Shown in pieces: positions 1 through 64,000 of a stretch of DNA of 64,000 bases (position 1 is its first letter; every line of letters starts with the position of its first letter). The translations under genes were made by a program, and so were the position numbers. Source of the stretch: Coemansia sp. RSA 487 (lineage: Eukaryota; Kickxellomycota; Kickxellomycetes; Kickxellales; Kickxellaceae); NCBI GenBank assembly GCA_027577595.1, contig JANBRJ010000035.1, positions 92,247-156,246 of the forward strand. Direction: 5' to 3'. The notes under the pieces are model-generated. The model made no database searches. It saw nothing but the letters and a program-made list of their open reading frames with translations, and was not told the origin of the DNA.

Positions 1-101
1 GCGATCCCAAGCAAAGCAGGCAGTAACTACTCAAGCAGTAATCATTACACAGCAATACAGTCAAATAAAAGAATAAAAACATGCTATCAGCCTAATTTTT
101 A

Positions 102-782
102 CTAGGGATACTTTTCTGGATCAAGGTAAAACAAGTGGCCTTTCTTGTTGACACGTACAACAGCTTCGGTATGCACTAGTGCGTTCATGTAGTCCATGCA
201 CTTGTTGCGCGACAGCCCACCACCAACGTCTCTGAGGAGCTCGTGAACGTACATTCCCTCGCGGTTCATATATAGCTCCTTCAACATCCGCTCAATGATC
301 TCCTTATGAGGGTGGCCCTGGAACCTCGGCGCAAGAAGGTCTGTGATCTTGCGGGTCTGGAAAACGGGCTTTCTTCTTTTCGATCCCGCCTTGATCACCA
401 CACGCTTCTTGTTTTGCTGCTTGTCCATAGACGCCTTTGGCCGCGCAATCCCCGACACTTGCTCATCCATCATCTCCAACTCATGGTCTTTCTCTTTAGC
501 GGAGGGGATTTGTGGCGATGGCGCCGGTGGTGGCGTCGCTGGCCGCCGTGCGAGCTTGTACGAATCGGCATTGGGCGCTTCGGGAAATTCAAAGCATTCG
601 CTATTGAGTCGCAGACCCTGAAGAAACACTGCAAAGTTCTTATTAAACGTCAGAAGATTCTGGTTAATGCTGTCTAGTTCGTGAAGGTTCTTTGCTAGGC
701 TGCTGAAATTCCGCTGCAGTTCAAACAGATTGTCTTCAAAACTCTGGCTGTTTGGGTAAATGCTCAGCCTTCGTGTCGACAT
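102..782 (-). CDS. DAM1: DASH complex subunit Dam1 with C-terminal winged-helix-like extension
   Basis: Predicted 226-residue kinetochore protein. Residues 17-70 carry the Dam1 family core: a heptad-like run (ELQRNFSSLAKNLHELDSIN) followed by FAVFLQGL and the conserved CFEFPEAP. By family knowledge this subunit helps form the DASH ring that couples kinetochores to spindle microtubules. Residues 82-150 are proline-, lysine- and arginine-rich and probably disordered. Residues 157-221 look like a separate folded unit: helix (HKEIIERMLKELYMN), turn, helix (MYVHELLRDV), helix (SRNKCMDYMNALV), then a beta wing (VVRVNKKGHLFYL), the pattern of a winged helix. The start is the ATG at 782; the open frame extends nine codons upstream without an ATG. 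The Dam1 assignment is firm; the fold of the tail is inferred by eye. Confidence 0.85.
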   Translation of the reverse strand: MSTRRLSIYPNSQSFEDNLFELQRNFSSLAKNLHELDSINQNLLTFNKNFAVFLQGLRLNSECFEFPEAPNADSYKLARRPATPPPAPSPQIPSAKEKDHELEMMDEQVSGIARPKASMDKQQNKKRVVIKAGSKRRKPVFQTRKITDLLAPRFQGHPHKEIIERMLKELYMNREGMYVHELLRDVGGGLSRNKCMDYMNALVHTEAVVRVNKKGHLFYLDPEKYP

Positions 783-1078
783 TTTCGCTGTTTCGATATA
801 GTATTCCACAATTACGACTATTTGTATTTAGTATAATAAGTGCAATGTGAAAAGAATGAAAAGACAAAACAAGTTTGTTTACTTTAGCGGGCCATTTTTG
901 TAGTGCTGCCCTTGCTAATCAAATTCAAACACCCATCGATCAGATTATCTCTAAAGGTGCACTTTTTCCCTGACATCTAGTTAGTGATCGCTGGTTTCGG
1001 TATAGAGCTCTTGGCTATTTAATGTTAAATATTTCGTGCTTCTCAAGAATATTAGGCCAAGTTGGCCATTCAAAATTG

Positions 1079-2746
1079 CTAAAAGAGTTTAACATCGCTC
1101 ATGCGCTCTCTGTATCTGCGTAGAGGTGTATTATTAAGTAGGGCATTAATACGCTCATAATACGAGCCCCTACACGATCCTCCCACTACAACGTTGAAAA
1201 GCCTTGAGCAGCCTGCGACAAGCATCATTAGCACCACTGTGACATCTTCAATAGAAGTATCTCCCCCGCCAAAGAATTCAAAGTGCTTCAATCTGTCGTT
1301 CAGGACATGACTGCATGAATCTGGTTTGTTTATAAATTCGTCAAGCACTGATAGTTCTTCGCTATCTGGTTTCTCGAACATTTGGAATTGAAATATCTCT
1401 AGGGTAGGCAAAAGTTTGACAACTTTGACAACATCCAATAGGTGAAATCGCGTTAGCTGAAGATAGATCCTGCGGATGGCCAGAGTAGTCGAGTGCTTGC
1501 CAATGGCAGTAACCAGTTCACGGGAGCCAAAACTAGACAAATGTAATTCCAAATTTGATATTACTGGTGAGGAAATTCGAAACAAGATATTCAAAAACTC
1601 CATATTGTCAAATTCCGAGCCAGATAGACCAGTTAAACCACCAAAGGCTTTTATGGAGCGCAGACTTCTAAATAATCCTTGTTCGACTGCTCTATACCTG
1701 TTGAATGCGCAGAACATATTCATAAATGACATTTCCAATACTTCCAGTGTGTTGCAAGATCCCCTAAACAAAATATCGCTGTTGAAATAGGAATGGCATT
1801 TCCATGTCAACTGTGTGAGCACAGGAAATGGATCGACCGAATCGTTTATATCTATTACGACAATACCAGATTCTGTATTATGTGATGCAGTGTAAAGATA
1901 TCTCAATCGTGGGTATGTAACGATATCACCATTATCTTTTTGTACCAAACGACATAGCTCATTCTTGTATTTGAATACCATGATGAGCGAGGTCAACAGC
2001 GAGGCGTGTGTATAAGCTAACTGCAGCAACTCCGATCCACACCTGTGGAGGTCGCAATAAAGACTGGTTAGTTTGAATTCTGGATGCCCTAGTAAGTGCT
2101 TCGAGAGGTATTGATCAAATGAATACCCATCGTAATCGTCAAGAGCAACCGAAAGAAGTTGGTAAATACCAGAACCTAGATCTTCAAAGATTGGATTATC
2201 TGCCAAACGTATTGTATAATAACCTAACTGTAGCGTACTGATGTTTGGGAGCGAGTGTTCAGTGCATTTGGCAATTTTTCCTATGCCTGGGAAGTCTAAC
2301 CTACGAACTGCAGCTTCATCTCGCCCACTCCGACTGTTTGCCATTATACCCAAGGTATGTGCCTTGGGAAATACAACCGCACTTCCCAACACTGTATCAA
2401 GATCAGCAAGGATACTGTCAGAGAATATGCCTTCTCTGGTGGGTAATAAAAGATTCACATGCTTGACTTGGCTATATGCATTCTGGTCATGTCGAGGTCT
2501 AATTCTGCCAGGAAGACGGGGAAACAAGAGGCAGGCTTTTTTGTTTGAAATAAAGTTCAGACTTGCTTGGGAATAGAAATACACAAACAAAATATGATGC
2601 CATTGCTGACAAGTTCCATACAGAGCCCAGAATGTATCTTTCCTCGGGTCGCTGTTGTCTTCTGAACAGCCATAATTGAGTACAAAATGAGCAATTCTTT
2701 TTGTGACAGTAGAAGGAAGTGCTTGGAAAGGAGAGCGAGAAAGCAT
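1079..2746 (-). CDS. F-box/leucine-rich-repeat-like protein, lineage-specific family
   Basis: Intact 555-residue frame with an ATG start and no intron. The N-terminus (residues 8-60) reads like a degenerate F-box: a leucine-proline start (LPSTVTKRIAHFVLNYG), then a WALYGTCQQWHHILFVYFYS helix pair. The rest shows irregular hydrophobic strands spaced like leucine-rich repeats (for example LEVLEMSFMNMF, ISNLELHLSSFG, IRRIYLQLTRFHLL). This shape is typical of large fungal families of F-box-like proteins of unknown target; SCF adaptor function is inferred only. It is divergent to the glyoxalase II gene, with 321 bp between the start codons. No transmembrane segment or signal peptide is seen. Confidence 0.6.
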   Translation of the reverse strand: MLSRSPFQALPSTVTKRIAHFVLNYGCSEDNSDPRKDTFWALYGTCQQWHHILFVYFYSQASLNFISNKKACLLFPRLPGRIRPRHDQNAYSQVKHVNLLLPTREGIFSDSILADLDTVLGSAVVFPKAHTLGIMANSRSGRDEAAVRRLDFPGIGKIAKCTEHSLPNISTLQLGYYTIRLADNPIFEDLGSGIYQLLSVALDDYDGYSFDQYLSKHLLGHPEFKLTSLYCDLHRCGSELLQLAYTHASLLTSLIMVFKYKNELCRLVQKDNGDIVTYPRLRYLYTASHNTESGIVVIDINDSVDPFPVLTQLTWKCHSYFNSDILFRGSCNTLEVLEMSFMNMFCAFNRYRAVEQGLFRSLRSIKAFGGLTGLSGSEFDNMEFLNILFRISSPVISNLELHLSSFGSRELVTAIGKHSTTLAIRRIYLQLTRFHLLDVVKVVKLLPTLEIFQFQMFEKPDSEELSVLDEFINKPDSCSHVLNDRLKHFEFFGGGDTSIEDVTVVLMMLVAGCSRLFNVVVGGSCRGSYYERINALLNNTPLRRYRERMSDVKLF

Positions 2747-3067
2747 TTTAGACCAGATTAGAAAAATAGGCGTCCAAAATGAAGGACAGAATTATGTGTT
2801 TTTCATCGAAAACAAAGAAACAAAGCGGGTCAGTTGAGTAGTGGTTCAGTTTCCTTTTTAAAAACTTGGGAGTTTCCTCCATGTATTATAGTGCTACCCA
2901 TCAACATAAACTTGCAAAAAAACCCTTATCCTGAAATATTATCTATCCTTGGAAACACTCATTTGTCATCAATAACATCGTTCGTTCGCTTTCTTTTCTT
3001 TCTTCAGCTCTCTTTCTCTTTTTGGCTGAATAAAAATTATACTTATTCTTAGCACAACAGCAGGCGA
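2747..3067. promoter_or_regulatory. Shared divergent promoter, F-box-like gene / glyoxalase II
   Basis: This 321-bp AT-rich spacer separates two start codons in head-to-head orientation. The part next to the glyoxalase gene (2985-3030) is a CT-rich tract followed by a TAAAAATTATACTTATT stretch, a plausible core promoter on the + strand. No coding potential is seen in it. Confidence 0.5.
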
Positions 3068-3928
3068 ATGAACCTGGCAGCTATCCAAAGCACTTGCAAC
3101 ACATCGAAGCGACTGTTATTACCACGTTTCTTCTTGCCGTCGATAACCCGAAAGTTTTCAAGCAATTTGATCAGAAAAATGAAAGTGATTCCAGTTCCGT
3201 GCCTTTCTGACAACTACGCGTATGTTCTAGTCGATGAGAAAGCTGGATATGTATCTGTAATTGATCCGGTAGAACCGTCAAAGGTGATTCCGGTGGTGGA
3301 GAGCACAAACTTGGAGTTGAAAAGCATCCTCACCACACACCACCACGCAGACCACTCGGGAGGCAACAATGGGATGCTAAAGGCCTTTCCCGGACTCACG
3401 GTATATGGCGGCGACAGAGCCAGAATCCCGGGACTTACAAAGCAATTGAATGACGGAGATGAGTTCAAGCTGGGCAGTCTGAGCATCCGTGCCATACAGA
3501 CATTTGGCCACACAACCAGCAGCATCTGCTACTACATTCAAGATAGCGATGACAAGGTGGTGTTTTCCGGTGACACGCTGTTTGTAGGCGGGTGTGGAAG
3601 ACTGTTTGAAGGCACGCCCCAGGACATGCACACGTCGCTGAACAAAAAGCTTGCGGCGCTGCCCAAAGATACCAAAGTGTACGCTGGCCATGAATATACC
3701 AGGAATAACCTCAGGTTTGCGCTGACGGTGGAGCCTAACAACAAGACACTGAAGGAGAAGGCGCAGCGGTGCGAAGCTGCGCAGTGCACTATGCCCAGCA
3801 CAATCGGAGAGGAGCTTGCCACAAACCCTTTTATGCGCGTGGACCAGCCAGACATCCAGAAGGCTACTGGTGCAACCGATCCCGTAGAGGTTCTTGCTGT
3901 TGTTCGCCGTATGAAAGATAATTTTTAA
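3068..3928 (+). CDS. GLO2: Hydroxyacylglutathione hydrolase (glyoxalase II), probably dual-targeted
   Basis: A 286-residue metallo-beta-lactamase-fold enzyme that hydrolyses S-lactoylglutathione to lactate and glutathione in methylglyoxal detoxification. The metal-binding THxHxDH motif is at residues 90-96 (THHHADH). GHTTSSICYY, FSGDTLFVGGCGRLFEGT and YAGHEYTRNNL supply the remaining ligands and the glyoxalase II signature. The first 37 residues are basic, hydroxylated and non-acidic (KRLLLPRFFLPSITRKFSS), typical of a mitochondrial presequence. A second in-frame ATG at 3179 begins exactly where cytosolic glyoxalase II proteins start (MKVIPVPCLSDNYAYVL). The first ATG has C at -3 and the second has A at -3, so leaky scanning could yield both forms. 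Convergent with the mitochondrial SSB gene, 138 bp apart. Confidence 0.95.
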   Translation: MNLAAIQSTCNTSKRLLLPRFFLPSITRKFSSNLIRKMKVIPVPCLSDNYAYVLVDEKAGYVSVIDPVEPSKVIPVVESTNLELKSILTTHHHADHSGGNNGMLKAFPGLTVYGGDRARIPGLTKQLNDGDEFKLGSLSIRAIQTFGHTTSSICYYIQDSDDKVVFSGDTLFVGGCGRLFEGTPQDMHTSLNKKLAALPKDTKVYAGHEYTRNNLRFALTVEPNNKTLKEKAQRCEAAQCTMPSTIGEELATNPFMRVDQPDIQKATGATDPVEVLAVVRRMKDNF

Positions 3929-4066
3929 GCCACGCATACTTGTTTTGGGGGAGGGGTTATAAGAGTATATTTAGCCTGTCTAGAAAACACCCTCTAGTTG
4001 CTTTCTTTTCATAGTCGGGTTTTAACAAGGGAGGCTAACGAGACGAAACAAAAATATTGGCTCCAT

Positions 4067-4815
4067 TTAAGAGTTCTCGGTGTTGATCTCAGCAGTATGA
4101 TCTTCATCTTGGCCCTCCTCATCGGTCTTGCGTTTAGGGAATGAAAGAACTTGGAAGCTAGAACCATTGATCTCGCTGCCATTGACTTCAACGCCGTCCT
4201 TGTTGGTGAAAGTGTAGTAGCGAATAGAGCCCTCAACTTGGACAACTGCGCCCTTCTGGATAATGCGCATAGCTCTTTCTGCAAGCGTGGAACCCAGCGC
4301 AATCCTATGCCACGAGGTTTGCTCCAGAGTATTGCCTTCCTTGTCTTTGTACCTGTTGGATGTTGCCAAAGGGAAGGTGGCCCGCATTTTCCCGTTCTTT
4401 GTCTCAAATTCTTTAACGTCGGAACCAACGTTGCCGATAAGGATCGCTTTGTTCATAAATATTTCTACAATATGGATCAATGCATTGGTGTATCGAGCGT
4501 TAGTAAGTAAAAGGGCGAGTTTCTTATAACATACTGAATAGAGTTGTGTATTTTGTCAACTTTCTTGTGTTTGCTTGTTTACAACTGTTGTGCTTGATAC
4601 TTACGAACTCCACGTTTCTGGTTCATCATAGGACCAGCAGTCAAGCCCTATAGAGCATAATAAAAATAAGTACCAGAAATAAGATATTAGTTGTGCTGTA
4701 AACGTAATTGCCAAAATAATAATAATAATAATAATAATAAATATTAGTTCCTTGCTGAAATTCACCAGATTCTTACAGTTGGCTTGGAGACACAAGCAAG
4801 AGCGGAGCGGAACAT
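4067..4815 (-). CDS. RIM1: Mitochondrial single-stranded DNA-binding protein, three exons
   Basis: OB-fold SSB of the bacterial/mitochondrial type (NKAILIGNVGSDV, TSWHRIALGSTLAERA, GAVVQVEGSIRYY) that coats ssDNA during mtDNA replication. The OB-fold part lies in exon 3 (4067-4464). Two short upstream exons complete the protein. Exon 1 (4777-4815, 13 codons, MFRSALACVSKPT) begins with an ATG and is followed by a GTAAGA donor. Exon 2 (4605-4647) lies between a TATAG acceptor and a GTAAGTATC donor. Intron 2 (4465-4604) has a perfect TACTAAC branch sequence (complement of 4499-4505) and a TTGTAG acceptor. The phases join exactly to give 159 residues with a basic, acid-free mitochondrial presequence at the N-terminus. 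Exon 3 contains its own ATG, but that product would lack targeting. Exon joining is by eye and lacks cDNA support. Confidence 0.85.
4714..4741. repeat. (AAT)n microsatellite in SSB intron 1
   Basis: About nine AAT/TAA units in a row inside intron 1 of the mitochondrial SSB gene (intron 4648-4776). Probably polymorphic; it is non-coding. Confidence 0.9.
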
Positions 4816-5240
4816 TGCTTTTTGATAAAGGGAAATTGCGCACGAAACTAAAAACAGAAAGTGAAAGAAATTGTTTATATAATTTAAAAAACACAAATGA
4901 AAGAAACAAAAGAGGAAGCAGCTTGTTTGAAAAGAGTCAAAAAGGGGTTGATTCAATTTTTGTTTATATTTGCATAATTTTTTGCTTGGTTGCTTAATAA
5001 TTTTGGCCGAATTACTGTGGATCAAAATGCCCTTTGTTTGAAATTTTCAAAAGCATAATTTCAGCCAAAAGACCAAACCAGTTGCGGCTATAACGGTAAC
5101 TCGGCTTAATAGAATGTACCGAATGCAGTACGCGTTTAATAACTCTCCCTCAATTCTCAGCTGCCACCATCTCCATGTTGCAGAACAGAAACTGTAACAT
5201 ATCGCTTTTTCATCGCCAAATGTGAACTTTTTATTAAGGG

Positions 5241-5268
5241 GAGGTTGTGTTTATACAAACCTCCCTTA
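5241..5268. repeat. Palindromic TTTATACAAAC element, copy 1
   Basis: The first 20 bases match 47581-47600 at 19 positions (one G/A difference), and the similarity runs on into CTCCCTT versus ACCCCTT. The element is also an imperfect inverted repeat, GGAGGTT at one end and AACCTCC at the other, centred on TTTATA. Upstream bases (5211-5232) resemble a shortened version of the dispersed repeat that precedes the 47581 copy. Confidence 0.55.
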
Positions 5269-7582
5269 CTGTGTTTGGTTTGACGAGTTTTAGATTAGCG
5301 AATAATGAGTATGGTTCATACATAAAGGCAGGGCTGCATATTCCTGGAATTCTGCAAATAGTAAATGTATAAACCATCTTCATGTGTGTTTTTCTTGCGT
5401 ACGTTTATTCTATCTGGTTTTACCGCTTAAACCCTACCATAAAGGATTTAAAAAGTATTATTAATCTTGCCGGTCTTTTCTCCTTTTGTCTTAGGAATAT
5501 CTGCTCCCAGTGAAGTTCCCAGTTCGATTCTTAGACAAAGAATTTTTCTTTTTCTTTTTGAACAGCTAGAAATGATTAAAACGAGATCCGAGTTTAGCAA
5601 CGAATGTCAAGAAACATTATTTTCACAAATAACACCATTGCGACTATGGACAAAAAGCTGATACCAGCACACAACAGACAATATGTGTATTCTACATTTC
5701 TTGCATATACAAAATAATAGAAAAACGACTCAGATAAGTAATGTATAGTTTTTATAAAAATACAACTCAACATTGTCTTCTCGAGCTGATCCAAATAGCT
5801 GTTGACCCAAGCCACCATTACAAAGAAAATGTTTGCTTAAAACATGAAATTTTTCAGCGATTGACATCCATTTTTCTTTCTGTAAGAGAGAAGGCGAGAG
5901 AGAGAGATCTGATTACCTGTAAGCAAATGTTTACACATATCAACAGAACAAGAAATTTCTCTCCTCCCTTTTCTCTAGGTTTACATGTCCTTTTCTATCA
6001 TTTTCTATACACAAAACTCCCAAAATTTAGCTATTTATATCAATTTTCGAACATTTCTATTTACGTCTTCAGTGGATAAAGAAGATATGGGCTATCAAAG
6101 TCCTTCTGAGGGCTGCCCGCTGGAAACTAGAGCAATGAGATGCTTTGGAGCCTTTTTTTGCAATGTAAACTTTATTATAGAACATACCTTTAAGGATGAC
6201 ATTTGCAAATGGTCAATGAAAAAGTATATCCATATGCATGCTGCTGTTTGCCCTGTTTTGTCCGAGTTCTACATTAATTATAAGCCTCACAGTACAGGAA
6301 AGTATTGGCAGAAGAGCCAGCCATTGGACCGTTGTTTGCACCTGTGTACGTTTATGCAGCAGCAGACAGATCCGTAGTTACTATCAAATGGAGGATCCAG
6401 TTCTGCTTATAGACAATTGGGTGGTTGGTATGGGGTGTCGCTACGGATCTATTCGTGGTGTCGGGATGCGGTTGGTGCTAAGGCAATTCGAGTTTGAAGT
6501 TTATCTGCTTGAAAAAATTCGCACTTTGGAGCTGTCCGTCATGCCACAGTGTGCTCGAAAAATCCGAGAAAATAAAGAACCCACGGCAGTTTGGAAGCGC
6601 AGGGAAGAAAAAGCGCAAGGCTTTATGTCATGGCTTGCTTGGATTTGTGAGCGCAGAATGTATGGAGGCTGTAACGGAGGTGACGAACAAAAACAGGAGG
6701 GAAGGAAGGAGTGGCGCAGCGCAATACGATCCCGCTCGGATTGCCACAGCCAGATGCTGGAATCGCGGCATTTCCGCCACCATCAACTTCCGCTATATCG
6801 TCGACTGGCAACTTGAGCACGGAAAAGTCCCCGAACCGTTCAGATGCTCCACTGCTTCTGCTTCTGCCGCAGAGTCTCAACATACTTACCAAGCTCGGAG
6901 CCGCACGAGACACGCAGTCGCCACAGCTGAAAGCCCGGATACCAAGCGTCAGAGTATCTGCTACCTATATGGATAGGTGCGAATTGCGGCTTAGCTATTG
7001 CTTCATCGATATGTACGACAGGGAGAGCTATTCCTAACTGTATGTGTCTTACCCATCATCTGGTTGTTATCGCACCCTCCACATCGGCGTGTGGGTACTT
7101 GCGCTGTCATTAGGCGGCGGTAAAGTGGTGGCATCTAAGAAACTTGGGCTCTAGTTCAGTATTCTGTTGTTGTTTGTTGGATTTATTGCGGTTGCTACAA
7201 GATGATGCTTGCCGTTATTGCTGTTGTTTGTTTGTGTGCTCCTGATGAACTATGTTTTTTTTACGAACATTCATCAGTTTCTTTTTCCTCTTGCTTTTCC
7301 CGCATTTTGTATTGGCGGCTGCAAGCGACAATTTATTTCACAAACCCGTGACAATGGATCGGCCTTGCATACAACATTCACAAGCATGACACCTCCTTTC
7401 TCCCAAGTAGCGTAGGACTTATCCGTATTTTTGGGTTCAAGGTTAAGCCTCATTTAAACAAGATAAGCATTTGGATGAATGTAGCATTATTCTCTGGTAG
7501 CCATCCTTTCAAGTTGGTTCCCACGACAATTTGGAAGAAAAGATGCTTCCAAGCAGACAAATAAGTGGTTTTGGATGCTTGG

Positions 7583-7590
7583 TATATAAA
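7583..7590 (+). promoter_or_regulatory. TATA box of the BAHD-like gene
   Basis: TATATAAA lies 83 bp upstream of the ATG at 7673, in a canonical core-promoter position, with a short leader between. Confidence 0.6.
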
Positions 7591-7672
7591 AGAGCTGGGA
7601 ATTCTTTGCATTCATATTTCGCCAGTTCAGCGTATTTACCTCATTCTATTTTCTCTCACATATCTTTGAACA

Positions 7673-9175
7673 ATGGACGAGCTAACCAAGAATATCAAAT
7701 CAAAGGTGTATTATCTGGATGAGGTTGACAGCACCTCGTCGATCACCACGATACCAATGCACTTCTGGTATGAAAACGCATCCGGTGTGGCTGCTGACAA
7801 GTTCCTGCCGCCCGAGATTATCAAAGCATCGCTTTTCAAGACACTCGAGGAGTTTCCGATCCTGGTGGGTCATTTAAAATCCGATGCCGACTGGAAGACA
7901 TATGTTGACGTGGATAGGGACAACCTGAACACGCCTGAATACAGCGACTCTTACTGCGATGTCCACTTCCAGGAAATAAAGGACTCTGGATTCGACACCA
8001 AGATGCTTCCCAGCACCTTTATCGACGCGCGAGTCATTCCTGTCCCGCCCACACTCACTGGAAGCAGTATTAAGCTGATAAGAGCGCATGTATTCCGTTT
8101 CAAGGAGAACAGCGGTGCCGTCATATTTATCATGGCAGCGCACAACATCTTCAACGGCCTAGGATTCCATTGCTTCGTCGCTCGTTGGGCGGAAATAAGC
8201 AGATGGATGCATGACGCCGCCACCAATGCTGCTGCTGTGCTGCCTACCCGCAGATTTGTTCATGATCGCTCAATCATTAAAGACATCAGGTCAAGCGAAA
8301 CGGACGCGCTCGAAAGCTCTCTGCGTAACGTCATGTTGGCAAGCGACCCGATGGCAAAGATCCTGGGCTGGTTCTCGCCAAATATGCGCGCAATGTTGTT
8401 AAAACACACTGGCGTAACAACCGAATTTATCAACTGTTCGTTCCATATACCCACAGACGTCATTGACACGCTCCAGAAGGATGCACAGGAGTTTGCGCCG
8501 CCAGATGTCCCCCGGTACACGAAAAACGACATCCTTGTTTCGCTCATCACCATAGCGATTGCACAAAGCACAGCATGGGACGAACACGAAGGTAAGCACC
8601 CGCTAGTAAGCGTGCTCAACCGCCTGTTTTTTGGCAAGTTCCTTAGCGAGCCAACAGAGTTCACCACATCGTTGCCTATGGACATGCGTTCGCATATCAA
8701 GTGCCTCAAAGGTGTTGCATACACAGGAAATACCACGTTCCAGAAAGGATTCACTACGTCGCACGAGCTTTTAAATATGCAGCCGTCAGCCCAGCTGGTT
8801 GCAGAACTCGCTACCAGGACGCATCGTGTGGTAGCAAGCATCAACGAAAGGGCTTCGCATCAGTACTTTGGTCTGCTCAACCGCCAGCCGTACGGCCATT
8901 TGCAGTACCTGTTGCATCAAGTTAAACTCCGCCATATGGCGTACATCGCCAATAATACACGGTCGGCTTTCCATACTGTTGATTTTGGCGCTGGAACTCC
9001 AGCATTGGTACGCCCACCGTCCCATGGATTCCCTAACTTGGTCATTGTGCTACCGGGTCATCCGGATGTTGGTGGATACGAAGCGTCGTTTACGCTTTGT
9101 CGTGAGGTGGCTGAACGAATCATCAAGCACAAGTATTGGATGAGCTTTGTTGACAAGTACGACTTTGATGTTTAG
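7673..9175 (+). CDS. BAHD/transferase-family acyltransferase-like protein with altered catalytic motifs
   Basis: Intact 500-residue, intronless protein. Overall layout matches the transferase family (BAHD acyltransferases and fungal trichothecene 3-O-acetyltransferase relatives): an N-terminal half starting VYYLDEVDST..TTIPMHFWYEN with LFKTLEEFPILVGHL, the central active-site segment, and a C-terminal half ending near a DFGxG motif. These enzymes move acyl groups from acyl-CoA to alcohols or amines. The active-site HxxxD is read here as H157-N-I-F-N161, followed by G, so the aspartate is replaced. DFGWG is read as DFGAG (437-441). The histidine is kept, so activity is possible but uncertain. 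No signal peptide is seen. The substrate is unknown. Confidence 0.75.
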   Translation: MDELTKNIKSKVYYLDEVDSTSSITTIPMHFWYENASGVAADKFLPPEIIKASLFKTLEEFPILVGHLKSDADWKTYVDVDRDNLNTPEYSDSYCDVHFQEIKDSGFDTKMLPSTFIDARVIPVPPTLTGSSIKLIRAHVFRFKENSGAVIFIMAAHNIFNGLGFHCFVARWAEISRWMHDAATNAAAVLPTRRFVHDRSIIKDIRSSETDALESSLRNVMLASDPMAKILGWFSPNMRAMLLKHTGVTTEFINCSFHIPTDVIDTLQKDAQEFAPPDVPRYTKNDILVSLITIAIAQSTAWDEHEGKHPLVSVLNRLFFGKFLSEPTEFTTSLPMDMRSHIKCLKGVAYTGNTTFQKGFTTSHELLNMQPSAQLVAELATRTHRVVASINERASHQYFGLLNRQPYGHLQYLLHQVKLRHMAYIANNTRSAFHTVDFGAGTPALVRPPSHGFPNLVIVLPGHPDVGGYEASFTLCREVAERIIKHKYWMSFVDKYDFDV

Positions 9176-9373
9176 CAGTTTTAAAATTCCTTAAAGTTTG
9201 TCGTTTTTTCCTACTCGATCATATGCCTATCCCAAAAGCCCGTGTCATACCATGTTTACGGCTAAATATATTTTCACCTACTTTGCGTACTGGCCACCTG
9301 AGAAAATTCTGCTCTTCCTTTGGGTTTCTTTTAAAGTTCTGGATTTCTAATAACATCTTTTTTCCGGGCAGAA

Positions 9374-10990
9374 ATGAAGCCATGGGACCGTCCACCATCT
9401 CAGCCACAACGGCGACCACCGAATAAGAGACAGCAAGGGGATGGACGCCCACTGTATTATCCACAAAACGACTATAGTAAGCAACAGAGGCCAATGCCAC
9501 CACATAAATTACTATGGCCACCACCACCGATACCACCTGGCCATTTTCCTTTCCGCCCGCCTCCGCCAATACCTCCCCCGTTTGCAAGCCATACTTCCGG
9601 AGCCAATATACCGCGACCACCAATTCCACCACCAGTAGTCCATACAGCAAACAGCCCACTTGCAGACCTATCTGTTGACGAACAAATGACCTTTGAAAAG
9701 ATGGTGGAGACGTATTGCCGCAACCCAGAGCTTGTAAACATGGTAAAACAGTCACAACGGGGGAATCCTAAATACCACTTTCTCTATGAAGAGTCGAGCC
9801 TCAATCCGTACTTCCAATGGCGTGTAAACCACCAGCCCGAAAGACAAGCTATTACCAGCTTTGAAAGATCAATGGCCAATGCTAATGCCGTACGCCCGAT
9901 GCCTCGGCCATTTTGCCCGCCGCCAGTGCCTCCTCCAGAGGCAATTGCAGGCATGAGGAACGAGAATCCCGCTGCAGCTCCGCAATCGGCTCAGAAAGCT
10001 CACCATTTGTACCACAAACTACCTGCTGGTTTGATGCTCAAGCTTATAAACGAAGACCATACGCCATATTCAGCCCTACGTACCAGAGACCTTGAAAGTA
10101 CTGATTTCCTGGATTCTGTGGCTCCTGGGCTCTCCTCAGCACTGTCTTGCACAGAAAAGCCCATTGCTCCAGAAATGACAAGTGATTTGGAGCAAGCGCT
10201 TGATCATTTCGAAAGAGGCCTCTGCTACATATACAAGGAGGGAGAGTTTGAGGATCGCGATAACCCATTTGCTTCGGCTGCTTCCAACGATACACACAAC
10301 GTGCCATCCCTTCCTATTATGGACAAGGAAGGTTGGGAATCAGGTGTGTTGGAAAAGCTCTTGTGGGATCGGCGCAGAGGAGGCGAAGAAAGACGCAAGT
10401 GGAAGCGCAAGGGGGATCGCGCACAACGAAGGCTGGCTGGAGAAGATGTTTCCTCTTCAAGCCAGTCTTCCGACGATTCTGATGGTTCTGACTCGAGCAG
10501 CGATAGCAGTGGTTCTGATTCTAGCAGCGCGTCATCAAGCGGCAGCCAATCTGGACAGCGCACTAGTGCAATGCGGCCGTCAGTTAACGCACGAGGCAGC
10601 AGTATCAACACGGCCATTGGAAGCGACAATGTTGGGTTTAAGTTACTAGCAAAGCTCGGATGGCAGGAAGGTCAGGGGCTTGGTGCATCAAATGATGGAA
10701 TAATCGAGCCTATTCGTCTGCAAACGCGATTCAGCACAATTCGGAACGACAAAGGCAAGGGTAGTTATAGGGGGCGCCAGAGATCAAGAGGTGGAAAGAA
10801 GGGAAATGCCGATAAACGGGCATCACTTGGAACTGGCAGACTTGAAGATGCAGATGCAACTTCAGCTTTAGCTGCTGGCTCTGACCAAACAGGCAACAAC
10901 ACGAACAGCAAAGAGTTTGACGCATATCGCAGACAGATGAGCCTAGCGTACAGCAGCCACCAGAACCCACCCACTTCTGACGACGCATAG
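9374..10990 (+). CDS. SURP and G-patch splicing-factor-like protein (CHERP-like)
   Basis: A 538-residue, intronless protein. Residues 1-92 are proline-rich with repeated PPPIPP blocks. Residues 101-154 form a SURP (SWAP) module (TFEKMVETYCRNPELVNMVK, then NPKYHFLYEESSLNPYFQWR). Residues 215-235 carry LPAGLMLKLINEDHTPYSAL, resembling the DLPAGLM..L segment of CHERP. A serine/aspartate-rich run follows at 356-400. Residues 419-450 are a G-patch (VGFKLLAKLGWQEGQGLG), which in this class recruits and activates DEAH helicases. The C-terminal tail is arginine/glycine/lysine-rich. Nuclear pre-mRNA splicing is inferred from these domains. The CTD-interacting domain of animal CHERP is not seen, so it could instead be a SUGP1-like relative. 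Confidence 0.75.
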   Translation: MKPWDRPPSQPQRRPPNKRQQGDGRPLYYPQNDYSKQQRPMPPHKLLWPPPPIPPGHFPFRPPPPIPPPFASHTSGANIPRPPIPPPVVHTANSPLADLSVDEQMTFEKMVETYCRNPELVNMVKQSQRGNPKYHFLYEESSLNPYFQWRVNHQPERQAITSFERSMANANAVRPMPRPFCPPPVPPPEAIAGMRNENPAAAPQSAQKAHHLYHKLPAGLMLKLINEDHTPYSALRTRDLESTDFLDSVAPGLSSALSCTEKPIAPEMTSDLEQALDHFERGLCYIYKEGEFEDRDNPFASAASNDTHNVPSLPIMDKEGWESGVLEKLLWDRRRGGEERRKWKRKGDRAQRRLAGEDVSSSSQSSDDSDGSDSSSDSSGSDSSSASSSGSQSGQRTSAMRPSVNARGSSINTAIGSDNVGFKLLAKLGWQEGQGLGASNDGIIEPIRLQTRFSTIRNDKGKGSYRGRQRSRGGKKGNADKRASLGTGRLEDADATSALAAGSDQTGNNTNSKEFDAYRRQMSLAYSSHQNPPTSDDA

Positions 10991-11125
10991 GACGCGTCAC
11001 GTGGATATTTGCAATCGCAGAGTGGGGGAGATTGCATCATCCGATAGTTCGCACCACTGTATCTTTATTTTATCTCTTACTTTTTTCATAATTATTGTAC
11101 TATTTCTATACATATTGGCTCGAAA

Positions 11126-12118
11126 ATGAACAAGCTTGCGCCTATTGAAAATATTTCTCAAAGTATCGTTCGTGTGCTTGGATTAAATCCAGGACCATTC
11201 ACACTACAAGGAACAAACACATACGTTATTGGACGTGGAGAGCGGCGGATCCTTGTTGACACTGGTGATGGCTCGCATCCTGAATACTACGATCTGCTTA
11301 AGCAGAGTCTGGGCGCCAGCCGCATTGACCGAATCCTGCTGACCCACTGGCACGCAGACCACATTGGGGGAGTCAACCAGCTGCTGAGCATGCCCGACGT
11401 TGTTGTTTCCGACTGCACAGTCTACAAGAACTACAACACTGCTATTGACCAAAGGGAAGATGTCATGGCAATGCTTTCTGCAGCCAGGGCCCAGGACTGT
11501 CTGCGCGACATTGCTGATGGACAAGAGTTTGAGGTTGACGGAGGCAACATCCTACTGAAGGCTATGTTTACTCCGGGACACACCAACGACCATGTGTCTA
11601 TCACAGTCAAAGGCGAGTCAATAGAAACGGAAAACGAACCGCAGATGGCAAGCGGCACGGGCAGCATTGGACCGCTTCTTATCACTGGAGATCTTGTGCT
11701 TGGCCAAGGAACAACGATCGTAGATGACTTGCAGCTGTATATGGACTCGCTTGACCGTGTCCTGGGGCTTGATCCCTCAGCCCTTTTACCTGGACACGGT
11801 CCGACCATTCGTGGATGCAGTGCTGATGGCAAATCCAATGCCGTACGAGTAATCCAAGGATACATCGAGCATCGCAAGAGCCGCGAAAGGCAGATTCTCG
11901 ATGTGTTAAGTCGGCCATCGCACACTAACGGCTGGCGGGTCGAAGATATCACCAGCGTAGTGTACTCCGACATCTCGGATCCAAGGGTGATCAAAGCTGC
12001 CCAGCATAATACACTGCTGCATCTCAAAAAGCTCCTGGCTGAAGGCAAGGTTCGGCGATTTGAGGATAACGGTTCAGATCACGTGGAACTGTGGGAGTTG
12101 ATCAAAGGGAAAATCTGA
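11126..12118 (+). CDS. LACTB2: LACTB2-like metallo-beta-lactamase-fold hydrolase
   Basis: A 330-residue, intronless enzyme. N-terminal signature NPGPFTLQGTNTYVIG and LVDTGDG; metal-binding THWHADH at residues 73-79; second-shell GHTNDHVSI, LITGDLVLGQGT (bridging Asp) and LLPGHGP (His). The C-terminus (about residues 255-325) contains a helical winged-type segment (VEDITSVVYSDI, LLHLKKLLAEGKVRRF) found in LACTB2 proteins. Human LACTB2 is a mitochondrial single-strand endoribonuclease; fungal relatives include polyketide thioesterase-like hydrolases. With no polyketide genes nearby, the RNase-type role is more likely, but this is inference. No clear presequence is seen. It is a different family from the glyoxalase II at 3068. 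Confidence 0.85.
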   Translation: MNKLAPIENISQSIVRVLGLNPGPFTLQGTNTYVIGRGERRILVDTGDGSHPEYYDLLKQSLGASRIDRILLTHWHADHIGGVNQLLSMPDVVVSDCTVYKNYNTAIDQREDVMAMLSAARAQDCLRDIADGQEFEVDGGNILLKAMFTPGHTNDHVSITVKGESIETENEPQMASGTGSIGPLLITGDLVLGQGTTIVDDLQLYMDSLDRVLGLDPSALLPGHGPTIRGCSADGKSNAVRVIQGYIEHRKSRERQILDVLSRPSHTNGWRVEDITSVVYSDISDPRVIKAAQHNTLLHLKKLLAEGKVRRFEDNGSDHVELWELIKGKI

Positions 12119-12431
12119 TGATTACCAAATATCAAGAAAAAAAGCTATTTTTTTCGGCTCTAGCATATGCTGAGTGGGAGGATCAAGCCTTTAAAAAAAA
12201 AAATTTTAGTACACTGATCCAACAAAGAGAGAGCCGACTGCCCCCCTCTCTTTTTCCCTCTTCTGTATTTCCATGGGTTCGTATATATTGCTCATTCTAT
12301 TTATGTTTTGGCTTTAACCACCACCAACAGTAGATTCAGACAGACTGCCCCTCATTCGTTTAATAGAAAAGATACGAGGCCTATTTGCAGGAGCTAGAAT
12401 TTAAACAAAAGACAGCGGCTAGTAGAAAACA
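12119..12431 (+). promoter_or_regulatory. Upstream region of the RNA polymerase I large subunit gene
   Basis: 313 bp between the LACTB2-like stop and the RPA190 start. It contains an A11 tract near 12194, a CT-rich run at 12238-12262 and TATATTGC near 12284. No yeast-type PAC (GCGATGAG) box is seen. It is non-coding. Confidence 0.4.
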
Positions 12432-15400
12432 ATGAACATTGCACAGCCGGTGAACTCGCATGTCAACGGCGTGTCGTTCACGTTCTACGAGCCGTCGGAG
12501 GTTCGTCGGATGTCGGTGAAGCAGGTTGTTAACCCTGTGCTATTGGACTCTCTGGGCAATCCAACAAAGGGCGGTCTATACGATCCATCAATGGGCCCCT
12601 TTACAAAACACCACCTTTGCGGTACATGCTCACTGTCGTACTTTAACTGTCCTGGCCACTTCGGACACATTGAGTTGCCGGCGCCAGTGGTTAACCCTAT
12701 GATGTTCGACACTCTGTATCGGTTCCTTCAAGGATGCTGTCCGTATTGTCACAAGTTTACCTTTAACCGTGTTACGGTAAGTATCTGGTGAAAAGGAGCT
12801 CTTTCACTTGTATCATGTGCATAACTTTAAACCATGAGCAAATCTGCAATTTATTAAGCAACAGAATCCCAATATATAAGCTGATCATTCTTGAAACTGG
12901 TTTTAGGCTACTCGCTATGTTGCAAAGCTCCGCTTGCTTGAGTACGGTCTTGTCCAAGAGGCAAACGATCTCGATGATCTGTTGCCGCGCACAAACAAAA
13001 CAGGCATTGATCTTGAAGATGGCGAAGATAACGATATCAGTACAAGCGAAGACTTGGCACCGGGGTCGAAATCAAAGAAGGGCGGCGAGACCAGCGAGCA
13101 GTATATTGACCGCATCAATGCCTATGTCAAGGAAAAGCTCTCAGCCTCTGACAAATCTACCTACAAGGTAACTATGGTCAACCAGATCCGCCGTGCACTT
13201 ATTAAAGAGCTGGTTGGACGCAGTAGGAACGCCAACTGCCAGAACTGTCGCGGCCCAGTTCCCAAGCTGCGCCGCGATGGGTTCCTCAAGATTTTCCGTG
13301 AGCCGCTGACCCGCAAGCAGCAGACCGCGCAGCAGACCAAGGGATTGACATACCGCGATGTTATGAGTCTGGATGTTGCTGGAATCGAAAAGGAGATCAA
13401 GAGCAAGCAGAAGCAGGCTCAAGGAGGCACCGATACCGAAGAGGGCGACGACTCGGATGTTGAGAGCGAGAAGGAGTCAGACATTGAGAGCGGGGACGAG
13501 GAGATGGAGTCGGGTGCCAAGAACACGTACGATTCAATTGACGCACATCCTAAGAAAACGAGCAGCCAGCCGCAGCGGACGTCAGTGTTCATCACGCCCA
13601 CCCACCTGCGCAACCACTTGCGTCTGCTTTTCAGCAACGAGCCTGAGATCGTCCGTCTACTGTTCCAGCAGCGCGATCCGCAAATGGCCACAGCTGTTGA
13701 AGCCCTGGGCGGATCCAATCCACGTGGCCTGACGCTGACCCGCCCAGGAAACCTGCGCTCGTCTATTGCGCTTGCGGACATGTTCTTCATCGAGGCGCTG
13801 CCTGTAGCGCCTACAAAGTTCCGTCCGGCCTCCATCATGGGCGACGACGTCATGGAGAACCCACACAACGTGTATCTTGGCCAGGTGCTCAAGACCTGCG
13901 TGAGGCTGCGCGATCTTGTCAACCACGACGCCAATGGAAGGCAGACCAATGGTCGGGAATCTAGCGATGTTGCGAGAGCTGTAGAGGAAGGCTCGCTGTT
14001 TGAACACGTTGTCAATAGCTGGGTGCAGCTGCAACAGGCAGTCAACAACGTAATGGACAGCTCCAAAAATCCGACACTAGGGAAGAACGGTAAGTCGCCC
14101 GATCCCGGTATCCGCCAGCTCCTGGAGAAGAAGGAAGGCCTATTCCGCCAGAATATGATGGGCAAGCGTGTTAACTTTGCAGCGCGTTCTGTTATCTCTC
14201 CTGACCCGAACCTCGAGTCCGACGAGGTGGGTGTTCCGCCAGTGTTTGCAAAGAAGCTGACGTATCCAGAGCCCGTCACGCCGCACAACGTCAAGGAGAT
14301 GCGCCAGCTGGTTATCAACGGACCAGACGTCTGGCCAGGCGCAGTCTCGGTGCAGCACGAGGACGGGTCGCTTGTGTATCTTGATCGCCTTAGCCACGAG
14401 TCGCGCGTGGCGCTGGCAAACCAGCTTCTAACTCCCCAGGAATCTGCATCCACAGTTAGCCCGCTAGGCAACATGTTTACAACCCGCGCTTTCGGCGTCA
14501 ACAAGAAGGTGTTCCGCCATCTGCGCAACGGCGACATGGTTGTGATGAACCGCCAGCCGACCCTGCATCGCGCATCTATGGCCGGCATGCGCGCGCACGT
14601 GCTTCCAGGCGAGCGCACGCTTCGCTTCCACTACATGAATTGCAACCAGTTCAACAGCGATTTTGACGGCGACGAAATGAACATGCATTTCCCGCAGAGC
14701 GAGGCTGCACGCTCGGAGCTCCGCAATATCATGGGTGCCGATGTGACGTACCTGAATCCGACAAACGGCGGTCCATTGCGTGGTCTGATCCAGGACTCTG
14801 TTGACGGAGGCGTTATCCTTACCAAACGCGATACAATGCTTACCCGCAGCGAGTACCAGGAGCTTGTGTACTGGGCTCTGCGCCCTGAGACGCAGTCGCA
14901 TCTTCCCGATGGCAAGGTGCAGCTTCTGCCGCCAGCCATTTTCAAGCCGAAGCCGATGTGGACTGGAAAGCAAGTCGTCTCGACGCTGATCCTGAATCTC
15001 ACATGGGGCTATGCTCCGCTTAACATGATCTCCAAGAACAAGATCGGTGCAGCGCTTTGGGGCAAGTTTGCCTCCGAAGAAGAGCGTGTTCTTGTTCTAG
15101 ACGGCGAGTTGCTTATCGGTGTGTTGGACAAGTCGCAGTTTGGTGCTGCTGCCTATGGGCTTATTCACTCGATATACGAGCTTTACACACCCACACATGC
15201 TGGTCGTATGCTTTCGATCCTTGGCCGCCTGTTCTTGCGCTATCTTCAGGAGATCGGGTTTAGCTGTCGTATGGAGGATCTCTTGTTTGACAAGGAGGGC
15301 GATGCGCTTCGCAAGGAGATAAACAGCCAGCAGGGACCCCAGGCCATCCAGGCGACGCTCGATTTTCTTGGTATGGGCGACTATAAGCCCGAGCAGCTGG

Positions 15401-18162
15401 AGTCGGATCCTAGGATCAGACAGGAGTTCCACGATCGAATGGAGGAGGTTACGCGCGACCAGTACAAGCTTGCGCAGCTAGATGGTACGGTCCAAAATGC
15501 GATGAGTCTCCTGTCCTCGGGGCTGACGGGGAAGTGTTTGCCCAAGCATCTTCACTTGCCTTTCCCGCACAACAACATGTCCGTTATGACTACATCTGGT
15601 GCCAAGGGCTCCAACGTCAACTTTTCACAAATCACCTGCGGTCTTGGCCAGCAGTCACTAGAGGGCCGTCGAGTACCACTGATGGTTAGTGGTAAGAGTC
15701 TGCCGTCGTTTGCGCCCTTTGACAGCACTGGTCGTGCTGGCGGCTACATTGGTAGCCGCTTCTTGACTGGGTTGAAGCCGCAAGAGTTCTACTTCCATTG
15801 TATGTCTGGCCGTGAGGGTCTTATCGACACTGCCGTCAAGACATCCCGCTCAGGGTATCTGCAGCGCTGCCTTATCAAGCATTTGGAAGGTATCAAAGTG
15901 CACTACGACTACTCTGTTCGTGACGCCGACGGATCGATTATCCAGTTCCAGTATGGCGAGGATGCCCTCGATGTGCTTAAAGCACAGCACCTGAGCAAGT
16001 TTGACTTTGCAGCCGCCAACTACCGCGCGCTGAAGGATAAGTTCAACCCGGCAAGCGCAGCCGGCGTGCTCGACGATGAGCTGGCGCGCAAGTATGCAAA
16101 GAAGCTGTTGGGCAAGGCTGACGAGTTTGGTCTCAAGAAAGTCGAGGGGGAGCCGATCAGCTCACGGTTCAATCCGAGCCGCTACCTTGGTGCGGTGTCT
16201 GAAAAGTTCTACGTCGATTTGGAGAAGTACTTGGACTCGAATCCCAATTTGCTCTTGCATGAAAAGAAGAGCAAGTTGGAAATGAGAAAGGAGCATGCGA
16301 GGGAGAAGGCAGAGAAGAAGAAAGCGGCGGAGAAGAAGGAAGAAAAGAGTAAAGCGAAGGAGGCCAACAAGCTGAAGACCAAGATGTTTAATTCGGTCAG
16401 TGATATGGGTGCGCTGATGTCAACTCGCAGCTCCGACTGCTCGTCACGTAACTTCCGGATGTTACAGTATCTCAACTATCTGCATTCGCTTATCGAGCCT
16501 GGAGAGAGCGTCGGTTTGATTGCTGCCCAAGGTATCGGCGAGCCGTCGACGCAGATGACACTTAATACTTTCCATCTTGCTGGCTTTGGTGCCAAAAACG
16601 TTACGCTCGGTATCCCGCGTCTTCGTGAAATCGTCATGGTTGCATCCGACAACATTTCTGCGCCTGTCATGGACATCCTAATGTGCGACGGCGTAACTAG
16701 GGACCAGGCAAAGGTCATTTCTGGCGCACTGACCAAGCTCACTCTGGGCGACGTCACTGACTATGTTGAGATTAGAGAGAGCCTTTCGGCAAAGCGCGAT
16801 GCTGTCAACCAGAAACGCTACCGCAAGTTTGTCGTTAAGCTACAGTTCTTCCCATCCAAGGAGTACGAGGAAGAATACGATGTGGCGAACGAGGATATTC
16901 AGTTTGCACTTGAGCACTACTTTGCTGACAAACTTGAGGGCCTTGTTGCAAAGGATCTCAAGCGCACATACCGCTCCACACTCTCCGACGACATGGCTGG
17001 CCAGGACAAGTCTGGAAACGACCTCGAGGGCGAAGAGGATGAAGACAACGACGTAGCTGAAAGAAACGATGCGGTGGACGACTCTGACGCTGATTCGGAC
17101 ATGGATGAGGATGGCGACGGCGATGCTGACGATGCCCGCGCTGCCTCGCGTCGCAAGGAGAAGACATCCTACGACGGTCCTGACGACGACGACAAAGAGA
17201 TTATGGAAAGCATGGATGCCGAGCTGGATGAGCTCAACAACATGGCTTCTGCAGATACGACCAACGGCAAAAAGAAGAAAGCTGGTGGTTCGGGCGATGA
17301 TAGCGACAGCGGAGACGAAAGCAACAGCAACAGCGGCAGCAGCGATGAAGAGATGGATGTCGACGATGAGCACAATATCGGCACTGAGACTAGCGAGGCT
17401 ATTAAGCGCGTGCGCGTACTGGCTATGTCTAAGCGCCGCAAGCGTATGATCGATCGCTATCCCCATGTGGTTGACTACAACTTTGTCGACGAAGGCAGCA
17501 ACACGTATGCCGAGATCGAGTTGCAGTTCCCTGCCACAACACCCAAGTTCCTGATGCTCAACCTTGCCGAGGAGGCTGTGCGCAAAACGATTGTTCGCGA
17601 GATCCCTGGCATCGAACTGTGCTCGGTCAACAAGAACAAGGCCGAGAACGACCCATCTGTGGTTATTGGTGCCTACGGATCCAACATCCGCGGCATCTGG
17701 GATGCATCTGTCGTGCCGCTGGAGGAGATTGCCAATACGGGAAAGAGAGGCGGAATATCCGAGTGGGTCGACATTAACCGCCTGTATACCAACGACATTG
17801 CGGCTATTCTGCGGGTGTATGGTGTAGAAGCTGCTCGCCAAGCGATTGTGCGTGAGATTTACAATGTCTTCAATGCGTACAATATCGAAATCGACAACCG
17901 TCACTTGGGTCTTGTTGCCGACTACATGACGTTTGAGGGCGGCTTCAAGCCGTTCAACCGCATTGGGTTGTCCTCGAGCCCTTCGCCCTTTGCCAAGATG
18001 AGCTTTGAATCGACGTGTACGTTCCTCCAGGAGGCCACCGTTTACGGCGACTTTGACGATCTGCGGAACCCGTCTGCCAGAATCGTCATGGGCCAGCCTG
18101 TGCAGTCGGGAACCGGCTCCTTTGATGTTTTGGCCGACCTGGCGGTACCAGCAAGTGCTTAA
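12432..18162 (+). CDS. RPA190: RNA polymerase I largest subunit (A190)
   Basis: Catalytic subunit of Pol I, which transcribes rRNA in the nucleolus. Two exons: 12432-12776 (115 codons) and 12907-18162, with a 130-nt intron (GTAAGT donor, TTTTAG acceptor), giving 1866 residues. The junction reads FNRVT/ATRYVAKLRLLEYG in phase 0. Exon 1 encodes the zinc-binding clamp (C63xxC66, C73xxH76). The metal-A loop is NSDFDGDEM at 698-706, with Asp700/702/704. The trigger-loop region IAAQGIGEPSTQMTLNTF lies at nt 16516-16571. Acidic insertions encoded at 13420-13560 and 17020-17380 (runs of D, E, S) lengthen it beyond the 1664 residues of yeast A190. A lysine/glutamate-rich coil is encoded at 16260-16380. 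Confidence 0.97.
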
Positions 18163-18241
18163 AAATACTTCCTTTTTTATAATTATCTACTCACATTTTC
18201 TTTAACAAATCCACAAACAACACTTTACTTGCTGCTAGCTA

Positions 18242-18490
18242 TAGAATCGTCTGTTTTGCCGATCATTTTTTAATTTATTCATCGTACTGGATCACCAGTG
18301 CCACAATGTGGGCAGCTAAAAACGCCACAATGTGGGCTCCAATGTCTGTGCAGCAATGACAAACTGAAAGACTAGGATAAAGATCAGTGAAAACAGCCGA
18401 CTTGCTTGGGGAGAGCGACTGGGACGAAGCTTCTTGGGGGCTTGAGCCAAACCATTTCCATATTTACACATTTGTCTATATTGGAAGGCT
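18242..18490 (+). repeat. Dispersed repeat, copy R1
   Basis: Shares a diagnostic chain of blocks with 22391-22690: TTTATTCATC, then TGGATCACCAGTG.CACAATGTGGG, then GACAAACTGAAAG, GTGAAAAC, GAGAGCGACTGGG and TATATTGGAAGG, in the same order and orientation, with indels between. The CACAATGTGGGC block occurs twice here. It lies 550-800 bp upstream of the FunK1 relic. Confidence 0.75.
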
Positions 18491-18883
18491 ACACAAGTAT
18501 TAGAAAGCGGTTGGAAGGGTCGGCTAGAATGTTTAAATATTCTTCAATGGCATTATGGTGCTGGAAAAGTGCTTGATGGTCCCTGGGCTGATAAATTCTG
18601 AAATTGTAAAAAAAACAGCTTTCTGCGTTGCACTGCGAGTTGACCGGACCATAGTGATCAAACAAGGCTATTGACCAGACTAATCAACTGGCCAGGCCAC
18701 GCAGCTGGTATTACCAAAGTGCGAATAGATAGGGAAGAGAGCTTGAGGATCCGACTAGGACCACAACAGCTGATGAAAAAGAAGCAAATAAGGACAAGAA
18801 GTGGGCATGGCTGGACTGGGTACCCTACCCTAATGGCCACGTGCCGAGGTTGGTGAGGCTGAGATGAGAAAAACAGCAACAGC

Positions 18884-18901
18884 AGTTGTATAAAAACAAC
18901 A
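18884..18901. promoter_or_regulatory. TATA-containing palindrome upstream of FunK1 relic
   Basis: GTTGTATAAAAACAAC is an imperfect inverted repeat (GTTG.TATA.CAAC) containing TATAAAAA at 18889-18896. It lies about 150 bp upstream of the ATG at 19041. Its complement resembles the TTGT.TTTATACAA elements at 5241 and 47581. Confidence 0.5.
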
Positions 18902-19040
18902 GGTCCACAGGCTTTGTTAAGGCATTTAGTCATGAAAAGACTGCGCAAATAAAAAGGCGCAAGCCCATCACTCTCTTTCTCTTTATTCTTCAAAGCCTTT
19001 GTACTATTCTCTTCTTTCCAATCGCACATTTCAGCAACAA

Positions 19041-21634
19041 ATGACAAATATTCAAAAGGCTGCCTCAGGCTCATCAAACGAGGAGCCTGCTCCCTATATT
19101 GTTGACAGGACAGGAGCCCCAAAGAAAGCACCGCGTGCGAAGACGAATCAATCGGGCAGCTCAGGTAAGTTGCCCTTTGAGCATAACTAGTGGTTCTCTG
19201 CCATGTAATTCACGAATGAAAGCAATATGCTAAATGTCTATTCCAGTACTTGTGTGTTTCAACTCTATTTAGCACCAAGCCTGTACAGCAAGAGTACCAA
19301 CCAAACGCCCCAGAAAAAATCGTCTGGCCATAGTAGCACTCTCCAGTTCAGAGGGCTTTCGAGAAAAGAAGTCACTGAGAAAAGGCGAAATGATGTGCGA
19401 AGCGAACTCGACACTCGTATTCTGACAGATGTTGCAAGCGTTATTGACCATGCTCAGCCCAGAGACCCCAAACTTGCTGAACGAGCATCGCAGATTTTCG
19501 AAGCCGTGGCTGCGCGCGTGGAGAAGTGTCTTGACGAGGCCAATCGCCTGAGTACAGTAGGCAATATCTAACAGAGCGATTGTACGGATGCGGACGGCAA
19601 CTTCTCTCCAGCGAGTGCTGCTCTGGCTGCTCTGCCTTGGACGCGGCCAGCGACATACAAGCAAAAGAAGCCGTTCGAATCTGAAAGGCAAATATACGCA
19701 CACATGTCAGCATTCATCCTACTTGTCGCACACTAGGTTAAGCAGGAGATTCCGGCCGTCCAAAGAGATACGGACGAGTGCAGGCTGATCCTGCCTTTTG
19801 AAAAAACGGACATCAGCCCCAGCGACGCCGACGATGACACAAGAGTTGACCTTATCTTGAGAACGCGCAGGGCGGGACGCAAAGTCAAACTGCAGCCAAA
19901 CCCTAGCTATGCCGGGACATTTTGCGTGGCTGAAATCAAGAGCAATTCGAGCACAAAGAATCTGAACGACGCACGCGTGCAACTTTTCGACTATTCACGA
20001 AACATCTATGCTAACCAGCATGACCGGCGCTTCGTGTGGGGGCTGACGTGCTGTGGTGAATCGGTCAACGCATACATCATTAGCAACTACCGAGCATATT
20101 CCTCCCCAGCGATAGACATAACAGATATTACCAACCGCAGAGAGCTTAGCCGCTTTCTCGTCGGTTGGTCGCTGTGCAGAAAAGGGCAGCTGGGTTTTGA
20201 TGAGACGATTGTGCTGCGTCCAGACCTGCAGTGCTACGAAATCCACGTCCCATCGAGAAATGATCCTGAGGTGTCAGTCCCGTATTACTTGACAGATGTT
20301 ATTATGAAGGCTGATAGGCTGTTCGGTCGCCACTGCCGCTGCTTCCTGGCCACGCCAAACAGACCCGAAGTGCCGGTCTCAGTGGAAACCCCGATCGTGC
20401 CCTCTGTCGTCATAAAAGATTCTTGGACGGTCTGTGGTACATCCGAAGAAGACGATGAGAACACTGGTTTGGAGGCCGAGGTTGAAGGACTTCGTATTGA
20501 CGACGACACTGAGTCTCCATTTTTTGGCCATCAGCACAGCTTGCGCTTGATACGCTCGTCGATACTGGCGAGGTGCGCAGCGAGATAAACATTCTAGACA
20601 AGATCAACAAAGTTCTCGGCAGCAATACCGATTATAACGGTCTGTATCCGACGCTGCTGAACGGCGGGTGGATTCTTCAACCATCGCACACCGGACAAGT
20701 GCTTGACTGCACGCGCGAGATCCTGTTTGGACTTCATGACGAGCAGAAAAGAAAACCACCATTTTGTTTCCATGTCCGCTACGCAATGGAACCAATTGGT
20801 GAGCCGCTTAATACCTCCAGGTCCGCCTCCGAGCTCATCGCCGTTCTCTACGATGCCATGCATTGCCACAAGGCGCTTAGCGACGAATGTACTATACTTC
20901 ATAGGGATATTTCGGAAAACAATATTCTTGTTGTTCGGGATGGCAGCGATGTCCATGGATTGCTTATTGACTTCGACTGCGCACTCGACCGATCGGCGGA
21001 AAAACCTCCTGGGCGCCCCGAACGAACTGGCACGCTGCCATTTATGAGTATCGGCAACCTAGCCAACTCAGAAATCCCACGCACGATGCTAGACGATTGG
21101 GAGTCACTGCTGTACCTAGTGTGCTGGTATGGTACGTTTGGAATTAACGAGAATTGCGAGGATCGGAACTGCAGCCATCACATCAACTAGTGGTGCGTTG
21201 GCTATGAGGAAGAAATAGCTGATCAAAAGCGCTCAGATCTTAGAACTATTGGAAATTTCCATTACAGCATTGCCAGAGATTTTGGCAAGCATGACAGCAA
21301 CGCTGGTGACAGCGAGCGTTTAAGTGAATTGGCTATCCACCTGCACAACATGCTGTTCTTTAATCCCCGGCTTGGTCATGTGCCGAAAACTCCACACCAC
21401 GGAACACAGATTAATCACGAAAACGATATAAACTCAATGCTTGACGAGGATGATGAATACGATGGTAGTGACATAGCCCTGGTGAATAACCCCGAGAACA
21501 CGGAGAAGCCCTCTAAACCCATTGACCCGTTTGAAATGCGCATTAACGAGGAACAGATGATATCAAAACATCTTCTAGCTGTACTTAAGCGCCATGCAAG
21601 ACAGGCGCGCAAGGAGCTCCAAATAGCCAAGTAG
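19041..21634 (+). pseudogene. FunK1-type protein kinase with N-terminal nuclease-like domain, decayed
   Basis: Exon 1 (19041-19164) and exon 2 (from 19273) flank a 108-nt intron (GTAAGT donor, TTTAG acceptor). Reading on, in-frame stops occur at 19569 (TAA), 19734 (TAG) and 21188 (TAG), plus one frameshift placed at a T6 run (20520-20525). The N-terminal domain contains VDLIL followed by FCVAEIK and QLFDYSRNIYANQHDRRFVWG, a PD-(D/E)XK-like pattern seen in FunK1 proteins. The kinase part keeps ILHRDISENNILVV, LLIDFDCAL, GTLPFMSI and WESLLYLVCWYG. Metal-binding DFG is DFD, as is common in this family. A continuing acidic tail ends at 21634. All three stops could derive from CAA or CAG. By family knowledge FunK1 proteins are expanded fungal kinases of unclear role. 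It is most likely non-functional. Confidence 0.8.
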
Positions 21635-22984
21635 CTTTATTACCTTTGTAGCTTTGTTCATTAAAAACTCCAACCAATAACTGCTCTAGTAGCAAGTAAA
21701 TGAGAGTTTATTCGTAAATTATTGTTTTGCAGGTCTTTTCGCACTTTGCGATCTTTGTGTCGCTTGTTTCATCAGAAATGTGGCCGTCCTCGTCCTGTTG
21801 CTTTTTTAGTGCTTGAAACATCCGAACTACAGACAACGACGACTAGCAATTACAATAATGTTTGGTATACAGTGAGATATGTTGGTGGCGTTGGAAGCAT
21901 TCTAGTTAATATGCTTTTGAGCGATGCTTACATTTCGTGTGGTTCATCTGTGGATTCAGTCTAGGCAGTTGACTCTGACAAGCGAGGCGACAGGCAGTAC
22001 ATGTCGTTTTCGGCACAGCCCTGCATATGTAGAAAGCCTCAGCATCTAGATCAGTGTGCTTGTCTTTGGAGGTATCCCATAGCATGGCATGGCTGCTACA
22101 GAACGTCTTTTTCATGTTCGTTGGATTTAGTGAAGCAGTGCGTGCGGAGGGTATAGAGTGGGACATGGCTAATGGCAACAACGGAGCGAGTGAAGAGATA
22201 AACACACCGCATCCAGAGCCACTGTGGGCGAGTCTTCACAAAATTGTACATAACTCTAAATGAATCTTTCCTCTAAAGCATCGACTGTTCACCACTTTTG
22301 GAGCTGCCAGCACATTCGCCGCTTTTAGCTCCTCTCATTTTTCTCCAAGCCATTTGATCAAAATAGCAGAGCATATTTTCTTTGTCAACTAAGAAATCGT
22401 TATTGCCGGTTTTGCTGGTCTTTTTTGTTTTAAATTTATTCATCAAACTGAATCACCAGCGCCTCAGTGTGGGCGCCAACGCCCTGGAGCAACGGCAAAC
22501 TGAAAGGCTAACTGAAAGGCTAGTGAAAACCGGACTTTTTTTTTTAGGAGAGAGCGGCTGGGCGAAGAGAATCATGGGACAAAACTTTTTGGGAGTCTGG
22601 CAGCAGCGGCCAGAGGCTTTTGCCTGGAGTCGATCCTGGGATGTTGACTCACACTTGATGACATATACGTGTATATTGGAGGAACTGGCTCTCCCGTCCA
22701 ACTATGACCTAGCTCCCTTTAACAGTGCCTGGAGCCGGAGTCAAACTCGGACCAGCAGCATGCAAGCACTACGCTCATGTCCATTAGGATCTTTGCCAAC
22801 CATTTTTACAATGCCTTTGTTTGTTCGCACAGCTGCAGAATCAAGAGGATTTCCAAACAGTATTTAAGCAAGCCAGCGAAAGTGACAGCATCTGCATGTC
22901 ACTCCTTGTCTCTCTACTTCTTATCGTTGGTATTGTCCCTTCACATATACCTTTATCGAGCCACTTCTAGCCACTACACAGCCA
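21635..22984. other. Spacer between FunK1 and DUF4246 relics
   Basis: 1.35 kb without a called gene. 22391-22760 is the longest dispersed-repeat copy. 21906-22205 has a 99-codon minus-strand frame containing several cysteines (YICRAVPKTTCTACRLACQS), but it has no ATG-supported model and no known domain. The rest is AT-rich. Confidence 0.4.
22391..22760 (+). repeat. Dispersed repeat, copy R2 (longest)
   Basis: Aligns in its first 300 bp with 18242-18490 on the same strand. Its last two thirds (22480-22760) align with the complement of 47190-47475, including near-identical blocks such as CAGCAGCGGCCAGAGG, TTTTGCCTGGAGTCGATCCTGGGA, CAACTATG.CCTAGCTCC and GGAGCCGGAGTC, given here only as short anchors. 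It lies about 250 bp upstream of the DUF4246 relic. Confidence 0.85.
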
Positions 22985-24635
22985 ATGTCACTCTTATTTA
23001 TTCCTAAAGAAATACGAACCAAAGCCGTTGGCCAGGTCAGTCAAGTCGCCGCTCAGATCGCCTGTTGAAAGGTATATTATCAAATCTAGCGCTGAAATCC
23101 GCAAGAACCCAAACTGGATAGACTTGGTTGATAACAAAGAGGAGCGTCAGCGTTGGGCTGATCTGACAGCAGAGGAATTTGGTACGAAACCAACCGACAT
23201 GGAGTATATATTTGAAAAGCTTACGTACTACAAGTCTCTTCAAGGAAATTGCCAAGGCACAATGGTTCTAGAAGGCGCCAGAATGGTGTGTGTAAATGAT
23301 GTTCCAGACGATAACCAGCTGTTAAAGGAAGTCAAGCATTACGCAGCTATTCTGGAAGCTCATCCCAAGCAAAAGATGGAACTAAAGGACAGTGCCACCC
23401 TGATGCTCATCGATCCACCACTACTCTACCCGCTTGACTATAAGCTGTCACATCTGCTACAAAGCCCAATTGAATCGCCAGATGCTGCGCTCAAGGTCCG
23501 TAATTTGGGCGATAGACCTGGATCATTTGAGGCGTGAGCCAAGGTCGTGGCTAAAATAAACAAGGGTATCAAGACAGAAGACAGTATCTACACAGATTGT
23601 GATCAGAGTAATAGCTTTTGCTGGCTGACAACTAAAATTCAAGTCAATGCGGATGGGTCGGCACACATAAAGCCGTATATCAACAAGTTGCATCCAATTC
23701 AACACTCTGCCTTTTACTTGACTCTCTCAAAAGGCCTCGAAAGAACCATCCCGTTAGTCGAGCAAGTACTAACAGATCTAGTCCACCCTACCAATTTGCG
23801 AGTACCAGTATATGACGACGATTGTGTTTAATTTACTGTGCCATATCCATGTGCTGGCGACTCAGATGAAATTGATCCGGAAGTCGATGACGATCATGAA
23901 GATGCTGCATTTGTGGAAACAGGCCATCCATCAGTTCCTTATAATATGCGTGGAAAAGAGCTTTAAGTTGTCATCAAGATGAAAAACGTGTATTTGGAGC
24001 CTGAAGATACAGAATATGACATACGCAAATGGCAAAATCCAGATATTCTTAATGACAACATCGTAGCTACGTCAATGTAGTACTATGATATGGAGAATAT
24101 GGATACTTCAGATATTTAATTTCGAGGCCCCGTTGGTAAGTACGGAAAGTTTGACTATATCAACGACATATTAGAGAAAAAGGCATTTTCGTATGTCTAT
24201 GACGAATCAGACGATGTCAGTAAAGGGTTTGGATACGAATAGGTTGCTGGAAGCACCGAAAGCAAGAGTGGTTGCGTTGTATGCTTTCTAAACTTGTATC
24301 AGTATTCCGGGCCATCAGTAAAGCTGGCCGATGCATCCAAGTCTAGGCATGTAAAGATGCTGCTTTTCCATTTTGTTCATCCAGGCATACGTCTCCCATT
24401 GACATCGATTGTAGCACCGCAGCAGCAGAACTGGCGGGTTAAAGATACATTTACTGCACTTCCACTCAAAGACCTTTCTGGGGAACTTTTCCACATGATC
24501 CAACAGAAAGTCATGATGCCAATGTCTCTAGAAAAAGTACATGGAAAGCACATTGATCCAGATACCCTTAGAGAACGTTATGAAGGCGAAAATGATTGCT
24601 ATGATACGTATGTGCAGCATAGTGGAGCGATTTAA
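22985..24635 (+). pseudogene. DUF4246 family protein, decayed by in-frame stop codons
   Basis: From about 23001 to 24635 a single reading frame carries recognisable DUF4246 features in order: RYIIKSSAEIRKNPNW, a W-containing segment before VNADGSAHIKPYINKLHPIQH, LERTIPLVEQVLTDL, PYNMRGKEL, VVIKMKNVYLEPEDTEYD, LNDNIVATSM, YYDMENM, SKSGCVVCFLNLYQY and PSVKLADASKSRHVKMLLFHFV, ending near PPQQQNWR and a helical tail. The frame is broken at 23535 (TGA), 23829 (TAA), 23964 (TAA), 24078 (TAG), 24117 (TAA) and 24240 (TAG), with no frameshift over about 535 codons. The natural stop is 24633-24635. The start is unclear: an ATG at 22985 is in another frame. The family is fungal and of unknown biochemical role. 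Confidence 0.8.
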
Positions 24636-25422
24636 TAAACATGTTCTGGCTATTACTGCTGTTGCTAATATTCTATACACTTTTAAAGGCTGCAGTCATT
24701 GTCCAGTGTTGAGATATTTTGGAGATTAAATGTTTTCTTGCTATAATCAATATTCTAACTAGTATTTACAAAGGCAACTCTAAAAACAACGTAAAATCAT
24801 GAGTAGCTCTTCTTCAATTAAGCTAGCCTAACTTGGGTAAATGTTAGCGTTAAATGCTGGTAATGTCAATTTAGTTAGCAGACATCTTGGTTGGGTTAGA
24901 TCTAATATATCTTATGTGTGCAAAATGTTAGTGTAAACATGTTTGCTTTAAACTTGGCTTTCCATACACATGCTACTTTTTGTAATAACTGGCAAGAATG
25001 ATTGAAACAAGTATGCGTTCTCTAGCCAGGATTTATATTGTAGATGTGTTCCCAGCTTTTACTAAATATTTTTATTATTTGAAATACCACTTTATAAATA
25101 TGACTGGATACAGGTATAGTTATTTGCACTGTACACAAGGCGTATTTAGGCTCACTTAACTTGGGCGAGTATTGCGTTTGTCCATGGTCTCATTACACAG
25201 GAGGAAACAGAATCCATTGCCTCTTGATTATATCGATTTAAAGATCAAATCAAAGCGATAGTAAAAATTCGTGATAAACAAGATGCTTTGAAAGATCTGC
25301 TTGTGATTGTTTTAGTGGAGCGATTTTCTTTCTGTTCCTCATTTTCCAGCTCACTTAATTATTAATAACAACGTTCAATTCACAGTTTAATTGGAAGCGG
25401 CATATTCAAAGGAGCTATAGAA
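24636..25422. other. AT-rich spacer
   Basis: 787 bp of low-complexity AT-rich sequence between the DUF4246 relic and the TMEM70-like gene. No open frame, RNA gene or repeat was recognised. Confidence 0.6.
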
Positions 25423-26181
25423 ATGAGCGTCCACAAATTTCTCCGACCAGCACTAGCCAGCCCGTTGCGGCTCGGTCTCCAGTGCGCTACTGGTAAAGAG
25501 CTGCACAGCGCCATACTGAGGATGCAAACGCAAAACAAGCACCAGACACGTGGAAATGGCTTGAGATGTCGCAGATACAGCTCAGCCCAGCCAGATCAGT
25601 ACAGGATGGTCCCAGTGTACGAGGGCAGTATATCAAAGGCCGCACGCTTTATGAAACTAGCGTCCGTGACCTCGCTGATAGGTGCTTCTGCAGCGGTTCC
25701 CTTTTACTTTACAGGTGATAGCGAAGTGCCGTCGGCGGCACGTATGGTCCTGGCATTAACTACAGTGGGGATGACTGGATCGTCAACACTTCTGGCTGCC
25801 TGGGCACTCAAACCCTACATCACAACGCTTCACGTGGTGGCTAACGAAGACGATACCAGCGACAGTTCGATCGAGGTGGACGCTGATACGCCGCTTCTTG
25901 TAGAAACACTCACATTTTTGGCAAAGCCGTATACTCGTCTTGTGTTCCCTGAACAGCTTGCATCAGCAAGCGTGCCGATGGCTTCGTGGGTTGTTCGGCA
26001 GCCGTCAGAGGCGCTGGTCGCCAAGGCGGACGGAATCCTGGCGCAGATCAACAAGAACCGCAAGAAGGGAGACCAAATCCGACTTGCACAGAAAGGCGAC
26101 AAGCTCTATGCCTTCACGCAGGGCCAAATAAGCGCATTGATGGCAAAGATCATTGCGGTATCGCCTGCCCAAGAGCAATAA
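25423..26181 (+). CDS. TMEM70/TMEM186/TMEM223-type mitochondrial inner-membrane protein
   Basis: A 252-residue protein with a long basic, acid-poor N-terminus (1-52, ending RGNGLRCRRYSSAQ) resembling a mitochondrial presequence. VPVYEGSISKAARFMKLAS precedes two hydrophobic segments at about 78-96 and 107-129, joined by a short loop (TGDSEVPSAAR). This hairpin with the YxGxxx..R.K lead-in is the layout of the TMEM70-like family, whose animal members help assemble respiratory complex I or ATP synthase. The C-terminal matrix-side domain ends in DKLYAFTQGQISALMAKII. The exact family member cannot be fixed by eye. Convergent with the Ras-GAP gene, 122 bp between stops. Confidence 0.7.
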   Translation: MSVHKFLRPALASPLRLGLQCATGKELHSAILRMQTQNKHQTRGNGLRCRRYSSAQPDQYRMVPVYEGSISKAARFMKLASVTSLIGASAAVPFYFTGDSEVPSAARMVLALTTVGMTGSSTLLAAWALKPYITTLHVVANEDDTSDSSIEVDADTPLLVETLTFLAKPYTRLVFPEQLASASVPMASWVVRQPSEALVAKADGILAQINKNRKKGDQIRLAQKGDKLYAFTQGQISALMAKIIAVSPAQEQ

Positions 26182-26303
26182 ACACAGCTTACATACCGTT
26201 TTGCTAATAGAAATAGAAAACTAGAGAATCGCGATAATTAATATATGAAAAACGAAAGGACAAAAGATAAGCGAAGAAGCAAAAAGAAACTTTTAGAGAT
26301 AGC

Positions 26304-29300
26304 CTATAGCATCTGGTCAACAACCAGGCTGGTGAGTTCTGCAAGCTCACGCCACTGGGCCATGTTGCCGTCAAAGGCGATGACGCGGCCAAAGCCGCCA
26401 AAGCCAATGCGAGCCAGATACTCTTTATGAGCCGGAACCATGCTGCGGTCAAACGACGTGTCAGCGTTGCTCAGCGAGGGCACAGACGAGCGCTTGCTAA
26501 GCACGCTCATCGTGTCGTGCGAGCGGGTGCTGTTCAGCGCATGGGTCCTTTCAGACGAATCCTCGCGGATGCGCGCCGGCGGAGCATTAGATACGCGGTG
26601 CCCAGCAATGCTGGACGACATCGCCGGGCTGCTCGGGGTATGCGCGCTGTACGCAGAAACGGCAGCAGCGGTGGATCCAGCAACAGCCGCGCTAACGGAC
26701 TTGCGCGTGGTGGCGGCAATGGCATCGACAGTCAGGCCATGCGCAATGTCGGCCAGGTTTGCGCCGTTGTGGAGCAGGCTCTGCTGCTGGATAAACACGT
26801 CGGGGTCGAAGTGCGGGCGGGTGATGGCCAGACGCACCATGACGTCGTGCAGCTTGTGCGTCAGCTTGGAGCTGTGGCTGTTGTGGATGGTGCTGGTCAT
26901 TATCGGTGCCAGCGACTCCATCACCAGCAGACTCATTGTTGCATCGACCCACGCAATGCTGGATGCAAGGATGCTGTACAGGATCATTGTCTCCTGCTCG
27001 GCGCGCGGCTTGTGCATCATGGCTGCAACGATCGATGGATACAGGATGTAGTCCGACTGGCATTTGCGCGCAATGTCCAACTTGTGCGTCTGCTCTAGCA
27101 GCCGCACATAGCCGCCACGCTCGATGCTGCTCTTGGTGTCAGGCGAAACCGTGAATCCAGCTGTCGAGAACACATGGACCAGCTCCTTGCGGACACTGGC
27201 TGTCGGGATGACCAGCACAAGGTACGGCAGGATCAGATCGTACTTGCGCTCTGGGTTCGTTGTATCAGCCTGCTGCCACTTGCGGCAGCCTGAAGCCACG
27301 CCGATTATCTGCAGAACCACCTCATACGCCTCGTCCTTGGTACTCATGTCCTCCAGACCACGCAGCAGCAGCAGCGACAGCGACACTGCAAACGAGTAGC
27401 GGAAGCTGATTCCGACAGTCGCGTCGATCTGGTCGCACGCCTTCTCGACGGCCACGCGCGCTGACATCAGGAAGTGCTGGAATCCGTCGCCGTTCTCGGG
27501 CAGGAACGCACCACACGCCTCAAGGGTGCGAATGACTTTGGACACCAGGCTCAATCCGACCTTATATAGAGGAAGGTGGCCGACCTGCATGACCGCCACG
27601 CCGACCCAGAACAGAGACGCCAGATATGACGAGTCTGGCGGCAGGTTGCCGACCATGTTCACCAGGCACAGAAGCACAGAGATCGGCAGGGAGTCATCCG
27701 TCTCGCCAAATGAGGCAAGCGCGCCGCGCAGTGTCGCAAGCGTCTGATAGAGCAGATCGTCGTCAACCTCGTCGTACGCCGTGAGCTTTCCAAGCAGCAC
27801 AAAGGCACGCGGCTGGATCGCCGGGTTGAAGACAAATGTCGATGCAGTGACCAGCGTAGTCCAGCGCGCGCGCCAGCTGTTGCCGCGCCCGCTGCTGAAC
27901 GCCGGATTGTCCATAATGCGCAAAAATATCTGTGCCACACGATCGACGCTTGCCAGCGACTCGCGCGGCGACTCCATCGAGTGTGACGAGCCGCCGAGAT
28001 CGTCCTTGAACTCCATCAGCGCCTCCGGGTTCAGGGTTGACGCTGCGCCGCCGCGTGTGTACGACGACGCAATGAACGTCACTGCGCTGGTCGACTTGGC
28101 GCGCAGCCCAAATGTGAATTTTGTTCTGGACTGGATGAGCTCTGCCAACTGCTGTGCAAGCTGTGCGTACGGCGAAAGAAGCTGGCTGCCGTTGCCAGCC
28201 TCAGCGCCAACCGTGTCGGTTGTTTCCTTGAGCTGGCGCACCGGGTTGCCAGCAAAACTGTTGGCACCAGTGATGGCCGACGAGAACGTCTGGTCGATGA
28301 TCACGCCGTTGCACTGCGTCAGTGCCAGGCTGTGTACCACATGCATGACAATGCCATGGAGTGTGGCATGGATCAGTCCTGCTCCGGACTTCAGCAGCAT
28401 GCACGTGACGAATGCAACATCAGGTAGATACTCCTCAGCGAAACTGCAGTTGGAGAAGCTCATCGTTAGCAGAAGCCGCATGTACACCGCAATCTCGGGC
28501 CACAGCTGGTGCGTCGCAATGTCAATAACGCTCATCGAGCATGTCTGCGCCACAAGCTTGCGTAGCCGCACAATAAGCTTGTTGTACCGTGGGTTCTTTC
28601 CTGCCAGCGTCGCAAGCACGTCGGCTATCAGCTCGGTCTCCACAGTCAGTGCGCCGTACTCCAGTGCAACGGTCACAAGAATGTCAAGCACAATGTCTGT
28701 TAGCTCCTCGACGCGCGCAATAAGCGACCACACGTGTTCCTTGAAGTGCATATACATCGTCGGCTCCTTCAGGTGCAGCCGGGTCAAGCTGCGGATGATG
28801 TCTTGCGTGCGGCTAAGCGCATCGGGGGTAGACACCGTGTCGTGCGTAAACTGGCCCAGGCAGAGCACCCACGGCTGAATGTAGTGCAAGATCCACGGCT
28901 TCATGTTCTGCGCACACTTTGTGAACGCAAGCAGCGCCTCTGAAAGCAGCTCCAGCGTCATGTCAGGCGCACTGATGCTGAGCCTGGTACAGATACGGAA
29001 GATGAACTGAAGCGGGTTTGGCGGCAAGCAGAGGTCGGTAGCAAACGCCAGCTCATGTCCGACATCCAGATTGAATGTCGCCACAACAGAAATCAACATC
29101 CGATACGCCGAGATACGCAATGTCGCGTTCTCCGAGCCAGCATTCAGAAGCGCGACGTTTAGAAGAGTGCCTGGCACATCGGATGGGCGGATGACACGCT
29201 CTTGCACAGCCGGGGCGTTCGGATGGTTTGTGTACCTCGAACGTGCGCTGCGGATAGCCTTGTACAGCAGCTCCCACTTGGGGCTTGAGAACATGATCTG

Positions 29301-32300
29301 TGAGTTGGTGCCCTCGAACCGGATCACAACCAGCTGATCGTCGCCCTTGATCTTTATGTCGCCACGATCGCTCTCCGAGTTGCGGCTCGCCGTCCGGTGT
29401 AATGCGCCTTTGGTCTTTCCGCTGACCTCGGACTCGGCGTCGCCAGCCATAGGGAATTCATGGTTCGGAATCAGCTGCAAGTCCGAGATCTCTGTCACAT
29501 GGTAGACGTCGTTGAAGTACGTGCTCAGCGTAAAGATCTCCTGTCGCCTCAGAGCGGTGATCTGCACTGCCTCAGGCGTCACTTTGATCATGCACGGCAG
29601 CGGCGAGTGCGACCGCGAGACACGCGCGACAGGTACAATGTTGACTCCTCCATCGTTGTCCAAGGACACGGTTCCGGGCGGAAGGTCGGCCTGAGGGCTG
29701 ACCAAGAACTCGTGCAGATCAGCAAGACTGTGCGGGAAGACAGAGCGCCGGGTCAGGCGCGCCGGGAGTGCCAGGTCCGCCTGCTTGATGTACTTGCGGA
29801 AGTACGTGTTTACGTTGTACCAGTAGATCGACTGCACGTTGTTCAGGATAGTCTCGGGGATGATCCGCCTGAGCTGCTTGAGCCACTGCTTTGGTACTTC
29901 GTTCGCTGGTCCAAACTGCGTCAGGTCAAAGAATATCTCGAATCCCTTGGTCGCTATCGGCTCCAATGTCCGCAACACATGCAGCATCACAGACTCCATG
30001 TCCAAGTACTGCACCTGGAGACGACGGGCAATGATGTAGATGACTGGACGCTTCTCACGTGACAGCCCGCCAATGTAGAAAATGGCTTTCTTTGCGATTG
30101 TATCAGTGCTGCGACCAGCATCGCGGCGGAGAATGTCATAAAACATGTCCTCGCTTCCTGCTGCAGACGAACTGGTGGTCGGCTCCGCAACAACGGCGGT
30201 TGCCTTGGGCTGAACTGCCTCCACTGGCGCAGGCGGCGGGCCAAGTTGCCGCATGATATAGGACACTTGCGTAAACAGATTCTCGGTTGACGTGATCTCG
30301 CCAGTAGTGGCCGATTCTGTATTTGCTGCCTTTGTCGCAGCAGCAGCGCCGCCGTTAGTGCCCGCCGTGCCGTTAGCGTCCGCCTTTTGGCCATTGGATG
30401 CAGAGGGCGATGACCCAGAACTATTTGTAGCAGCAGAAGCGGAAGCAGCAGCAGCAGCTGCTGCTGCTGCTGCTGCAGTAGCGCGCGCATTGGTGCTCTT
30501 ACGCTTATCGCTGATCTTGGGCTGCACATGCAGGCGGACCATGGGCTCTCGCGTAAGATACGTGTCAAGACGATCCAGGTGATCGAAAATAAACCGCTGG
30601 ACAGCAACAAAGTCCTTGGTGCTGATGCCGGTCGCATCCGACTGCGAAACATCAGCATCAACTTCTGACGTGGCACCATACTCGGTGCTCGGACGGCCAA
30701 TAGGAATGGCACTGCTATTTCCAGTGCTGGATGCAATGCTCTTGGCTGTGCCTTCAAACATGGACTCAGCTTCATCAGTCAGCTCAGCAATCTCGGACAA
30801 AAAGTTCATTGTACGTGTGCGGTTCTCCGAGATAAACTTGTTCAGCGGCACCATGTATGTCTCCTTGTTGCCAAACAGAATGTCGTTTGCAAGGTTGTGT
30901 GTAATCTTTGTGCACAGCAGCAGGCCACGACGCACTTCTGGGTTGGTGATCTGCGAGCAGATGCCGTGCGAATCGGGAGCAACCATCGCAGGGCACAGGA
31001 AGCGCAGAAATATGAAACCACCGACAGCTGTATATCCGGCGTCTGGGAACCGCGTGATAACAATGCGGTAGATCAGGTTACAGATCCAACGCAGCGTACT
31101 GGGTAGCGTGTGCACAGAGCTGACAATCGAATCAATGACCAGTGAGCACAACCGTTCGACGTTCTTCAGGTTGCGATCGCGGTCTGCCGACTCAGCCATC
31201 TTGTTAGGATTCAACTCAAACGTCAGAGTGCCGGGTGGCTGTGTCGTAAGCTTGCGGATGGCTGGTCCGAGCGTTGACTTGAGGTAAGCCTCGCCGTGCT
31301 GCTTGGCGTAGTACGACAGTAGTCTAGTCGCCAGGCAGTTGCGACGGAACAGCTCAGACGCCGAATCTGTACGCTCCAGCTCGACAGTGATAACACGCTC
31401 AAAGAGAATACGTGTTTGGTTGCGCGCCTCAAAAATATTGATCAGTGACGCGCCCAGCTCGTCAATGTCCTGGACTTGGCACAGCTCGTTAATTCCAAGC
31501 AGCAGCTTGAGGTTCGGGTCAACCAGTGCCTCGAGAAGCCTCGACTTCCAGTGTTCGGGCGTGTCGCCGCCAAGGCTGTCAATGTCGATACCCTCATTGA
31601 GAATCGTCGTAAACATGTCGGTAAACAGTGCGCGGAGTTTGGTGTCCTCGTGGTATATAATAGTCAACGAGTACTGCAAGCCAATCTCCAAGTTAGCTGC
31701 AAGCATATTGGTCAGAGACTTGATTGCAATGTTAAGCAGCAGCTCTGCGTTCTGTGACAACTCGCGGTTAAACCGGTGCGATCCGTACGCGTTGGGCATA
31801 GGAGGCACGCTGCCTGAAGCTCCGGTGCTGTAAATGTTGCGTGCAATGTCGCGTCCAACTCCAACATCCGAATTCGACGCAGCAAAGCTCTCGCTACGGT
31901 TCGATCGGCTGCGGCTTGTCGTTGCCGGGCTGCTGTTAGTCACCGCGTTGAGTGTCACCGCGGCAGCAGAGCTCGTCGCATGGGCGCTAGTCATGCTGCT
32001 GAACTCTTGGATCTCAACCATGCGGCACTGGCTCATAAAGCGCACAAAGAAGTCAAAGTAGCGGCGATAGGCGCGGCTGCGCAGCGACCGTACATCAGCG
32101 GGCTGGTTGGCCGCTGCAGGACCTGCATTGCTCATAGGCTTGACAGGCAGTTTGTCGAGGACTTGGATCAACACGCGCATGGTCGACACCGTCAAGTCAA
32201 TCAGCAGCTTGGTCATATGCGGGTCCTCGGAGCGCAGGGTCCGCGGGTCCATTGCACGCAGTTCGGTTACCCAGTTGACAAAGATCTCGAGAAGGTCATT

Positions 32301-35300
32301 GCGTAGATTGACCTCCTGCGCAACAGCCTGGCGCAGCGGCGACTGCAGGAACATCTCGATCATACGCGTGAACCGCACGCGTTCCTGTAGCGCACCGCTC
32401 ATCGATTGCAGTGCCGCGGCATTCAAATACTTGGCCATGATCAGAAGCACAGGGCTAAAGTCAATGTTCATCGAGCTTTGCAGTAGCGCGTCTGTAGCGT
32501 CACGATCAGTAAGCGACTCGATAATCGAGATACACTGGCTGACAAAAAGCGTGCGACTCTCTGATACGCTGACCTCGCCAGTTGGCTGCATGAAGCGCTT
32601 CATGTTCAGTAAGCAGCCATCCAGGAACAGCATGTATATGCCCGGATGCGTTTTGTTGCCCAGCCCCTCCTTGGCGAGCTCACGCAGCTGGATATCGTCC
32701 GAGACAATCAGCTTTAGACACTCGCCGATAAAGTGCTCCAGCAGCGAGTGCAGTTCAGCCGCGTCGCCACCGCCCATGCGGTCTGCCGCAATCGGTCCGT
32801 CGGCAATGCATGCACCGCCTGACGCAAGAAGGAACCCAGTGCAGTATCTCCACTGCGTGCGTAGCTCGCTGATAGTGAGCGTCGGCGTTTTGATAATTGC
32901 TGGAAGCTGCGTTCCTGGTCCGATAATACCGGACGAACGACCTGCAGCGCCGGTACCAGCAGATTGGCCTTCGTCGCGCAACGACATCGCGCCACTTGCA
33001 CCGTGAGTGGAACCGGTCTGGCCACTAGTTCGCTGTACGGGCATCCCTGTACCCATGCTGCTGCCCGCAGAATTTGCCGATGCTGGTCCTGACCCAACTG
33101 TCGCTGATGATGAGCTAGATGCGTTGCCAGAGCGGATCGACAGCTTGTTTGTTTGGCCAGTCAGCTTCTCAAACATGTTTCTGCGGCGCTTGTGGTGATC
33201 AGCCTTTTCCTCTTTGGCGACTCTAGCCGGAGCGCTGAATCCCGAGCTGGGTGCACTGCCAGAACCGGTTGTGCTGCCGGATCCGGTGGCGTCGATACCT
33301 GCATGCGCGCCATCGCGTTCCACAACATTGCCATCCGGAACCCGCGCAGTTTCCTCGCGCATCACCAGAACTTGCAGCATTTGTCGCCAGAGCTTGTACG
33401 TCTCCTGCCATGCGGCCTGTGCACCGGCAGTGGGGCGCATGTGCTTGCGAATGATCCGGAACATTGCACGCATCTGCGCAAGACGGCTATACACGCCAGC
33501 TTGTTTGATATCGCTCGTATCGAGCTCTTGGTACAATCTGTGGTTGCTCAGCGTTGGATCTACTGGGATACCAGCGTCAACCATCAGCTGTTGTCCGCGG
33601 GTTTTGAGCCGCACGCACTCATGGGTCAACTGCGTGATTTCACTGTCATCAGCCCATAGATGCAACATGACCACAACTTCAAATGCAACCTCGAACTGTG
33701 GGTACTCGGCCATTTCGACGGTCGCGCCCATTGCGCCGCTGCTGAGCTCCAAGATGCTGTTTGACAGGACCATCATATCAAATAAGATCTCGAGCAACTG
33801 CCTGTGTTGGACCATCGTGCTGGTAACCATGCTGTGGACCAAGGCGCGACAAATTCCCTGGATGACCTGCAAACTGAGAGTCCACACGGCAAACGAAATG
33901 TCTGCGCTCTGCACCCATTCAGAAAGAAGCAGTGGGCTGAACAGCGAGCGCAGCGCCAACCCAGCCCTCTGCTGGATAGCAATCGACGGCTCTTGAATGC
34001 ACGATGAAACAGCGCCAACGATAAGCTCCATTGACTCAAACTTGGAGTCCTCGTTTTCGCCCCAGATCGTAAGACGCGGCTCAGCTGCCGCAAGAAGCAG
34101 GATCTGCGATACCAGCAGCACACGCTGTGCAATCTCATTGGGCGGTACAACAGATACCTTCTCGCCCGTGCTGGCCATGTTGAGCGCCATATCGCAGATC
34201 GACCGCGTAGCGCCGGATCCGGATCCAGCTCCAACAGCTGTGCCATCACCAAGGCCCTGTGTCCGACGGCCGTAGCTCGTGGTCGCGCGAGCCTGGGTGC
34301 CAACACCCGCAGACTGCTGTTCCGAGATGGTCTGGATGGTATCGATGTTGCGGCGCAAGAGGTCCAAAAACAGCTTGGACACCAGCTTGTTGAACACTGG
34401 AGTAGCAGTTATGCTTTTTGTGAAGTAACTTTGCGGCATAGCGGCGTGAATGGAATACAAAAAGACCAGCTGCATCCAAGCCTCGGCCTTTGGGCCAGAG
34501 ATGCGCGGCAGGTAAACCTGCAGCGTCTTTTCGGGGTTAAGCTGGAACCCAGAGGACATTGTGCTGATCAGCAGCAGCTTTGGCTCAATCGGCTCTTCGC
34601 GATAAGGCGACAGTCGGTTGCTGCTGTCCAAGAGCACAGAGTTGGTTTCGGCTTCAAAGAGCCCGGCAAGACGCCCGACGTTGTTGCCAGGGATCACGGT
34701 TAAAAATGTAGCAACACGCTGCAGCTCATGTACGGCCAGGACAATGCCTTCAGGAACGTCCCTGGACGCTATGTACTGGTGGATGCGGCTAATGCAGCGG
34801 ACGTGCTTGGAGCATCCGTCCTCGCGCGCCTCGCCATGCTCAAAGGCATGTTCTGCAGCAAGCGCAATGGTGTCCGGGCATAGCGCCAGCAGCATAATCA
34901 TCAGCTGGTAGTAGGCCGGGTGTGCACTCGAGCGGGTGTGCGAGTCGATCAGCGTCCGAAGGCTGTCCATCAGCTGCTCAACGCGCGCGGTCGAGAGGCG
35001 AACCATGTTGCGGTGCATGTCGATGAATGTTCCAGCGCAGCGGGCGATGAAGTTCCAGATCGCGCGACGGAGGACGATGGCCAGCTTGAGCTGCTCAGCC
35101 GATTTGACACGCGTAAACACGTCGTTGAACGCATCGATGATCTGCGCCAAACGCTGTGCATCCATGCTGGCGTACTCAAGGAAACGGATGTCTGTAAGGT
35201 CGGCTACCTCGTCGCCGCGAGACAGGACCAGGTACAGGCAGCTTTTGGCGCGCTGCATGGCGACATTCCAGTTGGTTGCCGAAACAAACATGAAAATTGC

Positions 35301-36196
35301 ACCCGCGGCGTCTTGAATCTCTAGGCTCATGTCTGCAGTCGGCTCGCTGACACACATACGTACAAAGTTATGCAGCACGTTCGATCCGATAGCAACATCC
35401 ATCACGGATGCCGACAATGGCATGCTCTGTGAAGTGTGAGTGGAGCGCAGAGTGAACAGGTAGCGCGCCTGGTTGCCGACGGTATCGGCCAGGAGACGCA
35501 CCGAATGTGGACTAGTCCAGCTGCGGAAGTACTCGGACGCAATGGCAAAGGCGCGCTTGGCAACGGGCTCCTCCAGCGCGGCCGGGTAGTAAAGGTTAAA
35601 CTCGCCCTTGTTGTAGCCAGAGCCAACGGGCGTAAAGGGACCGACAGTACTGACGTCTTCAGACTGCTCATCCCCAGATGGGCCAGCAAGTTTGATTAAC
35701 GCTCTGTCCGAGTTCACGCCATAAGCGGCGTAGATCTGATGCCAGTTGTAGAACATGCCTGTGGCGATGACGCGCAGCAAAAGGAGCTGTGATTGCTGAT
35801 ACAGACCGTTCTGTCGCCGATCGCCAGTCTGTGCTGCCCTGGCAATGGTTTCAAGTAAGCTGAACAAGCGCCGCAACAGCGCCGACAGACGCATCTCGTG
35901 CAGTTGGATCAACACGTTTACATTCTCATAGAACTCTTTATCTGAAGAGAGCTGCTCGATCGGTCGACCGCTGTAGCATGGCAACTATATATGCAAGTAT
36001 GAGTAGTCGTAGTCATAGAGAAGTAAAAAAAAAAAAAAAACAAAGCCATCATTAGTGTTCAATCTGGATAAGAGCACATCCATCAAATGGGATTATTTGG
36101 GGGCGAGGGTAGCAACTCTTTGCAACGACAAGCACAACTTACCTTGTCCTTGAAGCTAGCAATAAGTTTTTCTACTAGCGCAATCTCGTAGGGCAT
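26304..36196 (-). CDS. NF1: Neurofibromin/IRA-type Ras GTPase-activating protein
   Basis: Very large protein (3244 residues) that should stimulate GTP hydrolysis on Ras. Exon 1 is 36143-36196 (18 codons, MPYEIALVEKLIASFKDK); exon 2 is 26304-35984 in one uninterrupted frame. The 158-nt intron has a GTAAGTT donor, a 17-nt pyrimidine run and a TATATAG acceptor. Exon 2 alone has no ATG at its start, which supports the first exon. The GAP domain includes the arginine-finger segment SELFRRNCLATRLL (about residue 1560) and FLRFLCPAMVAP (about 1680). It is followed by a SEC14-like region (KKAIFYIGG.., FEIFFDLTQFG, about 1970-2080) and a PH-like region, as in neurofibromin. The flanks are HEAT-like helices. 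Serine- and alanine-rich low-complexity inserts occur around 29x-33 kb on the DNA, including a polyalanine tract at 30445-30479. Yeast Ira1/2 are about 3000 residues. Confidence 0.95.
30445..30470. repeat. 26-bp perfect palindrome in a polyalanine tract
   Basis: (GCA)n switching to (GCT)n around a central AGCT forms a perfect inverted repeat without a spacer, flanked by further GCT units to about 30478. It encodes alanine on the minus strand within the Ras-GAP. Confidence 0.9.
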
Positions 36197-37265
36197 TATC
36201 GTTCTCTCGTTTTTATGAAATAGGGATAACTGGGGGGGTTTGGATGTTGTGAGTGCTTTCTTTCGTGCGTGTGCGTGGGGGATTATTTCACAGTTCAAGC
36301 ACTAAAGATCATGTATAAATAGAAGCAGTTGGTCTACAAGCACCCTTTTTGCGAGAGACGCAGAACGCAAGAGACAAAAGTGTTCGTGGCTTATAGGTTT
36401 GGGTATGGACGAGGCGCGGACGAACGAGCGGAAGCAATTAGTAACAAGTACACATACAAAAATAGAAAAGAAAAGAAAACAGAGTAAGTTAGTGTAGAAC
36501 AAAGACGAAAGAAGTAAAGAGGAGAAAGGGCAGCTCGGAAAGCCAGAGTTTGGGAGGCTAGTAACCCAACCGACTTGGAAAAAAGAAGCAAATATGGAAA
36601 TAAGGACAGCAAGCAAAAAAGACGATGAGCAAAGGATAAACGGCCCTTTTGGACTAAAGTAAGAAGAGGGCTTTTGGCGCGGCAGAAATAAGGAACACAA
36701 GGGCGTGGGCAGAAAGAAGAGGAAGGAAAAGAGGTTTTGTGGTTGGAGGAGCACAGGTTGGGCAGGGAGAATCCCTCCTATTCCTAGCATTGCAAAAAGC
36801 GTAAATAGAGGAAAGTTTGGCCGATCTTGCTGTTGGCAGCACAAAGAGCACTTTGCAGAAGAAGGGCATCATCAAGCGGAGGGTTGGGCAATCCCATTGT
36901 CGCCTGCCTGGCTGCAGAAGGACCTGGTGTCGTGCTTGCCTTTGGCTATAGTTGTCTTTTAGGGCTTGGATCTCTGGATGCAATGGTGTGGAGCCGAAGC
37001 CAAACAACCGAGGAACAAAACAAGCAAACAAACAGTCCACAGCAAATGAAACATCGATGAACGCAAGGGGTGCAATGCGCCGTTGTGTGCTGCAAGGTGC
37101 ACTCAACAAAGGCTTTTGCCGGAGATAAAAACAAGCGGGGAGAGAAGGAGGAGGAGTAGACTGCATCCCAAACGCGGACTTTGACGCATTTCAGGAAACA
37201 GAACTTTATGCATGCGGGTCTTTAGAGTGTGGCTAGAACAAGCGAAAGAACAACAGGGGGCAGTT

Positions 37266-37349
37266 GTTTGTTCGTTTGTTTGTTTGTTTATATCTGGCTG
37301 AGCCCGTTGCTCTGCAGGCGTTCCTCTCTCTCTTTCTCTCTTTCTCTCT
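37266..37349. repeat. TTTG and CTCT/TTTC microsatellites
   Basis: Five or so GTTT/TTTG units at 37266-37288 and a CT-rich run with CTCTCT and TTTCTCTC units at 37322-37349, in non-coding sequence. Confidence 0.85.
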
Positions 37350-39517
37350 GTATGGAGAGATTGAAGAGCAAATAAATGAGCGGGATTGAGCTACGACTCA
37401 CAATGAGCATCCTGCTTAGTCTAGAGGGGCTAAGCTCGATTCGGATCCCAGACAATGCATCCACAAACCACATATAGAAAGAGCTTGGGTGTGGCGCATA
37501 CAGGCGAAGTGGCCCTGGTAGAATGTTGCTAGTTACAAAGCAGGATGGGGAGATGTATGTATGTGCTACCTTTTAGTAAGCAACGCTTTTTGGATTGCTA
37601 GAGCGGAAAAGGCCAGACGATATCGGTGGGGGAGGGCGTGGTGCAACAGGGCAAACAAGAGAACCGGGATCCCTCTGCTTTATCCGTAGCGTCGTGCTTT
37701 TGACTTTGATAAGGTTAACGATTAGAGTTTTAAGATAATAAAGTAGGAAAGTTAGTATAGGGAGCTCTCCCCGTTTATCGGTAGCGGTAAACAAACAACG
37801 ACAACAACGACAGCAGGCGTGTGTTGCGTCAGACTAGACAAAATACGGAAAGACGACGAGCGGAAAGTAATGGATATTATGAAAAGCAAGGTTGGCAAAA
37901 TAAAATAAGAAGAAAGAGCGACAGGGGAGAGGAAGGAGTTCCGCGTGTGATGCTGCTGCTGTTTGCTTCTGCCACCGCTGTCGCCGGGCAAAGCAAAACC
38001 TTCCACTTCCTCTTCTCCAGCCTAAACTTGAGCTGCGATGGACAAAAAAGCAGGTTTGTTTGCCTAGAATCGCGACCATCAGGCGAAAACAGGCTATGTG
38101 CATGTGTGCGTTTTTAGCCTTTTTACAGGTGATGATGGCTGGCTACTGCTGGGCGCACAGACGGAAAGCGACTGCCAGCCCTCGTCGATCTTATGAGGTG
38201 TGTAATTGGCGATGGTTGCACTGTCAGTTCATTCGCTGAAAAGCTGTGAGCACCAGACTTTTTGTGCAAAAAAAAACGCAAACACATTGGCATGAGAGCG
38301 ACCAACCTCTTCCTGTCTTTTTTTCTACGCACCGGGCCATCGGCTGTTTGGCGGTTCAAGAATATCGCACATATACGATGCGTGTGAGACTTGCTAGATG
38401 AGAATGCTTCTCTTTTTCTGCACAAAGATTGTTTTGATTTACAAAACCAAGAAAAGTGAAAGGCATGTCCATCCAAAAAATAAACAAAAACCTGTTGCGT
38501 TTTTGGCGCATTCTTATGAATCCAATTGACGTTCTTGCAGGGAATCCATTCTTTGTACGCGGTATTTCTTGTTTTGGCAGCCATTTTAGCCACAGCGTGA
38601 TTTTAAGCAGTGTTGGATGGGTCGACATTGCAAATGCTTTGCCATTGAGCACTCGCCGCTTGGTTCTAGTATAATATATGCTTCAAAATTAACTTGACAT
38701 ATATTCGCGTTGGTTGTGAATGCAGGCGGTGTGGTTTTTGACCGGATACAAACAATCATCCGGTATGCTCCAGGAGACTAGCATTTAGTGTATGCGCATA
38801 GACCAGAGAAGGGCGGTTGATTTTACAAGCGCCATGTGCATTCTGGCTTACACACAAAGTGATGACTTTGCCTTGTCAAAACAAGCTATGTATAGAAACA
38901 CAAGCACTAGCAAAACCCGAAACCAGAACAGCACAAAAATATCCAAAGTCTAGAATGAAAGTATACATGTGTGCAGGAGAAAGGCAATTAGCATTTTCTC
39001 CGCATCCTTAGTTCCAACTGTTATTCTCTGAAAACTGTTTCGGATGCACAGACAAGGCAAAAATGCTTGGTTATAAATTGTTTTGAGATTTGGGAAAGAA
39101 AGATACCAAACAAAAGCCGACGCACACAGCAACCCAAAAAAAAAAGCAAAACATAACACTGGGTTATTGTTGCGCATCATCACTCACCGAAAAAAGAAAG
39201 TCACTTTTCTTCAAAGCGCACTTGTTTACAGCAAAATACTGTTTACATGCACGCTGCCGTTTGTGTTTACCCTCTTTTATGGAAAGCATAATGCACTCAC
39301 AAGTAAACAAGTCAGGTAGTCAACAAACCGGCAAGGAATGTGACTTGCATTCTCCATCTGGTAGCGGTGCTAAAGTCCCATGGTAATAGCCATGCATGGC
39401 TTGAGCACGCCAGGCAAAGGAGCTCTATCCGTCGAGAGAAGGAAGCAAGTCCAGTAGCGCCAAAGCACCAACTCCGTTGGAGAATGCCAGAACAGGCGCT
39501 GCCGCTCGGCAAGAAGG

Positions 39518-39687
39518 CCCCTCCCAAGCACAAAGGCGACTAGAAATACAAAGAGCAGCTGAGTTGTCACACCCCTCCGGGTATCATAAAACATAGAGCA
39601 CGCGGGCAAAGATGCAGCCCATTCCAAAAAGAGATGTTTTGCTCTTCGCAGTCTTCAAGATTGGAAGCTGGGCAGAGCCCCTCCCCC
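39518..39687 (+). promoter_or_regulatory. Cluster of CCCCTCC boxes
   Basis: CCCCTCC occurs at 39518, 39572 and 39678 within 170 bp, about 550-710 bp upstream of the ATG at 40231. The core matches the yeast stress-response element (CCCCT), but binding in this organism is unknown. Confidence 0.35.
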
Positions 39688-40230
39688 AATCAACATGGAT
39701 TCTCCTCTTGGCTCCACGAAGCGGCGGAGAACTGCGCCTACCCACCCAAAAAGATAAAAAAAAGCACACTGGCATCGCCGCCTCCGATTCGCACAAGACC
39801 CCGCCCTTCTCCTCCACTGACCTCCGGGCCCAGCGCTCTCGTAGCGGTCTTTGTGGCCGTAGGTAAGGTGTCTTTCTGCGCCTCTGCCCACGCCTCGCTC
39901 AAGCCGCCCGCAAATAGAGAAGGCAAGGCTTGAGGGATGTGTCTTGGTTCCACGCGCATACCACGCTTTTTTTTTCTCTCCCTCGTACTTTTCCCCTTTC
40001 ACAAATACTTGCAACTATTTTCATGAAAGCCTCTCCCCCTTTCTGCCTTTCTTCCATCACTTGCTTTTCTTCTATTTCCATTTGCTCGCCCATTTGGTTT
40101 TTTTTCTTTTTTCATTGTTGCTACTCTCCTGTTCTAATTTGCCTCTTTCATACCCGCTCTTTCTTGTTCTTGTTGTACAACACTGCTTTCCAGTCGTTAC
40201 GAGTCAGAAATACGTCCGGGCGCTCGGCCA

Positions 40231-42080
40231 ATGACCAACACCAACAACACGCCGAATGCGCAATACATTCTGCCGTCCAAAGAGCTGGACTGGTGGTCCG
40301 AAGGTACCGTATCACCACCCATCTAATGCATGTCCTCCAGCAGACGCCTTGTAATGTGCTATCGTTTACTATGCCGTGCCCTCCTTGCCTGCTTTAGCAG
40401 CTTTTTACTGTATGTGCCTTCCTGGGCCCTGAGCTTGTCTGCGCTCTCATCGTCCCCAGCGCACACTATACGCTCCCTCTTCCTCCTCCAAGCTTGTTAT
40501 TTCTTGCTTGTTGCTCAAGCCAGCCAGCCTTGTGTTAGACGCGCGCTTTCTTTGTCTCAAAACTGTCCTTTCTCCCGTAGCGCTCTTCCTTCCGCTTGCC
40601 CCCTTATCCTCATCTTCATCTTCGTCTTCAGCTTCATCCTTGAAAATTCGGCAGGAATGCTCCAGCTGTCATGAGGAAATGGATGAAAGACAAAAGGCGC
40701 GTTTTTTTACTTTCCAAAAAGTAGCAACCAAAACACCGTGTGTGCATTGCCCATCTGTTTATGTTTTGGCTGCAGAATCCCCCCTTGTGCTATTGCGTCT
40801 AACCATGCTGTGCACTTTTCCTTCCCACTTTATTTGCGCGTGCCACTATCCTCACACGACATATCGCTCGTTGCTCTACCGCTTTTTCTTTGGCTGCCTT
40901 CCCACACCAAAACAGTCTCGTCTAGTCGTCTTTCGTCGGCGCGGGGAGAGGTGTAAGGAATGGTGGCTGTGCTTTTATGTCTTATAATATTCTTCCCCCG
41001 CTTAAACTATGCTGGCATCATTCTCACGCACGCGTTCGCGCTAAGATGAAACATTCTGCACCATCTCTTGCTCTCGCTTTTGTAGATGCCATCGTTCGCT
41101 TCGGAACAAACACACAAAAGTCGACTGAACCTGCATGGCAGGACGTCGGCGCAAACGTCCTACGCATGGACACGCTCTACGACGCCACTTTCCACAGGTG
41201 GCTCAAGTCTGAAGAAAACGTCCTGACCATTGCAATCCACCTGCAGCGCATTTCCAACGAGTATCCGCTTGACCGCATCATCAACGCCCTCCGCTGGCTG
41301 GTCTCCTCATGGCGCGTCGAGTCAACCGCTGTTATCGTCCGGTATGTTACTGCCGACTGGGCCACTCCTCAGAATCTCCCGCCCCAGCCCACCAGCAGTC
41401 CATTCCGCCCAGACATCAGCCGTCACGCATCGCTGCTATCCGACCCTGGCGTTCTTTCCGGCGAGTCTCGGCGAGGCGTCCTTGTCCGCGAGCTGACCAA
41501 GGACTGGACCAGCCAGCAAATTGCCCAGCTTGTCAGCATCCTTGCTGTGAACCTCTGGTGCGAGCGGCCTCACCTGGAAGCCTTTATTCGCACCCTGGTT
41601 TCTGACTGGGACTTTTGCCGCCTTTCAAGCTTTTTCTCGTATATAAGCAACCAGCTCTGTCTGGACTACCGCGTGAAGGTCACCATGCTGCAACAGGCGG
41701 CCCGTCGCAATGTATCCAGGCTCTCCCTGAAGCGCGCTCGCAACGCAGCAAAGCCTGCCGCTTCAGTTGAGGTTTCGGCGTCAAAGTCAAAAGCTGCTGC
41801 AGATCCCGAAAACGATAACAGCGATGATGGCGACAACGATACCGAAAGCAACAAGCGCTTGCGCACCGACACATCTGCAGCTGACGCTTCCGAAGCCACA
41901 GAAGAATCCTCGTCATCGTCATTGTCTCAGCTTAGACACGACAACAGCCAAGCTTCGCCAATGGCCACAGAGCCGTCGCGTGCTGTGCCGGAACCCGCCA
42001 CAGTATCCGACCATTCTGCGGCGGATTTATCCCGAGCATCAAGACTGCCTACATCTCCATCAGCGGCTGACGTCTCGTGT

Positions 42081-42116
<36 letters not shown>

Positions 42117-43463
42117 GCATCGGCAGCATCAGCCACAATCCCTTCCTCTTCTTCCACTCCCAGCACAGCTGAACATCTGTCAAACCCAGCTGCTGCATCC
42201 TCATCCTCACATTCCTCTACAAACATTTCCTTTAACAGCGCCACGCAGGCTGCAAGCCCGTCTGATTCTGTATCATGCACCTTAGACAGTGGCGCACCGA
42301 TGTCGCTCTCGGTACGCGCTGCACAGGCCGGCCGTATGCCTGCACCTCTAACACAGGTCTCGGCTCTGTCGCGGGCATCCAGTGTCACTGCAGCAACATC
42401 AGCAGCAGCAACAACACCCTCGACACCGGTGGTATCGTCGTCGTTATCATCGCAACCAACAGCACCGCCTTCGGCCGGCTGCCGCACAAGCGAGCTTCAG
42501 ACATCGGTTTCAACAACAGACCTGACGTCCATTCCATACAACACACCGTTGCATGCTGCCGCGCAAGGCAGTCGTCAGCTACAGCTACAGCACCATCGTC
42601 ACCAGCTCGGACAGGCAACAGGGTCTGCATCGGCTGCCACTGGGCGGCGCACACGGTCACGGAACAACACAGGGTCTGCTGTGACAAACGCGTCGACATC
42701 GTCGCTTGTGTCGCCGGCCACTTGCAATGACCGGTCGTCGTCGTCGTCGTCAGCGTTGCTTGTACGGCGTCCACTGACACCACAGACAGTCAACAGCCTA
42801 TTTATTGTTCATGCCGACGGATACCGCCACCAGTCGCCCGACTCTCCAACACTCCACCTCGACCATAGATACAGCCGGAGATACCCGCAGCCATTGACGC
42901 CATCGCGCTCTTCGGCAGCGCTGTCGATGGACAGCACCATTGTCTCTGGCGGACACTCCACTTCAGCAGCAGCAGCAGCATCATCGGCAGCAGCAGCATC
43001 GGCAGCTGTGGTTGTAGTAGCAGACTCGGCTGTTGCTTCAACTTCTGTAGGAAACAGTAGCAGCCACTACAGCAGCTCTGCCAGCATTGCTAGACAGGCT
43101 CTGCGGCTCCATGCAGCCAGCGTCAGCGTCAGCACAGCAACAGTAGAGTCACAGGCGCTTTTGACGGGAAGTGGAAGCAATATGCCACAGTCACAGCAGC
43201 TGGAAACAGAGCAACGTAGCCACCAGCCGCCACAGCAGCACCAACAACAAACCCAGCAACAGCAGCAGCAGGACTTTCGCGGACGCACGGCCAGCGAGTC
43301 AGAACTTGGGCAGTTTGACGGTCCAGCATCAACACACTTGTCGTCGCTACCGTTACCGTCCGACTCGTCAGCAAATGCAGCCAACGTGTGTGGACGGCCA
43401 TCGACAACAGCGCACTATGACGTGCTGGGAATCGTAATTGAGTCTGAGCACAGCACCATTTGA
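40231..43463 (+). CDS. Unrecognised protein with helical DW repeats and long low-complexity tail
   Basis: Proposed model: exon 1 at 40231-40303 (MTNTNNTPNAQYILPSKELD then WWSE), exon 2 at 41086-43463, giving 816 residues. The junction is in phase (codon GAG/AT gives Asp). The intron would be 782 nt and pyrimidine-rich, with a weak GTACCG donor and a good TTTTGTAG acceptor. The alternative is an intronless start at the ATG at 40977. Residues 25-235 are ordered and helical, with three spaced boxes of the form xhRxhxxDW near 116, 165 and 199 (VRYVTADW, VRELTKDW, IRTLVSDW). KRARN-type basic residues follow, then an acidic patch (DNSDDGDNDTES) and over 500 residues rich in S, T, A and Q. I do not recognise the family. 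It could be a nuclear regulator, but that is speculation. Confidence 0.6.
42087..42119. repeat. CAACAG hexanucleotide repeat in coding sequence
   Basis: About five tandem GCAACA units run into GCAGCAGCA, encoding alternating Ala-Thr then Ala in the low-complexity tail of the preceding gene. A second CAG-rich tract (polyQ) lies at 43224-43271. Confidence 0.85.
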
Positions 43464-44010
43464 CCCGAATCCTCTGTGTAAAAGCCTTTTGCCTCTGCTG
43501 GGGGTTTTGGTGGTGGTTTCTTTTGTCCCTTGCGTTTTTTTTTCAGCATCCTGTTTCTTGTAGAATTTTTCTTTTTGCTAGAAAAGAAGGGGGACGCGCC
43601 TCAAAATTTTCTCTAAATAACGTACTTTATCCATCTACAGCGTACGCAATGTTACCAAAAGGGTTATCTCTAGACTCTTGAAGACAAAAAATTAGCAAGA
43701 CGATTATTCTTGAAAAGCAGAAAAGAGGATAAGGGGAGAGGCATGTTAGTGATGTGTGTGGTAATGTGACCCATGGTGGACAAAGAGACATTCTTCCTTG
43801 CGTTCTAGTCCCTGCAAATGGTGTAAGCAGATGGACGCTTTCTTGGCTTGGCGTTCTTGTTTCTGTTCTTTTCTTTTCTTTTCTTTAATATCTTTTTTTA
43901 CATACCTTGCTTTTCTCTATTATAGCTACCTAGTCTTTACTGCTACAACAATAATTAAACGGCTATCACGTAGACTTCACCAACACCTAAGACGTCCGAA
44001 AGAAGCAAAG
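43464..44010. other. Spacer with Pbi2-like gene promoter/leader
   Basis: 547 bp without a gene. 43850-43925 is strongly T/C-rich, followed by TTATAG at 43920, so a leader intron or a CT-rich promoter for the next gene is possible. Open frames here are T-run artefacts. Confidence 0.4.
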
Positions 44011-44286
44011 ATGGCGGACACTGTAGAACAGCAACCACAAACGGAAACCCCTTCCTCTAACAAGCTGACGATTATTCGATTCAAGGACGACGCAACTGCC
44101 GAGGACCGCAGCAAGATCGAGAAGGCAATCATCGACAATGGCGGCACAGTCGAGAAGCGTATGGATCTGATTGGAGCCATTGGAGTCAAGCTAGGCGATG
44201 CGCATGCCGCCAACATTAGCTCCTTCCACGAACAGCACAATGGTATTGACTTTATGGAGGAAGACAATACTTTACATACCCAGTAA
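44011..44286 (+). CDS. PBI2: Inhibitor I9-type protease inhibitor (Pbi2/proteinase B inhibitor-like)
   Basis: Small 91-residue protein. After a polar N-terminus (MADTVEQQPQTETPSS) it has the I9 propeptide-like beta-alpha-beta fold: LTIIRFKDDATAEDRSKIEKAI, GGTVEKRMDLIGAIGVKL, ISSFHEQHNGIDFMEEDN, ending LHTQ. The EED..xHT end matches the inhibitory tail of yeast Pbi2, which blocks vacuolar subtilisin-type proteinase B and also acts in vacuole fusion. No signal peptide is seen, which fits a cytosolic inhibitor. The start is the ATG at 44011 with A at -3. Convergent with PER1, 122 bp between stops. Confidence 0.85.
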   Translation: MADTVEQQPQTETPSSNKLTIIRFKDDATAEDRSKIEKAIIDNGGTVEKRMDLIGAIGVKLGDAHAANISSFHEQHNGIDFMEEDNTLHTQ

Positions 44287-44408
44287 GCAAGCGAGCTACA
44301 TGGGGGAGGGAGGAATTCCGCTAGAGCACGTTATTATTTAGTCCTTTTGCCTTTTACTGTTCAAGAAAGGAGAAAGAAAAGAGAGCATGTAAAAAAGACG
44401 TAAATTTA

Positions 44409-45395
44409 TTAGCTCTTGCGTAGCTGATCCAGACGCACATCCCAGTTGGCATCGTTGATGAGGTAGTCGTACCAGTGAGCCACGATGGGAATGGTGGCGG
44501 CATGCCACAGCGAATGTGCGTCAAAGATATCGCATAGCGGCGGGAAGTCAAAGGCTTCGAGCGCAAAGGCCATATCGGTAAGCACGATCAGCATGGCTGG
44601 TTTCCACCAGAACGGCTGGCCGTTGCGGTACGCCTGGAACGTAACAACAAACCATACAAGGTTGCACAGCAGGCCGACCATGGCGTTTGCCATCATGTTG
44701 TATCCATAGTCGAAGCGCACGAAAGACAGGTAGGCAACGTGCAATGCGTAAGGGATTGCGCAGGCGATGGCCAGACCCTTGGTTTCGGACCACGTGCTCA
44801 GCCGCAGGGCGCGCACGGTGCCCAGGAAGAAGATGTACAAAACGTTGAGTCCGGCCGAGAAGTAGTCCAGCTTCTCGGTCAGCGGGAAATCCCTGATGTG
44901 GAAGACCGTTGAGCAGAGCCACGTCCACGTGCCCAGAACCACGAAAATGCTGAGCCACTTGCGCATCGGGTGCGTTTCTGGCACTTGCTTGCGCACTGGC
45001 GTCCACCCACGGATATGCATTGCGCCGTTCAGGATGCTGAATATGACGCTGGCCGGCTCCTGGACACCCAGGATCCGCACAAATGGCCACTTGCCGTGGT
45101 ACTGGTGGATGCGGCCCTGGGGCGACCGCTGCCTGGCCTGGTGCGTCTGCTGGCGCTGGCACTTGTAGTCGCAGTTGCTTTCGCACGTCCAGAAAAGCGC
45201 GCGCAGGTACAGGGGCAGCGGCGAGGCGGTGTCCCCGGTGCATTCGTCGCGCACACATGTGCGTACGCATCGCTGGAACCCGATCTGCCGATCCCCCGAA
45301 GACGCTATGGTTGCGTGCGCAAGCAGTAGCAGGACCGTCGCCAGTGCTGCGCACAGTCCCCACTTCCGCGCTCTCCGCCGTGCTCCAAGTATCAT
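44409..45395 (-). CDS. PER1: Per1/PGAP3 GPI-anchor remodelling protein
   Basis: A 328-residue membrane protein of the CREST superfamily, which removes the sn-2 acyl chain of GPI lipids in the ER so that saturated chains can be installed. An N-terminal signal (about 1-31, LCAALATVLLLLAHATIASS) precedes a luminal cysteine-rich segment (CVRTCVRDEC, CESNCDYKCQ). Several transmembrane helices follow. Family-conserved patches are GKWPFVRILGVQEPASVIFS, STVFHIRDFPLTEKLDYF (His and Asp of the putative catalytic centre) and DAHSLWHAATIPIVAHWYDY near the C-terminus (His residues). Length is close to human PGAP3 (320) and yeast Per1 (357). It is divergent from Nup43, 636 bp apart. Confidence 0.95.
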   Translation of the reverse strand: MILGARRRARKWGLCAALATVLLLLAHATIASSGDRQIGFQRCVRTCVRDECTGDTASPLPLYLRALFWTCESNCDYKCQRQQTHQARQRSPQGRIHQYHGKWPFVRILGVQEPASVIFSILNGAMHIRGWTPVRKQVPETHPMRKWLSIFVVLGTWTWLCSTVFHIRDFPLTEKLDYFSAGLNVLYIFFLGTVRALRLSTWSETKGLAIACAIPYALHVAYLSFVRFDYGYNMMANAMVGLLCNLVWFVVTFQAYRNGQPFWWKPAMLIVLTDMAFALEAFDFPPLCDIFDAHSLWHAATIPIVAHWYDYLINDANWDVRLDQLRKS

Positions 45396-46031
45396 CGATA
45401 TTACTTTTTGTTGTTTGTTTACTTTTGTTGCGCAAAACGAGAAGGGGGAGGCAGTAGACAGTATGATATGTAAATATAGACGATGGTTGTATAAATGGTT
45501 TTACACAGTAGACATGAAACAAAGAAAGGAAAAAGGGGGGAGAAAAGGAGAGATTGGGAGATGAAAAAGAAGACGGGTTCAAAGTTTAAGGTTTGGTGTT
45601 GTGCTGCATTCATCCACTCCATGATTTTTTCACCTCCGCATCCAAAACTGAAAGCTAATGCGACATATGGTCAACATCCCCTTTCGTTGTATATATAATA
45701 CCTATGTATAAAAAAGGATGGTTCCCCCCACATCTACCAGAAAAAAACATGAAAGAGTGCATAGCGGGGGTACCAAGAGAACTAGAGACCCAGCAGATGC
45801 CAGATCACATGTACTGGTCCCAATATTGTCTAATAGTACAGTTCGCGATCCCCAACAGCAGCATTTCCCAGCTCTCGCTGTGCGCTTCTGTATCTGCCAA
45901 AAATAACACCTCCTCACTCCGCGCTTGTACTATTTTTTATTTTACTTTATTTTTTGCACTAGGCCACCAACCATCTATTTCCCAGCAACCACACAGCCCT
46001 TTGCCCAAAAGCAGCAGACAATAGCGATCCA
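45396..46031. promoter_or_regulatory. Divergent spacer PER1 / NUP43
   Basis: 636 bp between two start codons pointing away from each other. 45500-45560 is A/G-rich on the + strand. A TATATATAA run is at 45690-45698 and TATTTTTTATTTTACTTTATTTTTT at 45932-45956 (given as a description of a T-rich tract). No gene is seen. Confidence 0.4.
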
Positions 46032-47117
46032 ATGTCACTGCAGGTACAACCCGTCGCTCGAAGAATCACCGCGGTGGCCTGGCTCCCACCACGCGCAGGA
46101 AACGCTTACAACGACGCTGACCTCCACTTTGTCACCGGCTCAGGTGGTAAGCACAGAGAGCTCGTTCTATGGACCACAGTCAATCCCGACTTTGACAACG
46201 ACACCGAGGGCGCCCAGGATAGTGCAGACGAGCGGCCACTGGCGTCGCTGATAGCCAAGGTCGCGCACGACGGAGATATCCACGGCATTGCTGCGTTATC
46301 CGACATTGTCGCCACAGTATCCTCGTTTGGCACAATCTCCATATACCAAGCCGACCACGGCCATTCGGATGACACATCGCGTCTAGCGCTCCGCGAATCG
46401 ATCACGGCACACCGATTCGCGAACAGTGAGCGTGCATCGGGTACAGCGCTGGCAATGCAGCCTGTGGACTCGCCTGACGCTGAGGTCGCCAGCTGCGGCG
46501 AGGATGGGTGCATCGCGTACGCGCAAGTATCGCGACTCGACGCGCTCCAGCAACACGAGGTCGACAGCACTGTAATCACTGGTATTTGTTGGCCCACGCC
46601 GGCACAAACCGCCATATCGACACGTGGAGGCCAAGTTAAGCTGTTCGACCGCCGCACGCCCGCAGACGTCTCTGCCGTCTTCGTCAGCCCGTCCACTTCG
46701 TATGCTTTTGAATGCATTGCCGCGCATCCGTCGCAGTCGTTTAGGCTGGCTACGGGCACGGATTCTGGTGCGGTGTTGCTTTGGGATACAAGGAACTTGA
46801 AGAGCCCAGCCATGGAGGTCTTCAATGTACATGGGTCGAATGTCTGGGATGTCCAGTTTGATCCGACCAATTCTGGCAGAATCGTCTCGTGCTCTGATGA
46901 TGCTACTTTGGCTGTCACTCAGTGGTCCACCGATGGCGCTGATGCTTCGTCGTCTGCTAGGGATGTGCGCCGCGTCTCCAGCTTCTTCAACGTCTTGTCC
47001 GTCAACTGTCTCGATGTCTGTCCGTTTACTAGATCAAGCATTATTGTTGCTGGCTCAGACAGCGGGAATTTGTTAATTGAGAAATCCACTAATGATGACG
47101 ATTTCCAGCTATTCTAA
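46032..47117 (+). CDS. NUP43: Nup43-like WD40 nucleoporin
   Basis: A 361-residue, intronless WD40 propeller. The opening RRITAVAWLPP, followed by a glycine/serine loop and ELVLWTTVN, matches Nup43, a member of the Y (Nup107-160) complex of the nuclear pore scaffold. Further blades: HDGDIHGIAALSDIVATVSSFG, AEVASCGEDGCIAY, AISTRGGQVKLFDRR, FRLATGTDSGAVLLWDTRN, SNVWDVQFDPTNSGRIVSCS and SVNCLDVCPFTRSSIIVAGSD, the last close to the Nup43 C-terminal blade. Length is close to human Nup43 (380). Budding yeast lacks Nup43 while many other fungi keep it. Confidence 0.85.
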   Translation: MSLQVQPVARRITAVAWLPPRAGNAYNDADLHFVTGSGGKHRELVLWTTVNPDFDNDTEGAQDSADERPLASLIAKVAHDGDIHGIAALSDIVATVSSFGTISIYQADHGHSDDTSRLALRESITAHRFANSERASGTALAMQPVDSPDAEVASCGEDGCIAYAQVSRLDALQQHEVDSTVITGICWPTPAQTAISTRGGQVKLFDRRTPADVSAVFVSPSTSYAFECIAAHPSQSFRLATGTDSGAVLLWDTRNLKSPAMEVFNVHGSNVWDVQFDPTNSGRIVSCSDDATLAVTQWSTDGADASSSARDVRRVSSFFNVLSVNCLDVCPFTRSSIIVAGSDSGNLLIEKSTNDDDFQLF

Positions 47118-47164
47118 AAGGGGTCCGGAGGTAGGAGTTGGGTTAGAAGTCAAAATCATTTTTG

Positions 47165-47475
47165 AGCTGATCCCACTGTGCGCGCGTGTGGTGCTGGCAC
47201 AGGCTCGACTCCGGCTTCAGTCACTGTTGAGAGGAGCTAGGGCATAGTTGGGCGAGAGAGCCAGCTCCCCCAGCACACGTGTGTATGTCGTCAAGCGTGT
47301 GCCAACGTCCCAGGATCGACTCCAGGCAAAACCCTCTGGCCGCTGCTGCCAAACCTCTCAAGAAGCTTCGTCTGTGCTTCTCTTCGCTCCAGTTGCTTCC
47401 TTCCAAGCAAGTCGGTTTTTTCGCTAGCCTTTTTGTTAGTCTTTCAGTTTGTCATTCCTCCACAGACATTGATTG
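47165..47475 (-). repeat. Dispersed repeat, copy R3 (3' part, inverted)
   Basis: The complement of this segment aligns with 22480-22760 over nearly its full length and with 18340-18450 at its start (GTCTGTG, GACAAACTGAAAGACTA, CCGACTTGCTTGG, CGAAGCTTCTTG). The 5' part of the repeat is absent on this strand but is present nearby in the opposite orientation (R4). Confidence 0.85.
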
Positions 47476-47510
47476 AAGGAAGTTTGGTATTATGAGGAAG
47501 TATATATAGT

Positions 47511-47570
47511 TTTTTTTTGGGGAATTTGTTCATCATGCTGAATCGCCAGCATCACAATGTGGGCACCAAG
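47511..47570 (+). repeat. Dispersed repeat, copy R4 (5' part)
   Basis: Aligns with 22424-22480 and 18270-18345: a T-run, then AATTTGTTCATC, CTGAATCGCCAGC and CACAATGTGGGCACCAA. It lies back to back with R3, as if one repeat copy had its 3' part inverted or two truncated copies had met. Confidence 0.8.
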
Positions 47571-47580
47571 CACAGTACCA

Positions 47581-47608
47581 GAGGTTGTATTTATACAAAC
47601 ACCCCTTG
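47581..47608. repeat. Palindromic TTTATACAAAC element, copy 2
   Basis: Nineteen of the first 20 bases match 5241-5260. It directly follows R4 and lies about 230 bp upstream of the first recognisable coding segment of the AAA/PDDEXK relic, so it could be a core promoter. Confidence 0.55.
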
Positions 47609-47816
47609 GTAAAGGAAAGGAATCTAAGCACCGAAACATCATATTCTTGTATTGTTTTTGGACCAAAAAATTATTGTGTAGAAAAGCCACGTAAAAATTA
47701 CCTTTTTTCTTGCGCAGCAGCATTTTTTGTTATTTTTTGCTCATTTCTAAACTTTTCTGCTTATATTCCTTTAAATTATCTGAAAAGGCTTTTTACGCCT
47801 GTTATTAATTGCATTG

Positions 47817-50420
47817 GGTAACTCTGGTTCGCGCAAGGGCACAGAAGAGCAAGTATACAGTTTGCGCAGACGCACAAAGGAAATCGACTATTCCGATACA
47901 AAATCTAACAAACGCTTCAGAGTCAGCTCTAAAGGCGACAGCAATGATACAATCGACTCTGGTAGTCAACAGCATCTACCACTCCAAGTCAGGGATATAT
48001 CTGCAAGCATGCTGCCTCAAGAGCCAAGCGGTGGCGGCGAACCGGGCAGTTCTAGGCTGACGCCAGAACATCAGTCGAAAGTTCAGAAACCACCGTGCAA
48101 GTACTTTCATAACGCAGAATATAATTGTATTGTTTGTCCAACACTATAGCTCCCTCTGTGTATATTGATATCCGTACTTTGCATTTACCGATAAATATAT
48201 TTTTTGTGTAGTTTCTTCAAAGGTTTCAGGAAGATGGATTCGGACTGATGGCGATTTTAAGAACTTGGAGCAAAGCTCGGCAATCGTCATTTGATAAAAC
48301 GCTTATATCCAAAGCGTTATTCGAGGTCAAAGAGACATCAGGTTGTATTTGCTTGCAGAAGTAGTTTAGAAAAACGTTCAGTTTTTCGATCGTCGAAGAG
48401 TCCTTCAGCGTATCAAATAGCACCGATAGCACTCCAGTCGATGGTATGTATATGCTTGACGAAACCAAGTGCCGCAGTGTCCGCGAGAATTTTTCGAAAA
48501 CAAGCTGCTGTACTACGATACGGAGCTAGAGTTTTGCCACGAGCACTTTTGCAAGCACCCTGTCATTCGTAGTGATCTCAAGCTAAGTGTATATGTTTTA
48601 CTGCTTGTGTCTTGCCTATTCTTTTCATCTGTGCTGATACCGCTTTGTTTTCTGCGATAGAAATGTTAAAATAATAGACCGTTGCCGGCGATTCCCTTGG
48701 TTCTTTCTATGAAAGCCTTGCTAGCTGCGTTAACGACACTATTGATGTATGGCTTAAAAGGACGAAAGGACAACGTTTTTCTCAGGACACAAAGAATGCA
48801 TACGATGAGCTAAAACGGGCACGCAAATCATTTAATAGCCTTCTGACCTCTTCTACGGATGAACGGCTAAAAAAATCTACATCTCGCGTTCGATCTGTTT
48901 GAGAACCTTGCAAGCTTTTTGAAGACGCAATATCGAAGCAAGTACATCGTTCTTCCTGACGAATACGACATCCCACTGACCCGGCTTCGAGGCAAACCCT
49001 GGAAAGCCGAGGCGCTAGAAATCTACACTAGTCTCCTTAGTTCGATACTCAAGGCAAGTATGCGGAGGGCTTAGATGGTGTGCTTCTCCACATTATCTTT
49101 GGATATTCATCTAAAATATGCAATTGTTGTTTCGTTATGCTATCCTTAAATGTAGGAGAATAAGGACCTCAAGACTGGCATGTTGGTGGGCGTTCACAAC
49201 ATCGATATTGGGCAAATGGCATCTGGAGCTAACAACATAATATATGTCTCTTGCCGCAGACATCACATTGGGATGCAAACTAGGAAGTACAGTCCAAGCT
49301 CATCTGCGGTATTCCTTTATGAGCTTGCAAAAAATAGACTGCTCAAAAATGCCGCTCAGCCATTCTGGAGATTAGGGAGAGGTAGTGCTATCATTGCCCA
49401 AATAGTACGCACAAATTGGAAGATAACCGGCAAGCTGGCCTTCCATCTTAGTAGAGAGCACAATGACACTTTCCTGCCAGCAACGTTTGTCGTGGGAAAC
49501 ATCGACCTAGCCCATTCTAAGCTGAGTTTATTATGCTTGGTGAGTCTAGTCTTCCCGACGATCTGGAGTTTTCGGATGGTCCACTTAACGAGTTGGTGAC
49601 CCTGTTCTTGTGCATGGGGTATTTGACGCTGGGGGACTCTAACACCATCAGGATCCCCGATGGAGAGCTTTTAGAGGTGTGGGAGAATATACTACAGATG
49701 GCTATATACAACAGCGAGGACACCAATGTATGGAACACAGAGCGCGAGGAACTTTTACAGGGCTTCTGCAGCGGCGATATGCGCATGCTGCATAAACAGT
49801 TTCATGATATAATTCAAAATCTCTCGAACAAATCACGCAATGCACTAGAGGCAGTCAGCACAGACCTCTTCCGAACTTTTATACTCACCAAAATCGAAAC
49901 TGGTGGCCGTGGTTCAGGACAGCCGAAGGCTGCGACCATCATCGAGGCCGAAAGCGGCAGCGGGAAGTACGGCTGGCGCCTCATAATTTCTGGTGAGCTT
50001 GCGGGACACAATTGCCCAGATGTTGTCACTATCGAGTTCAAGCGTTTCGATTCAGAGAAGGCTAACAATGAATATTATCCGCTCACGCGGGCACACGAAG
50101 TGCTCAGACAGATTGTTGAAAAACAGTATACCAGTAATGTCCCACACACTCACAAAAGAGCAGATATTGCCATTTCCATTGGCGACTGCAAAGTGACCAT
50201 CGGGCAGCGCGTCTGGAAGCAGGCATCGCCTAAGGAGCTAGAAAATACTATTGATGCGTCAAGGGATTGTGCAAGTTTTTCCACGACTTTCAACAAAAAA
50301 AGCCTGCCAGTCGAGGAATTGGACCGACAGCTAGTCGATCTAGATAGTCGTGGCTGGATTGACGTCGACAAATGGATGGCAGTTCCACCCAACGCTCTTT
50401 TCAGGGGTTATAGGGTTTAA
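47817..50420 (+). pseudogene. AAA-ATPase-like/PD-(D/E)XK (PDDEXK_9-type) protein, decayed
   Basis: Coding relics in order: a polar N-terminus (47817-48100); LRTWSKARQSSFDKTLISK then a ruined Walker A (TAG at 48365, followed by FRKT where RRFGKT is usual); REFFENKLLYYDTELEFCHE with KHPVIRSDLK in a shifted frame; an intron whose donor reads CTAAGT (48583) in place of GTAAGT; VAGDSLGSFYESLASCVNDT; another shift at an A7 run (48869-48875); YIVLPDEYDIPLTRLRGKPW; a GC-type donor at 49054; KTGMLVGVHNIDIGQMASG; then, after a further shift, an open frame from 49533 with YLTLGDSNTIRIPDGELLEV, VVTIEFKRFD and ADIAISIGDCKVTIGQRVW. This is the layout of AAA-ATPase-like proteins with a C-terminal PDDEXK_9 nuclease. 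The family is common in microbial and early-diverging fungal genomes. The intact last 295 codons suggest recent decay or a surviving fragment. Confidence 0.75.
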
Positions 50421-52656
<2,236 letters not shown>

Positions 52657-53049
52657 GAAATATCAAGAAGAAACTAGTATCTTTTTTCATTTTTTGTCTG
52701 GCTGCGTAGTGGATTGTCCTGTTAATGTACTTTGTAAAACAATATACATTTGCTTACAAGCTGGCAATCCTACATGTGTTTTTGCTGAGCCCATGCTTGT
52801 ATTGTATAAACCCCTGATCCCCCCAAAAAAACAACGGCCATTTTAAAGGAGGATTTACCCTTTTATTGAATTCCACAAATGCACATTGTATGCGCCTTGA
52901 AGCAGCAATCTTGTCATGCGTCCTATAACTGGATTCCTTCTTCAAATGAAACAGCAACTGAACACGTTATCAGACAGTTAAACGCACTCCCATGTAAGTT
53001 ATTTGATTGCACCAAGTCGAAATAAAAAATATGTGAAAGCAAATTTGCC

Positions 53050-53410
53050 ATGCCATTGCTGAAATTGGTATATCCTTTCACCGAAAGCGTTTACAAGTCA
53101 GTCTTTGAATCAGCAAGGTTGAATCCTGTATTCGAAACCAAGATTAGCGTGTATGATCTACAATTGCTTTTTCCTTTCCTGGTCAGTGCAGTACCTTTTT
53201 ACAATTAATTGCCGATGATCGTCGGCATCTGTGTTAATATTCCATCCACTCGCTTACGATTGCAGCCAATGTTCTCATCCTATAGTTTTGAATTTCTTGA
53301 ACAATTCAAAAAAAAAGTAAAACAAGTGGTGCTTTCTGTTACGTCTTCCTAGGGCATTTTGCGGAAAACGCTGTCGATCACTTCAATTTACTGTCAATAC
53401 ACCATGTGAT
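53050..53410 (+). pseudogene. Unidentified degraded coding fragment
   Basis: An ATG at 53050 opens a 52-codon frame with protein-like content (PLLKLVYPFTESVYKSVFES, NPVFETKISVYDLQLLFPFL) ending near 53208. A possible intron follows (GTCAGTGC donor-like, GATTGCAG at about 53266). Beyond it, MFSSYSFEFLEQFKKKVKQV and GHFAENAVDHFNLLSIHHV appear in different frames. No family is recognised. It could be chance open sequence. Confidence 0.25.
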
Positions 53411-54700
53411 CAAGTGATAGCTCTGCAAGAAAAACAAATACTGGCTCCTCGTTTATCTGGTGAATCCCACTTGCAGCAACAAAATACCGAATTTCTTTTT
53501 ATCAGGCTTGAAACCTGCTCAACGAAATTCCGCACTCGCTTGCTCTATCGGGCTAAAATGTGAGCTAGAGCGGATGTTTTTCGGCCATTTATAGACTGCA
53601 AATCATCCACAGGCTTTTTTGGCCTTTAGCTTGCATTGACATCCCAGCAATGGTTTGTGTCAACAATCGGACATGCGTTTTTGTGTGTTCCTGAAAGGCA
53701 TTGCATGTCATGTGCTTGCATGCTGGACAGTGTGTGCGCATAATGTACAGTGTAATAAGTGGTGTATTTATTGCAGGAACAGAATACGCCTCTTGAATGA
53801 AATATTTATCATTCATGCAAAGCAAGCAAAAAAAAAGGAATGGCCATGAAAGAAAAGCGCGGCAGTCAGTCCAACATCGGCCATTTTTATGGAGCTTGCA
53901 GCCCGATTTTCAAGACTTGAAAATGCAAGCGCTGGAACATTAGAAATTTTGACAAGCAAATTCCGTCACTTTTCAGGAAATCCCCCTTTTTGGCAGTTTG
54001 TGTTTATTTTCTAAATGTAGGCTTGTTAATCTTTTTTTATTTTGTTTTGTACTATCGGATCATGCAAATGTTGCCATGTGGTTGCTATTTTTCTCACTCT
54101 TATATTGCCATTTCGACATGTTTGTCTTGTCTATCTTGCAGTTGTTTTGTTTTCAGGCTTTCTGAGATTACATCCGCCAAAGGATTTTGACAACCGAGAT
54201 AACTAGAAGACAGGCCAGAAGAAGTCGAATAGAAAATGAAAGCAACTACTCTCCCTCTCTCTGTTAGAGAAAGGTTTGGAAGAAGCTATCCACCTCCTTC
54301 CTCGTTGTTGCCAACATCCCTTCCCTGTGGAGGCGCAGCCCTCGGATGCGATTCACATATACAATGAGCCCAGCAGCCCTACACAATCGAGCTCATATGG
54401 CTGCATATGCGATGCGGTGGCATTACATCCAAAAAGGAGAGGAATAATCCAACAAACACTAAATAGGAAAATATCGTAAGCGCCCTTTCAACCGGTCTGC
54501 CTGTTTTGCGGTGCGCAGAAATGGAGAAGTTGTTCATGCCTGCAACCAACCCTCCCCCCTCCACATGCATGTCTCTCCCTCCTCCGTCTCCTTTTCCTCC
54601 CATTGCTGCAGCAATTCGGAAAGTTCCTTCTTCGCAGGCTTTCAAATACAGTTCCTGTCAGTCCTATTTCTGTTTTTGTTTTGTTTTTCGCTCTCTCGGG

Positions 54701-54707
54701 TATAAAA
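54701..54707 (+). promoter_or_regulatory. TATA box of the hexosaminidase gene
   Basis: TATAAAA follows a CT-rich tract and lies 187 bp upstream of the ATG at 54888. Confidence 0.6.
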
Positions 54708-54887
54708 GAAGAGCAGATGGCATATCTCAATACGCTATGAAAACAAAGCCGACAAAAACAATCCACCACCCAACCCGACCCTCCTTGTAACCCCAGCTCT
54801 ATTTTTATCTGTTAGCATTTCCTTTGTTTGTAATAACTCTAAAACTAATTGGCCCTACTCAGTGCATTTTCAATCAACACAAAGAAA

Positions 54888-56525
54888 ATGAAGCTTAGTG
54901 CGATTGTTGGCCTCTTGGCCGCCCTCCCATCTGCCCTTGCGGTGTGGCCTCTTCCCCGCACGCTCGAGCAAGGCAACTCCAACACGCAAGCGTACTGGGT
55001 CAACCTCAACACCAAAGGAAACGTCGGCGGCATCGTCAACGGCGCAGTCGAGCGGTACCGCAACATCATCAACAGCGAGGACTTCCTAGCGCCAGTCGAC
55101 TACAACCGCGGGGTGCTCAAGACCAGCGGCAGCTTGCAGGGCCTGACAGTCACAGTCGAGAGCAACGACGAGACACTGGCCATCGGCACAGACGAATCGT
55201 ACACCCTCGATGTTCCAGTCAACGGACAAGCCACGCTCAAGGCCAAAACGCCCTACGGCGCGCTGCGTGGACTCGAGACGTTCTCGCAGCTGGTGACGGC
55301 CAACGGAAACTCCAAGGTCATCGCCAACACGCCCATCCACATCGAAGATGAGCCGCTGTATACGCACCGTGGTATCTCGTTCGATACGGCGCGCAACTTC
55401 TACCCGCTGCCTGCGCTGTACCGCACGCTGGATGCGATGGCGTACAACAAGATGAATGTCTTCCACTGGCATATCGTCGATGCGCAGTCGTGGCCTGTCG
55501 AGTCCAAGACGTTCCCCGAACTCACGCAGAAGGGCGCTTACAGCGCGAAGCAAACGTATAGCTACAACGACGTCAAGAGCGTGATCCAGTACGCCAAGGC
55601 GCGTGGCATTCGTGTGATCCCCGAGTTCGATGTCCCTGGGCATACGTATATTGTAGGACTGACGCACCCCGAGGTTATGAGCTGCTTGAACAAGCAGCCC
55701 AACTGGGACAAGTACGCGGCCGAACCCCCCAGCGGCCAACTCAACATTGCCAAGCCCGAGTCTGTCGATTTCACCAACAAGATCATCGACGAGTACACGA
55801 AGCTGTTCCCTGACCAGGTCTTCCACTTGGGTGGCGACGAGGTCAACCGCAACTGCTGGTCCGAGGACCCCGACATCCAAGCGTACTTGGCCGCCCACCC
55901 TGGCGAGGACGTCGAGTCCCTGCTGGTCAACTTCTATACGCAAGTCCACAACCACCTCGAGACCACCGGCAAGTATGCGTACACGTGGGAGGAAACGCTG
56001 TTCCACTCCGACTACGTGCCCAGCACCAACAACACCATCCTGCAAGTTTGGATCGACCAGCAATCCGTCCAGAAGGCCCTTGCCTTGGGTTACAAGGTCG
56101 TCTCCAGCAGCTACGACTCGTACTACTTGGACTGTGGCCACGGCGCATGGCTGTCGAACTGGGACGGCAACTCGTGGTGCGATCCGTTCAAGTCGTGGAT
56201 GCACGTTTACAACTACGACGTTGCTGCCAATGTTACTGATCCTGCACAGAAGGAGCTTATCTTGGGTACTGAGGTTGCCATCTGGTCCGAGCAGACCGAT
56301 GAGACCGCCATCGACCAGCGCATCTGGCCCCGTGCCTCCGCTATGGCTGAGACCGCGTGGTCTGGAAAGACCGACGCAAGCGGCAACGTCCGCACCACCG
56401 CCGAGGTCGCTTCGCGTCTCCACGAGCAGCGATTCCGCATGGTCGGCCGTGGCATCAACGCAGAGCCCATGCAGCCCTTGTGGTGCGCACGTAACCCAGG
56501 TGCTTGCTACCTTCCTCCTTCATAA
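54888..56525 (+). CDS. Secreted GH20 beta-N-acetylhexosaminidase
   Basis: A 545-residue, intronless enzyme. The ATG at 54888 gives a clean signal peptide (MKLSAIVGLLAALPSALA, then VWPLP); upstream codons in frame have no ATG. It removes terminal N-acetylglucosamine from chito-oligosaccharides and glycans, so it should act in chitin turnover or nutrition outside the cell or in the vacuole. GH20 features: an N-terminal alpha/beta domain with LKTSGSLQGLTVTVES and YTLDV.., then the barrel with HRGISFDTARNFYPL, NKMNVFHWHIVDAQSWPVES, IPEFDVPGHT and the catalytic pair in FHLGGDEVNRNCW (Asp317-Glu318). Tryptophans lining the sugar pocket appear in YTWEE, LQVWIDQQ and WPRASAMAETAWSG. Codons end strongly in C or G compared with neighbours, suggesting high expression. 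Convergent with the Arb2 gene. Confidence 0.95.
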   Translation: MKLSAIVGLLAALPSALAVWPLPRTLEQGNSNTQAYWVNLNTKGNVGGIVNGAVERYRNIINSEDFLAPVDYNRGVLKTSGSLQGLTVTVESNDETLAIGTDESYTLDVPVNGQATLKAKTPYGALRGLETFSQLVTANGNSKVIANTPIHIEDEPLYTHRGISFDTARNFYPLPALYRTLDAMAYNKMNVFHWHIVDAQSWPVESKTFPELTQKGAYSAKQTYSYNDVKSVIQYAKARGIRVIPEFDVPGHTYIVGLTHPEVMSCLNKQPNWDKYAAEPPSGQLNIAKPESVDFTNKIIDEYTKLFPDQVFHLGGDEVNRNCWSEDPDIQAYLAAHPGEDVESLLVNFYTQVHNHLETTGKYAYTWEETLFHSDYVPSTNNTILQVWIDQQSVQKALALGYKVVSSSYDSYYLDCGHGAWLSNWDGNSWCDPFKSWMHVYNYDVAANVTDPAQKELILGTEVAIWSEQTDETAIDQRIWPRASAMAETAWSGKTDASGNVRTTAEVASRLHEQRFRMVGRGINAEPMQPLWCARNPGACYLPPS

Positions 56526-56771
56526 AAAAAAGCCGTCTGCTTTTTTTCTGCAAACAATCTTTTCCTCCATATCCTTAATTTCTAGGCTCAAATCAAAGTG
56601 ATTTTGCTACCTAATCAACACCTAATGTATTGGCTATGCTACTCTTCCCAAGAACTGCACGTACTTTAGTGCACTCCAAAAAATTCAGCTCTTTACTCCT
56701 CCATCTTTATGGATCCTTGTTGTAGTGGGATGGACATTGTGCAAGATAAAAAAAACAGCAATAACCAAACG

Positions 56772-57920
56772 CTAGCCCCATCCAACATACCCGGCTTTGT
56801 CGGCTGGTGTGGTGTTGTACGTGTTTTGAATAAAGTTCACACCAAGATCATTCAAATTGCGTTTGTCATCCAGATCGCTATCGCTGCTCGATGAGTCAAA
56901 TGCGCTCGGTTCCGCCATTGCACCTCCACTAAGCGATTCGTTTGCTTGCATCTCCGGAATATTGCAAATGGGACCGCGCTTAAAGCTGCTGTCGATATAG
57001 TTCAGCAATTCGCCCATGCACAGCGACGGTGTGAGCTCGCGAAAGTCCGAGTCATTTGCGATCCGTACAACTAAGCATCCCAGACGATCACTAAGCGTGG
57101 TGTTTGCAGAATCGGTGCTATCGGCATTGCTGGTCTCCCACTGCTTGGCGGCCTGTCTTAGCCAAGCAACGGTGCCCGATTTCAGCAGAAACGTCGAGTG
57201 TGTCGAGTCAATAAACGCTGCACATGCCACTTTGTTTGTGAATCTCGTAAAATCGTACTTTAGCAAATCAACCACCGTGGTTCCGGCCGACCCATGCGAA
57301 ACAAACGCAACGCTCTTGGCATCAGAATCGCGAATAATGTTTCTCCACACGTACCCGACGTGTTCGTTTGGCGTCTCACTGCCACTAATCGGTATACTTC
57401 GGCCCATGTAGCTATTGAATGTTTCTGAGCAGCCATCGGGCGTAACTATGTTTTCGTTCGGGTTGAGCAGCATCACGCCAAACCCATGTTCGATGCAGCC
57501 ACGGATATAGCTGATGACGCTGCCTGTCTTCAACCCGCATTTGACCAGTATGTTCCACCCCCATACTGCGCCAAAGTTGCCATGTCCAACTATCAGCACC
57601 ACAAGGTGCTTCTTTGAAAGCGCTCCTCGTGTCACATATATGTTGCAATGGGGCTGTGCGGGATCTGGAACCGCGATGGGGTGCATCTGAAGGCTGTCGC
57701 CGGTTATGATATTGTATACTTCGCGAGATGCTGAATGGATCAGCAATTCATATACTTCCTTGCGGTGGTTCTTGTCGCCGCCTGGCTGATTGTACGTGTA
57801 TTTCTCACCTGTGCTCTTGTTAACGAGGTGTCCGCTGTCCATATTGAACTCGTACCCAAGTTCGTCCAACGTATGGCGGATATGGGGCTCTTGCTGAGGC
57901 CTTTTGGGTCTGATAAACAT
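56772..57920 (-). CDS. Arb2-domain protein (FAM172/Arb2 family)
   Basis: A 382-residue, intronless protein with an alpha/beta-hydrolase-like fold. N-terminus LDELGYEFNMDSGHLVNKST resembles the Arb2 opening. Core elements: LVVLIVGHGNFGAVWGWNIL, GCIEHGFGVMLLNPNEN, EHVGYVWRNIIRDSDAKSVAFVSHGSAGTTVV (a GxSxG-like HGSAG in which the usual nucleophile position is S-H-G-S) and VACAAFIDSTHS. A serine/aspartate-rich C-terminal tail follows. Fission yeast Arb2 belongs to an Argonaute chaperone complex for heterochromatic RNAi; animal FAM172A links chromatin and splicing. The specific role here is inferred only from the domain. Confidence 0.75.
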   Translation of the reverse strand: MFIRPKRPQQEPHIRHTLDELGYEFNMDSGHLVNKSTGEKYTYNQPGGDKNHRKEVYELLIHSASREVYNIITGDSLQMHPIAVPDPAQPHCNIYVTRGALSKKHLVVLIVGHGNFGAVWGWNILVKCGLKTGSVISYIRGCIEHGFGVMLLNPNENIVTPDGCSETFNSYMGRSIPISGSETPNEHVGYVWRNIIRDSDAKSVAFVSHGSAGTTVVDLLKYDFTRFTNKVACAAFIDSTHSTFLLKSGTVAWLRQAAKQWETSNADSTDSANTTLSDRLGCLVVRIANDSDFRELTPSLCMGELLNYIDSSFKRGPICNIPEMQANESLSGGAMAEPSAFDSSSSDSDLDDKRNLNDLGVNFIQNTYNTTPADKAGYVGWG

Positions 57921-58110
57921 ACTTTTTTAAATAGCAGACAAGAATCAATAAAGTAAGCGTGTATTAGACAAATGTGTCAAAAAATTTATGAAAGAAACTA
58001 TGGTGCGCACGTTCATCCACCTGTCACTGGATAACTATACTGTTCGAGTTGCCAAGTGAATTGTATGGGATGTAGATTAAACGCAAAATGCGTTTGACCA
58101 AATACCCAAG

Positions 58111-59360
58111 TTATTCGCCGGTCTTGGTCCTCGACTGAGGCACGCGGCAAACAATGGAGCCGTCCTCATTACCGAACCAAGCTTCAGAAGCCATTCCGCT
58201 AAAGATGCCCACCTCGATTACGCCAGGAATCATTTTAATCAACTGCTCGACCTCAAGCGCTTCATAGATCGTGCCCAGCGACACATCAAGGATAAAGTTT
58301 CCATTGTCTGTGACAACAGGACCAGCCTTACGCACCGCCTGACGCAGCTCCGCAACAGGATGTGCAAAATCGAATGCCTGCACAGTCGTCGAAGCTACAG
58401 ATTGCACACTTTTTTGTGCGCGGGAAGTAGGGACGAGGCGCTCGAGCTGACGCTTGATTGTGCGCCACGCAAGGGGCGATACTTCTACTGGAACGCCCTT
58501 GTGCCACTTTTCTCCTAGTGCCGTCGAGTCCTTGCGGTAGTCTGCAATTAGCACAAGCTTCTCTGACGCATTGGCTACGAGCTTTTCGCGCAAATGTGCA
58601 GCTCCACCGCCCTTGATGGCGTTTAGCTCTGAATCGACCTACAAACAAACAGGGTATATGATGTGATTTGAGTTTAAATCAAATGAAGAATTTAAATCAC
58701 AGCTTGAAAGAGAAAAATGCCGCACTGACCACGTTTTCAGGTTGTTTGATAAAAAAAAGGATCGCCCCGGGTTCTCGATTTGGATAGACCCAATGTCTAA
58801 TGTGTCACGGAAATCATCCTGCTTTTTCTAACCTGTGTCGCTTTCAACATAAAAGACAATAGAAAAGTTTTCTCTCGCTCTTTTGTCAGATTGCTACGTT
58901 ACCTCGTCAGCACCATCAATGGTGACATTAATCGATGCGAAGGAGTCAAATCCAGGGTCGAGTTCGGGAAGGCTACAGTGATAGAAAGCAGGCTCAAGAT
59001 CCAACAGTTCCAATCGAAAAAAACAACTTTTCACTTTATGTCCAGTTTTGCTTATTCTCTTACAAGGCCCCACATGCTAACAATGCCAAAAAAGGACCAA
59101 ACTTACTCGTCCAGATCCACTGCTGTAAGACCGGCCTCAACAATCAGCTGCTTCGATTGGAAGCTTGTAGGAACACACACAAGCTGTGGATGGAGCTTGT
59201 TCTGCTTCTTTAGCTCGACAAGCCGTTCAGCGGCATATACGACGGTCGATCCACTTCCGATGCCCAGAACACGGACACTCGAATCGACATGCTTATCAAC
59301 GGCTGCAAATGCAGCTCTGCGCTTGGACTGCTCAACAAGGCTTTCCGAAGGTAAACTCAT
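58111..59360 (-). CDS. RKI1: Ribose-5-phosphate isomerase A, three exons
   Basis: Interconverts ribose-5-phosphate and ribulose-5-phosphate in the non-oxidative pentose phosphate pathway. Exons (minus strand): 59107-59360, 58903-58972, 58111-58638; introns of 134 and 264 nt with GTAAGT and GTAACG donors and TGTAG acceptors. The phases join exactly to 283 residues. Signature segments: VLGIGSGSTVVYAAERL (phosphate loop), CVPTSFQSKQLI, VTIDGADE/V joined across the second intron, NAIKGGGAAHLREKL (catalytic loop region) and KAGPVVTDNGNFILD. Residues about 195-215 (TSRAQKSVQSVAST) form an insert compared with the 258-residue yeast enzyme. Divergent from the dynein light intermediate chain gene, 457 bp between starts. 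Confidence 0.95.
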
Positions 59361-59817
59361 CGTTTAATACAAAGAGTTTGAAGATAAAAAAATGCGAACC
59401 AGGAATATGGAACAGATAAAACAGCAAAGCTTGAAAGGTGAGATAAAAAAGCCAAAGAGAACAAAAGCAGTAAGAATGCTTGGTGCTTTCTTTTTGCCGT
59501 TTTTTGTCTTCAAAAATTGGTGCAACTTCTGTGCTTTGATGAGCCGACGACTCGACAGCTCGCTGAGAACCAAACAAACATTATTTGTGTTTGTGTTTTG
59601 GCAAACAACAAAAGCCGTGTCAGTCGCTCTCTCTCTTTTCACGAATTGCTTGCATTTCCTCTTTTGTACTTTCAGAGTCTTTATAATTTGCTTCTCCTTA
59701 TTGCTATACATCTAATCCTCGGACTCCTGCTGTCTTTCTTCCACATTCGGCGCACTGATTGGCGTGCATAATTTACAGAGAGAAAATCAGACAATTCATT
59801 CTTGCCATTCACTATAA
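59361..59817. promoter_or_regulatory. Divergent promoter RKI1 / dynein light intermediate chain
   Basis: 457 bp between opposed start codons. A poly(CT) run lies at 59627-59680 on the + strand side. Short open frames on both strands here are compositional and show no domain. Confidence 0.45.
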
Positions 59818-62220
59818 ATGGACCCACATCTAGTGCCCACCGGACAGGGTGCTGTCGAAGAAGAAGAAAAGGCCAACCTGTGGGAAACGGTTCTCAAGGA
59901 AGTCAGCTCGTCCAAGGCAGTTGCTTCAAAAAATGTGCTTATTCTCGGCGACTCCAACAGCGGTAAAACGGGTGTTGTCACCCAGCTTCTCCAAGCATCT
60001 CTGCGTCCGCAGTTTGGAAATAGCCAGGATTTTCCGTCAACAGCTGGGCTAAGCGGCCTCAATGAGCCGGTAAGCGATGTCGATTCGTCTGCCATATCGC
60101 TGAGCAAGCATGATCTGGCGCTTTCTTATTCGTATATGGATGTGCGTGATGAGGACAACGAAGAACTGGTATCCAGGCTAGGCATATACCAGTTGGCTTC
60201 GGACAAAACAACCGACTGTGAGCTGCTAAGGTTTGTGTTAGACGTACGATCGTTCCCGAACTCTGCTGCTGTTATCGTGCTCGACTGGTCCAAGCCCTGG
60301 AGGTTTGTAAAGTCGCTATTGCGTTGGTTAAATGTGCTCTCTAGGGCTGTAGACATGGTTAAAGAGGACACAGGCGGCCGCGAGGCTACATCACAGAAGA
60401 GCCCTGGTGGCTGGACATTGGGAAAGGCAACGGTTGATGAATGTCGTGAGCGCCTAGAGCGCTTTCTACAGGAATACTCGGAAGCTGCCGATTCCTCGTT
60501 AGCGACGGACTCCGATGCTGGAAACAAACGCAACGCAGCGTCATCGGCTGATGCAGGGAGGAGGTTTGGTGGCGCAGGCAGCGCAAACGCGTCTGCTAAA
60601 GCCGCTAATGTCCTGTTGCCACTAGGAAAGGGTGTTCTGGAAAACAATCTGGGAATCCCGCTAATTGTCGTTTGCACAAAATCCGATGCAATGAGTGTTA
60701 TCGAACGTGAGCGTGGGTTCAAAGAAGAAGGGTTTGACTATATCCAGCAAATACTGCGTGCCATTTGCCTATGGTTCGGTGCAGCACTCATCTACACCTC
60801 CACACACAACCCAAAAACATTCTCGACGCTCTACCACTACATTGTCCACAGGCTGCTCACTGGACCAAAGTCCACAACTGTAACTGGTGCAGATACCGAA
60901 AGCATGGATGTTGACGAGATTTCAGAAGGAGTGGATCAATTAGCGTTTGCCCACGGAGACAGTAGAGGTAGAGCCGATTCAGCGCAAAGGGATGGCGGTA
61001 GATCTAGATCAGGCTCGGCTACTGGAAACAAAGCAGGCTCGGCGGCTCAGCCAGCCAGTGCGTATCCGTTCCGTGTACGCGCCAATGTGGTTGATCGTGA
61101 CGTTGTTTTTGTCCCTGCCGGCTGGGACTCTGCTGCCAAAATTGGCTTTTTACGTGAGCCATTTGATGTCAGCGCAATTCAGGAGGCCTGGAGGGTCGAC
61201 GAAGACAGGTACTGCGAGATCGTTGATCGTGCGATACGCGAGGCTGGTGTATCCACTTCAGCTAATGCGACTGAAAACGGGAATTATAGGGATGAAGATG
61301 TCTCTATGAGCAGCGATATCGATAGCAACAGTAGTCTATTGCTTATGTTTGGCGAGGCGGTGGCCACGCCGAAACAGCGGTCAGGCGCAGATATCGACGG
61401 CGGAGGCACTGTGGCTGCCGTGGCTGCCGCGGCTGCTGGCATAGCCAACGAGGTTATCATCGAGGACGACCAAACGTTCTTTGAGCGCCTGTATTCTGAG
61501 CAACAGGAGCAATTGGCTATCGAGGACGAAGAGGCTGGCGATATTGGCGCAATGCAACACAGCGATGCGTATTCTGACAGCCGTTCGAGAATGGGTGGGT
61601 CTTCTAACAAGCTCATATCCAGCCTGCTTCGTAGCGTTAACAACGCAGAGTCCTCGCTGTCCACTGTAAGTGACGTAACCGATGCTGCTGGCGGAAATCT
61701 GTCTGACGATGGAGAAGACGACATGGACAGAATGGATACCAGCAACGGTATGGCGTCGTTTTCCACACAGAGACCGCCACCACCAGGACCTTCGTTCCAT
61801 TCGCGGATGGACAGCAGCGAGGGCGTTGGGGGGTCTCTTGGACGCTCTGCGGGTGGCCGAGTTGCACCTCGCCAGCCATTGCAAGCAAACCAAGCAGCAT
61901 CTGCGGCCACGGACCAGTCTGTGTCATCGGCTGCTAGCTCGTTGCGCAAGAAGCTTACGGCTAATCCTGACAAAAGCACTGCCTCCAAGGATGCCGGAAA
62001 CACAAATGAGGATCTGACAAGCTTTTTCCACAGCCTTCTTGGGCGTAAAGGCGGTGCAGCGTCATCTGGTGCTAGCTCCACAGGAAAGAGCTCGCCGCAG
62101 CAGTCGGCTCGGTCGCTTGGTGGCAGCCAGTCGCGCGCATCGGGTGCTGGCAGTGCCAGAGACATTCAGGCTGACCTTGAGCGTTTGAAGACCCAAACAA
62201 GGCGCACAAAGGAGAATTGA
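59818..62220 (+). CDS. Cytoplasmic dynein light intermediate chain
   Basis: An 800-residue, intronless subunit of cytoplasmic dynein that binds the heavy chain through its N-terminal GTPase-like domain and cargo adaptors through its C-terminus. NLWETVLKEV is followed by SKNVLILGDSNSGKT (P-loop at 44-51), then LALSYSYMDVRDEDNEELVSRLGIYQL, RFVLDVRSFPNSAAVIVLDWSKPW, LGIPLIVVCTKSD and FLREPFDVSAIQEAWRVDED, all typical of the family. The C-terminal half (about 370-800) is disordered and S/A/G-rich, except NEDLTSFFHSLLGRKG near residues 730-745. This matches the adaptor-binding helix of human LIC1. Human LIC1 is 523 residues; the excess is low-complexity insert. Confidence 0.92.
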   Translation: MDPHLVPTGQGAVEEEEKANLWETVLKEVSSSKAVASKNVLILGDSNSGKTGVVTQLLQASLRPQFGNSQDFPSTAGLSGLNEPVSDVDSSAISLSKHDLALSYSYMDVRDEDNEELVSRLGIYQLASDKTTDCELLRFVLDVRSFPNSAAVIVLDWSKPWRFVKSLLRWLNVLSRAVDMVKEDTGGREATSQKSPGGWTLGKATVDECRERLERFLQEYSEAADSSLATDSDAGNKRNAASSADAGRRFGGAGSANASAKAANVLLPLGKGVLENNLGIPLIVVCTKSDAMSVIERERGFKEEGFDYIQQILRAICLWFGAALIYTSTHNPKTFSTLYHYIVHRLLTGPKSTTVTGADTESMDVDEISEGVDQLAFAHGDSRGRADSAQRDGGRSRSGSATGNKAGSAAQPASAYPFRVRANVVDRDVVFVPAGWDSAAKIGFLREPFDVSAIQEAWRVDEDRYCEIVDRAIREAGVSTSANATENGNYRDEDVSMSSDIDSNSSLLLMFGEAVATPKQRSGADIDGGGTVAAVAAAAAGIANEVIIEDDQTFFERLYSEQQEQLAIEDEEAGDIGAMQHSDAYSDSRSRMGGSSNKLISSLLRSVNNAESSLSTVSDVTDAAGGNLSDDGEDDMDRMDTSNGMASFSTQRPPPPGPSFHSRMDSSEGVGGSLGRSAGGRVAPRQPLQANQAASAATDQSVSSAASSLRKKLTANPDKSTASKDAGNTNEDLTSFFHSLLGRKGGAASSGASSTGKSSPQQSARSLGGSQSRASGAGSARDIQADLERLKTQTRRTKEN

Positions 62221-62356
62221 TCTTTCAGAGCATAACTTCTTTTTTGGTTATCATTTGAGTAGTTCCGGAGATTTTTGTTCTAGCTTGCTTAAAATAAAAG
62301 GTTTGTTGCCAAATACATTTTTAATAGAAAGAAGGAAATCCCCTGACTGCTGTTTT

Positions 62357-63601
62357 CTAGAGATTTTGGAAATGGGTTTTGACGAATGCAATCTGCTCAT
62401 CAGTCAGCTTGCTATTTAGGATAGTGGCCGATGGATGCTCGAGTGGCAGATCAACCAACAGCAGCCGTGCGCAAACCGCACGGTATACCAGAGCATCGGA
62501 TAGCTCAGAGAGACAAAATACATGTGTACTAAAGTACGTGTCCTTCCACCACGGCAATCGTAGTGCAAACACATGGTCCACAACATTGTGGTGCTCCTGT
62601 TCGCGCAAACAAGCCACAAACTGTGCCAAGTATTTCCAAACATACGACTCGTTGGCATTCCCTCGCTCAATCCGATCGACAAGCATGTTTAGGATCCTTT
62701 CTCTATCAACTGTGTGTGCATCCTGTATCTGGACAAAAACTTGGTCCATGAACTTGCAAAACATTTCCACTGCCGGCGCAAACGGATCCATCTCCAGATA
62801 TTCAAGCACCAGATTTTCTTGAGCAAGAAGGTTGCTTGAGCAAAGGGACAAAAGAATCAAAATGTTAGGAATGGTTTTGCTCCCCTTGTACCATTGCTCA
62901 GCAAGTTCTTTAGCCGCCTGCGTCTTTCCAAGCGCAACAAGAACCTGCGCGTAAAAGCCGCGGAAAAATTCAGTCTCGGGATCAAGAAACACTGCGTGCG
63001 ACAAATGTCGCTCAGCATCGCGCAACGTGTATTTGCTAAACTGCTTGCCATCGTCTGCGCTAATACTAAAAGAGTCATTTGGTTTGCATAATCCAAAGAC
63101 ATGGGGCTCGGCTGGCCGAATCCCAATATCCTTGGCTTTATTTAGCCGTCTAATCTCTACCTCACGCATACAGGCGATAAGAATACCAAGATACCCGTGG
63201 GCAAACGACAGCTTGCTGCCTTGCTCTTGGGTCAGTGCTACAAGGATCGAGTACGCGACCTCCATTCTCCCACTTTCCATCTCAGTGAACACCCGCTCCA
63301 TTGCCGTAGTATATGGTTTCCTGTTCTTCAGCTCAAATACAATACTGTCCAAGTAATGTCCCAGAGAGTTGGGCGGCCCCTGCACGCGAACAGAGGCAAG
63401 AAGCAGCCACCAAATTTCATCGAGCGCCATAGATCCATTCTCAACCACCACCAGAAGCAGCTCACTGGCTTTCCCGTACTCCCGCTGTCGTATGTACATG
63501 TCGATATCGTGCACTACCTTTTCTCGGATGGCTCGCGGATGGGTTATTATCTGTGCAGGACCTGTTCGCTCGACCGGGTATTCGCGGATTCCCTTTTCCA
63601 T
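62357..63601 (-). CDS. TPR-like protein, probable RNA polymerase I TAF (TAF1A/Rrn11-like)
   Basis: A 414-residue, intronless, largely helical protein. Repeated helical pairs resemble TPR units: YGKASELLLVVVENGSMALD, GRMEVAYSILVALTQEQGSK, DAERHLSHAVFLDPETEFF, VLVALGKTQAAKELAEQWYKG. The arrangement recalls TAF1A, the SL1/core-factor subunit that recruits Pol I to rDNA, whose yeast counterpart Rrn11 is also TPR-like. No transmembrane segment, and only weak sequence hallmarks. It could instead be another TPR scaffold. Convergent with the dynein gene, 136 bp between stops. Confidence 0.5.
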   Translation of the reverse strand: MEKGIREYPVERTGPAQIITHPRAIREKVVHDIDMYIRQREYGKASELLLVVVENGSMALDEIWWLLLASVRVQGPPNSLGHYLDSIVFELKNRKPYTTAMERVFTEMESGRMEVAYSILVALTQEQGSKLSFAHGYLGILIACMREVEIRRLNKAKDIGIRPAEPHVFGLCKPNDSFSISADDGKQFSKYTLRDAERHLSHAVFLDPETEFFRGFYAQVLVALGKTQAAKELAEQWYKGSKTIPNILILLSLCSSNLLAQENLVLEYLEMDPFAPAVEMFCKFMDQVFVQIQDAHTVDRERILNMLVDRIERGNANESYVWKYLAQFVACLREQEHHNVVDHVFALRLPWWKDTYFSTHVFCLSELSDALVYRAVCARLLLVDLPLEHPSATILNSKLTDEQIAFVKTHFQNL

Positions 63602-64000
63602 TTAGGTATTTTCTACTAGTTATAAATTACAATTACAAGGAGAGATAAACAGTTTAACCATTGACGTAGAAACAAAAAAGCGTGAGTTCGCAATAGAGCT
63701 AAATGATATACTGTTTATTAAATATCCACGTGGATGCAGTAGAAATTTTGGGAAAACTCTGAGACGATACTGGATGGTCTCTATAAGACGTCCAATATGT
63801 CCGGATATCATGGCTATATGAATTAAATCATGATTAAATGCCTTTACAAAGCCCGTAAACTCGTCGTTCTTTGATACAACGCGATGGCTATTTTTCTCCA
63901 CTCCGCCTCACCAATCTTGGTATGCAGCCAGCAGAGAACCCTGTCAGCCACGCTGCTTATCCTTATTTGCTTCTTCTTCATCAGCTGTCGTCATCGTCCT
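63602..64000 (-). other. Window edge, possible 3' end of a minus-strand gene
   Basis: 399 bp. On the minus strand two overlapping frames look weakly protein-like: one gives DRVLCWLHTKIGEAEWRKIA then IALYQRTTSLRAL and a stop near 63850; the other runs 63620-63901 without an ATG. Either could be a terminal exon of a gene lying mainly outside the window. No family is recognised. Confidence 0.25.

What the first reader, a model, noticed from the sequence alone, without database searches (positions are those of the whole stretch)
18242..47608. One dispersed repeat precedes three unrelated decayed accessory genes
Copies at 18242-18490, 22391-22760, 47165-47475 (inverted) and 47511-47570 share ordered blocks of clear similarity. 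Each lies roughly 250-800 bp upstream of a different accessory family: FunK1 kinase, DUF4246 and AAA/PDDEXK. No copy was noticed next to the housekeeping genes. Either these genes travel as cargo with a non-autonomous mobile element, or they share a promoter cassette that spreads by recombination. Element ends could not be defined; R3/R4 suggest an internal inversion or head-to-head truncated copies.
Basis: partly seen in the sequence, partly recalled or inferred. Interest (0 to 1): 0.75.

Follow-up and report, generated by a model that had tools for sequence, protein, structure and literature searches.

The report
Old low-copy SINE near accessory genes
The repeat looks like an old, inactive, low-copy retroposon of the SINE type in a small fungal genome; it often sits near certain decaying gene families, most likely because it was copied along with one of them and because old mobile-element debris survives in such regions, not because it carries or switches on those genes.

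Summary
The repeat is real. R1, R2 and R3/R4 are copies of one SINE-like retroposon of about 0.4 kb, with a B box in the head, a common A-rich 3' end, 5'-truncated copies and one clear target-site duplication. R4 is R3's own tail, inverted in place. Searches found 21 copies in 17.8 Mb (a lower bound). Association with FunK1, DUF4246 and AAA/PDDEXK genes exceeds chance: 11 of 21 copies lie within 2.5 kb of a hit, against 2.7% of the genome. It is not specific: an unrelated LINE fragment shows 11 of 32. Eight SINE copies share flanks and fit one insertion duplicated with a FunK1 block; six of these follow the FunK1 3' end. Only 10 of 87 family loci have a copy within 2.5 kb. Six of 21 copies, R1 and R3 among them, lie within about 110 bp after housekeeping open frames. 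Cargo is not needed and a promoter cassette is contradicted. One result is unexplained: within the duplicated blocks the SINE differs more between copies than the non-coding DNA beside it. Verdict: an ancient fungal SINE family, probably undescribed, in accessory regions shaped by duplication.

The parts
18264..18429 (-). R1: SINE copy, 3' half only, with a tandem duplication of about 26 bp; the 5' part of the element is deleted
22425..22790 (-). R2: nearly full-length SINE copy, between FunK1 and the DUF4246 pseudogene
47135..47471 (+). R3: 5' and middle part of a SINE copy
47472..47569 (-). R4: 3' tail of R3 plus about 30 bp of its flank, inverted in place; against the C45 copy R3 and R4 abut at position 2411/2413
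18440..18725 (+). spacer shared with the C43 and C89 loci, where it lies next to the SINE head
18725..18935 (+). fragment of the 3'-terminal region of a decayed LINE (repeat 'P'), cut at its 3' side where FunK1 homology begins
18935..22285 (+). FunK1 (PF17667) pseudogene block, 84-87% identical to blocks in C45, C89 and C43
22971..24635 (+). DUF4246 (PF14033) gene remnant with in-frame stops
47768..50521 (+). broken gene of AAA/PDDEXK type, 74-76% identical in DNA to a paralogue in C18 that has its own SINE copy upstream
63703..64000 (-). another copy of the LINE 3' region, at the contig end

Best explanation
R1-R4 are relics of one low-copy SINE family: a short non-autonomous retroposon of about 0.4 kb, transcribed by RNA polymerase III from an internal promoter and copied into new sites by a LINE reverse transcriptase acting in trans. 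Shown here: common ends, A-rich tail, B box in the head, 5'-truncated copies, one clear target-site duplication, and strong divergence between copies, so the family is old. Inferred: Pol III transcription and LINE-driven copying. The link with FunK1, DUF4246 and AAA/PDDEXK genes most likely has two ordinary causes. First, one insertion next to the 3' end of a FunK1 gene was multiplied when that gene was duplicated as DNA with its flanks: 8 of 21 copies share such flanks (shown), though the SINE itself has diverged more than those flanks (unexplained); a second shared context at FunK1 genes gives 2 more. Second (inferred, supported by one control), SINE and LINE debris survives preferentially in long intergenic stretches with dispensable, decaying genes, so an unrelated element shows the same association.
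For: SINE anatomy: 19 of 21 copies aligned; common 3' end; 5'-truncated copies; plurality head contains GGTTCGAATCC, an exact B box; target-site duplication in C89b, 13-15 bp with one mismatch; 0 of 300 shuffles as good. Copy number; the 24-base tail pattern with up to 3 mismatches finds 14 sites and none for the reversed control. Duplication: FunK1 blocks; group A is R1, R2, C43, C89a, C10a, C45b, C51 and C28 (shared 3' flank, 5' flank or FunK1-3' junction); group B is C45a and C175 (690 bp shared). Association and control: within 2.5 kb of a family hit are 11 of 21 SINE copies (binomial 2e-12) and 11 of 32 LINE-P copies (5e-10), against 2.7% of the genome. 10 of 87 family loci (FunK1 7 of 55, DUF4246 2 of 15, AAA/PDDEXK 1 of 17) have a SINE within 2.5 kb. 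Housekeeping neighbours.
Against: In each of 6 pairs from the duplicated group compared, the SINE is less alike (73-82%) than the non-coding flank beside it (84-96%), with more transitions and more transversions per site; R2 and C89a are no more alike (74%) than R2 and unrelated copies. A plain single insertion predicts equal divergence. No copy is recognised as tRNA by ARAGORN (12 loci) or Rfam (8 loci), and the A box is degenerate. Only 1 of 11 copies tested has a clear target-site duplication; C10b (8 bp, 5 of 300 shuffles, not directly at the tail) is weak and 9 have none. The driving LINE was not identified. Grouped into 11 events by shared flanks (my judgement), 5 of 11 have a copy within 2.5 kb (binomial 6e-6), 6 of 11 within 3.5 kb, so duplication alone does not explain the association. 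The compartment explanation rests on one other repeat family only. The 55 'FunK1' loci include weak hits that may be ordinary kinases (the family search also rings in bacterial controls); of the 17 strongest loci 4 have a SINE within 2.5 kb, all in the duplicated block.
Confidence: 0.78

Rival explanations
1. Cargo model: FunK1, DUF4246 and AAA/PDDEXK genes are carried by a larger non-autonomous element of which the repeat is one end.
For: The FunK1 block of about 3.4-3.6 kb has SINE copies on both sides in C45 and in the window. An AAA/PDDEXK-type gene in C5 (L019) has LINE 3' ends on both sides.
Against: The SINE has its own ends and target-site duplication without any gene (C89b). What borders the FunK1 block differs between loci. 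77 of 87 loci of the families have no copy within 2.5 kb. No border common to the three families was seen in the loci compared.
Confidence: 0.05
2. Promoter cassette: the repeat supplies a promoter and spreads by recombination ahead of accessory genes.
For: R1, R2 and R3/R4 each lie 5' of one of the genes; LINE fragment P with a TATAAAAA lies directly ahead of the FunK1 block in the window, and its counterpart does in C43.
Against: In group A 6 of 8 copies follow FunK1's 3' end. SINE orientation relative to the gene differs (R1 and R2 opposite, R3 same, C18 opposite). The 5' edge of the FunK1 block with its own ATAAAA motifs is present in loci with other sequence upstream (C45, C89). C7 and C175 copies lie 3' of the gene.
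Confidence: 0.03
3. Pure co-duplication: all associations come from segmental duplication of accessory DNA, with no compartment effect.
For: 10 of 21 copies belong to two shared FunK1 contexts; C5/C7 share 670 bp and C111/C173 lie in like surroundings.
Against: R3 and C18, next to paralogous AAA/PDDEXK genes, look like separate insertions: homology of the paralogues stops at 47768, and distance and orientation differ.
Confidence: 0.1

Closest known systems
tRNA-related SINEs of fungi (AfuSINE2 of Aspergillus fumigatus, PMC5063351; abstract and section 18 read)
   Same: Low copy number, size range 140-493 bp, Pol III promoter features, an extended tRNA-unrelated region, short target-site duplications, location in intergenic DNA or close to coding regions
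   Different: No tRNA parent identified here; no sequence or age comparison with those families was made
LINE-derived effector family EKA of powdery mildew (PMC4641428; abstract read)
   Same: Retroelement debris and a multicopy gene family found together
   Different: There the genes derive from the LINE's own ORF1; here the genes lie outside the repeat
Lineage-specific FunK1 kinase expansions (PMC3203195; passages read)
   Same: FunK1 multiplied by lineage-specific duplication and enriched in non-syntenic regions
   Different: That paper concerns Onygenales; the passages seen do not mention a SINE linked to FunK1
Gene amplification by a transposon that captured the gene (histone H3 in a hAT element, PMC6710886; abstract read)
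   Same: A mobile element and a gene multiplied together in a fungus
   Different: There the gene was captured by the element; here it lies outside the element's ends

Membership tests
SINE | Short element with fixed ends, dispersed as separate copies | tested here: met
   common 3' end at 14 tail sites; 5' end shared by several copies; flanks differ for C38, C89b, C18, C10b, C124 and C34
SINE | Internal Pol III promoter, B box | tested here: met
   plurality head has GGTTCGAATCC; exact in C28, one or more mismatches in the other copies that keep the head
SINE | Internal Pol III promoter, A box at tRNA-like spacing | tested here: inconclusive
   read from the alignment: TGATCCCATTG 32 nt 5' of the B box in the plurality line (3 mismatches to the A box), and its counterpart 45 nt 5' in C45a; the scan did not single it out
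SINE | A-rich or simple-repeat 3' tail | tested here: met
   A-rich sequence after the common 3' end; about 12 A in C124
SINE | Target-site duplications | tested here: met
   clear in 1 of 11 copies tested (C89b, 0 of 300 shuffles), weak in C10b (5 of 300), not found in 9
tRNA-derived SINE (subclass) | Head recognisable as a tRNA | tested here: not met
   no tRNA by Rfam (8 loci) or ARAGORN (12 loci); so filed as SINE, not as tRNA-derived SINE
SINE | Partner LINE with the same 3' end | tested here: inconclusive
   The one LINE found (P) ends differently (read); other LINEs were not searched
MITE | Terminal inverted repeats | tested here: not met
   best ungapped match of the two ends is 9-10 of about 20-25 bases in 3 copies (C89b, C38, C89a), no inverted repeat
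gene-carrying mobile element | Gene lies between the element's ends | tested here: not met
   SINE ends leave the genes outside; what borders the FunK1 block differs between loci

The most novel reading that the evidence does not exclude
Dispersed SINE copies in this fungus change faster than the unique non-coding DNA beside them, because copies exchange sequence by ectopic gene conversion or because repeats are targets of a mutation process; the same exchange between SINE and LINE copies around FunK1 genes (SINE-FunK1-SINE in C45 and the window) helped to duplicate and reshuffle the FunK1 blocks.
Probability: 0.15. Interest if true: 0.45.

Novelty: new member of a known kind. Interest (0 to 1): 0.23.

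Why it matters
It defines one SINE family in this fungal genome and shows how a striking 'repeat ahead of three gene families' pattern can arise from duplication and survival of debris. A search for Kickxellales, genome and SINE together found no paper in the library; that search is narrow and the host placement was not tested. It also documents FunK1 copies spreading as DNA blocks with their flanks, in line with lineage-specific duplications reported for other fungi (PMC3203195, passages). The faster change of the SINE inside those blocks would be worth a proper test.

Tried and rejected
Promoter cassette and cargo models: see rivals. Repeat P was first taken for a promoter element or solo LTR because of its TATAAAAA; rejected because it is the 3' region of a longer repeat with RT and RNase H remnants, both below Pfam's cut-off, and lies close to housekeeping genes. 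Sharp ends of the FunK1 block at 18935 and 22284 first looked like element ends; rejected because homology among C45, C89, C28, C51 and C10 goes on past the right end and the left flank differs by locus. Twin priming for R3/R4 was considered and rejected because the A-tail lies between the two parts. Rfam and ARAGORN gave no tRNA. A sequence model of the tail could not be used on this genome. Rows dropped before counting: for the SINE, one 35-bp match outside the element at C6:71358, and R4 is counted with R3; for P, C139:28042 (spacer only); for FunK1, 11 of 79 hits below the cut-off. In the P control 3 of 32 copies came from fetched loci only (2 of these 3 near a family gene); without them it is 9 of 29 (binomial 5e-8).
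Full report
What was checked. The similarity between the four stretches is real and far above chance. The window is contig C35, 92247-156246, of a 17.8-Mb genome in 184 contigs. I combined five DNA searches with one pattern search for the 3' tail. Together they give 21 places: R1, R2, R3/R4 in the window; C45a, C45b, C89a, C89b, C10a, C10b, C38, C43, C175, C28, C51, C18, C7, C5, C111, C173, C124 and C34 elsewhere. The pattern search found 14 tails and no reversed-control match; the 14 are among the 21. The tool scores only the best candidates, so 21 is a lower bound.

What the element is. I aligned 19 of the 21 copies with flanks; C124 and C34 were found later and looked at singly. Copies that keep the 3' end share GATCCAGTATGATGAATAAATTT (with differences) followed by A-rich sequence, and the longest copies share a 5' end, GGAAATRGGTTGAAAATC. 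Copies C18, C7, C5 and C10b are cut at the 5' side. The plurality head holds GGTTCGAATCC, an exact Pol III B box (the box motifs are recalled). C89b is flanked by CAACTAAATCCGA and CAATTAAATCCGA, directly outside the two ends; none of 300 shuffles did as well. Ten other copies were tested the same way: C10b has a weak candidate (5 of 300), nine have none. Pairwise identity of 13 copies in that alignment runs from 54 to 78%, and from 66 to 78% without R1 and C18, so the family is old. No terminal inverted repeats were seen in 3 copies. These are the features of a SINE. A tRNA parent could not be shown: Rfam (8 loci) and ARAGORN (12 loci) find no tRNA and the A box is degenerate.

Orientation and the R3/R4 puzzle. 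The SINE reads on the minus strand at R1 and R2 and on the plus strand at R3. Against the C45 copy, R3 covers positions 2676 down to 2411 and R4 covers 2348 to 2413 in the other direction. The two pieces are complementary and abut, so the 3' tail and about 30 bp of flank were most simply inverted in place. R1 has a tandem duplication of about 26 bp and lacks the head.

Why it sits near FunK1. The FunK1 block 18935-22285 is 84-87% identical to blocks in C45, C89 and C43, and shorter pieces of its 3' end lie in C28, C51 and C10. The SINE follows that 3' end in the window (R2), C89, C10, C45, C28 and C51. C43 and R1 share the SINE-spacer-LINE-FunK1 arrangement with each other and the SINE-spacer-LINE part with C89. 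I read these eight as one insertion carried along by DNA duplication. C45a and C175 share 690 bp that include the SINE and are a second case.

A result against the simplest form of this. In 6 pairs from the duplicated group the SINE is 73-82% identical while a non-coding flank beside it is 84-96% identical; both kinds of substitution are raised. R2 and C89a are 74% alike, no more than R2 and unrelated copies, although the non-coding stretches between the FunK1 frame and R2 are 85-87% alike. Constraint on the flanks, ectopic gene conversion between SINE copies, or a mutation process aimed at repeats could each do this; I could not tell which.

Is the association specific? Hits to the three families (68 FunK1 hits above cut-off, 20 DUF4246, 24 AAA/PDDEXK), widened by 2.5 kb, cover 2.7% of the genome. 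Of 21 SINE copies 11 fall there, and of 32 copies of an unrelated LINE fragment (P) 11 fall there too. Grouped into 11 events by shared flanks (my judgement), 5 of 11 SINE events have a copy there (6e-6), 6 of 11 at 3.5 kb. So there is an excess that duplication alone does not explain, but it is not a property of the SINE alone. The binomial figures assume independent, evenly placed copies and overstate the case. From the other side, 7 of 55 FunK1, 2 of 15 DUF4246 and 1 of 17 AAA/PDDEXK loci have a SINE within 2.5 kb. Weak FunK1 hits may be ordinary kinases; of the 17 strongest FunK1 loci 4 have one, the four of the duplicated block.

Housekeeping neighbours, measured to open frames, introns not modelled. 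R1 begins about 100 bp after the RNA polymerase large-subunit frame, R3 18-48 bp after a WD40 frame, C89b about 110 bp after a Mod(r) frame, C5 about 75 bp after a WD40 frame, C10b about 50 bp after a PfkB frame, C124 about 45 bp after an ABC transporter frame; C18 lies about 170 bp before a WDR55 frame (positions; families). That is six of 21 within about 110 bp of the 3' end of such a frame.

Repeat P. Window 18725-18935 is part of the 3' region of a LINE with at least 32 copies. RT (E 8e-6) and RNase H (E 6e-4) remnants, both below Pfam's cut-off, lie upstream of one copy (L026). Of the P loci whose neighbours I scanned, P lies within 0.3 kb of PIG-M, NAPRTase, Saf4, NOB1, prenyltransferase and sugar-transporter frames, about 1.1 kb from MFAP1 and 3.7 kb from a lipin-type frame; others lie near FunK1 and AAA/PDDEXK genes.

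Comparison with the literature. Low-copy tRNA-related SINEs with Pol III features and short target-site duplications are described in Aspergillus fumigatus (PMC5063351, abstract and section 18). FunK1 expansion by lineage-specific duplication and enrichment in non-syntenic regions is described for Paracoccidioides (PMC3203195, passages). Effectors derived from LINE ORF1 in powdery mildew (PMC4641428, abstract) and histone H3 amplified by a hAT element (PMC6710886, abstract) are different cases. Six library searches were made; FunK1 with 'transposable element' listed 6 papers, Kickxellales with genome and SINE none.

Conclusion. This is an old SINE family and a region of duplicated, decaying accessory genes.

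Noticed in passing
window 18725-18935 and 63703-64000; loci L009-L028: A decayed LINE with at least 32 copies of its 3' region; the window's right end, which is the contig end, lies inside one copy, and contigs C45, C69 and C162 begin in or within 60 bp of one.
   Followed up: partly
SINE copies versus flanks in the FunK1 blocks (window 22425-22781, L010, L029, L030, L012, L004, L009): In 6 pairs the SINE is less alike than the non-coding DNA beside it, with transitions and transversions both raised and lower CpG in the SINE of several copies.
   Followed up: partly
L019 928-5239 (C5:26227-30538): An AAA/PDDEXK-type gene with long open frames lies between two LINE 3' ends; a direct duplication of 1.3 kb (91% identical) brackets it.
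   Followed up: no
C10:183454-186025 and C9:3220-7403: A DUF4246 match lies next to an AAA/PDDEXK-type match on the opposite strand in both places, perhaps a duplicated pair.
   Followed up: no
SINE body, plurality positions 91 and 159: A second B-box-like motif GGATCGACTCC, 68 nt after an A-box-like TAGTTGGACGG: the SINE may be a dimer of two tRNA-like units.
   Followed up: no
L030 1459-1996 (C28): A FunK1 3' remnant begins 8 bp after the last codon of a VHS/GAT-domain open frame.
   Followed up: no
window 47565-47600 and C6:71358-71392: A 35-bp match at 94% just outside the SINE, of unknown nature.
   Followed up: no
L029 6415, L012 6070, L030 2060: In C45, C51 and C28 the SINE is cut at an internal T run and joined to the FunK1 flank through an AAAA shared by both sides (read), most simply one deletion.
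   Followed up: partly
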